Translations under genes and position numbers: made by a program
Shown here: positions 1 through 49,520 of the stretch, piece after piece
Position numbering within the stretch: position 1 is the first letter of the stretch
Layout of the letters: each line of letters opens with the position of its first letter
Origin: Heterotrichella gracilis
Lineage: Eukaryota; Sar; Xanthophyceae; Tribonematales; Xanthonemataceae
Assembly: GCA_032358255.1 (NCBI GenBank)
Contig: JAULBX010026330.1
Span: forward strand, 1 to 49,520
Length of the DNA: 49,520 nucleotides
Reading direction: 5' to 3'
The notes under the pieces: generated by a model
Databases searched by the model: none
What the model was told of the DNA's origin: nothing
What the model saw: the letters and a program-made list of their open reading frames with translations, nothing else

Positions 1-492
1 CCCGCGGCCCCTCAGCCCCGCGGCTCCCGCCCTGGGCGGGCCCCGCTCCCCCCGGCCCCGGGAACCCCCCCCTCGCTCCGCGCTGTATTCCCCCCGCGCA
101 CCCCGGGGCCTGTCCTCCCCTCTCTCACTATCACCTCCCTTGGCCCTGCACAAGAAAAGAAACAAGTAATTTTTATGGTAAAATAAACAATTAACGTAAA
201 TTGGTGGTGCAAACAGCGCCAGAAAAGAGCTGCTGGCGCCGCATGTGCAAATGCTGCTAGTCTGGCTGCATTGCTGGGATGCATGCAACTAACTAGTTAT
301 ACTAGCGGCCGCTGCCCTGCGTGGCCCTACCTGGCAAAAAATAACACGTGCATGATAGATCGCATTGATTGCTGTGCACGCTACTACCACAGCAGTGCGC
401 ATGCACTCAATACCCTCCCCCAGCACCACAGAAACCCTGAACCCCATAAACTCTGATACCCCCTTCCCGCAGCACCAAGACCCTAGCCCCAC
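1..492. other. Left-edge non-coding stretch downstream of the zinc-finger gene
   Basis: The first 130 bases are very C-rich and low in complexity, and about 155-220 is AT-rich. A short inverted repeat (CTAGT TAT ACTAG) sits near 294-305 directly before a GCGGCCGC octamer. I see no exon with splice sites and family similarity here. The zinc-finger gene could continue into this stretch, because a good donor sequence overlaps its stop codon. I found no clear polyadenylation signal. Confidence 0.4.
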
Positions 493-3258
493 TCACTTCA
501 TGGCCCCGCACTTGAAGCACTCCCGCTTGCGCGCAAAGTTGTGCTGGCCGCACATCACGCAGTACCAGTCGCCTGCGCACAAGGGGCAAATGAAAGTCAG
601 CCTTGCCGCTTGACGCAAACCTCCAGACATCACCAAGCACTAGCTGTGGTCATTTGTTTCCCCAATTGTATGGGGGTGCAACTCCTCACACACCTTAAAC
701 CCTAAACAGACGAGTAATCACAATAGACCCTGCCCTCCACCAGGCAAAGCATACCTGGCCGGACGTCGTGCCTCGGCGCCTTGTAACGACTCCTCCTCCA
801 TGACCAACCCTAATGAGATAACTCAAAATCCTAGAATATACCTGGCCGGACGTCGTTCCTCAGCACCTCACAATGACCCCTCCTCCATGAAGAACCCTAA
901 TCACTAAACCTTCAATCCTAAACCCCAAGCCATAAACCCTACCTGGCCGGACGTCGTGCCTGGGTGCCTCGTAGTGCCCCTTCTCCATGAAAAAGCGCGC
1001 CCTGTCGGTCCTCCGGTACTCCTGATTCCTCTCCCCCTGGACCCCCGAGGGCTGCAGGGCGCCCCCGATGGTGGGGACTGGGCGGGGCCCCTTCCGCTCC
1101 CCACCGGCCTCTGGCATGTGCCAACGCACCTCCAGCTCGTCTGCAGTGGGTGGGCGGTGGGTGGGTGGATGGTTGCAGGTGTGGGTGGATGGGGAGTGTG
1201 TGATGGGTACTGGGACAGCTGATGGGTGCAGAGGGGACAATGCAAGTGCGGGTGAAAGCGGCTGGTGTGGTGCTCTGACTCTGGATGCAATAATTCCGAA
1301 CATGCGCAATGACAGGGATCCACCTCAGCAGCAACCCCCCTCCCCTTTTCACCCCCCACCACTCACCTGCCATGGCCACCAGCTGTGGGTCCGCCTCCGC
1401 CGCAGCCAGGGCCAGGATGTCAGGCAGAATGTTTAGGCTAGCGGTCTCAAGAGCGACTACATCTGTGGTGGAAACAGGAGAGGGGAATCATCAGTATCAG
1501 AATACGCAGTGATGATGAAAGCCCACCGGCCAGCTCCTCCCAAACCCTATTACCTTTCACAAAACTCAAAACCCTACACCCTCACATTCGTAGCACGTTG
1601 CTCCCAGCACGTCCCTGTTGCTCCCAGCACGTCGCTCCCAGCACGTCCCACGTTGCTCCGCAGCACGTTGCTCCCAGCAACGGACACCCTATCACCAATC
1701 CCCTGAAACCCAAATTCAAACCCCTAAGTCCCTCACCTGCGTACCTCCTCGCCTACGCCAGTTCCTCCCTGCCGCCCAGTGCACAAAACCCTACACCCCA
1801 ACCCGTAGACCCTTACCTGCGTAGCTCCTTGCCTGCACCAGCTCCTCCCTATTCCCTGCCAACTCCACCCACACGTTGAAAACCCTAAACCCTTCGCCTG
1901 AACCCTGTACCCCCACCTGCGTAGCTCCTTGCCTGCGCCAGCTCGTCCCTGTTGCCCAGCGCCCACAGCAGGCACAGCCCCTCACAAAACCCTAAACCCA
2001 ACATTAGGGTTTGAACCCTTACCGGCATAGCTCCTTGCCTGCGCCAGCTCCTCCCTGTTTCCCAGCGCCCACAGCAGGCGCAGCACGTCGGAGAACTGCG
2101 CGGGTCCCCCCTCGGGTGCAGGCAGGTGCTCCTTGGTCACAAAGGTGGCGGTCAGGCGGCGGAGCGCGTTCTCGCTCTGCAAGGGGATGGTGGTGTTGGT
2201 GGTGTGGTGACGGTGTGCGTGTGTGGTGGGGAGTGTGGAAGCGGGTAGGTATTTGGAGGGGCATGCGCCAAAAGACTAGGTGGAGGAGTGGTGTGCTTTC
2301 CATGTGCACCATGCCATGTGCCCCACCACTGCACCACTTCCGCACCTTCCTGCCCTGGTACCCTAAACCCTAACCCTCAACCCTAATCCCTCACCAACTC
2401 CGCACGCTGCTGCCCAGGTACCCTAAACCCTATACCATGCACCACCTCCACACCTTTCTTCCCAGGTATGGCGGCTGTGCGGCTGCCAGCGCCTCCAGCT
2501 TCTCAATCTCAAGCTGGTACAGTATATCCCGCCGCTCCCGCCCAAAGTGCAGCACCCCGCGCTTGATGGGACCCTTCTCCTTGCCAGCCACTACGTCCCG
2601 CCTGAGACATAAATGCAGCAGGGGTTCAGGGCGAGGACAAAATCACCCTAGAACAGTTAGGGGATTGAAACACGTGGGCCAAACACGGGGCAGCACAACC
2701 AATTAACAAGTGGGCAAGCCGCAGGTCTCCACCCCCCCGCTGGAGACAGAAATGCAGGGTGAACTCAGGAGCGGGAGGAATGCACCAGAAACACCTGAGA
2801 AAACTGGCAAAGAGCCTGGGAAGTGAACAACAACCCAAGGTACATATGGGGGTATACCATCGACCCCACCTGCTAGTCAGCTGTGGCTGCTCATCAAAGT
2901 GGCCCTGCTCATAGATCAGCGTCAGAAAATCGCGCCACAGGCTGTCGTACTGGGCGAACGGCCGGTCGTCAACCTCTGGCGGGGTCTCGTCGCCCGCATC
3001 GAGGGGTTGCGGGTTCGATTCCTGTGGTGGCGGGACCTCGTCCGTGATGGGCAGCGGCTCACTTGCATCGCTGGTTTCGATGGCGGCGTCGTCGCTGGCT
3101 GATGTGTAGCGCCTTGTGGGGTGGAGGGACGGGGAGGGTTTCAATTGGAAGACGCTGTGCAGGGCGGGTTTGGCGCAGGCGAGGCGGTGGCATGGCCAGG
3201 CATGGCCGCCTAGGTGGGGCCTGGCGGGGCCCGCCCTGCAGAGGGATTGCCAGGACAT
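493..3258 (-). CDS. RanBP2-type zinc-finger protein, probably organelle-targeted
   Basis: Six exons join in phase: 3258-2870, 2601-2454, 2176-2023, 1462-1367, 1140-943 and 572-493, giving 354 residues. The first ~55 residues are rich in Arg, Ser and Ala and poor in acid, like a mitochondrial or plastid transit peptide. The middle is predicted helical and charged. The last exon junction builds a canonical RanBP2 finger, PGDWYC followed by C, N and CFKC (W-x-C-x2-C-x3-N-x6-C-x2-C). In plants, organellar RanBP2-finger proteins (VAR3, OZ family) act in plastid biogenesis and RNA editing; a similar role here is inference. The finger normally binds single-stranded RNA. The TGA stop overlaps a strong donor (GTGAGT), so further fingers could lie left of the window. 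Exon 2, 3 and 5 donors have extra downstream copies. It shares a 562-bp divergent promoter region with the Msp1 gene. Confidence 0.82.
752..890 (-). repeat. Two decoy copies of the exon 5 donor junction (zinc-finger gene)
   Basis: Segments 752-802 and 841-890 repeat the last ~50 bases of exon 5 (943-992) with its donor. Both share the CTGGCCGGACGTCGT core and the TCCTCCATGA side. They lie downstream of the true donor in the direction of transcription, separated by telomere-like and AT-rich filler. They have no acceptor of their own, so I read them as tandem-duplicated junctions rather than exons. Confidence 0.8.
1593..1680. repeat. Short tandem repeat (GCTCCCAGCACGT-type unit)
   Basis: Five to six imperfect copies of a 13-17 base unit built on GCTCCCAGCACGT lie head to tail inside intron 3 of the zinc-finger gene. 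No coding role is apparent. Confidence 0.8.
1738..1976 (-). repeat. Three decoy copies of the exon 3 donor junction (zinc-finger gene)
   Basis: Segments near 1738-1785, 1818-1860 and 1918-1976 repeat the 3' end of exon 3 (2023-2080), which encodes LWALGNREELAQARSYAG. The copies grow more degenerate with distance; the nearest still reads ALGNRDELAQARSYAG and ends in a GT donor. Telomere-like ACCCTAAACCC filler separates them. None has an upstream acceptor. Confidence 0.85.
2332..2423 (-). repeat. Two decoy copies of the exon 2 donor junction (zinc-finger gene)
   Basis: Segments 2332-2363 and 2392-2423 resemble the exon 2/intron 2 junction at about 2439-2470 and are separated by CCCTAAACCCTAACCC filler. 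Both lie on the intron side of the true donor. Confidence 0.7.
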
Positions 3259-3820
3259 GGTGGCGCACGTGCGTGTGTGGTGTAGGGCTTTAGTTAGCAG
3301 CGTTGGAACACAGGCGATAGCTCGTGCATGCATGCGTAGAGGTTCTGTGGGTGGTGGGCGAGGTACGAAAGTGGGGGCATGGCTGCTGGGCTAATACCGA
3401 GTAGCCCCTTTATCACACAGACCAATAGGTAACGTGTAAATGCACGAGTATACTTCTGCGGACGCTGTTACCTTTGCTTGCGCGGCACAAAATGGGAGCA
3501 CCTTTATGCATGCAAATGTGTAGTTGGGGCTTGACTAGAATAGCCCCCTTGCTGCTGCAAAGCGGCGCTGGCACTTTTTCCACAAGTCGCTGGTTTCCTA
3601 GCTAAACCGCTTGACACTCGTGTGCAGGTCCTGCCTTTATAGCACCGTTGCTCCTCATATTCACTGGAATGCGTGGACGTGAGGCCCCTAATAAGTTTAC
3701 ACGCATGCATGCCATCTGTGCCGCTAGGGCCTGCCCAGAACCTCCCATGAGCATGTGTGAATGACGCAGCTGACGATACCCCATTCGTTCTCCCAAGGCA
3801 TACGTGCTTTCCTGAAAAAG
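3259..3820. promoter_or_regulatory. Divergent intergenic region between zinc-finger and Msp1 genes
   Basis: This spacer separates two head-to-head start codons, so it should hold both promoters and 5' leaders. It contains TGCATGCATGC near 3326-3336 and several other GCATGC palindromes. A TTTATAGC segment near 3634 is a weak TATA-like candidate for the plus-strand gene. No convincing core promoter can be fixed from sequence alone. Confidence 0.45.
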
Positions 3821-6800
3821 ATGTCAGAGCCACGCGGCAGGAGCCGAGGCAACCGGGACATCTTGATAGAGGTGAGGCAACGCATGCATGTGACGATGCC
3901 ACCTGACTGTTACAAGCAGGATCTGGCGGTGGTGCAGCCACAGGCACTGTTGTTGGGTCTATGTTGGTTACTTTTGGTTATATACGTACGGCTATGATAT
4001 GGAATATTGGCTGGGGAACTGACAATGACCATGGTTGGCATCTGGGTGCAAAACTACGGAACGGTTTCTCACCGGCTGTGTGCGATGCTGCAGCTGCTGT
4101 ACCTGGGAGGCACCTTCCTTGGGTCATGGTGGCTTATGAGCATGGCACTCAAGAGGCTGGACCCCTCGAGAGCCAACAAAAAAGCGGTAAGGATAGGCCC
4201 TCACCACCCACCAACATTTGGCGCGTTTTTCTTGAACCACCCAAAGTTGAGTGACTGGTTTCCTGGGTTACTTTCAGGCTGACAGGCGGAAAAAGGACAT
4301 CCAAAGACGGCTTGGGAGGAAGGTGGAGACCGATGGAGCATACGAGGATGTAAGTAGTGGCGTTGGAACTTGCCACATGGAATTGGACCAACTTGATGGA
4401 TAACATGCAGTGTGACACTTTGTTGGCATGTCTTGCAGGTGATTGCCATGGAAGTGGTCAACCCAGACGACATCGACGTCACCTTGAAGGACGTGGGGGG
4501 CCTGGAGGACGTCATCGAGGCCATGGTGAGTTGGTGGCAGCGTGGGTTGTTTCGTGGTGTGTGGATTACAACGTTGCCAGGGGTGGTGTCATGGGTGGTC
4601 ATACTTGCCCCACAAACAAGCCTTTAATCTTCGCATCTGCAAGCCACCTTGTGGCGGTTGGCAATACCGACTGGGTACTTTGCGCCACACCCCAGCCACC
4701 TCACTCACTTGGAAGCTCGGGGACCTTGTTGGCAGCTATAGGGGACAGGGGTGGCAGCTTGTGAAGGACAGGGGTGCATGGCGTGTGGCTGCTACTTCTG
4801 GATGCATCTCTTCTGGACCATACATGGGTACTGTACGTGCAAACCCAGCTCCTTATCCGCTAACCCCACCCACCCACCCACCCTCTAAAGTCCCTCCCAT
4901 GTAGCAGCGCAACCAGGTAATGACCCCCCTCAGTGCCCTAAACCCTTAGGAGTTGAGCATTTTGCTCTGAGCCATAACCCCTTCCATTCCCTCCCCTGCA
5001 GCGCAACCAGGTGATCGCCCCCCTGCAGTGCCCCGAGCTGTTCCGTGCCCCCCTGCTGCGCCAGGCCAAGGGCATGCTGCTGTACGGGCCACCAGGCACA
5101 GGAAAAACCCTGCTGGCAAAGGTAGGCACAGGCAAAACCCTACTGGTTAAAAGCACACGCCGCGTGTGTGGATAGTGGCATGCATGTCAACAAGAGCTAG
5201 TTGGATTGAGAGGAAGGATTGTTGTTTATTCATAATTACGCCATTGGTAAGGCAGCTGTGGCCTGACAATGTTCACATCTGGGGCATGTGTAGGGAATGC
5301 ATACACTTAACCCTGTATACCCTTGATCATGCAGAGTGAACATGCGGCACATGTCAGGCCACGTTGACCTGCATAAACCCTTCATTCCGCTACATGCCGG
5401 CGCTTGCCAAAGACCCTAAACCGCAAGCCACCTTTCAAAGGGACCTGAATCCTCAACGCTAAAATGTCCTTCATTCGCCTACCCATAGGCGCTTGCCAAG
5501 GAGTCCCAGGCCATGCTCATCAAACCTAACCTAAACCCTAAACCCTTCACCGCAGGCGCTTGCCAAGGAGTCCCAGGCCATGCTCATCAAACCTAACCTA
5601 AACCTTAAACCCTTCACCGCAGGCGCTTGCCAAGGAGTCCCAGGCCATGTTCATTAACATCCGCGCATCCACCCTGCTCAGCAAGTGGTTTGGGGACACG
5701 CAGAAGCTGGTCAGCGCTATCTTCTCACTGGCGTACAAGATCCAGCCATGCATCATCTTCATAGGTGGGTGGGGAGGAGGTGGTGGTGGAGAGGGTGGGT
5801 GGTGTGTAGCTGGTTTGGAGGCACCCAGAGGCTGATCCGTTGTGATGTAGGTGCTAGAACCCAAGATACAGCCATGCGTGGTGTGCATGTGTTTGGGAGC
5901 GGCAGCGAGGGATGGCAGGTGGCAAGAAGGGGATGGCGGTGATGGTGGGAGGCGTTTGTGGGAACCACAGTAAATAACCACCTTCCTAAACCCCTACCGC
6001 AGACGAGGTGGATGCGCTGCTGGGCAAGCGGCGGGACGCCGAGCACGAGGCGGTGACCTCCATGAAGACTGAGTTCATGCAGCTGTGGGATGGGTTCATG
6101 ACCTCGGCCAGCAACGTCATGGTGCTGGCCGCCACCAACCGGCCCTATGACCTGGACCCAGCGGTGCTGCGGCGCTTCTCAATCAAATACGAGGTGGGTG
6201 GGGGTTTGGTTGTCGGCCTCTGTCTAGGGTTTCAAGGGTGTCAGGGTTTTAGGGCTTAGGGTTGTAGCCACCGCCAGCACGTCATGGTGCTTGCGGCCAC
6301 ACAACGACCATATGACCTGGATGCGGGGGTACTGCGGCGCTTCTCAATCAAATACGAGGTGGGGCCCCATCCTTGTCAGACGCCATGGGAGTGATGTAGG
6401 TGGTTTCCTGCAGGCTTGGGATTTATGACCTCAGCCGCCATGCAATAAGGTGTTACGATCTCTGCCGCAAATGTCATGTTGCTGCTCCCCGCCCCTGGTC
6501 CCCATTGCTTCCTGGGACCATCATGGCCCTGCACCTGCGCAGCCAGGAGGGGCATCATGGCCCTGCACGCCGCAGCCAGCAGTGGCACGGTGGAAGCCGA
6601 CCTGCTCTCACACGCACGTGCACGCGCACAGGCATTCGTGCACACCCTCCTCCATTCATACTTATTTCACCCCCATCCCCACAAGACTCCCATCTGCGAC
6701 CCTGCAGGTACCCCTCCCCGACGTCGCCCAGCGCCAGGCCATCATGGCCCTGCACCTGCGGCGCCACGCGGCAGACAGCGGGGGCGCAGTAGATGCCAAT

Positions 6801-8533
6801 CTGCTCTCAGATGACCCTGTGCGGGAGGGTCTGAGTGCCCTGCAGTGGGCAGCCGAGCACACTCGGGGGTACAGTGGCAGCGACCTGCAGGAGCTTCTTT
6901 CGGAGGCTGCGGCCATCCCTGTGCGGGAGTACATCCGGGCGATGGAGCAGGGCGAGTAAGTAGCGGGTGGTTGGCGCTTGTAGGGTTGTACCGTGTGGAG
7001 GTCGTAAGCATCATCCAGTGCTTAAAATTGACCTGTAGGCTGAGCACATGGGCATGGAAGCATGGCATGGAGGCGTGGAAAGAAATGAATATCTTTTTCT
7101 ATCATTTTTCAATTTTCTTCCTTTTAAGTTATGTTGATCGGATGGTGCATCATGCTGCCATAGGAGGATCTGTGTCGTATGTCCCCCCGCTTTGACCCCT
7201 CCCCCCTCCCTCCCACAGGGTGGACTCCGCCTCCGCGCCGCGCCCGCTCTCCCTGTCTGACATAGAGCGCGCCACCGAGCTGTACAAGCCCTCATCAGCG
7301 CACGCGGAGGAGTACCGGCAGCAGGAGGCGGCAGCCATGCCGGTATCATCGGAGATGCTTGGGTCCTTCTTCAGCGCGATGATGCAGGTAGGGTTGTTTA
7401 CCTTAAACCCTTACAAATGAAATCCTAAACCCTAAACTTTAAATCCTTAAACCCTAAACCGCCAGCAGGAGGCGCCAGCCATGCTGGTGTCGCCGGAGAT
7501 GCTTGGGTCCTTTTTCAACGCGATGATGCAGGTAGGTTTTGGACTCAAAACCCTACACCTTTAACCCTAAACCACAGGACCTTAATCCCTCCACCCTAAA
7601 ACCTTCATTAAATCCTAAAACCCTAAGATCTTAATCCCTACCGTGCCACTGTGTTGTCGACAACGCTGGCGCCTTCTATACCCGTGCGCTATAGCCCGCT
7701 GCTGTGCCGGTGGGGTATTGCGCTGCGAACGAAAGTGCTCCCCCAGCGGTTGTGACCCGGCTGCATGTATAAGGTGCCAGCTGAAGGTCAATTGCATTCT
7801 TGTGCTGGCTGGTGTGATACCTCGGTGGACAGGATCATCAGGTGGAGCACCAGCCAGAAAAAAAGGGTGCATTTGACCTTGAGCTGTGCTGCACAAACAT
7901 GCAGCCAGGCCACAACCCCTGGGAAGAACACGTTTGTCCCCAGCGCAACGCCCCAGCAGCGGACCGCAGTGGACGAATATGTTTTCGACGCTGGATGTGT
8001 GCGCCGCTCTGTATGTGGCGCTGAAACCCTGAAGCTTTAAACCCTAGGCGGCCATCTTGGTTTTCTTGGGCATGCTGGGTGTGCTTCTCAGCCGCGCCCT
8101 GGTACAGGTGGTCCTAAAGCCCTAGAGGGCCTGGGGCCCTTAAACCCTGTATTCTAAACCCCAGAGACCCTAAAAACTCGAATGTCCTCAGTAATCGTGC
8201 CTGGGATGCCTACAGGCCGCTCTGTAGCTGTTTCATTCATGCAAAACATGCACCACCCCTCACCTGCGACCCCCCACCACAACCCCCACCCTGCAGGCGA
8301 GCACACTGTCCAATGGCAGTGCCATGCGCGTCGACAGCAGCAACGGGGCTCGCACCCCCCCCACCGCCGCCCGCCCCTCCCGCCCACCCTCCGGCAGCAG
8401 CAACGGCGGTGGCAACGGGCACGTGAATGGTCTGGGGAATGGGCTGGGGGCGGGGAGCAGGAGTGGTTCTGGGGTGGGGGGGGATGCGTTTGAGGATGCA
8501 GACGAGGGGGAGGAGGGGGGTGGTGACAAGTAG
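3821..8533 (+). CDS. MSP1: Msp1/ATAD1-type outer-membrane AAA ATPase
   Basis: Ten exons join in phase: 3821-3871, 4094-4186, 4278-4349, 4439-4525, 5002-5121, 5623-5764, 6003-6193, 6708-6955, 7219-7387 and 8297-8533, giving 469 residues. A short charged head precedes one membrane helix ([19 protein letters not shown], ~18-36), then LDP and a basic linker, as in plant Msp1. The AAA core shows Walker A GPPGTGKT, pore loop [10 protein letters not shown], Walker B FIDEVDALL spanning the exon 6/7 junction, sensor-1 LAATNRP and AVLRRF. Msp1 extracts mislocalised tail-anchored proteins from the mitochondrial outer membrane and peroxisomes. The last exon encodes a Gly/Ser/Asn-rich acidic tail that family members usually lack. 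Exons 5 to 9 are flanked by partial junction copies. The first exon is short and rests on its donor, phase and position, so it is less certain than the rest. Confidence 0.9.
4901..4937 (+). repeat. Decoy copy of the Msp1 exon 5 acceptor junction
   Basis: The stretch repeats AGCGCAACCAGGT and the following ~20 bases of the exon 5 start (from 5002) about 96 bases upstream of the true acceptor. A second short echo of the exon 5 end (GGCAAAACCCTACTGG) follows the true donor at about 5126-5146. Confidence 0.75.
5489..5622 (+). repeat. Two 67-bp tandem copies of the Msp1 exon 6 acceptor junction
   Basis: Units start at 5489, 5556 and (the true exon) 5623, a constant spacing of 67 bases. The first two units differ by one substitution. 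Each copy starts right after an AG, repeats the first ~31 bases of exon 6 (ALAKESQAM), then runs into AACCTAAACCCTAAACCC and a new CACCGCAG acceptor. A 67-base unit shifts frame, so splicing to either upstream acceptor without removing the rest would break the protein. Confidence 0.92.
6276..6363 (+). repeat. Decoy copy of the Msp1 exon 7 donor junction
   Basis: About 80 bases repeat the end of exon 7 (sensor-1 region through ATCAAATACGAG and a GTGGGG donor), with ~10 substitutions. They are separated from the true donor at 6193 by GGGTTTCAAGGGTG-type filler. Confidence 0.88.
6480..6610 (+). repeat. Degenerate copies of Msp1 exon 8 sequence in intron 7
   Basis: ATCATGGCCCTGCACCTGCG and related words occur at about 6521 and 6553, ahead of true exon 8, where the same words lie at 6739-6760. 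The second copy runs on to a match of the ANLLSD-coding part. They have no open frame of their own. Confidence 0.75.
7052..7169. repeat. Interspersed repeat, copy 1 (CATGGAGG minisatellite plus tail)
   Basis: A GGCATGGAAGCATGGCATGG block at about 7050-7080 is followed, after an AT-rich stretch, by the 19-mer CATGCTGCCATAGGAGGAT at 7151-7169. The same 19-mer ends a longer GCATGG array at 9379-9592. Two copies with the same order of parts suggest an interspersed repeat family. Confidence 0.6.
7462..7535 (+). repeat. Decoy copy of the Msp1 exon 9 donor junction
   Basis: Seventy-odd bases repeat the end of exon 9 (CAGCAGGAGGCG through GCGATGATGCAG and a GTAGG donor), about 145 bases after the true donor at 7387. 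The gap holds AACCCTAAACTTTAAATCC-type telomere-like sequence. Confidence 0.9.
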
Positions 8534-9378
8534 GGGGAGGGGTGGGGGGTGTTGACGGGGAATAGTGGGAGTAATTGAGCATTGGAGGGATGTGGGAAGG
8601 GTGTGTTGGCAAGGAAGATGTGTGTGGGTGGGTGTTGGTGGTCCCTACTCGATTTTGGGTGGAGGGGGCAGGGATGGAGGTGTGTATTGGAGGGTGGGCA
8701 CAGCCTTGACTATAGCAGTGCTGGGTCGGGCACACAATATGGGGGTGGTATGGTACTGAAAAGGGGGATGCCTGAAGCGGGGGCTTGCAGTGGCGTGAAT
8801 GCTGCTGGTTGTGGTGATGAAGGGCCTGCGCTCACTGTGGACCCTAACCTAGGGTTGCCTGCTTGCGACCCATCATACCCATGATCGGCGCCATTCCACA
8901 TTGGCTGCGTGTGGTTGCTGTACCTTATTAGACATGCCTAAAAAATTGGTTTTCTTTCTGTTTCATCTAGCAGGGCGGTCCCAAGTGGTACTCCGCCACC
9001 GGCCCCACCAGTCACCTTGACAACCACTTTTTGGCACACTGTGCTTTGTCCCGCGGGAGCGATTGTTGTTACGTTCCTATCTTCTACTAGGGTATTATCC
9101 TGATAGTCCTTATACAGTATACAGTATACTTATACTATGAAGGGCAGATGATATGGCACAAGCTGGATGCCTTGCCTTGTGGCATGTAATCGGAGCCGCA
9201 CACGACTTAGTCTACTGTTGTGTATGTGCGGCGTCTCTGCGCCGGCGCCTCTGTAAACCTGCAACGCACATGCCTAGGCAAAAGTAGCTGCAATAGCCCT
9301 CTTTCGATCTGATTGCTCTGGCTAGCTGCAGCGTAACCACTACCATTGTTTGGTCCTGTCTTCTAGACGGAGCCCAAG

Positions 9379-9592
9379 GCATGGAGGCATGGCATGGAGG
9401 CATGGCAAGGATGGCATGGAGGCCTGGCCAAGGCAAGGATGGCATGGAGGCCCAAGGCAAGGATGGCATGGAGGCCAAGGCAAGGATGGCATGGAGGCCA
9501 AGGCAAGGATGGCATGGAGGCCTTGGCATGGAGGCATGGCATGGCAAGGGTGCGTGGCGTGAATGGATGCAAACATGCTGCCATAGGAGGAT
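9379..9592. repeat. GCATGGAGG minisatellite with conserved tail (interspersed repeat, copy 2)
   Basis: About eight imperfect units built from GGATGGCATGGAGGC and GGCCAAGGCAA run head to tail to ~9545. The 19-mer CATGCTGCCATAGGAGGAT follows at 9574-9592, identical to 7151-7169. Confidence 0.85.
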
Positions 9593-9794
9593 TTCTTTGG
9601 TCAAAAGCAGCAAAGGTCAGAGCGTGCAGCCACGTACTGGCCCCCGTTCGGCGATGGTGGGGTCTTGTGTGTGTGGGCCAGCGTCAAGGTGGGAACAGCA
9701 AACCAGGTTCACGGGACAGTGTGGGGTTGAAGTAATCCTTACCAGATGTTTTGTAGGACACGAAAGGCTCCATCGACCCCACTTTCGGCAGCAA

Positions 9795-9800
9795 TATAAG
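9795..9800 (+). promoter_or_regulatory. TATA-like element upstream of the CDGSH gene
   Basis: TATAAG lies 76 bases upstream of the start codon, a plausible distance for a TATA box plus a short leader. This is motif and spacing only. Confidence 0.3.
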
Positions 9801-9875
9801 CCCTCAACCACCCCACACTGCTCAACTCCTTCCCACCTATTGCCCCCTGTTCCCTCCAATACCCACCCAGCAACC

Positions 9876-10915
9876 ATGTTCGCCCTCGCCCCCACCTCCA
9901 CCAGGGTTGCCTTCACTCCCAGCCAGCGGCCAGTGAGCGGCAGCAGGGCGCGTGTGGTGCGCGTGTCGGCCACGGGTGCAATCAACCCCGCCATCCAGAA
10001 GGACGTGGAGAAGGTGGTTGACACAGTGATGACGGGGAGCGTGGAGAAGCAGGTGCGAGGTTTTGTTGGTGTGATCTGATCCCATGCCTTTTGTGCAAAC
10101 CTTATATTCGCTACACTAGGACGACCAATATTGCTTGTGAGCTCTTGTACTTGGTGTAGTCGACCAATATTGCTTGTGAGATTTTGTACTTGGTGTAGTC
10201 GACCACGGTGATGGGGCATACGCCGCTGCTCGGGGTGTACTGCAAGAGCGTCGGGTGTGTCATGCAAGTGGGCGATAGCTGCAGCTAACCATGTCGTGGC
10301 TATTCGAGGGTGGGAGCCTTTTGTTTAGGGGGCCAGGGTACTGTATAAGAAGTTTGAAACTACCGCTTGGTGGCACCTCAGGCCTTTGCCGTAGACCCGT
10401 GGTGGCATGTCTTGGCCAAGGCCACTAGGGTTGGTCCTTCTCTAGCTACTGCCTCACCTTCCGTTCCCCTCACCACAGGCCGTGTACTGCCGCTGCTGGA
10501 GGTCTGGCAAGGTAAGCAGGCTGCTGACAGCGCGTACACACCTTGCGGTTGCGAATGATATGGATAATATTCTGGTGGCCCGCAAGTGCCTGGTGCTGCC
10601 ACACACAACACTACATGCCTTGGTAGTGTTGCAACAGCACTACATATATCTACATCAACATCAGCTGCTGGGTCCTTTCAACGGTTGCACTTGGCTCCTT
10701 ACCAAGTCACTGCACCTGCAATGCACATGCCATGCGAATGCCACAATGCAGCACCCCCGTCACATACGTGACGGTGGTGCAAGCCTAAATCTGGTGTCCA
10801 CCTGTTGTTGACGGTGCCTGTTTTCGTGCAGTTCCCCCTGTGCGACGGTTCCCACGTGAAGCACAACAAGGAGACTGGGGACAACGTGGGTCCCCTGATC
10901 ATCAAGAAGGACTGA
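9876..10915 (+). CDS. CDGSH iron-sulfur domain (NEET) protein
   Basis: Three exons, 9876-10052, 10479-10511 and 10832-10915, encode 97 residues. The first ~35 residues are basic, Ser/Thr/Ala-rich and acid-free, typical of a plastid or mitochondrial transit peptide. The rest carries the complete 2Fe-2S motif C-x-C-x2-S-x3-P-x-C-D-G-S-H, read as [16 protein letters not shown] across exons 2 and 3. Three Cys and one His coordinate the cluster. Plant NEET works in chloroplasts and mitochondria in iron, ROS and cluster transfer. There is one CDGSH motif and no membrane helix, so it matches the plant soluble type rather than animal mitoNEET. The 33-base middle exon holds only the first two ligands. 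Intron 1 contains a 39-base tandem repeat. Confidence 0.95.
10122..10204. repeat. 39-bp tandem repeat in CDGSH intron 1
   Basis: Two consecutive 39-base units start at 10122 and 10161 with the word CGACCAATATTGCTTGTGAG and differ at two or three positions. A five-base start of a third unit follows. Confidence 0.9.
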
Positions 10916-11953
10916 GGGCGTGGTTGCTGATAGGGTGGTGGGGCGAGAGCCCACAGACCATCAAGAAGAATTCAGAGTGGTGCAGATGGGGTGGTGCGTG
11001 CCTGGGCCCACTGCATGTCAAGGAGGTGTAGAGCAGGAGAGATGGGGCGCAGCAGTGTGGAAATATGTTCGCCGCAACCAACAGTGATTCCTCACTATTT
11101 TTCATATTAATGATTTCCCGCCTTCTCTCTGCAGAAAGCAGTGAACTTGCACCACACAATGGCGGCTAGCACGTAATTATGTATTGGCAGGAAATTTTGA
11201 GAAAGCAAACGTTGCGTAATTGTGGCATCTTCGATTGACAGATTGTAGCAGGCATGGTGACTCCTGTTGAGAGCCCGGGGTTGCCTCACAGCCGGAGTGG
11301 CAAAATTTGACTGTCGACGCATTGTAAAGAGTTACATCATCCACGGAAATAGTGCTTGAACATGGGCTTGCTTTAAAGCACGCAAATTGACAAAACAGGA
11401 GAAGGTCAAGCAGGACCAGCAGGAAATAAACCTGCAAAGCACCGGTACCACCTAAGCACATTGCTGACAGTCCAAATATCTACGATAGACCTAGGTTGCT
11501 GACAGTAAAACCAGCTATACAATGTGCAAACACGGATCTGACGATAAAGGAGGATGCACCCACAAAAAACCCAGTAGGTTTGATATAAAAAAGAGTCCGC
11601 TCACGCAGCCTCCTCCGCACCCAAAGCCTGTTGCCCTTCCCAGTCGCACACAGCACTCGCCCCCCCACAGCTTCACTGCCTGTCTCGTACCAGGGTGCAG
11701 CCTTGTGCAAGATGCAGCCCTTTCCCCCCTCCCTGCACCAGCCCAGAGCTGGAACACTACTCCTAGCATCGCCCCCCTGCATCAAACCTGCATCGGCCTC
11801 CCCACAGCCGAGGTCAACCCCCCACCCACCCCTCGCCCAGTGCACCGGGCAGTCCCAGCCCCGGCACATTTCCCCCACCGCTTTGCCCCGTCCATCTCAG
11901 CCTGGGTGCGCAGCGCTACCAATACTACCCATTTGGTTACGGGCGCACCCCTT
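10916..11953. other. Convergent spacer between CDGSH and ubiquilin genes
   Basis: Both 3' untranslated regions should lie here. I see no coding exon; the long frames at 11500-12200 are C-rich shadows without family similarity. Confidence 0.5.
11323..11336. promoter_or_regulatory. Candidate convergent polyadenylation signals
   Basis: TGTAA (11323-11327, plus strand) and its complement TTACA (11332-11336) lie nine bases apart between the convergent CDGSH and ubiquilin genes, about 410 and 620 bases past their stops. TGTAA is the usual signal in Chlamydomonas relatives, but a pentamer occurs often by chance. Confidence 0.3.
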
Positions 11954-14900
11954 TCATCCCTGCAGCAGCCTCTCCACCGCCGCATTCACATTTCCCCCGG
12001 TGGCCTGCAGCGCCGCCACGTTGGCACCAGCGTCCCAGAAGCCCATGTCCTGTGCAAGGGGGAGAAATGGGTCGGAGAGAGACCTCCAGAACAAGTAGCC
12101 AGGGTACAGAGGTGGGCAGCAACAGGCGATTGCCAATACTGCCCCACATTCTTTTTGCTCCTCCTGGTACTACTCACGTACATGGGTTCCAGCGATACAG
12201 CGATAAAGCCAGATTAGCAGTCTACCAGTGGTACATTCCTCACCAACACCCAGCCAACACAATCTGTAAACGGGGGGCCTACGGTGCAATGTCAACCCTA
12301 CATTGCGGCTGGCAGCCGCAAACCCTAAATCCTGAGCCTCTCACATCCTCTCCTCACCTGCAACTGCTGCAGCTGCTGCGCGTACGTGGTCTCAGGGTCA
12401 GCCGCCATCCCCCCTGGCCCCCCACCCAGTCCACCAAACATGTTGGCCAGTGCAGCCAAGTCAGGGCCACCCGCACCCCCCATCCCCCCCATGCCAGGGT
12501 TGCCTCCTGCTGCCCCTGGCGCCCCGAACATGCCCCCCAGCCCGCTGGACTGCAGCTGGCCCATGGCCTGCTGCATCTGCATCATTGCCTGCATGTTCTG
12601 TGGGTTGAGCAGGTTGCGCATGAAGTCGGGGTTGGCCATGGCGCTCCTGCAGGAAGAGTTTGAAACATATAGTTTTAGGTTTTATGGAAAGAAGTTAGGG
12701 TTGGGCGTGAAATGACGGTTGACCATACCGTACTGGCGATAGGGGTTGGCCCCCCTCTGCTAAAAACAATTATAAAGCATGGTTTTCACTTTCGCCCCAG
12801 GCAAATTTTAATTTTAAAGATTTCGCCCCAATTAAAATAGGGCATTTTTTGGCTGAACTACACTGCGTCGAGCGTCGTTATGTAGCTTTTGGTAGCACTC
12901 TGTTCGCCATATTCCTGTCGTTTCTTTTCGAAACAGTTGAACAGTGCTGGATTACAGTTTACGACCAACGCATGCATGCGGGAAACCTTGCGCGGGACCA
13001 CGATCCGGGCGGCAAGTTACAGTCGTCTATGGAACAAACAGCACGAACAGTTGTATAGAGCCCTAAAACAAGGTCGAAGGTATATATAGAGCCAGGATTT
13101 GGGTTTGAACACGAGGAAGAGCAATTATAGCTGATTCGCCCCCAAAATAGGCAATTTTAAAATTTCGCCCCAAGCCAGGGGGTGGGAGTTTCTGCAACTT
13201 TTGACACCATCGTGGAGTTGACACACTTGCATGCACATTTGAGGACAACTTGGGACCCTCTAGCTGCCCTGAAAACGCCATAAAAAACGACGATATTTTG
13301 GGTTGGGGGTGGGGGGGGTGGTTTCAGGCCTTCAAATAAATTTCAGAAGAAAATTTTAAAGTCCTCATATTTTTTTTGAGGAGGTATTTGACGGGTTTGC
13401 TGCATGGCACAAGCTCACAGATGGTCTAAGGTGTCATTTGCACACACTTAGATTGACATTGCTGCAACCTAAACATGGTTGTGGTCCACATGTCCCTGGG
13501 CATATACATTCTTTGTAATAATGTTAAGATTTATTTTATTATTTTATTACATTTAATGGTATTTATCCAGTATATAATCAAGAAAGTAAATTCAATTTAA
13601 TTTATGTTTATTATCAATAATTTTAATTTTTAAAAATACAGAATTTGCCATTCATATATTTGGCTGGTCCAGAGAGCATCAGCGCCCTTCCTAGTGTTCA
13701 AATCAGCCCTTAAAGTTTAAGAATACAATAAAATGGGGGGTGGGTGGGTCAAAGGTCTGGGGGTCCAAACAATTTTAGGATGGTGTTTGAAAAAATTTTT
13801 TCTCCCACCCCCTGCCCAAGCCAAAACGTTTAATTTTAAAATTTCGCCTAAAACAATTATAGCATTATTGGGGGCCAACCCCTATCGCCAGTACGGTAAT
13901 AACTCATGCACTTGTAGAGTACAGCCAGCGTTTATGCCCACCTGAGCCCCGTGTTCGCCTCCATCATCGCTTTCATCTGCAACTTGAAATATTCCAAGTG
14001 TTTTAGGGTTTTCAGATCATGCGCACCTGAGCCCCGGGTTTGCGTCCATCATGGCCCTCATCTGCGGGTTGCTGTTGGCCATTGCCTCCATCATGCCCGG
14101 CTGGCTCAGCGTCTGGTCCATGAGCTGCTGGAAGGCAGGGTTGTTCATGTACTGCATCATGGTGCTGGGGTCCATGCCGCTGGGAAGACCCAGGCTGTCC
14201 ATGCCAGGCAGTGTGGAACCGCCCAGGCCTGCGGAGTGCACACAGGACATTTAAAAAAGTTGCAAGGTGCCCAACTAGTGGGTTATTTCTACATAACCCC
14301 CCAGCTCCGCATTTGTGGTTCCCTTCCTTCCTTTTCTGAGGTACACCGAGCATAGAAGCCGTTTCTATGCTTGCAACCAACATCACGCTGTTTCCCGCGC
14401 CCCAGCCACATAAAAATAGGGTACATACCTGCAGGCGTGCCTGTGGCTGCGCCGCCAGCGCCTGTTTGGCCCGCGCCCGACCAGGGGTTGGGCAGCGGGG
14501 CGGTGTTGGGCACGCTGCTTGCGGCCGCGGGTGCGGCGGGCGTGCCGGCGGCGGTGGCGCCTGCTGCCTGCCCCGAGGTGGTGGGTGGGTTGGCAAACAT
14601 GTTGGTGTCGGCAGCATCCAGGAGGGGCTCCTGTACAAGGGAGGAATGCAAGTGGGACGATGTGGCGAGGCATGGGGAATCACCTGTGTGAGAATGTTGG
14701 TGGGGCGATGCTGTGCAAGAATGCATCCATGCCACTGTTAGAAATGGCATGTGCATGGTGGTGGGTGCTGGCAAGATGATGTAGAAAGGAGTTGGTGGCT
14801 GTTGCATCTAAGAGGGGCTCCTTGACAATTTGGGGTGCGTGGTGGGTGCAGCGGGGGAGGTAGTGTGGTGCACCATGGGGCAATCCTTCAGCGTGGGCAT

Positions 14901-16565
14901 CATCCATGTTGCAAGTGGCATCTGTGAGTGCATCCAATGCATTGCACTGGCACAAGAGCCTCCAAGATGCATGCCTGTACATGCAGAACCTGAGGCCCTG
15001 CGCCCTGGCCTCCGTAAATGCATGCATGCGCATTTTGACCTTTGGCTCGATGGCCAGATGGTGCCCCGCACCTGGATGTTCTCGTAAAAGTTGCGCAGCA
15101 TGTTGAAGCCGCCCGGGATCGACTCCAGGTTGCTGAGCGCCCTGTCCTGGTTGCGCATCTGCTCCCGAAGCAGGTTCTGCAGCCAAAGAAACACACGATG
15201 AACCACCGTGCTACCCCATGTCCATGTATGATGACAAGACAACAGCAATGGCTTGCCACTGGGCAGCATGGGCCATGCCAGGTTGTGCCATAGCCATACG
15301 GAGGTATGCTGAGTTTGATGTAAATAAAAAATAGGAAATTGAGCTCGTACCGGGTTGGACATCATCTGCATCGTTTCCCGCAGCATTTGGGGGTTGTTGA
15401 TCATCTGCGCCAGCTCTGGGTGCCGCTCCATCAGCTGCAAGACAGACCAGCCAATGAAATGAAGTGGCAATGGGCTGGTACTGCAATTTACTGCTAAACA
15501 ATGTGCTCATGCAGGGGGACATTGCAGTAACAGACCAGCCACAGTGTTGGCTGTGTGCTGGTCTGTGTCATAATTTATTTGCGATTGTCCCTGTACTCAA
15601 CGTAGCTGGGTTGAAACCGCTCCAGCACATGGCACGTAATACTGCATGACAAGTGCACGTGCTGAGGTGAGGCGAGCACTGTACCTGTCTGACCATCGGG
15701 TTGGTCTCCAGCATGCCCCTCAGCATCTCGGGGTTATTCATCATGCTCTGGACCATCGGGTTGTTCATCATCTGGCCCATGGTCTGCTGCATCTGCTCCG
15801 GGCTCATCTGCCCCACCATGCGCTGAATATCCTCGGGGCTACCCTGGCCCATGGCACCAAAGGGGTTTGCGCCCATACCACCCATGCCACCCATACCACC
15901 CATGCCGCCCATAAAATCCTGCTGCAGAGGAAGCAGCAAGTGGGTAGGATGAGCCACTTAAGTCTGCACACATCCACAGATCAGGTGCAAGACTGGGGGC
16001 AACGTACCATCCCACCAAAGCCCAGGTCGGGCAGGTTTGCAGGTGCAGCACTGGTTGCAGCGGGTCGTGCAGCGTTGTTGGCAACGAGGTCTGCTTGAGG
16101 CCCTGGGGAAGGTGTAGACCTGCGGGTGGACACACAACTGGTCACTTGCTGGCCACGTTCTTGATTGCTCATTTGTGTCAGTAGCAGGTGCGAATTTCGG
16201 TCAACAAGAAACCACAAACCGTTAAAAAGGCACTTACCCGCCTCCTTGGGGCTTGCCACGAACAAGGTGTACTACATGGTCGTTCTGCAGCCCTGAAACA
16301 CACGATCGGAGGAGCTTAGGCATGCAGATGCCACAAGAAACGGATGGCACAAAACGGGATAGAGAGGAGGCCCACCATAGCTCTCCACCGTCCGCTCGTC
16401 TTTCAGCACTTGCCCCTTGTAGATGAGGCGCTGCTCGTTGGCTGGGATGCTGCAGTGCTTGGCCACCTCTACCTTGAGCTCGCCTGCTGAAATGCTGGTG
16501 GATTCGATGCTCACCGAGAACTTGTCACCGCCCGCAGTGGGCTTGACAACTATGTTGACAGGCAT
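11954..16565 (-). CDS. DSK2: Ubiquilin / DSK2 proteasome shuttle (UBL-STI1-UBA)
   Basis: Ten exons join in phase: 16565-16376, 16292-16238, 16119-16008, 15921-15685, 15434-15351, 15176-15072, 14630-14429, 14228-14027, 12646-12358 and 12049-11954, giving 523 residues. The N-terminal ubiquitin-like domain ends in a [14 protein letters not shown] segment across exons 1 and 2. STI1-type Met/Asn/Pro repeats ([19 protein letters not shown]) fill exons 4-6 and recur in exons 8-9, with GGMGGM low-complexity linkers. A C-terminal UBA ([18 protein letters not shown]) closes the protein. Ubiquilins carry ubiquitylated clients to the proteasome and chaperone membrane proteins in the cytosol; UBL binds the proteasome and UBA binds ubiquitin. 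Length and domain order are normal. Intron 8 (~1.4 kb) contains a transposon-like element, and exons 7 and 8 have junction copies nearby. Its functional link to Msp1 (both handle stray membrane proteins) is inference. Confidence 0.96.
12728..13896. mobile_element. Non-autonomous terminal-inverted-repeat DNA element with TA flanks
   Basis: The left end (CCGTACTGGCGATAGGGG from 12728) is the exact reverse complement of the right end (to 13896) for at least 27 bases. Similarity continues inward through AACAATTATA on both sides. A TA dinucleotide flanks each end (12726-12727 and 13897-13898), the target-site form of Tc1/mariner elements. The interior is AT-rich, with several TTTCGCCCC words and subterminal TTTTAAAATTTCGCC copies in both orientations. 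The longest frame (~69 codons) shows no transposase feature, so this is a MITE-like, non-autonomous copy. It sits wholly inside ubiquilin intron 8 and leaves the splice sites intact. Confidence 0.85.
13938..13983 (-). repeat. Decoy copy of the ubiquilin exon 8 donor junction
   Basis: About 40 bases repeat the exon 8 end (ATGATGG, GCAAACCCGGGGCTCAG and a GT donor at 14027), placed ~85 bases further into the intron, just outside the inverted-repeat element. The separating filler contains TTTTAGGGTTTT. Confidence 0.85.
14772..14836 (-). repeat. Decoy copy of the ubiquilin exon 7 acceptor junction
   Basis: The minus strand reads [12 protein letters not shown] here, against [12 protein letters not shown] at the true exon start (14630). 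The copy lies about 190 bases upstream of the true acceptor in the transcript and has diverged by ~12 bases. Confidence 0.8.
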
Positions 16566-17459
16566 CGTAAGGCAGCTGTGGATATTGCGAGGTGCTGGAA
16601 GGAGGGTCACAGTTTACACAAAAGGTGTCCAAGACAGAAAACCGGTTGGACGAGTGAGGGTGCAGGAGCAGAGGGGGGAAGCACTCGGGGCAAAAGCTAC
16701 AGGTCGCCAGGTTCACCAGATAGCACTACAATGCACTGCATGCAACTGGCACCTTCGCCCTTTTTTAGTGCCCAAAAAGCATTCGATGATTCAGGAAGGA
16801 AAAATATCATATTCCCCAAATACTTAGACGGGGACCGAACTTGGTTGCCGGGTTCGAACTTTGAAACAATGGAACCCCACAGAACGGCTAATGCTTTACC
16901 TTTCGTTTCAAACAATGTTTGGGTTAAAGTGCTGCACATCGCACACGTTGCCAGACACAAGCGCCGCTGGCCGTTGCCATCTGTCATCTATACAATGGCA
17001 GGCATGGAAACCGGCTGAAACGAAACTGCTCAAGGCTCAAGGTTTCGACCAGGTGAGCAAGCAAGCTCACCAATCCGCACTCGCTAAAGCATACCTGACC
17101 ACTACTGGACGGCTGTACAAGCCAGGGACATCTGCATGCATAAACCCTTAAACTCGCAAGCTCCTGCATCCGTACCCAGTAAGTCTAAGACACTTCTGTG
17201 CCCTGCTTAGAATTAACATTGAGAGCTCGCATTTGTTTACTTGTCTCCTTTGCTTGCATCTGCCTGCGATACCCACGGCCTCTATAACACACGGCCTCGA
17301 GTACTGACCCCACTGCAGTTCAAACCTCCCTCCGCTTGCTGCACCCCTTCTGCACCCAACATGGCCCTCTCACACCACCCACACGCCTCCATCCACATCC
17401 CTCTTATGAACCCCACAGGTGACCACCTCCCTGCCTCCACCTAGCCATATCCCCGCTCA
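16566..17459. promoter_or_regulatory. Divergent region between ubiquilin and SUVH genes
   Basis: About 0.9 kb separates two head-to-head start codons and should contain both promoters. A possible extra upstream coding exon for the SUVH gene starts with an ATG at 17361, but I could not show that it is used. No TATA box or other core element stands out. Confidence 0.4.
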
Positions 17460-20400
17460 ATGCCATTCGCTATGCTAGCATCCCTCCAGAACTGGCAGCA
17501 GTCACGAGCCAGAGCACACGCAGCAGCAGGCCTTACAACAGCAGCCAACTCCGAATCTCTGACCAGCCACCTGCAGCAACCAGAGCCACCGATCGCCACC
17601 AACCCAGCCTCTGCTCAACCAGCCATGCAGCCCTCCCACCGCAGCCCCATGTCCTTCATCCAGATGCTGGGCTGCAAGGCACCCATGGAGTGCGAAGCGG
17701 CAGCCACCAACACGCTGCTGCCCCTCACTGCGCAGCGCAGGGACCAGATCTCTGCCCCCATCGAGACCCCAGAGTGCCCCCTCAGCGTCCCAGTAGAGCT
17801 TGTTGCTGGCATACCCGGCATGCCTCATGGCGAGTCATTTGCAAGGGGCTTTGAACCAGTGGAGGGGACGGGGGCGGTGTTCCGCCTCCCACACTGCAGC
17901 ACCAGCAACCACCAGGAGTCAAACCGCAGCTCACCAGAGTCTGTCAACCTGGTACGGCTCGGGGCGCAAACCCTAGGGCTGGGGTGCAGACCCTACCAAA
18001 CCCTGCGCAAAACCCTATGGTGCAAACCCTGAAAACCCATGTGCGGGCCATTGAGGTGTCTCCGCGGAGCATTTCTGCCTGGTACTCCGGTCCTTTCAAC
18101 CTTGCTACAAAACCGTGTGCAAAAGCTTGTGGGGAAAACCCCTGTGCAAAACCCTACGATGTGAAGTTGGGCATATCCACCCCCATGTTCACTTCAACCG
18201 CCCACCGTTGCGGTGACCCTGTAGGAATGTGAGCTGGAGGCGCAGCCTGCAGACGATGGTGAGAGTGGCGGCATGGATGCGGATATGGATGCGGATGTGG
18301 GCAGCGACGCAGAAGCAGAACCGGATGCGAATGTGAACGTGCGTGTGCATGCAGATGTGGTTGTCTTTGCGGTGGTGGATGTGAGTGCGCACTAGGCAGG
18401 CGGCGATGGGAATGGGCATGGTGTGGCGGCATTTGGGTTGAACAACCCGAGAGGGTCTGTGCCCTTCTAGTCTGTAGGTCTCTGTCACTTCAAAGTGCAG
18501 CCTTCCGCCTACTCACAATGCCATCCCACCTTCGCCACAGGCTCCCCCCTCCTCACCCCCTCGCAGCCAGTCCCCGGGGATGCCGTCGCTACCAGGGGAG
18601 GCATCGCACGACTCGGATCACGAGGAAGACACTGGTGGCGGGCTGGAGATCTCACTCCGCCTGTCAGACTCGGACCTGCTGGGCCCTGACGATGGTGCGC
18701 ACCCTATTGTTGGGGTTTAGGGTTTTCAATTAGGGTTTGCGATCTTTGTTGCTGCCTCTTCAGGATTGCACCAGCATGCGTGTTTCCTCATCATCCCCCT
18801 CGTGTCCCCTCCTCGTTGTTTTCAATTTGCATATTCCTTGCATGCACTTCCACATCATTAGTATCTATACAGGCGCACTGCTCCGACAGCATACAAAAGA
18901 AACCCATGCAACAACCCTATATTCAACCCTCCACACCACGCCCTTTTTGCAGAACCCGACTACCCTTACGGCAACTACACAGACACCTCCCCTGTGTCGG
19001 CAATCCCCGTGCCTTGCCTCTTGGAGAGTGGGTATGCGCCCACAGCCGTACCCACAGCAATTCCCACAGCCACTGGCACCGCCACGGCCATTGCAGAGCC
19101 AGTTGCAGCAGGCACAGGCACAGCCGCGGCCATTGGAACAGGCGCAATCGCAGCCGCAGCCCAGCCTGGTAGTGCACCCAGCACCTCTGTGTGTGTGGTT
19201 ACTGCCACCACCGCAGCCATAGCCACAGCAACAGCCACGGCCGCAGCCGCAGCCACAGCAGCCATCACCACAGCCATAGGCGCAGCCATAGCCGGAACCT
19301 CAGCCGCAGCCACAGCCGGAACCTCAGTCGCAGGCACAGCGGGAACTTCAGCCGCAGGCATAGCGGGAACCTCAGCAGCAGGCACAGCCGGAACCTCGGC
19401 GGCAGCCGGAACCTCCGCCGCAGGTATGGCGGGAACCTCCGCCGCAGGCATAGCCGGGACCTCCGCCGCAGGCGCAGCGGGGACTTCCGGCGCAGGCGCA
19501 GGTCCCCCTGTCAACTGGGAGCCTGACCTGAGCCAGGCACGCGTGGAGGCAAAGGTGGCGCGCCAGGGGGTGTACCAGGAGCTTTGCAAGAAGCACGTCG
19601 CCTCGGTAAGGGCCCCCCTCCCAACCCTAGCATGTGCATTTTTGGATTTTGCTCCACTGGGGAGTTGCCCATGGTCTTCGGACTGCGGCGGGCTTTCCAT
19701 CATTGCTCTCTTATCCTGTTGTTCATGTGCATTTTGCTCTGGCATTCTGCATGACATAGAGAAACGAAAGAGAATCAATAGTGGGGGCAAAGGTAGCGTG
19801 CCAGGGGGAGTATGTGAGCTGTGCAAGAAGCACGTCGCCTCGGTAAGGGCCCTCCTCCCAACCCTGGCATGTGCATCTCTGCAAATTGCTCCACCAGGGA
19901 GTTGCCTGTGATCTTCGGATTGCGGCGGGCTTTCCATCGTTGCTCTCTTATTCTGTTGTTCTTGTGCATTTTGCTCTGGCATTCTGCATGACATAGAGAA
20001 ATGAAAGAGAATCAATAGTGGGGGCAAAGGTAGCGTGCCAGGGGGAGTATGTGAGCTGTGCAAGAAGCACGTCGCCTCGGTAAGGGCCCTCCTCCCAACC
20101 CTGGCATGTGCATCTCTGCAAATTGCTCCACCAGGGAGTTGCCTGTGATCTTCGGATTGCGGCGGGCTTTCCATCGTTGCTCTCTTATTCTGTTGTTCTT
20201 GTGCATTTTGCTCTGGCATTCTGCATGACATAGAGAAATGAAAGAGAATCAATAGTGGGGGCAAAGGTAGCGTGCCAGGGGGAGTATGTGAGCTGTGCAA
20301 GAAGCACATTGCCTCGGTAGGGCCCCCTCCCATCCCAGCATGTGCATGCAGCTCTGGCATTCTGGGTGACGTAGAAATCCGAAAATGTAGTGGAATGACG

Positions 20401-23400
20401 AGGGTTGGGTTGCATGCTGCTGACGGATACCCTCAGAAGGGTATCAGGAGTACGACCTCTGGTCAAGGGCAAGGGCACCCACCACCCCATCCACATCCAC
20501 ATACCCACCCCCACATCCACCCCCACATCCACACACCCACACCCACCTTCTCACCTGCGCCGCGTTTCCCTCCCCATTTACCTTTCCCCCTCCTCCTGCC
20601 CCCCACAGCAAAAGTACGACCTCAAGGCCGCCACCGACCTTCAGAAGGAGGAGCCGTGGGGCCTGGCGTATGGCCACGTGCCCGGGGTGGCGGTGGGTGA
20701 GAAGCTCAAGGGAAGGGGCGAGCTGGCAGCGCTGGGGCTGCACAGGAAGTACTTCATGGGGATAGACTGGCCGTAAGTGATTTGTCTATTAAAGCTTGGT
20801 ACTAGTAAATTCTGGTGTTTTTGTTGATTAAAAAGCCTGTTATTGTTGTTTCTTTACACAGGGATGTTTTTTCATTTGTTCCAGCCAACTTGTTGTGTAG
20901 TTTAAGTGCATGTACTTCCACGGCATGGGCTAGCCATAAAGCACAGACTGTTGTACCGGTATTTCAAATTTGTGCCTGTTTTTGTACACCGTCTGTGTGC
21001 AAAGTATATCATTTTTGGCCAGCGTCCATTGCGGCATAGGCAGGTACTACATGCAACCCAGCCACGCACCCGCACCCACCATGCCCACCTGTGTGCAGTG
21101 CCAAGCCCAAGAGCGGTGGTGCCCAGGGGCCCGCCTACGCAGTGGTCCTGTCAGGGGGGTACGAAAACGACACGGACCACGGGAGGGACATCGAGTACAC
21201 CGGCATGGGGGTAGGTGGAAAGCCCTACACCACACCCCAAGCAGCGATTGCAGTCACCAGCATCATGATTTGTCATGCGCGGGGTCGCGAGCGCGGTTCT
21301 TGATAAGATGTTTCTGGCACCAGGATACCCGGGCGTATCCTTGCTGGCAAGGGTGTCAGCAGGGTTTTGCATTCCAGGCATGCTGCACGTGCATCAGACA
21401 GGTTGCCACCCTTGCTGCGTCACATGCAGTCGCCCCGTTTGCCTCTCGATTGCTTCCCGTTACCCTCCCGAGCTTGCCACCCCAGCTTAATGACATCCAG
21501 TGTTGGCTCCAGTGCAAAGTACTTTTCTTAATTCATTTTTAATCAGTCAATTAATTGATTAATTGATTCATTCATTGAATTAAATACATGCACACCGGCA
21601 AGAAAGCCAGCAGAAAGTACCTTCATTGATCACAGTTAATCGTCATTTTTGCCCCTCGATTGCGTCCCGTAACCTCCCCCAACTTGCCCCCCAGACCACC
21701 GGCGACCAGAAGTGGGCGGGGGGCAATGAGGCGCTGCGCCGCAACTGTGAGCTCCAGGTGCCTGTGCGCGTGTGCAGGCTCTCGGAGGACAGGTGGGTGG
21801 CTGGTGGTGTTGGTGGTGGTGGTGGTGACGGGGGCGTGGTGGGTAATGGAGGCGCCGGTGGTTGCTGGGTGTGTTAGTGGGGGCTAAGGTGATGGCGGGA
21901 TGGGTGGGTGGTGGTGGTGGCGGGTGGCAGGTGGTACAAATGGTGGTGGTGGCGCCACATGGGAGTGTGTTGGCTAAGTGCTGCATCACGCCACCTCTCC
22001 ATGCGCCACACACCTTCCTCACCTTGGCCCCCATTCCCCGCCTTGCCGATTGCAAATTCACAATCATGGACATCAAACATGCGAACCGTTTGATTCCCAC
22101 GCTCATGTCCCCGCCCGTCCTCTTCTCCTTCATATCCTGACGCTCCTCCCCTTCTCTCCATGCCCGCAGCGCCACCAAGAACTGCTACGTGTATGATGGG
22201 CTGTACATGGTGACTAGCGCTGAGCTGGCGCAGGGGACGGACAGGATTGTGTGCCAGTGAGTGTGCCGAGAAACCCTAAAACCCTTGCAAAGGAGCTTGA
22301 TTAAACCCTGGCGCAATGTGAAATCCCTGGTGGTGCACCAGGGAAGCAGGGGTCCAAGGCATGGGGTTTGGGGTAGGAGGGCAGGGTTTTGGGGTTTTGC
22401 ATGGGGAGGCTTGCCTTTGGGAAGCGGGCCGTTGCTCAATGCTGCATTAGTAATGCATGCTGCTGCTGTTTTTCAACCGGCTGTGCATTGACCTAACGAT
22501 GGAATTAACACTGCAGTTTGCTGGGAAACCCAAAAACCATAAGGGTATCACCGTCCCCTCGCGGTGTGCAGGTTCAAAGCTGAAGGGCATTTCACTCTGC
22601 CCCGCCCGAATACCCTACCTAAGGGTCTGACCTCCCCCCGAGGTGTGCAGGTTCAAGCTGAAGGCCATTGAGCAGCACAGCGCTGTGAGCAGCAAGGTGG
22701 AGTACAGGGGGCCAAACCTGCGCAGGACGGTGGTCAAGCTGGTGAGTGGGTGGGGGCGGTAGTGCGCATGGGGTGACAAATAGAAGAGAGGTGTCTCATT
22801 GTGACAAAGGAAATCTCATGCCACTTCCATTTGGTGTGGTGCGGTGGTGCGGGGATTGGGATGAGACGACGTGTGTGAGGTGGTTGGGAGCAGCAAGGTG
22901 GAGTACAGGGGGTTAAACCTGCGCAGGACAGTGGTCAAGCTGGTGAGTGGGTGGGGGTTGTGGCGGCGGTTGTGCGCAGGGGTCAGGGCAGAAATGACAT
23001 GGTTTTTCTGACGTGTCACGAATGTCAGACATGTCAGAGAAACGAGGATGAATTGTCACGAGGGCGGGTTCTATAGGGCGGAACCACCGGACAAGGGTGC
23101 TTCCAATGCTACAGCGCCACATGCGCCATGGCCACATGCCTTCGCTAATATATGCACCCCACAGCCGCGTAATGCAATCAACAAATGCGGCCCACCCACC
23201 ACGTGCAGCACCACTCTACCCCCTCCTGACAATTTTCCCCCCTCCCCTCCCTAGGCCGCCGCAACCGACGCCCCCCTTGCACCCCGCAAGCGCGCTGCAC
23301 CCCCTGGGTCCCCCCCACCTGCCAAGCGCCCAGCAGCACCCACTGTTCGGAGGACCTCGCCGGTCGCACGCCAAGCGGTACAAGGTGAGACTAATACCCA

Positions 23401-26400
23401 GCTAAGGGTTGCTAGGGTCTGCGCTAAACGGCATGCAAGGTACAGCCCTAGTAACCTGCCACTCGTTGTGCCAACCCTTAGCAAGGGTTTCTGTCTTCTG
23501 CCACCACCACACGCGCCCTCCCCCCCCCACACCTTTGTCTAGGGTTTCCTTACCTTCCACATGGCGTATAGCCGCTCCAGCACATTATATCAGCCCTTAG
23601 CTAGGGCCTGGTGGGCGGGCGTGCCACATGTGGGCTCTGGAAATTTGTGTCGGCCAAGATTTGATGGACAGTTAACCTTATTGTTAACATTGGGGTTTGC
23701 CGCCATAGGTACTGAGTTAACCCCTCCCCGTGAGCAGTCACCCGTTATCCATGCTATGCCCCCCTTGTGTGCCGTCATCCGCAACGCATGCAGTCCAAAC
23801 CCTGATGCGCCTTTCCTGCGTGCACTGATCCGCTATGCACGCACCAACAACCATGCTGTGCCCCTTTTGTGTTGGGTCACCCGCTTGGCAAGGGAGTCTT
23901 AACCCTGATGTCCCCTCCCTGTGTGCAGATCGTGCGGGGCTGGTGCGCAAGGACTTATCCAAGTGAGTGCTGTGTGCACGCAACCTGCCTGAAAAAACAT
24001 TGTATGTGCCGGGGTCCACGTGAATCCCCAGCAATCCATATGCATCCCCAGCCATACCACCAGCCACACCAGCCGTACCCGCATTCCCACTCCACGCCCC
24101 AACACATCCCGCTCAATCCCCTCCCAACTGCAAGCACCACCCGCCCTGCCCCGCCACCCCCATCCCACCCACCCACACCTGCCTCACAATGCACATGCGC
24201 CTCGTCACCCCCTCCCACCCACCCACACCCCCACACACCACCCTCTCCCCTGTGCAGTGGCCTTGAGGCTGTGCCTGTGCCTGTGTTCAACGAGGTGGAC
24301 GATGAGGAGCTGCCCGAGTTCACGTATACAAGGTGCGACTGCGCTGCCTGGGGTGTAGGGTTTCAGGGTGTGGGGTGTACTCTTGTAATCATCATAATAC
24401 GGATAATAGTATGTAGGCAAGCCCTGTATGATTGTGGCTGCTGCTCATGCTTTTGGGTTCCAGCCCCGCCCAGGATCTGCGTCCCTAAAACCCTAAACCT
24501 TGAGCCTGGCTGCGCACATGGTCCCTCTCAACCCCCGCAACCCCCACCCGGAGCAGCTTCCTTGCCAGCGCCGATGCCTGTACTCCGGCAGTTTTCCCAG
24601 GACCACCACCTGCGCCTGCACCTCCCCACTCCCTTGTACCCCCCTTCTTGCACCCAGCTCTCCTCCCTTTCTTTCAACCCCCCTTGTACCCTTCACCCTT
24701 TCCCCACTGGCGGTCCCTCTAACCCACTCCCCACCACCCCGCCGCTCCCTACAGGGTCAGCTTCCTTGCCACCGATGATGCCAAGCAGTTCTCCACGGGT
24801 TACCACCTTAACCTGCGCTTCTTTGGCTGTGGTGTAAGCCGCCATGGGGGGCTGCAGTACACCAAAGAGGGGCTGCTGCTCATGTCATGTCCCATCGGCC
24901 TGTTCGAGGTGAGGTGGCGAGGTCTAGGGTCTAGGGTCGTTGGTTTAGGGTTTCTGGGCTCGCCAGTACACCAAAGAGGGGCTGCTGCTCATGCATGTCC
25001 CATAGGCCTGTTCGAGGTGAGGGATGGGGCCTAGGGTCTAGGCTCGTTGGTTTAGGGTTTTGTGGGCTCGCCAGTACTCATGTGATGGGCTTCTTTTGAA
25101 GTCATGCCCTATAGGCCTGTTCGAGGTGAGTTGATGGGGTCTAGGGTTCAAAGTTTTCTGCGCTCGCCAGTACATATGTAACAGGCTGCTTATAGAGTCA
25201 TGCCTATGGCCCTATAGGCAAGGGTGCAGGAGTCTAGGGTGTAGGGTTTTCTGGGCTCTCCAGTGCATATGAGACAAGCTGCTGCTGGAGTCGTGCCTTT
25301 TGAGCCTGTTGGAGGTGCGGTAGTGGGGTCTGGGGTCTGGGTGTCATGTCCAGGGCTTGGATTCAAGAATACTATCTCATTGCGATTCTTGCCAATTCTT
25401 GAAAGGGCAATACGATGATAACAGGTCCTATATCTATCTTGTTACCCTTGATCCTATTATGATCCAGCAACCCCCCCTGCTGACGCCCTCCTCACCTCCC
25501 AGTGCTCGGCCAATTGCAAGGAGACCCGCACCTGCGGGCGCCAGCGGGTGGTGTCCAGGGGCCTGAGGCTGCCGCTGGAGGTGTTCCGCACACCCGGCAA
25601 GGGGTGGGGGGTGAGGTGTGCGCAGGACATTCCGGCGGGGTCCTTCGTGGTGTCGTACGAGGGGGCGATCCTCACGGACCATGAGGCGGTGCGTGCCGGA
25701 CCCTAAACCCTAAATTCAAGCCTGAATCCAAGCCTGAAACCCTCAATCGTGCTGTGGACCCTGCACTCTGCACCCTGAGCGTGGATCCTGATGAGAACCT
25801 TAAATCTTAGACTGCGGAGGCTTGTGGTGTGCTACAAAGAGGTTAGAAAATGACCTAGGGAGGAAAGGACCGTTACTGAACCCTTAGGGCGTGGCTTGGA
25901 CCCCTCACTCTTCTCAACACAAGCAGACCTCAAAACACAAACCCTAAACCCCTAGATCATCCATCCTGCAGGACGCGCTGAACGACACCTACCTGTTTGA
26001 CCTCACCCACTCAACCACCTAAACCCTAAACCGTAGCTCCTACACCCTAGTCGCTAAACCTAAACCCTGTGCAGGACGCGCTGAACGACACCTACCTGTT
26101 TGACCTCAACCACTTCTTGCTGGTGGCTGACGACATGCGCAACGACCCCACCCAGCAGCTGAGCGCAGAGGAGGCGGCGCTGATGCCCCCCCTGCCACCC
26201 TTCTACCACGACAAGGAGGACAGGGATGCGGAGCACCACAACCAGCACCTGGTGGTGGACGCAAGGGAGCACGGTGGGTGTGGTGGTGGGGGTGGTGTGG
26301 GGGGGTGGAGGTGTCTATCTGGGGGTGGGGGTGGGGGTAGATGTGTGGGTGGGTGCAGGGCGCATCTCGGGGGGGGGAGCGACAGGGGGCGGGCGGTGGA

Positions 26401-26856
26401 GTACCACAATCAGCACCTGGTGGCGGACGCAGGGGAGCACGGTGAGGGGGGGGGGTGAAGGGGGGGGGGTTTGAGGTCGGAGGAAGGTGTGTACTAGATA
26501 CTCATCCCCTGCATTGGATGCGGCCAGGCACATACCCGCCAAACGCTGAAACCCAACCTCATGCCCCAGCCTGTGCATGTGAGCAAAACCCTCAAAACCC
26601 TAGCTGACAACCCGTTGCTCCCGCAGGCAACGTTGCGCGCTTCATCAACCACTCCTGCGACCCCAACCTCATGCCCCAGCCGGTGCTGCAGCACGGGGAC
26701 TCCTCCCTGAGGTACCGGGTGGCCCTCATGGCCACCAAGCTCATCCGCGCGGGCGAGGAGCTGTGCTACAGCTACGGCTACAAGCGCAGCGACAGCCCCG
26801 ACCAGCAGATCGTGTGCAGGTGTGGGGCCAGGGACTGCTGTGGCAGGCTGAGGTGA
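17460..26856 (+). CDS. SUVH: SUVH-type histone H3K9 methyltransferase (SRA + SET)
   Basis: Sixteen exons join in phase: 17460-17951, 18225-18380, 18541-18694, 18953-19605, 20609-20772, 21099-21210, 21695-21792, 22170-22256, 22651-22741, 23255-23384, 23929-23962, 24258-24332, 24755-24908, 25503-25688, 26075-26273 and 26627-26856, giving 1004 residues. The first ~480 residues are low-complexity: an acidic stretch, then an Ala/Gly/Thr/Ser heptad array. The SRA/YDG domain (exons 5-9) shows GHVPGVAVGEKL, LGLHRKYFMGIDW, SGGYENDTDHG and YTGMG; it binds methylated DNA. Exon 10 is basic (RKR, AKRP), a likely nuclear signal. Pre-SET begins with PVPVFNEVDDEELPEF. SET shows GKGWGVR, RFINHSCDPNL and GEELCYSYGY, and post-SET is CRCGARDC. 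Family role: H3K9 methylation at DNA-methylated loci. Oddities: the N-terminal pre-SET cysteines are missing, and the usual DYG near the end of SET reads SYG. Junction copies flank exons 4, 9, 13, 15 and 16. Confidence 0.93.
19280..19500 (+). repeat. Coding minisatellite (GTSAAG heptads) in SUVH exon 4
   Basis: About nine imperfect units of ~21-24 bases encode AGTSAAG-like heptads at roughly residues 378-450. The units stay in frame and lie between Ala/Thr-rich sequence and the first conserved segment before SRA. Length is likely to vary between strains. Confidence 0.85.
19781..20347 (+). repeat. 237-bp tandem array derived from the SUVH exon 4 donor junction
   Basis: True exon 4 ends at 19605 with GCACGTCGCCTCG|GTAAGG. 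Copies follow at 237-base spacing, with the core word CAAGAAGCACGTCGCC recurring around 19828, 20065 and 20302. The units 19781-20017 and 20018-20254 look identical base for base; the last is truncated and diverged. Each keeps the donor. All copies lack one base near GAGTATGTGAGC relative to the exon, so they are out of frame with it and cannot serve as spare exons. Confidence 0.93.
22565..22605 (+). repeat. Decoy copy of the SUVH exon 9 acceptor junction
   Basis: GGTGTGCAGGTTCAAAGCTGAAGG repeats, with one inserted base, the acceptor and first codons of exon 9 at 22643-22665. It lies ~80 bases upstream of the true site. Confidence 0.85.
22888..22985 (+). repeat. Decoy copy of the SUVH exon 9 donor junction
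   Basis: The last ~55 bases of exon 9, its donor and ~30 bases of intron (GTGAGTGGGTGGGGG) are repeated ~200 bases downstream with few changes (GGTTAAACC for GGCCAAACC). Confidence 0.9.
24960..25330 (+). repeat. Array of four decoy copies of the SUVH exon 13 donor junction
   Basis: After the true donor (24908), copies of the GCAGTACACCAAAGAGGGGC...CTGTTCGAG|GTGAGG junction recur near 24965-25020, 25072-25127, 25168-25215 and 25258-25318, each with the intron start (TCTAGGGT) repeated too. Divergence rises with distance: the first copy is nearly perfect, the last two keep half the positions. Spacing is ~90-110 bases. Confidence 0.9.
25970..26013 (+). repeat. Decoy copy of the SUVH exon 15 acceptor junction
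   Basis: GCAGGACGCGCTGAACGACA and the next ~20 bases of exon 15 are repeated ~104 bases upstream of the true acceptor. The copy breaks off into CCACCTAAACCCTAAACC, a telomere-like run. Confidence 0.92.
26385..26452 (+). repeat. Decoy copy of the SUVH exon 15 donor junction
   Basis: GGAGTACCACAATCAGCACC through GGGAGCACG|GTGAGG repeats the end of exon 15 (to 26273) inside a G/T-rich intron. A weaker echo of exon 16 (CCCAACCTCATGCCCCAGCC) follows at ~26549-26569, before the real exon 16. Confidence 0.85.
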
Positions 26857-29223
26857 TCAGGGGGCCAGGGTCTGTGCTTTTGGTACAACTGCAAGTGGAG
26901 CGCCAGGAGGTTGTCGTGGGGCTAGGAGTGCAGTGGCAGGGCTGCGGGGCAGGCAGGCAGGGCTGACAAGGGAGTGTGAGGAAGGGGGGCGTAAGCACAA
27001 GAAGGGGATTTCAAGCCAGGCACAGCACTTTGTATGTGTGCCAGGTTCCTGTGACTGCATGGGCATTTGGTACTGTTAGTCTTCGATTAGGTCCCCTGTG
27101 GTCAGGGTTTTGCATAGGAATGTACTCCTGTGAGGGAAAACTGTTATAGGGGGTGAGTGGCGGGTGTCGCTCATCTTTTTCTTCGACCTTCTGTTTCAAA
27201 GAACATCAACATTGCTGACGCCCAATTCTTGGCAGTCGATTTCCAGCAGTTGGATAGCAAACGCAGGGGGGTCCCATGGGGTTTTGCGGGGCAAGGGGGT
27301 GGGGGGACCACAAGTTTCCACTGGTGGGGGCGTATTTTCCAGTGGAGGGGGCGCCACCTGCTGGAACGGAGCCATGAATACCACAGTTGGAGTCAGTCGC
27401 TAAGTTTCAGGGTACGAGGGCGGCAAGGGGCCAAGGCAGCAGCGGCTCAAGGTGGTGGGGGGTGTTGGCAACCCGCTGGTAGCCTACCAACCCTAAGGGT
27501 TGTGAGGCTATCTTTGGTGTTTCGTTATGTTATCAGGCTTGAAAGTGCAATTGCTGTGTTTCTTGCTGCATGGCGCTCAGTATGAGGCCCTTTTTTAATT
27601 GGCAGCGCTGAAAAGAAGAAGCTTTCAGAAATGTGTTCAGATTCTGCAGAAAGCGCGTTGCAATGGCTCCATCCATCAGGGATGGCATTGCAGCACAGCT
27701 CGATTTGGGGGCCGGCCCCCACTGACAAAGTGAAATATGATACACGATGGCATTGTTGATCCTGAACGTCTCTTTACGGGGTATGAGGTGTGGGTGCACC
27801 CTATTAGGGTGTGGGTGGAGCTGGCGCAAAGCGCACCAGGGCCTGGTAACCCCACACATCCATGGTAGGTACTTCTCTGCCATGGCACCAACGGTGACCA
27901 GGGAAAAGAAAGTAGGGGTGACTTTTAGTGGGCTTGTCGCTACAAGAAAGGTGGCATCAAGTTGCCGCCAATGATGCCATGCATGCAGACCAGAGTAAGA
28001 CCAGACATGGAGGGCATGGTTCACTGAAATTGAGCTTTTGATAGAACTGGCATACGGTTGATTTAGTTCCACTGAACTAAACCAACCGTATCCCGACCAG
28101 CCAAAGCCTTTGGCAAATACATGCATGCATATGGGTGGGGCAAAAGAACCCTAACCGTATGCCTGGTCTATGAAAACCGAAGCCTTCCTCACATGCTCAC
28201 ATATTAAGGAGGACTTGCAGTGTAAGCAGGTTGCAGTTGGCCACTGTTGGGATAGACTTAAGGATTATGATTATGATCTAGTTAAAGTTGAACGCGTGCA
28301 CTGCTAGCACTGTTCCAGTTGAACATAGTATGGGGTATTACCCCACCTGGCCCAAAGCTGGCCAGTTGTTTTCAAATGCAGACATCGCACTTCAAATGCC
28401 GTACTATTTTTTCTAGGCTGAGCCTTTCCCGTGAACTCATCTACGTTGGCTAGAACATGTTGGACACATATGGTGAAATTCAATGCTTCGACACCCAGTG
28501 AGTACTCTTTGGTTGGACACTACACTGGATAGCGCATGTAGGGAGGCTTCAAGGCACATCTTCCTTTACTTGGTTTAACTGCGTTGACACCCCATGTGCA
28601 GGGATGGCATACGCTTGACACATAGTCTGCACCGCCGGTTCAATATTTAGTGCTTGCAAATTTTGAACATTAATTTTGGTTGGCGCCTCTGGTGTGCTGG
28701 GTACCGTTGAAACCTTAGTTAGGGCCTTAGAATACGTCCCAGAAAACTGTTGGTACCGCCTCAGGTGCATCGACAAAAACATCTGGGCCCAAGGCCTCGG
28801 GGGAGGACCGGATCAAAGACATTCCTAGCTTGGCCCCTTGAGCAAACTCCCGAAAACCCTACTTGGACCCTTGAGCAAGTCCCAGTTGAACTGCAGCCCA
28901 ACCCCAAGCACTGCAACAACCCAGTAGCTAGGGCCCTCGAGCCAGCCCCAGAAAATTCCTACTGATCGAGTGCATCTCACTGACAAAAGCATTCTTCAAG
29001 GAATGCTGCTGACAGGAAACCCTAGTTGGCCTAGTTAAGGCCCTTGAGCGAGCCCTGGTTAATCTGCAGCCCTGACTGCAGCCTGTCCGTCCACCCCAAA
29101 CTCCGCGACAACCCTAGCTAGGGACTTCGAGCCAGCTCCAGGGAAAATCTTTCTTTGGGCATCCCACTAAAATAAACTCTCTTTGAGACAAGCTCCCCTT
29201 AAGGGAGTAAGTACAGCAAAACC
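26857..29223. other. Convergent spacer between SUVH and DUF1995 genes
   Basis: No exon is recognisable. A near-perfect 17-base inverted repeat around CCACTG lies at 28053-28090 (one mismatch per arm), reading TACGGTTG on its outer side. The right third (28700-29223) is filled by degenerate copies of the DUF1995 last-exon end. G-rich sequence occurs at 27270-27360. Confidence 0.45.
28836..29100 (-). repeat. Degenerate copies of the DUF1995 stop-codon region
   Basis: The gene's last ~65 coding bases plus stop (29224-29290; plus strand CTAGTTGGGGCCCTTGAGCG) recur at 29022-29095 with ~80% identity and more loosely at 28836-28900. Shorter GGCCCTTGAGC-like echoes lie between. All are 3' of the gene, so they resemble the intron junction copies but lie in the presumed 3' untranslated region. 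Confidence 0.8.
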
Positions 29224-31816
29224 CTAGTTGGGGCCCTTGAGCGAATCCTGGTTGAACTGCAGCTCTGAACGCAGCCTGTCCGCCCACCCCATGGCAGCGC
29301 GAGACCCCTCCCGCCCCTTGAGCGTGGACTCAACCTGCTTGAAGGAAGGGCGGGTGGGCAGGGACAGCACGCAGGTGGTGGTGCGCGCAGTGGCGCCGGT
29401 AACCACATGCACCTGCGGGGGCCGGGGGATGGGATAACTGGGATGTCACACATTTGCCTGAATGAACGGCATGCGTACTGACAATTTGAAGTGGGCGAAG
29501 GTTGCGAGGAATTCCCAACACAGCGATAAATAAGCAGTTTCGAGATTTCAAGACTGGTTTACTGGGAGAGGAGGTAACAGCATACAGCCAGAACTGATAC
29601 ATGCCTCATCACCAATGACTCCACCAGGTAGAGAGCACCACACTCCTTTCCCGTTCCACCCACTCTACAGGCCTGCATTTCAACCCTTTCTTCCCAAGCA
29701 CATTCCCCACCTGCCAGTCCCCGGGGTAGCTCCGCATGAGCCGCACATCCTCGCCCAGCAGCCGGTACTGACTCAGGTGGTACACATCCTCAAAACCCTT
29801 TAGGTAATCCTCGGCAGACTTACGCCATGGCCCAATCCCAAAATCTGACACCACCTGCCCCTCGCGCCACTGGGGGTTGACCAGGAGTAGGAGGCGGGTG
29901 GGGGAGAGGGCTCGCACCTGGGCAGGGGTGGGGGGTGGGGGGTGAGAGAGGGGGCGGCACCAGGGGATGGGGCAGGGATATTACCATGGGTGTTAATATA
30001 TAAACCAGGAAGGAAGATTTTCCTGGTTTATATATTAACACCCCTGATATTACCCCATATAATGGCTGTATTATGTTTGCCTATGACGAGGTTTTGTGGG
30101 TAAGAATAACGGTCATTTCCCGGAATCTGACACCGCCTGCCCCTCGCGCCACTGGGGCTTGACCAGGAAGAGCAGGCGGGTGAGGGTTGCACTGGGTAGG
30201 GATGGATGCATTAGGGTGAATATTGTTTAGGGTAATGGATTGGGGAGCCTGTGCACAGCAGCTGCATGCAGGGTACATGTATCCAGGGGTGCATTTACCC
30301 TCTGTAAGGGTAGCTACACCTCCACCAGGCACCTCCCTTAGGGTTTTATACATCACCAGCGTGCACCCTCCTTGGAGTTCCCGCGGTCAAGCAAGCACCA
30401 CCTGCATGCACCCCTCTTTTGAGAATGTGCTTGTTGGCAGTAACGAACCACCACCACTTACCCTCTTTAGGGTTTCCGCAGTAGGGAACACCACTGCTGC
30501 CACCGCCTCCCCCGTCCACGCACCCACTGCATCCCCCTCATCCCAAATCTCGCCCCGCAGCGCCCCCGCCAGCTCCGGCTGTGACTTCAACCCCTTGAGG
30601 ATCCGCTCCACCATGGGGAGGATGGCCTGAATGCACAACGGTGACAGGAGTTTTTAGATCAGGTGCATGAAGGTGACTACACAGTGGCGCAACGCCACGT
30701 TTTGACCAACACTTATTTTTCACAATCACAACCACGGGCATATTAAATCTACAATACAATAGGGGTTGTCAACTACATACAATCACAATCATACCAACCT
30801 TGAATTGCTGCCTCACCCATATACCCAAATGGCGACCAAAATTACAATAAAAACAGTAAACATCAGGTAGCAGGTGATCCCCTCCTCCACATGGAGGTGC
30901 ACACACGTATTTTGTGCACACCCAATCCCTCCACTTTGTTTCTGCCACGTGGTTCCGCACCCACCTTGAACTGCTGTCTCACCCCTCCTAAACCCTAATC
31001 CCTAAACCACATCCACCCTAAACCACACCCACCCTAAACCCTAAACCCTAAACCCACCTTGAACTGCTGCCTCACCCCCCCTGGCCAGTCATCCAGGTCT
31101 GTTGCACCTATCAGTGGCAGCAGCAACTCACAGCGCTGCAGGCGGATGCCGGCAGACAGGGCGCGGAGACTGGCCTGCAAGGAGAACGGGGGTGAGTTAA
31201 CGAGTGAAGCAATGATACAAATGTTAAAAATAGGGCGGGGTGTTTTTTCACTTTGGTATACACTGGTTGGTGTGTTCCAGCTGTTTGTAGCACTCAAACG
31301 AGGTTAGCACGCCGCCCTTTCAACCACCAACTCCAGTGCCGCAGGTGGAGGCCACCAGCGTGTTCGAAGGGTTTAGCAGATGGGTGGCATAGGGTTCTAG
31401 GGCAACAGTAACACTCGTGTGCACCCAGGGCAATGGTGGCCGCCCACATCAATGTAAAGGTTTGGAGGGTCTTGGCCCAGGGTTCTAGGGCAATCGCTGA
31501 GGCAACCCACCTGGAGCGCCTGCTCGGCTGTCTCCTCGGGACCCCTGGGCAGGTTGTAGGGCTGCTGGGAGGGCCCAGGGGAGTCATCCGAGGTGCTGCA
31601 AAAGGGAGGGAGAGGGTGCCGAGTGCGGGGGAGGGTGGTGCTTCGGTGCCAGGCCCTGGCATCCCCTCCTATCTGGCATGTTGTTGAACCCCTTGTCGTG
31701 AAGGGCGCTGCTCGGAGGGGGGTTGCTCGCAGCCAGGGGCTGGTGGATGGGGCCTGGTGGGTGGTGGCGTAGTGGCTGGTAATGCCCACCAGTGGGATGC
31801 TGGCTGTGGTTGCCAT
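29224..31816 (-). CDS. DUF1995 family protein (LPA3-like, probably plastid)
   Basis: Five exons, 31816-31511, 31174-31058, 30626-30462, 29917-29711 and 29412-29224, join in phase to 327 residues. An in-frame upstream start at 31945 is possible but encodes a His/Ser repeat from a (GGCTGT)n microsatellite, so I prefer 31816. The first ~80 residues are Thr/Ser/Arg-rich, like a chloroplast transit peptide. Family signatures follow: a helical RALSAGIRLQRCELLLPLIG segment, LLLVNPQWREGQVVSDFG, WRKSAEDYLKGFEDVY and RLMRSYPGDWQ. DUF1995 proteins in plants include LPA3, needed for photosystem II accumulation; this assignment to the domain is firm, the exact function is not. Copies of the exon 2 donor and of part of exon 4 lie in its introns. 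Confidence 0.85.
29978..30054. repeat. Perfect 24-bp hairpin flanked by 9-bp direct repeats
   Basis: Arms 29988-30011 and 30020-30043 are perfect reverse complements (outer GGGTGTTAATATATAAACCA) around an 8-base loop. GATATTACC stands directly outside both ends (29978-29986 and 30046-30054). Perfect arms plus a direct repeat suggest a tiny snap-back insertion in intron 3 of the DUF1995 gene. Confidence 0.85.
30118..30190 (-). repeat. Copy of the central part of DUF1995 exon 4
   Basis: AATCTGACACC(G/A)CCTGCCCC and the following ~45 bases match 29840-29905 of exon 4 at over 85%. The copy lies upstream of the true exon in the transcript and has neither its acceptor nor donor. Confidence 0.85.
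30797..30990 (-). repeat. Two decoy copies of the DUF1995 exon 2 donor junction
   Basis: CACCTTGAA(T/C)TGCTG(C/T)CTCACC occurs at ~30797 and ~30962 as well as at the true exon 2 end (31054-31076). Each copy keeps the donor. The interval before the true donor is a dense run of CCCTAAA heptamers (30988-31055). Confidence 0.88.
30986..31055. repeat. Interstitial telomere-like heptamer run
   Basis: CCCTAAACCCTAAACCCTAA and variants (CCCTAATCCCTAAACC) cover about 70 bases directly inside intron 2 of the DUF1995 gene, starting at the donor. This is the densest example in the window of the plant-type telomere unit TTTAGGG. Confidence 0.85.
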
Positions 31817-31837
31817 GCCTCGGATAGCTGACTGGCT

Positions 31838-31862
31838 AAGGCTGTGGCTGTGGCTGTGGCTG
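31838..31862. repeat. (GGCTGT)n microsatellite
   Basis: Four hexamers GGCTGT lie just upstream of the preferred DUF1995 start codon. Read on the minus strand they give a His/Ser run in the longer start option. Confidence 0.9.
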
Positions 31863-34468
31863 TGATGCCACAGGAGTTTGCCAGGTCCGTGTGTGTTGAG
31901 TGTTGAACCCGACCACGTTTTTCCCAAGGCTGGTCCCTGCGGCAAGGTCCCTGTTGATTAGCACGGTAGGCTCTGTAGTGGCCTACCTATAAAATATACA
32001 ATATTACACCCAGGTGGGTGGGTGGGTGCTAGTAGCTACAGGAGCGTATGCTACCGTTCGTGATCCAGCACTAGGGAAGGAGGAACAGGTGGTATGATAT
32101 TGAAAATGGTGTGGTGAAACCACCTGGTGTCGTTCTGTGGGGCACCTGAAAGCCTTCAGGGAACGTTCTATCCCAATCACCACTCACAAGCCATGTATGG
32201 CCCTCAGCCCACGGTCGCACAAGGGTTCACCAGGTGACTCGCTAAACCAAAAATTTCCTCCAATTACCTGATTTGGGCAGTGCCTGTTGTTGCTTTGCAG
32301 TCGCAACCTGGCCAGTAGCCGTAGTGCTACCCACCCAATATTCCCGCGAGATATCCAAGGCTTGGTGCACGATCTGCAGCCAGCGGACTCCCCCAACACA
32401 CAAGGCAACCTCGAGTACAGACACGAACAGTCGATTTCAAAGGCAACCAACCTGGTTTAGTGTTGAGAAAGCAGGGCACGCACACACACCACAGAGTCCC
32501 GGTCATGGCATGCATTAATGGCCCAGTCAGGTGATCCAGGTGGCAACCCCTGAGGCCACGCTGAGGTGCCAGCTGGCGCCCTGTTCCATTTATGGGGCCT
32601 AGGTACAGTAAAGTTTGCGGTTTGGGCCCCAAAGTACTGGGAAACGCGTTAACTTCAACGCCCGCAGGGCCGGGACAAGCACATCACGCATGTCATGTCC
32701 TCTAGTGCTCTGGGACGGTCAACTTGGGCGCTGTGAGCCTCCCGAAAAGCCTGTTATCGTCACGGCCGTTCAGATTGAAACATATCAAAACCCAGCGGCT
32801 GCCGCCCACTTGTGGGTTCGTCCTCCCATCACCCGAATGCAAAGAGTGCCCAATGCGCACTTGTCCATAACCCCAGCTGCAGCCGGTGTCGCAAGGCCGT
32901 CTGGCACGATATCTGGGCGTCTGCTCCCTCATGATAGCCGCCCAGCTCTTAATTTAGCCAGTACACCCAGAGTACACCCACTTCGCAACGTGAAGCTGAG
33001 CAAGCGCGACATCCTCCCAACCATGCCTTAAAAAAACCTTCACTAGCAACTCGTAGCATGCGGAGTCGCTCTTGGTCAAGTATTGTGTTCGTAAAGTGGC
33101 TGTATGCTGCAATGGGCCTGTGCGGTGCACACGCTGGTGTGAAGCATTCCTGGCAGCTTTGGCGCGCTAGGCCTGAAATGGCACCCCACCAAGCTGTTGA
33201 CCTGCCATTGCTGTGTCTTTGCAATTTCATAATACCACCCTACCCTACAGGTCTCATACCTTGGGTTGTCATGCCGCACAGTCTTATGCTTGCATGCCAG
33301 GGTGCAAGACACCAAGGCATGCCCTTGACAGACTGCTATGGGCAGCCAAACCCTAATCTTGCCAGGGTGCATGTTTGGCATGGACTGAGCCAAGGCGTGG
33401 TAACCGTTACCACTGACAGGCTGAATGCCACTGCCACATTATCGGTGCTGCTTGCCTGTGATAACGTATAGTGATGGCATGTAATAGTTCACATAGCAGT
33501 GGGCCAGGCTGGTATGCACATCACTGCAGCAGCATTACAGTAGCAGCTGTTCACACGGGATATGAATATTCACAAGTCACGGGGCGGTTGACTACACCAC
33601 CAACCTAACCTGTAAACCCGCAAAAAACCTGGTACAAACCCTAAAGGCCTGGTACAGACCCTACGGCTCACTGGGTGACACGGCATTGCAATGTTCTCAA
33701 CGTTCAAGCTACCAAGTCAGACAAAGTAAATCCTGCACTTAAGACAAGGGCAAATTTGGCAAACCGCTCTCGGCAAACCAGCAAAGTGGAAAGCGTAAAC
33801 CATATGTGAAACCATAAGATAACAATTGCTTGGTATGCCAGCTCAGCTTGTAATCACGTTGCGGTGAGACAATGCAAGCTTTGCCTGCATGTAGGTGATT
33901 ATAAGGTAAAGGTGTACTCCTAGAACGTACTGCGTGGTAGGGTGTGGGACTTGAATACTAATAGCGGAGGGCTGAATGCTAAAACGTTGGAAAAAAAAAC
34001 CAAGTACAAAATTGGGCGTGCATTGAGAGCCCTGCCTGCTTGTCGTCTGTGTACACAAGAAAACCATCATACACACACGCTGCAAAGCCAGGCGCGCCAC
34101 AAGCTGTTGATGTTGACGTTGTTATCAGTGTGGGATTCGGCGCAAATTGAAGACGTGCGGTATGGCGTGTAAGTGCCCTTTGCGCGTGAAATGGGAGGAG
34201 ACCCACCAGTGCACCTCAAGGTGACATGCCACGGGCAAAGTCCCTGCCCATACAGAACAAGCACTCACGTAGACCAGGTACACAATCGCTCACATACCCA
34301 GAAAATGCGGGCACCCAGCTCGATCCGAGCTCCCATTGACAGGTAATCAATTGAAAGTGGTGTCCTAGGTCCCGCATGGCTCTGAACCCTCCCCAGGCAG
34401 CGGCAGGTGGCAGCCAGTCTGCAATCCCCTCGCCCATCCGGCCCCATCCGCGTACTGGATGGGCGCCC

Positions 34469-34605
34469 TCAGTCCACGCTCTCCATCAAAGGTGATGTCC
34501 CAGCTCCTACACAGCTCTTGATCAGCAGAGGGGCGCACTCAGTCCACAATTGCCTCCTCATTGGGCCCCCATCCCACGTTTTTTATGGCTCAGTCCACAA
34601 TCCCC
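34469..34605 (-). repeat. Copies of the SnRK2 stop-codon region
   Basis: CTCAGTCCACAATC, the end of the true last exon (34672-34686), recurs with changes at ~34469-34490, ~34533-34556 and ~34588-34605, downstream of the gene. This parallels the copies behind the DUF1995 stop. Confidence 0.65.
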
Positions 34606-34674
34606 CCAGCACCTACATGGCTCTTCGCTGGTTGACCACTGCTGATCACTGCTGTTGATCATGTCCTCATGCAC

Positions 34675-37323
34675 TCAGTCCACAATCTCCTCGTCCATGA
34701 GGTCGCCATCCATGTACTCCTCCTCGTTGAAGTCGGGGGGCTGCGGCAGGCGGGGCTTTTTCCGTGCGTCCGCGATCACGCCCCGCACCTCGTCCACGGT
34801 CTGCATGGGCGCAGGCATCTGCTGCTGCAGGGCCAGGCCGCCGTCCTGCAGTGATCAGGAGTGATCATTAGTGTGACAATGACTTAATGATGATGCAAAG
34901 TAATCAATCTTGTTGGGCGCAGGCATCTGCTGCTCGCAGGGCCAGGCTGCCATCCTGCGATAAATCAGGGGTCATTATTAGCGCGACAGTATATTTAATC
35001 CACCAATGATCGAAAGTGTTTCACCAGTGTGGGCGCTGTAACCACTAATAACCACTAATGGCACCCGCTGCTGCAATGCAGAGGCTGTCCTGCTGTTGCA
35101 ATGCAGAAATGGTCCTGCATCCACTAGCATGTGCATGATGTTGCTGGAGTGCATCACGATTGCATGATGGATCGCACCTCGTTTGGTACCAAGCGCCATT
35201 TGAATAGACGAAGGTGAAATTACGTTGCATATGCAATGATGTGGCCATGTTGCAAGCCTTCCATATGATTGTCGCTACTGCATGTGGGCATGCACCTACC
35301 TTGAGCTCGTCAGGGAGGTTCTTGAGGAACCAGGGGTGCGCCTTGATGCCTGCGATGGTCACCCTTTGGCCCGGGTTGCCCACAAACACCTTGCTGATGA
35401 GGTCAGTGCACTCCTTGGACAGGTGCAGGTTGGCGGGGAAGCTGTACTTCACACTCATGATCCTCTGCATGGTGGGGAAAACACAATTAGGTTTAGGGTT
35501 CAGATTGATGGGGTTGTACGCGTAGGTTAACCTCCGCACAGGTAGGAGCTGTACTTCACACTCAAGATCATCTGCATAGTGGGGAAGCAGCTGCCAGCAT
35601 GGAACGGCTGTTAACCAGGTTAATATCTACATACAAGTCGGGTACCACCGGAGTGTTGTTGTGCCGTGCCAGAGCATGGCTAGTTGCGCACCTGGATGGT
35701 TTTGCGGAAATTCCTGGGATCTGATGGGTCCTCAAAGGGGTATGCTCCCACCAGCATGACGTACAGCGTTACACCGCATGACCACACATCGGCAATCTCC
35801 CCGTCATACTCCTTGCGTGACAACACTTCCGGGGCGATATAGGCTGGCGTCCCCACAGTGGACTTGGGTTGCGAGTCAAAGACTGCCGACTGCAGGTGCA
35901 CACAACCTCGTTACTGGTGCTTTTGCTTGGAAAAGATTAGTTACAGAAACCGGTGCAGAGATGGTACAAGCAGCGCCAGGACAGGGCTGGTGGGTGCAAG
36001 GCATATGGGGCTGACAGCTCATCGGGCTGTATTGCAGAAACGTATTACTAACTTGCATTTGCGCGATACGTCCAGGTTAGCTATCAGCTTTTGTGCAGTA
36101 CAGTCCCTGAATGCAGGGCATGCAAACCTCTACCCACCTTGGAGTAGCCAAAATCACAGATCTTCAACCTTGGCGCAGGCCTGCCATCCAGCAGGGTGTT
36201 CTCCAGCTTGAGGTCTCTGTGGCAGACGCCCTGTGCGGTCATGGGGCAGCATGAGTACGGGTGACTAACCAATCCTCTAACTGCACGTAATCGAGGGGTG
36301 ACGCCAGCTTTGCAAATCCAGCGTGGGTGGCGCAGGCTATGCAAGGATGACTGCTCACTTGGCCATACTCACGCAACCACTTTAGGGTGGGGTGGGTAGT
36401 CTGAAACGAGGCCAACACATGAGCACTCCATGGGCAATGTTCAAGTGCAATTACAGCTGTGGCGCCCACACCCCGCACCTCTCTATGGCAGTAGTCCACT
36501 CCACACACCAGCTGCTGGAAGAAGTACCTAGCCTCGTCCTCGGAGAACCTGCCAGCCTTGACAATCCTGTCAAACAGCTCGCCCCCCGCAGCATATTCCA
36601 TGGCAATCGCCAGGTGGGTGGTTGTCAGGAAGACCTATTTCACAGAAAGGGTGTAACTTGGTAAGATAAGGAAACGGTGCACACGTTGCTACAGCTGGGT
36701 TTCCTTTTCTTGCCAAGGTGAAATGGGGAAGGGTCATGACATCTCACATCCCACATCTCAGAAGCATGACAAGGTTGCATGTGTGTGTGGCTGCTGGTGA
36801 CATACCTCACGGAACCTTATGATGTTGGGGTGTATCAACGACCTGTGGTTGATGAGCTCCCGCTCCACGTTCTTGTCGATCTGCAGGCACAACCCAGTGG
36901 TCGTCAGGGGCTGGCCACTATGGCCACCCACCAAGAAGGCCAGATGCGGTGCTGAACGGTAAGCATGCATGTTGGACATGCCTCCAGGAGGTTGCAAATA
37001 CAAGGTTGTAGGCAATACTGGCAAGTGGAGGCGTGGGTGGCAGTTCAAGGCTGCACATGTCGTGCCGAGGATGGCCCACAACCGACACTACCTTTTCGCC
37101 ACGCTCTATGAACTTGACAGCGACCATCTCTCCCGTGGTCCTGTCCCTCATAAGCTTGGCAACGCCAAAGTTGCCGCTCCCAATGTCTCGAATCTGCAGC
37201 GTCCACCCAGTTGTGTAAGCCACAGCCCAGCCTCAAAGGACATACCCTCGAAAGCTAGCGGTGCAAGGCATGCAGTGGTGTGAGTGGAGTTACCAGTTCA
37301 TATCGTGGAGTACTGACGTCCAT
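34675..37323 (-). CDS. SNRK2: SnRK2-family serine/threonine protein kinase
   Basis: Eight exons join in phase: 37323-37294, 37193-37092, 36880-36806, 36634-36479, 36230-36138, 35889-35692, 35464-35300 and 34845-34675, giving 329 residues. The kinase domain is complete: GSGNFGV glycine loop, [39 protein letters not shown], activation loop [17 protein letters not shown] and [19 protein letters not shown]. These match plant SnRK2 (OST1) closely, including the activation-loop serine that is phosphorylated on activation. The C-terminal exon is an acidic tail ([18 protein letters not shown]), the SnRK2 hallmark that binds regulators such as PP2C in plants. Plant SnRK2s act in osmotic, salt and ABA signalling; algal members mainly in sulfur and osmotic stress, so the input here is open. 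Length is slightly under plant homologs. Copies of exon 7 and 8 edges sit in the introns. Confidence 0.96.
34917..34960 (-). repeat. Decoy copy of the SnRK2 exon 8 acceptor junction
   Basis: GCGCAGGCATCTGCTGCTCG...GCCATCCTGCG repeats, with small indels, the start of exon 8 (34806-34850), about 107 bases upstream of the true acceptor. Confidence 0.85.
35531..35586 (-). repeat. Decoy copy of the SnRK2 exon 7 acceptor junction
   Basis: GCTGTACTTCACACTCAAGA and the CTGCATAGTGGGGAAG acceptor side repeat 35446-35478 with four or five changes, ~100 bases upstream of the true acceptor. Confidence 0.88.
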
Positions 37324-38289
37324 CGCAAAGGATCTTCCAGAAGCACTTGGAACAGCAATAGGGGTGTTCCCTCCGTTATCTGATTGCTTCAGCTGACAGC
37401 CCACTGTTTATGGCAACTTACTCAGCACGGGGCAGGTGTCCCTCGAAACAGCATGGAAACGGTGGACAGAACGCGCTGAGCAGCAACCCACGTCTGCCCT
37501 TGTCCTATCTGCTGCAGCAGCATCTTACCAGCAAGTTCTAGCCGGGACCTGCAAGCTCAGCCACCAGCAGATGCGCAGCGAAGCCGAACCTTGGGCTTTA
37601 TGCAAGTTGGCCTCGAAGTTCAGCACCTGCAGCAGCTGCCTGTGGGTGGCCGTCTGGCAAAGGATGATTCCCAGGCTGATCATCCCTGGCTGATCATCCC
37701 TGGGTTTATTGAAAACCTTGGGGATAGTCCTGGTCCCGGTGTGGGTCATAAGATTTTGGCTTGCAGCAGCTTACACGGATTTTGTAGCGCACTGCATGCA
37801 GTAAATACCACTAGCTCCGTTGCCCTGGTTCACTCATGCCAGGGCTGTAGCAGCTTTGCTTGTAACTGCACGGCCTGGAAAATTCGTTAATGAAAGGGCC
37901 ATTCCTAACCCGGTTCAGTCTACTTTCCAAACCAACCCCTCGTTCACTCCAAATCAAATTGCATTGCATTGCAGTGCCGTGCACGCGCTGATCTGAATAT
38001 CCATTCGATTTGTGGCATGCCTGTATCAACACCCAGCATTTTCTTCACAAAGATGGGCAATGCCACGGGCGCATGCTGCATGTCTTCTTCAAGCCGTTGT
38101 AGCAGCTGCTCTCCACCGGCTCCACCATAAACCCTAAACCCTGGGTAACCAGCACGTATTTCCCTGCCACCTCCCTTGGTCACCATGGCTGGTTCACCCC
38201 TTGACATCGTCAAACCTCGGTGTGGACTCCCCAAGCTCTTGTCCCACCTCCCTCGATTGCTCTCCCTGCCTTGGTGCACTGTGGATGGT
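37324..38289. other. Spacer between SnRK2 start and the EED stop
   Basis: It should contain the SnRK2 promoter and the EED 3' region. A TTACA (37771-37775), the minus-strand polyadenylation word, lies ~515 bases past the EED stop. A tandem of TGATCATCCC occurs near 37677-37699. A copy of the EED stop region lies at 38184-38222. No extra gene is visible. Confidence 0.4.
38184..38222 (-). repeat. Copy of the EED stop-codon region
   Basis: GGTTCACCCCTTGACATCGT plus CAAACCTC repeats the end of the true last exon (38287-38313) ~100 bases downstream. The copy still reads FDDVKG followed by a stop on the minus strand. Confidence 0.88.
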
Positions 38290-41200
38290 TCATCCCTTGA
38301 CATCGTCAAACCTCCATATGGTGGCGTCATCGCAGCAGAACAGCAGTACGGAGCCGTCATGGCTCAGCGCAGTCTGGCGCACCTGCAAGACGAAGGGGGG
38401 TGGTACGTGGTTTGTCACACAGGGGAAACCCTAAACCCTAAATAACGGCACGGAGCCGTCGCGGCTCAGCGCGGTTTGGCGCACCTGCAAGATTGGGGTA
38501 GCAGTTGGTGTCATGCGGGTAACAAACAAACTGTGACACGCAATTCGGGTGAAATGCAGGCGGATTTTCCACCGCGCAATGCCTAGCTGTGGAAAAGCTC
38601 GGCAGGGGGTGGCGCCAAGGATAAAAATTAATAGTAGGTTATGGGGGGAGAGGGAGGGGGTGGTACATGTGGTGGTCCCAGTTGGGAACAGCAAGATGGC
38701 ATTATCATGATGCCCATTTGCGTCGCTGCCGCAAACACTCATGCATGGATGTACAGTTACAATAAATATGCAGTGCTTGATAGCGGCTTATTTCTACTAC
38801 ACATTGCTCAACTGTTTATCGTGTTATCTTGAGCCCCTTCCCCCTCCCCCTCCCCTGCCCCTCACCGTTGCTTTCCCCCCCTGTGGCCGCTTCAGCTTTG
38901 CCTTTGGTTGCAGCCCCCCTTGGTCCAGGTCCCACACAAACACCTTGCCTGAGCGGGTACCGCAGGCTAGGGTATTGCAGCCGTAGTCCATGCTGAACCG
39001 CATCCACCACACATCGGCATCCTCTAATTGGTACTCCTGCGGAAGAGGGGGTAGGGTAATGTCAGCATAGTGCCAAGGCTGGGGGCGAGGGGCAAAATTT
39101 GTGGGCGGTGGTGGGTTGGTACTGCTGTCAAGACAGCACCACATGTGCCTTCCACCACTCACATAGACCAATTGCACGCAGCTTTTATCCATTTCTAGGG
39201 CCGGGACTCACCTGGGCGCCAGATCACAATTCGGTTGTCCACACTCTTGGAAACGACAACTCCACCCACCCACACGCCGCCACCCTTGCAATACATCCCG
39301 TATGCATTAATGCAACCGCCTGCCTGGCATGCACCTTGCCCCCACCAACGTTGCCCCCACCCCCCCCCACTCACATGGACCGGGTGCACATAGCCCTTGT
39401 TCACAATGATAAACCCTGAATAATAAACCCTAAACCCCTACCCCGCCGTCCACTCACATAGACCAGGTGCACATAGCCCTTATCCACATTGTATGGCCGG
39501 GACTCGTCAGGCCGCCACATCACAATCTTGTTGTCCACGCTCTTGGACATGACAAAGTCGCCCAGCCATCGCACGCAGTCCACGTAGTTCCAGTGCACCT
39601 TGTGAGAGGAAAAAACGGGGACCGGCATGGTTTTTGCGGAGAAGGCGCGCTCGCTGCTGGCATCCCAGGCGAAGGACTGGTCGATGGCCTCCTGGAAATC
39701 TGCACGTGGCGGGGTTGTATGCTGTGGTTGTATGGCCGGGGGTGGGGTGGGGGAGGGTTGGTTCAAGTGGGCGGGGTGATCTGGCTTTGTAGCTGGTATG
39801 CTTGTAATAATAATAATAATAATAATGATTGGGAGGGTAGTTCAATGGCCATGGGTAGTAATCATAGAACGAGGCCAGGAAATGTATGCAGCCAGCTTTG
39901 GTACACCTAGTAAAGGACTGGTCAATGATCTCCTAGTGGTCTGCATGTGGGAGGGAGGTGAGGTTGTGTGCGATATTTGTGTGGCTGGGGATGGGGTGGG
40001 GGGCACATAGACATGGGTGGTGATGACAGGACAAGGGAGGAAAGATGTATGCGGTGCGCTTGGTATGGACACAGGTCAATCGGAGGCACCCTCAAGGGTC
40101 TCACTGACCCTTGACCAGTGGGCCAAAGCGATCATGATGCATGATGCATGACGCCCAGGCATCAAGTGATGACCATATGTGTGCCAGTGCTGTCCATGTG
40201 AAGGGTTTTAGGGTTTGTGGTGCGCCCACCTTTGAGCGACCATATCTTGACCGTGTTGTCCATGCCGCATGATACCACCAGATCGGGGTTCACTGGGTTC
40301 CAATCCTGCGGGATTATTAAGGATTGAGCAAGGGTAATACGATACCCTAAACTGGGGAGGACGATCCAAGGAGAGCATGTCACGCATGAGTTGCTTAATA
40401 CTGTGCAATAAAATGCCCATTGCCCACAGACCAACCGTAACCCCTGAACCACCATTTACTTAGTTAGTTAGTTAGTTACATGCATTCCAGCAAAATAGCC
40501 ACATTAGCAGTCAGTCTTGCACATGCGGCGCCACGCAGCTCTTTCCTGGCACTGTTTGAACCATCTATTGATCCCACGCGACTTGAGGTCCTGAACTACC
40601 ATTGGCCAAGTCTAACTTACCCCCCCCCTTTCCGTGCTTGCTCACCCACCCAACCCCTCCCCCACACCCCGCACACGTACTATGCTCAGCACTTCGTTCG
40701 TGTGGCTCCCCTCCCCACTCATGACCAGCACACACTGGTGGGTGGTGAGGTTCCACAGGCGCAGGGATTGGTCCTGGAAGGCGGGGATGGGGGGGGGTAA
40801 GCCAGGGGGGGTTAGGGACGGGGAGCTGAGTGGATTGCCCATATGCATGAATTTGCCCTATTGCTGCAGCGGGTGTCACCGCAACAGTATGCAAAGCCCT
40901 ACTAGGGTAATGCACATGCACCATCGCTACGAAAATGGTGGGCATGCGCCGTGATGGTGTGCAAACCCTTCTAGGACAATGCAAACCTACCTTGCTAGCA
41001 GTCTGCACCAGTGCGAGCTGCAGCGGATGCACCGCAACGCCGTGCAAACCCTACTACGAAAATGCGGACCCTGCTAGGGTTTTGCAAACTTACCCTACTT
41101 GCAGTCAGCACCAGTGCGGGCTGCAAGGGGTGCACTGCGATGTCGTTGATGGCGCCACCGTGGCCCTGGTAGATCTGCAAGGGAGGGAAGACTGTGTGAA

Positions 41201-42621
41201 AGCATGAGGGGAGTACTGTGTGTGCGCTGCCACACTCTGGAATGTAGAGTGGCAACCATGCGCGGAGGTTCTACACACATGCGCGCCCACATGCAAAGAT
41301 ATGACCCTAAACTCTGAACTTACATGCACCAGTTTGTTTGTGTGTGTGTTGATCTCCCGCATCATGCCCAGCTTGCCAGCCACAAGCAGCAGGGGCGCCC
41401 CACTGGCCACACTCACAGACCACGTGCACACAAACAGCTCCTCCTCTCGCTGCATGGGGGTGGTGGGCTGGGTAAGGTGGGGGTGGAGGGGGCAAGGGGA
41501 TGTGGGGTATTTGCCCCCCTCTGGGGTACCAGAGCTGTGGTGTAATTGGTTGATGGCGTTGGGTTGAGATTCTAGTCTGTTGCATGCACAAGCAAACCCC
41601 CCACCCCCAGCAGAGACACATCACAACCTGCAATCCCACACCAGTACCCTGTTTAGTGTTTTGTGGCATGCCAATGTGCACAGGGCAGCGACCCCTCCAG
41701 CCCACACCGCGGTGCACCAGAATATCAATTAGGGTTTTATTGCTAGGGTTTTTCTGCGCACGTTTTCATCTGTGTACACCTGCAGCGGCTCCACCTTGCC
41801 ATCCCGACCACACAGGTACACTGTCGCCTGGGGAGCAGGGGGGGTGGGGAGGGGTTGGTAATTGACTTTGTGTGTCGCGAGTAAGGAGAATGGGTGGGGT
41901 GTGCAGTTGAGGGAAGTGAGTATGAAATCTTTGATGAACTGGTATCTGTTTACCCATATCTACGTGCATAACTTTGGAGACATGCGCGGCACTACGGTAA
42001 ATCGACAACCCCCTATGCTAGGATGTGCACAAAGGTTCAGGGATCAGGGTTTCAAGGTTGTGCACGGCGCGTGCTGCAACACTGTACACTGTGCAGTTGC
42101 AGTTAAGCGTGGTTGCAGCAGCACTGTTCAAGCAGCGTTTCCAGTGCAGGGCTTAGGGTAGCCCTGCAGACGCGCGGTGCATGTTTAGGGTTCAGAGTTT
42201 CGCATCCACTATTTAGGGTTTAACGTTTGGCGCGCACCCTGTTCCCGCCCACTGACGCGAAGATGTCCTTGTGCTGCGGGCTGACCTGGTTGAAGGCGAT
42301 GCACCAGATGGGGCAGCCGTGGTCCTCCTTGATCCTAGGGACATCCACGACGTAGGGTTTTTGTGGCCGGCAAAGGGTTCTGCCAGGGTGTTGACTCCGG
42401 TGCAAGGACGCCACCCGTGGGTGGGGTGTGCACGTGCAGTGGGTGTGTGCACTGCCTTGTAATCAGTGCAGCAACAGACATGCCTTGTTATTAATTCAAC
42501 AAGCAGCTCATCTTCCTGTCTAGCTCCACACCCCTCTTGCTGACCATACTTGCCCCTGTGCCCTCCCCCACAAGGGACGGTGAGTTGGATCTACTTACAT
42601 GTTGGTATTCTTGAAAACCAT
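38290..42621 (-). CDS. FIE: ESC/FIE/EED WD40 subunit of Polycomb repressive complex 2
   Basis: Ten exons join in phase: 42621-42599, 42379-42238, 41827-41762, 41449-41324, 41174-41094, 40773-40681, 40305-40230, 39699-39458, 39036-38866 and 38382-38290, giving 370 residues, the usual FIE length. The whole chain aligns with plant FIE and animal EED: FASVGGNR, LLLVAGKLGMMREIN, GHGGAINDIAVHP, LRLWNLTTH, SCGMDNTVKIW, NYVDCVRWLGDFVMSKSVDN, VWWMRFSMDYG and DDATIWRFD, forming a seven-blade propeller. EED holds E(z) and reads H3K27me3 through an aromatic cage; cage positions here remain aromatic but are changed. The first coding exon is only 23 bases and is the least certain part. Junction copies flank exons 5, 8 and 10. 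Confidence 0.95.
38449..38491 (-). repeat. Decoy copy of the EED exon 10 acceptor junction
   Basis: The acceptor and first 12 codons (VRQTALS.DGSV) of the last exon are repeated ~100 bases upstream of the true acceptor (38382). The copy breaks into AAACCCTAAACCCTAAATAA; on the minus strand this reads VPLFRV then TAG, so using it would truncate the last WD repeat. Confidence 0.92.
39158..39412 (-). repeat. Two copies of the EED exon 8 donor end
   Basis: Segment 39369-39412 repeats the exon 8 donor (CTCACATGGACCGGGTGCAC against CTCACATAGACCAGGTGCAC at 39453-39472). Segment 39158-39247 is an older copy spanning ~90 bases, including the CAATTCGGTTGTCCACACTC part (SVDNRIVIW). Both lie downstream of the true donor. 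Confidence 0.88.
39803..39826. repeat. (AAT)n microsatellite
   Basis: About eight AAT units lie in EED intron 7. A (TTAG)n run of about four units lies at 40461-40477 in intron 6. Confidence 0.9.
39905..39985 (-). repeat. Decoy copy of the EED exon 8 acceptor junction
   Basis: AAAGGACTGGTCAATGATCTCCT and the following ~50 bases, including GGGGATGGGGTGGGG of the intron, match the exon 8 start and upstream intron (39672-39755) at ~75%. It lies upstream of the true acceptor in the transcript. Confidence 0.75.
40983..41049 (-). repeat. Decoy copy of the EED exon 5 donor junction
   Basis: On the minus strand the copy reads VAVHPLQLALVQTASK and a GTAGGT donor, against IAVHPLQPALVLTASR and GTAAGT at the true exon 5 end (41094). 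Two shorter echoes lie at ~40862-40905 and ~40935-40975, separated by CCCTACTAGGG-type filler. Confidence 0.88.
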
Positions 42622-43859
42622 CGTGTGACTGCGACGCCGCTGGGGCGCGCCACCGCTGTGTCAAATGGCTAGCCCTGCCCACCTGCTGATGTATATGCAT
42701 GCATATTGAAAGTGCTGTCAAAAGTCAGTCGTCTGGCGTGCAAGCCGTGGAAGGGTTACATTGCTGCTCTTCTACCACCCAGGTGGGACTGTGGGTGGTT
42801 CACGACATACGGGTGTTGGGTGGTGCGGTGGGGGTTATCGTTAATGGCTTCGTTGCTGACGCTTTTGCTTGTTGTTGCGCGTGATACGGGTGCCTCAGGA
42901 CCCAGCGGACGAGTGCTTTGCGTTTGTTGTCAACTCAGCTGCTTTGAAGGTAAGTGTGCAAATTTCGAGGTAAACTTTGGCAACCTGTAATTGGCGGGTA
43001 ATGTACATGCTACACACCGATCTCTGTTGAAGAAACACACAGTCACTGCCGCGCACACCTCGTTCTTGCTAAGCGTATACAACGAAAAGTGGGCAAGCGA
43101 AAGAGCAACGAAGGCGTTTTTGTACGTGGTAGGTACCCACTGAATGCCCACGTGCCCCAGGTCCACACAAGCCAGTGACGCACCCTGCTCGTACACTCGG
43201 TTGTTCCGACACCTTTACAGCCACCACACAGCTCCCTTACAGCGAGATAAACTCTTGCGCAACCCTGTTGCAGGTTGCAGCAGTCGGTCGTTGATAGAAC
43301 TGGCGACAAGAGTACCACCTCGAATAGCAAAAAGTGACCTGAGCGGTCACTTGGCATCAGATGGCCTGGGCGCTCTTCCGAAAACTATGTATACAGTGAG
43401 CAGACTTGCGTGCTCAGGCCCCCGCGTGGCTCTCTCACGCTTCAGCAGCATCGGGCGGAGGCCCTTTTCGCCTACCTCTACCCGACTGGCGCGCGAGGGG
43501 TGGGTCTTCTCAACTTTCGCAGTGGCATGCATACCCATACTACATGCATACTGTACACTACTACTGCTACCCAACAGCGGGTGGCCGCCACTCAACCGGA
43601 GCCTTCCAAGTGCATGCTTTCTGTCTCGTGCTCTTGGGGTTCTTTTGAAGCTTTGGTGGTGTTGGGGGCATCCTAGCGGGTGGTGCCTGCGTGGGATGGC
43701 TTTGTGAATGGGAAGGGGGGTTGCACTGTCTCCCTCTCATTGCTCTCAAAGCAACGTCTGACTACACCCTCCATCACCACAGCCCTTCCCTCTCCGTTGG
43801 TTGTATAACCACGGGCCCCTTACAAACAAGGCAGGATTCCCCCATACACACCCAACCCC
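42622..43859. promoter_or_regulatory. Divergent region between EED and the raffinose-synthase-like gene
   Basis: Both genes start at its ends, so it should hold two promoters and possibly non-coding leader exons. It contains ATATGCATGCATAT near 42693-42706. I see no coding exon with family similarity and no definite TATA box. Confidence 0.4.
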
Positions 43860-43970
43860 ATGTCTCACACCCACTACCACCTCCCCCCCTCCAGGCCCCT
43901 CCGCCACCCACACACCTTCCACCGAGCCCTCACCTGCCTGGCCCGCCCAGTGGTCCAAGCAGCCAACGTG

Positions 43971-46900
43971 ATGCCCGCCAAAGATACCCGCACCCCCCAA
44001 GAGGTCCAGCAGCTCCTCCAGACCCGAAAAAACAAGAACAGCATCCCCTCGAGCCGCAAGTTCATTCGCTTGGAGAGGAAGGGAGACCAGATCTTGCTGG
44101 AGGATGGCACGGTGCTGTTTGACGACCTCAACCCTGTGGCCTCGCCATCGGTGGTGGATGACGACTGCATGGTGCTGGGGTTTGAGGCAGCGGGGCCCAC
44201 CGACATGGCGGACTTCCCCGTTGGAAAGGTGGGGATCCCCACTTCCCCTCGCCTCACCATACTTTTGGGAACTGTGGTTCTGCATATCCGTATGCATGCT
44301 GCTCCCATCTCTCCCTCTCCTCACCACTGCATGGCATGCCCCAAGAAGCTACATGGCAGCTGAAGCAACTGCCTCAGATAGTGGGAATGCCTCAATGCCT
44401 GCCAAGCCGCCACATGCCACACACACACACACAGATTCTAACACAGTCACTCACTCAATTACCACTCCTGCCGCAGTTCCAATTCTCCCGCTTTTTGGCT
44501 GCCGCCCGCTGCAAGCTGTGGTGGATGACACCAGAGTGGGGTACCAGCTGCCAGCAGCTTCCCCCCGAGACCCAGTTCCTGCTGGCTGAGGTCAAGGAAG
44601 GGGGACCCTATGTCATTTTGCTGCCGCTGATCGATGAGGACACTTTTAGGGGCACGTTGTGGCCGCCAAGGTAAAGATTACCCTAAATGGAGGCAAATAC
44701 CCTAGCGTAGCCTGTAGACCAGGATGCAACCCGCACACCAACCCACGGCGCCGCCTCCTCCGATACCCTTGCCGTGCGCATGGAGTCGGGCTGCCAGACA
44801 GTCATGGATTAACCCGCTCCAGGGTTTAGGGTTCAAAACTGGTTGGCGCTCCTTGTCCAACATCACTTGCTCATCCGGCTACAATCCTGAGTTGTACGGA
44901 AACTAAGCAAACGACTAAATTTCTCCCCCACAGACGCGAAAATGGCGGCGCCGCCTCCCCCGACACCCTTGTCCTGCGCATGGAGTCTGGCTGCCAGACT
45001 GTCATGGGGTCGCGATTCCAGCGCGCCCTCTACCTGGCTGCCGCATGGGATCCCTTTGAGCTTGTGGATGCTGCGGTGGCGGGGGCTGCTGCGCTGTCGG
45101 GGGGCGCCAAGCCCCTGTGGCAGAAGCAGGTGCCCGCCTCGCTGGACCTGTTTGGGTGGTGCACGTGGGACGCGTTCTACAGCAGCGTGTCGGCCAGAGG
45201 TGGGTGGCGGGGTGGTAGTGGCGGGGGGTGACGGTGGGGGGTGATGGTGGTGTGTGTGTCGATGGGTGGGTGTGTGGGGTAGGGTTGCAGCAGCTTGTTG
45301 ACCAGGGGCGAGGTGCACGTGGATGCCCGTCATTCATGCATGGCAGTCACTAAACATGGCCATGCTACATACCACCACACACAAAATACGTGAAACTTAG
45401 CTACCAACCCATCGCACGCTGACGCACTCAATCCCAACATTGAAACCCAACCCCAACCCCACCCGCACTAACCCCCTTTCCCAGGCATCTGCGATGGCCT
45501 GACCAGCCTGAACAGCAATGGCGTGCACCCCCGCCTGCTCATCATTGACGACGGCTGGCAGATGACGGACGTGGACCGCAAGTTCAGGCAGGCCCCAACT
45601 TCCAGGCAGATGCCGCAGGTATGCACTTCAATAGGAATATCCAACCGTGAGGTCGTCGTGCCTGAATTGCCTGTACCAATTGACGCCAGTACTTCAATAA
45701 GCGGTTTCATATCTGCCAGTTGATACTCCAACCCCAATCTCACTCCCCACCCACACAGCAACCCCAAATGTGCGCCGCCAACCAAAGCTACATCGACTCA
45801 TAAACCCTAAACCCTAAACATCGCTTTCCTCCCCTGCCAGGTGGGCGCTGCCAGTCAGAGCCACATCGACTCATAAACCCTAAACCCTAAACATTGCTTT
45901 TCTCTCCTGCCAGGTGGGCGCCGCCAACCAGAGCTACATCGACGCAGAGATTGAGGTGCTGAGCAGTGTGGCGCGCGTGTCAGAGGTCATCCCACCAGGC
46001 AGCTCCACAGGTGGGTTTAGGGTTTAGGGTCATGGTTCGTAGGTGGTGGGGTGGCGAGTGGGTGTAGTGGGGGCTGTGTGCATGTGGGGTGGGTGGCTGG
46101 GGAGGCGGCAAAAGCATATGCATGCACGCATACATGCCCCGTGTTTGCGGGTGCTGGAAGTTGGTGGGTTGTACACGCAACTGGCTGTTGTGCGTGATAC
46201 ACTCGTCAGCAACATTGCAAAGCATGACGACCCTTCTCAACGCACTTGCCCCTGTTTGTAAACCCCCTTCGCTAAGATCCGCTAGCAGCTGGTGCGTTGT
46301 CGAAATGTGAAATTGACTTCAAGCCCCTGACCCGACACCTGATTTTCTTTTGTTAACCCTACCCACACCCTTGCAGGTCGCTTGCTGGAGGAGATTGCTT
46401 CTGTGGACGAGGCGCCTGATGCCGCCAAGTTCCGCCCCCAACACAAGGGGGAGGAAGGGATGAAGCTCAAGAAAATAGAGGAGGAAAAGGAGCAGACAGC
46501 GCTGCAGCAGCAGGGCTCGATGATGAGGAGGTGGGTGGCGGTGGTGATGGGGTTGTGGGAGGCGGTAAAGAGGGTTTGATTGAGTTTCAGCAGCAGGGGT
46601 CAGTGCTCATGATGCGGAATATCAAGTGGGGTTGGGGAGGGTTATGCAACCTCATCAAGCAGGGCTGATGCTCAGCATGTATACATGACCTGTGGTCAGT
46701 AAGTACTGCGTACAGTATGGCCACTTTGTACACAGGCACATGGCTGCTCCACCATTGCAATCCCCACCCTCCACCACCACCTCACCCCCCCACCCCCCAC
46801 CCCGCAGCGCCTCCATGAAGATTGTGCAGACCTGCCTGGGATTCGTCATGGGCATCCTCTCCGCCATCCTCCTCACATTCTACCAGTGGGTGGTGGACCC

Positions 46901-49213
46901 AGCTGCCCCCGGGAGCTGGCCAGTGCGCTTCTTCGCCTACCTGGCGCATGGCCCCCTGAAGGATATGATGCTGGATTTCTTCGCCACCAGCGGCAACTTC
47001 ACGCGCAGGCTGATCAGCGTGCGCGCCAACGGCAAGTTCTCGGGGATCGACGCGGGGGCGGACGAGTTCTTCTCGGTGCGTTTGGGGATGGGGGTGGGGC
47101 GGGTCATGTGCAACACATTTCCGGTGGAGTCACACTGTACTAAAGAAATTTCTCAGCCATAATTCTCCCCACACCCATTCCCTGCAGGGCCGGCTTGCCA
47201 ACTGCCCAGCGTTGTTCCCCACCTGAAAACCCTGAACCCTAAAGTGGAAACTCTTAACCCTAATCCTTACTTCTCCCACTCCCTGCAGGACCGGCCTGCC
47301 GACCTGCGCAGCGTTGTCTCCCACCTGAAGACCACCTTTGGGCTTGACCACATCTACTGCTGGCACGGGCTGAGCGCATACTGGGCGGGGGTGGCGGGGC
47401 CGGAGGAGTCGGAGGTGGGTGGGGAGGGTGGGGGGTGGCGAGGGTGGACGTGGTGGTGGTGGTGATTTTGGGCTTTTGTATATTCTGCTGTTGGCTGAGC
47501 ATACTGAGGGCATGCTGGCTCAAAATCTAGGGCATAAAAATTCTGGAATCTTATTTACGACTTCCGCTCTCACCACCCTTGAGTGAGAGGGAATGAAACC
47601 CTGAACCCGAACCTCGATGCCTGTGCAGGTTGCCACCTACCAGTCGCGCATCGTGTACGCCACACCCACCGCGGGTCTGTCCGAGATTGAGCCCTCGCTG
47701 CTGTGGAACCCAGCGGTGATCAGCGGGGTGGGCGTGCCGCAGGACGCGCAGCAGCTGTTTTTGGACATGCACGAGTACCTGGCGTCGGCAGGTGGGTGCC
47801 ATGTGTGTGGAGGGGGGTTTGGGGTGGTGGTGACAGTGAAGGAAGTGGCGATATTATGATCCTGAATTTTGTAATGAATAAAACGGATGGGCATGGACGA
47901 GATGCCCAGCACCTGTTTGACCATGCATGCATCACCCTAATTGGTGGTGATTGAGGAATGGGTTGGGTTTGATACTTTGTGTGCACGGATAAATGTGGTT
48001 GTTGCATCTTCCCCTCCTCCACCATCACCGGCCCCTCACCCACCCATCCCCTCATCCCCAGGCATCAGCGGTGTGAAGGTGGACTGCCAGGCTGGAGTGG
48101 GCCTGGTAGGCAGCGCGACAGGAGGCGGCCCCTCGGCTGCCCTGGCCTTCCACCAGGCATTGGAGCACAGCGTGGCGCTGCACTTCCCTGGAAACCACGT
48201 CATCAACTGCATGTGCCACTCCACTGAGAACGTGTACAGGTGGGTAGGGTGGGGTAGGGTACAGTAGTGGGTGTGGGGGGAAGACATGAGTGCAGGTGTG
48301 TGGGTTCAGCAACCCACACACCTGTCACTACAGTGATTACTGCATGCACATACGCGCGTGCATTGTGCATGCGCATGCACAATGCATGCACAATGCATGC
48401 ATTAAATGATGTACGGGTGATGGCAAGCATGTGAGAGTGTAAACCAGATCCTTGTGCATGTACATCAATTCCATGCAGGCAATTTACCGGAGGGAATGAG
48501 TCGGATCATGGTGCATGCGAGGAAATGAGTCTGGTCATTGTGCATGGGATTGCCACCCCCACCCACCCACACCCATACCCACTCCACACCCCACTCCCCA
48601 CCGCAGGCACCTCAACAGCGCAGTCACCCGCGCATCAGACGACTTCTACCCGCGGGAGGCTGCGTCTTCCTCGCCCCACATCGCTGCATGCGCCTTCAAC
48701 TCCACCTTCTTTGGGGCGCTGGCGCAGCCTGACTGGGACATGTTCCATTCAAAGCATCCAGCAGGTAGGGGCCGCCTTGATATTAGAAATGCAATTCTAT
48801 ATGCAGATGTGTTGTCACTGTAGAATGCAGCATTGAAGAGCGACTTTTATGTGTACATAAATCTGAATTTAATTCTGTGGCGGGCCGATGTGTAGAAGTC
48901 CCAGAAAACCAAGGGTTGCTGTTTGAAGATTGCCACCAAAATTGTAGAAGAGGGGTCTGGGCAGAGGGTTATGGCAGAGCCTTTTACAATGTACACAAAT
49001 CCCATCCCATGCACAGGCGAGCTGCACGCCACAGCCCGTGCGGTGTCTGGCGGTCCTGTGTACATCAGCGACGCGCCCGGGAACCACGACCTAGGGTTGC
49101 TGAAGCGCCTGGTGCTGGGGGATGGGACTGTGCTGCGCGCGCTCATGCCTGGCCGGCCCACTGCGGATAGCCTGTTCTGTGATGTGCTGAGGGATGGGAA
49201 AAGCCTGCTCAAG
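43971..49213 (+). CDS. Raffinose synthase / alkaline alpha-galactosidase (SIP) family protein, 3' end outside window
   Basis: Twelve exons join in phase: 43971-44228, 44477-44670, 44934-45199, 45485-45618, 45914-46010, 46377-46530, 46808-47075, 47289-47414, 47629-47791, 48062-48239, 48607-48764 and 49017-49213, giving 731 residues so far. A start at 43860 adds 37 residues and is equally open. Family marks in order: [60 protein letters not shown] (nucleophile Asp), ASDDFYP (acid/base region), QPDWDMFHS and [13 protein letters not shown]. These enzymes move or remove galactose on raffinose-family sugars; substrate cannot be told from sequence. Between DDGWQ and DHIYCWH there is an unusually long insert (exons 5-7) with a charged coiled segment and a probable membrane helix ([20 protein letters not shown]). 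The last exon ends in a donor (49213), so the C-terminal part is missing only because the window ends. Confidence 0.93.
44737..44812 (+). repeat. Copy of the start of exon 3, raffinose-synthase-like gene
   Basis: GGCGCCGCCTCCTCCGATAC through GCTGCCAGACAGTCATGG matches 44946-45006 of exon 3 with about seven changes. It lies ~205 bases upstream and runs into TAACCC. Confidence 0.9.
45770..45913 (+). repeat. Two ~72-bp tandem copies of the exon 5 acceptor junction, raffinose-synthase-like gene
   Basis: Units start at ~45770, 45841 and the true exon at 45914 (spacing 71 and 73). The middle copy keeps the CCTGCCAG acceptor, reads [11 protein letters not shown] and then a TAA stop within CATAAACCCTAAACCC. 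The first copy has lost its acceptor. Using the middle acceptor would stop translation. Confidence 0.93.
47181..47232 (+). repeat. Decoy copy of the exon 8 acceptor junction, raffinose-synthase-like gene
   Basis: CCCTGCAGGGCCGGCTTGCC and the next ~25 bases repeat 47281-47326 with several changes, 99 bases upstream. It ends in CCTGAAAACCCTGAACCC, a degenerate telomere-like run. Confidence 0.9.
48293..48410. repeat. Hairpin plus long GCATGC palindromes in intron 10
   Basis: A 14-base perfect stem with a 4-base loop lies at 48293-48324 (outer CAGGTGTGTGGGTT). A perfect 28-base palindrome centred on GCATGC|GCATGC follows at 48359-48386, then overlapping AATGCATGCACAATGCATGC. All fall within an intron of the raffinose-synthase-like gene. 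Confidence 0.9.
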
Positions 49214-49520
49214 GTGGGTGAAAGAAAAGAAAGACGGAAGGGGGAGAAAGGGAGGAGCTGGTGGTGTCATGAGTGGTTGCATGTATTTATGGATGCATCC
49301 AGTGAGGATCAATCCCTGTCTGATCTTGCTGCCCCTTGCACCACCCCTCACATGCCCATCTTGGGAGGGCAGAATACCCTACCCCACCCCGTGCCCCTCC
49401 CTCCACAGTCATTTCACCCCGCCCCCCCCCCCCCCCCGGGGGGGGGGGGACGGGGTGTCACATCGGGACAGCCACAGGCTTTAGCGCTTCCTGGCAACCT
49501 TTCGGGCGGTCGTCTTGCGG
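49214..49520. other. Window end: start of intron 12 and a poly-C/poly-G join
   Basis: Intron sequence follows the exon 12 donor. A run of ~17 C followed by ~13 G lies at about 49422-49450. Beyond it, the minus strand reads a 12-codon basic end ([12 protein letters not shown]) and TAA at 49481-49483. The homopolymer join may be an assembly artefact, so the last 70 bases may not be contiguous with the rest. Confidence 0.35.

Follow-up and report, generated by a model that had tools for sequence, protein, structure and literature searches.

Approximately one exon edge in ten in the Heterotrichella gracilis DNA that we sampled bears a decayed copy of itself in the adjoining intron, nearly always on the side where the copy is harmless, and the genome's own telomere repeat (TTTAGGG/CCCTAAA) is present in 34 of 55 spacers between copy and exon, as compared with 117 of 618 control segments. 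We think it probable that the copies arose by head-to-tail duplication during break repair, with telomere sequence as filler and with selection as a sieve, a process that would have lengthened introns. An earlier note, made from the letters of this DNA, described the exon copies; it overlooked the telomere repeat at the joints, which is the best clue to the mechanism.

The window is the whole stretch of 49,520 nt that was analysed. Its plus-strand exons were curated by hand, and those of the minus strand were taken from a gene finder; eight of its nine genes encode a Pfam domain, with none found in gene 1. The sample consisted of the window, 22 stretches of 10 kb and 7 short loci, and contained 412 exons in 57 predicted genes. 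The joint two-strand gene finder recovered 33-35 of the 39 hand-curated exons (33 in its final form). A first self-trained finder and a one-strand version were discarded, having produced hundreds of tiny exons or genes chained across the contig. Excluded before counting were three pieces of contig C1 that are bacterial by their open reading frames (L009, L029 and L030), a locus that is part of the window (L001), predicted genes scoring below 25 and exons shorter than 24 nt. Spacers longer than 170 nt (160 in one analysis) were omitted from the spacer tests.

The earlier note had reported partial exon copies in eight of nine genes, more than 25 cases in all, between 752 and 47232. At a local alignment score of at least 17, we found 38 copies in eight of the nine genes. 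They affect 26 of the 136 exon edges, divided evenly between upstream and downstream (13 of 68 each); the first copy begins at 755 and the last finishes at 47231 (see the table). The layout described there, with copies of the 5′ edge upstream of the acceptor and copies of the 3′ edge downstream of the donor, fits 37 of the 38. Eleven upstream copies touch the 5′ edge of the exon and 5 derive from its 5′ half; downstream, 21 touch the 3′ edge and one, of low complexity, comes from the 5′ half. No inverted exon match was found in the introns of the window.

The earlier note had also proposed looking more widely for an excess of copies and for their side, and both are evident in the sample. Of 360 upstream edges, 36 have a copy, and of 357 downstream edges, 40; length-matched introns of other genes led us to expect 1.0 and 0.13, and inverted-strand matches numbered 3 and 1, respectively. 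The statement that decoy splice sites surround each exon was, given these frequencies, exaggerated. Among all 101 copies in the sample, 43 are upstream (29 touching the 5′ edge, 13 internal, all from the 5′ half, and one touching the 3′ edge) and 58 are downstream (46 touching the 3′ edge, 11 internal, 10 of them from the 3′ half, and one a whole short exon). The middle range of copy length is approximately 23-89 bp. With the model frozen, a 20-kb hold-out yielded copies at 3 of 77 edges (0.07 expected): one of a 5′ edge upstream, one of a 3′ edge downstream and one internal upstream, with a telomere heptamer in one of the three spacers. All three lie in one of the two stretches, and the copy rate, therefore, differs between loci.

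Exon copies and telomere tracts in the window, with positions numbered from its first letter
Feature	Position	Strand	Remarks
True exon, gene 1	943..1140	-	3′-edge copies at 755-803, 842-894
Copy of 3′ edge of exon 943-1140	755..803	-	GT kept, 85% identity
Copy of 3′ edge of exon 943-1140	842..894	-	GT kept, 81%
Three 3′-edge copies of exon 2023-2176	1739..1990	-	1739-1785, 1819-1856, 1919-1990
Telomere tracts among copies of exon 2023-2176	1880-1893, 1987-1999	-	
Copy of 5′ edge of exon 5002-5121 (AAA ATPase gene)	4908..4938	+	AG kept
Telomere tract at inner end of copy 4908..4938	4936-4946	+	
Copy of 3′ edge of exon 5002-5121 (AAA ATPase gene)	5124..5146	+	
Two 5′-edge copies of exon 5623-5764	5489..5590	+	5489-5523, 5556-5590; telomere tract 5530-5546 between
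Copy of 3′ edge (91 nt) of exon 6003-6193	6268..6358	+	GT kept
Two copies from 5′ half of exon 6708-6955	6518..6610	+	6518-6550, 6566-6610
Copy of 3′ edge of exon 7219-7387	7458..7531	+	Preceded by telomere tract 7424-7460
Copy of 3′ edge of exon 14027-14228 (ubiquilin gene)	13942..13980	-	Telomere tract 14002-14011 between
Three 3′-edge copies of exon 18953-19605	19781..20316	+	19781-19842, 20018-20079, 20255-20316; 237-base tandem array
Copy of 3′ edge of exon 22651-22741	22885..22942	+	93%, GT kept
Weak copy of 5′ edge of exon 24755-24908	24554..24624	+	77%
Two 3′-edge copies of exon 24755-24908	24964..25125	+	24964-25016 (98%), 25072-25125 (74%)
Telomere tracts preceding each 3′-edge copy of exon 24755-24908	24942-24953, 25049-25060	+	
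Copy of 5′ edge of exon 26075-26273 (SET gene)	25972..26011	+	98%, AG kept
Telomere tracts 26018-26032, 26059-26068	26018..26068	+	Spacer between copy 25972..26011 and exon 26075-26273
Copy of 3′ edge of exon 26075-26273 (SET gene)	26391..26441	+	
Copy from 5′ half of exon 26627-26856	26552..26576	+	
Copy of end of terminal exon 29224-29412, in 3′ flank	29034..29098	-	Exon stop TAG then GGTTTT
Copy from 5′ half of exon 29711-29917	30118..30186	-	
Two 3′-edge copies of exon 31058-31174	30799..30989	-	30799-30818, 30965-30989
Telomere tracts 30987-30998, 31015-31055	30987..31055	-	Spacer of exon 31058-31174 copies
Copy of 5′ edge of exon 34675-34845 (SnRK2-like kinase gene)	34914..34954	-	95%, AG kept
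Copy of 5′ edge of exon 35300-35464	35547..35569	-	Spacer holds telomere tract 35490-35500
Copy of 5′ edge of exon 38312-38382 (WD40 gene)	38441..38484	-	AG kept; telomere tract 38426-38442 between
Two 3′-edge copies of exon 39458-39699	39163..39408	-	39163-39283, 39375-39408; spacer holds telomere tract 39424-39437
Copy of 3′ edge of exon 41094-41174	40995..41043	-	
Copy from 5′ part of exon 44934-45199 (raffinose synthase-like gene)	44746..44807	+	
Two 5′-edge copies of exon 45914-46010	45769..45873	+	45769-45800, 45841-45873
Telomere tracts directly after each 5′-edge copy of exon 45914-46010	45801-45819, 45874-45892	+	
Copy of 5′ edge of exon 47289-47414	47190..47231	+	Telomere-like repeats after copy

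Head-to-tail duplication across the exon-intron junction is supported by homology that runs over the junction in 42 of the 71 edge copies tested: 18 of the 28 copies at acceptors and 24 of the 43 at donors have an alignment that continues into the flanking intron and exceeds each of the 12 controls. In 6 of the 15 copies with an identity of at least 0.94, intron-flank homology is not above that of the controls, which indicates that the duplicated unit ended at or near the junction. The earlier note had envisaged serial duplication across the splice junction, and this mechanism as a whole is partly supported: homology does cross the junction, but some arrays are copies of copies. The 237-base tandem array at 19543-20347 matches itself at 94%, whereas its copies are 84-87% like the exon, and it is, therefore, not a series of separate exon copies. 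The claim that divergence rises with distance from the exon was not confirmed (Spearman -0.09, P 0.42, n = 76); at 16 multi-copy edges, the nearest copy was more like the exon than the farthest in 10, less so in 5 and tied in one.

Mismatches between copy and exon number 122, 107 and 209 at the three codon positions, and 29 of 31 indels in the copies are not multiples of three. The copies thus look like neutral, non-coding relics, the exon having retained a coding pattern of change. As had been noted earlier, the splice dinucleotides are mostly retained (35 of 43 edge copies keep GT and 23 of 28 keep AG), at about the frequency predicted by neutral decay (32.6 and 22.0), and this comparison gave no sign of selection either to keep or to kill the decoy sites. 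The decoys score like the true sites, which are approximately 26-144 bases away, and their use would introduce a stop in 54 of 58 cases. The suggestion that such duplication would leave the mRNA unchanged while adding decoys fits the sequences.

That TTTAGGG is the telomere repeat follows from its position at contig ends: minus-strand runs begin within 7 bases of the start of six contigs (C70, C140, C526, C609, C717 and C770), and a plus-strand run halts 3 bases before the 200,630-base end of C607. Genome-wide, there are 5,629 occurrences of TTTAGGGTTTAGGG and 5 of the reversed pattern. In a motif-free scan of heptamers, 60 classes occurred in 6 or more spacers, and among these the telomere class ranked first (P 4.6e-11; the next, 1e-4). 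Introner elements would be recognizable by one sequence common to many introns; at the level of heptamers, only the telomere class and its near variants stand out in the spacers. Telomere heptamers occur in 12 of the 24 spacers on the acceptor side and in 22 of the 29 on the donor side, as compared with 3.8 and 5.3 in matched copy-free introns, and neither count was reached in 2000 draws; 21 of the 55 spacers have no exact heptamer. Among the 35 single-copy edges, 16 have the repeat in the spacer alone, 3 in an outer flank of equal length alone, 4 in both and 12 in neither (P 0.004; 13 versus 3, P 0.02, for spacer only and flank only under a looser definition of the repeat). The repeat, therefore, sits at the joint, outside the duplicated unit. 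At the 17 multi-copy edges, the corresponding numbers are 5, 1, 9 and 2, and the contrast is not significant.

The association is also seen when the tracts are taken as the starting point. Of the 82 intronic telomere tracts that lie no more than 120 nt from a splice site, 40 are flanked by direct duplications (1.1 expected, no inverted match), as are 8 of 27 deeper intronic tracts (0.1 expected) and 5 of 20 intergenic tracts (0.0 expected, one inverted match); 60 of 109 intronic tracts have no flanking duplication. The duplications around tracts span 19-93 bases, and 37 of the 49 intronic ones include exon sequence. Introns with a tract of at least 11 nt more often hold a copy than those without one, both upstream (13 of 62 versus 23 of 298, P 0.004) and downstream (15 of 60 versus 25 of 297, P 0.001). 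In that analysis, the inverted control gave one match at offsets of 20-300, the range used for direct repeats; 33 further inverted matches, at offsets below 20, are palindromes.

One can envision how such a structure would arise. A staggered double-strand break would be filled in, one end would be extended by telomerase (or captured telomeric DNA would be added) and the ends would be joined, so that approximately 40-110 bases over a coding-exon edge would be duplicated head to tail with a short TTTAGGG or CCCTAAA run left between the units. The extra copy would land upstream at an acceptor, downstream at a donor, both within the intron, or in the 3′ flank at a stop codon. Selection would retain only products with the extra copy outside the message, which would account for the side rule, and the copies would then decay neutrally. 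Copies past the stop codon are found in the 3′ flank of 4 of 36 terminal exons (0.3 expected), one of the four with a telomere heptamer. The duplication process may, therefore, not be tied to splice sites, and the side rule is better read as survival under selection than as a property of the junction. Telomere-register microhomology, scored at exon-side breakpoints, was not significant (1.59 versus 1.27, P 0.06, n = 34). A search for an empty site with two DNA queries (2.7 and 5.4 kb) against the same genome gave no near-identical paralogue or second haplotype.

A model of uniformly distributed breaks predicts more intron-only duplications than edge duplications, and the scarcity of the former runs counter to it: we counted 12 independent intron-only pairs and 93 exon/intron pairs. 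In simulations, 102 of 120 intron-only and 118 of 120 edge duplications were detected at 10% divergence, and 74 and 112 at 15%. Because exon-including duplications so far exceed the uniform expectation, exons might be hot spots of breakage. One possible, if doubtful, extension is that telomerase or telomeric DNA repairs breaks that fall preferentially on coding exons and that intron growth is largely an archive of such repairs. If this is true, then a past break at an exon edge would leave behind a fossil copy, marked by telomere repeat, in the flanking intron or 3′ flank.

Other explanations were weighed against telomere-filled duplication. Polymerase-theta-type repair is a recognized type of repair, and a break in an intron could be filled by copying from exon edges close by, telomeric DNA being one template among several; a small nested repeat, seen by eye at the joint near 26003-26020, would agree with this. 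Alone, however, it does not account for the frequent inclusion of exon sequence in the copied stretch, and we think it unlikely. Ordinary tandem duplication by slippage or unequal exchange, with common telomere-like motifs as fragile intron sequence inside the unit, would be in keeping with the general enrichment of tracts in introns (0.815 per kb versus 0.237 per kb in intergenic DNA) and with their presence in both spacer and flank at 9 of the 17 multi-copy edges. It is rendered quite improbable by the single-copy edges, where the tract sits in the spacer and not in the outer flank, which a duplicated unit would have carried along (16 versus 3), and by matched copy-free introns, which hold far fewer telomere heptamers.

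The telomere motif could instead be a splicing element under selection that helps the spliceosome to ignore decoys, acting as G-runs or UAGGG near donors and, near acceptors, as CCCUAAAC, which is branch-point-like. The orientation of the tracts is indeed biased by intron side (39 sense-TTTAGGG versus 21 sense-CCCTAAA at donors, 9 versus 25 at acceptors), which selection through splicing could also explain, and the base composition of intron ends is skewed (G 36.5% and C 18.8% in the first 25 nt; C 37.9% and G 18.7% in the last 25 nt). Yet donors carry both orientations, acceptor tracts are closer to the inner breakpoint (median 4.5 nt) than to the splice site (23 nt), and some intergenic tracts are likewise flanked by duplications; donor tracts are only slightly closer to the inner breakpoint (9 versus 12.5 nt). 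We consider a splicing role for the motif very unlikely as the source of the pattern. That the copies are functional alternative exon ends, or artefacts of the gene models, is scarcely credible: the gene finder did call some copies exons (7469-7531 and 26359-26441), and the decoys are as strong as true sites, but the frame-breaking indels and the stops that decoy use would bring argue against it, as does the kinase, which aligns without gaps to a solved SnRK2 over 264 residues across one copy-bearing junction. Intron birth by junction-aligned duplication was rejected after a survey of 379 introns, since none of the 14 that scored at least 16 and were read aligns junction to junction within 5 bases; one candidate, L012 7474-7659, turned out to be off register by 12 bases and is an ordinary copy on the donor side. 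Several of the 14 are copies that the finder had taken for exons.

With many joints signed by the genome's own telomere repeat, a single genome could reveal the origin of intron growth as well as its age and orientation. The decoys also constitute a natural splicing experiment: because they are as strong as the nearby true sites and their use would nearly always bring a stop, the spliceosome should separate true from decoy by something else. The paucity of intron-only duplications turns exon-directed breaks or repair into a testable question.

Full-text searches of open-licence papers gave no report of telomere-joined exon-edge duplications, although one may exist; the comparisons below refer to excerpts of the reports cited. 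Plant telo boxes are also short telomere motifs within genes, for which the authors propose that telomerase acts on free 3′ ends during transcription (PMC3022908); as excerpted, they peak in the 5′ UTR with no link to duplication, whereas the tracts described here are found within introns, where duplicated units join. Direct repeats at intron borders have likewise been read as break repair near splice sites (PMC11782384), but those are 4-30 bp long (mean 11.4) and surround both borders, unlike the longer, one-sided intronic copies of exon edges. The AGGT model of intron gain by tandem genomic duplication (PMC3443670) shares the head-to-tail duplication and the unchanged message; here, however, existing introns lengthen, and the 379 introns bear no junction-aligned signature of birth. 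In Daphnia, intronic direct repeats have been interpreted as traces of staggered break repair that lengthened introns (PMC4202315), and direct repeats flank filler here as well, but the repeats shared with exons are 4-12 bp there, as compared with approximately 23-89 bp here, and that work deals with new introns; the string "telomer" is absent from its text. In mammals, telomeric repeats inserted at double-strand breaks, some with target site duplication, have been described (PMC2246262): as there, a short tract of the organism's own telomere repeat probably marks a former break here. Duplication accompanies a minority of the mammalian insertions (6 of 130 loci in rodents and 4 of 25 in primates), whereas it flanks 40 of the 82 tracts near splice sites in H. 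gracilis.

Thirty-nine plus-strand exons read by hand served as the training set for a small gene finder, which was run on the window, on 22 stretches of 10 kb and on 7 short loci of the eukaryotic assembly (68.5 Mb, 903 contigs) of which the window represents all of contig C382. The sequence read comes to about 310 kb of a single genome; the finder is the basis for the minus-strand exons and for every exon outside the window, where the models are predictions. Some copies, that is, partial duplicates of an exon in the adjoining intron, were called as exons by the finder, and the copy counts are therefore underestimates. Median lengths in the sample are 294 nt for introns and 156 nt for exons. 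Sample introns have a marked strand asymmetry, being G-rich in their first 25 nt (36.5% G, 18.8% C) and C-rich in their last 25 nt (37.9% C, 18.7% G), and the two ends could pair. The window genes, with GT-AG introns, include an SnRK2-like kinase, a DUF1995 gene and a raffinose synthase; a Pfam domain is present in 8 of the 9 (the query for the SET gene was its C-terminal part only), and the Pfam search found none in gene 1. Taken with the TTTAGGG telomeres, these genes and introns are suggestive of a green alga. The ATPase aligns to solved relatives with gaps. The stretches L009, L029 and L030 are pieces, with 33-37% G+C, of contig C1 (894,458 bases); L029 holds long uninterrupted ORFs, which we take to be Bacteroidetes-like in appearance, and C1 is probably an associated bacterium within the assembly.

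Features located in the window
Position	Feature	Observation
196-304	Dispersed repeat, roughly 100 bases	Also in sampled stretches L002-L008; at least 39 further places, 83-88% identity among the matches listed
12720-13900	Lower-G+C stretch in ubiquilin gene intron; looks like a non-autonomous transposon	40.7% G+C in 13001-14000; inverted ends, by eye, near 12720-12760 and 13860-13900
29214-29226	Stop TAG of DUF1995 gene	Inside telomere-like TAGGGTTTT
34325-34674	Kinase gene 3' flank	Several short ATTGTGGACTGA-like repeats of the stop-codon region
35300-35464	Kinase gene exon	Bears a copy; gapless alignment of the kinase to SAPK10 over 264 residues crosses its junction
35950-36045	Second dispersed repeat, roughly 95 bases, in kinase gene intron	At least 35 other places, 74-89% identity among the matches listed

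When each exon was aligned to its own adjoining introns (same strand, score at least 17), copies were found at 36 of 360 upstream edges, against 1.0 expected from length-matched introns of other genes and 3 on the inverted strand, and at 40 of 357 downstream edges (0.13 expected; inverted strand, 1). Of the 101 copies, those upstream of the exon comprise 29 that touch the 5' edge, 13 internal ones, all in the 5' half, and 1 at the 3' edge. The downstream set consists of 46 copies reaching the 3' edge, 11 from the exon interior, 10 of them in its 3' half, and 1 that spans a short exon. The earlier note had described exon copies inside the introns of eight genes, with 5'-edge copies upstream of the acceptor and 3'-edge copies downstream of the donor. 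The copies hold up, being present in 8 of the 9 window genes and far above control introns in the sample, and 37 of 38 window copies conform to the side rule. A 20 kb hold-out contained copies at 3 of 77 edges (0.07 expected), with one of its two stretches lacking any; two touch the expected edge and the remaining one is internal and upstream.

To judge from their sequence, the copies resemble neutrally decaying remnants of a unit that straddled the splice junction. Mismatches between copy and exon number 122, 107 and 209 at codon positions one, two and three, which we read as even change in the copies and change mainly at third positions in the exons, and 29 of 31 indels in copies break the frame. 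Duplication across the junction, as the earlier note proposed, is borne out for many copies: in 18 of 28 copies at acceptors and 24 of 43 at donors the match continues past the exon into intron sequence, exceeding all 12 controls, the median unit being about 32-35 nt of intron plus 42-50 nt of exon. However, among the 15 copies whose identity is 0.94 or higher, 6 showed no flank homology above controls, and certain units therefore end at or near the junction. Most copies do keep the GT (35/43) or AG (23/28), as had been claimed, but about as often as neutral decay predicts. Because decoys, the splice sites carried by copies, score like true sites (donor, 5.45 vs 5.92; acceptor, 7.06 vs 7.67; neither difference significant), the scores give no mark of decoys as unused; of 58 decoy uses, 54 would introduce a stop.

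TTTAGGG is the telomere repeat of this genome; TTTAGGGTTTAGGG occurs 5,629 times, against 5 for the reversed control, and none of the matches listed genome-wide, which start at contig C2, is from C1. The telomere heptamer is present in 12 of 24 acceptor spacers, between nearest copy and true exon, and in 22 of 29 donor spacers; introns lacking copies gave 3.8 and 5.3 at equal distance, and neither count was reached in 2000 draws. A motif-free heptamer scan placed the AAACCCT class first among 60 classes occurring in at least 6 spacers (34/55 spacers vs 117/618 control segments, P = 4.6e-11), the next ranks being mostly its one-letter variants. At 35 single-copy edges the motif was in the spacer only in 16 cases and in the outer matching flank only in 3 (both, 4; neither, 12; P = 0.004); we conclude, therefore, that it sits between the units and is mostly not co-duplicated. 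At 17 multi-copy edges the contrast (spacer only 5 vs flank only 1; both, 9) was not significant. Tracts of at least 10 exact bases of the repeat have a density of 0.815 per kb in introns (n = 109), 0.237 per kb in intergenic sequence (n = 20) and 0.014 per kb in exons (n = 1). A direct duplication flanks 40 of the 82 intronic tracts near splice sites (1.1 expected; inverted, none), 8 of 27 deeper ones (0.1 expected) and 5 of 20 intergenic ones (0.0 expected; inverted, 1). Four of these last five lie in L019, a sampled stretch without a predicted gene, and thus may belong to an unseen gene. Of 42 terminal exons, 2 have a stop region that overlaps the heptamer.

The most likely mechanism is that a staggered break is filled in and telomeric repeats are added to one end, which would yield unit, telomere filler and unit in that order. 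At an acceptor the downstream unit alone, and at a donor the upstream unit alone, could then act as exon without filler entering the message. Filler of at least three repeats reads TAG or TAA in all frames; filler and stops would exclude wrong-side products, and the side rule would therefore follow from selection. Copies in the 3' flank of terminal exons (4/36 vs 0.3 expected) would agree with selection as its source; initial exons had a copy in 1 of 28 cases (0.05 expected). Stop-codon edges may also show side-selected duplication, and some last exons may be miscalled; just 1 of the 4 copy-bearing 3' flanks has the heptamer. Telomerase is a candidate source of the filler, and captured telomeric fragments would look the same. 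Microhomology at the exon-side breakpoints was not significant.

Evenly spread events would, by our estimate from unit and intron lengths, produce more intron-only than edge duplications, about two to one, yet at offsets of 20-300 there were 93 exon/intron pairs and 22 intron-intron pairs (10 copies of copies, 12 independent), besides 15 intergenic, 12 exon-exon and 6 mixed with intergenic (inverted control, 1). Detection does not account for this deficit, since simulations recovered 102/120 intron-only and 118/120 edge duplications at 10% divergence per copy, and 74/120 and 112/120 at 15%. The process may be biased towards exons, or else copies that contain exon sequence are retained by some means. 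No flanking duplication was found for 60 of the 109 intronic tracts. Tract orientation depends on the side of the intron, a bias that fits either telomerase acting where the broken end carries the exon or splicing as the selective force.

Passages of PMC2246262 describe telomeric insertion at breaks, with target duplication now and then, and passages of PMC4202315 describe the lengthening of introns by staggered breaks; for plant telo boxes, a transcription-linked telomerase model is put forward in PMC3022908. As far as those passages of PMC2246262 and PMC4202315 go, telomeric break insertion and staggered-break intron growth are known separately. A full-text search of open-licence literature found no report of their union, with telomere repeat at the joints of exon-edge duplications that are common in the introns of one genome.
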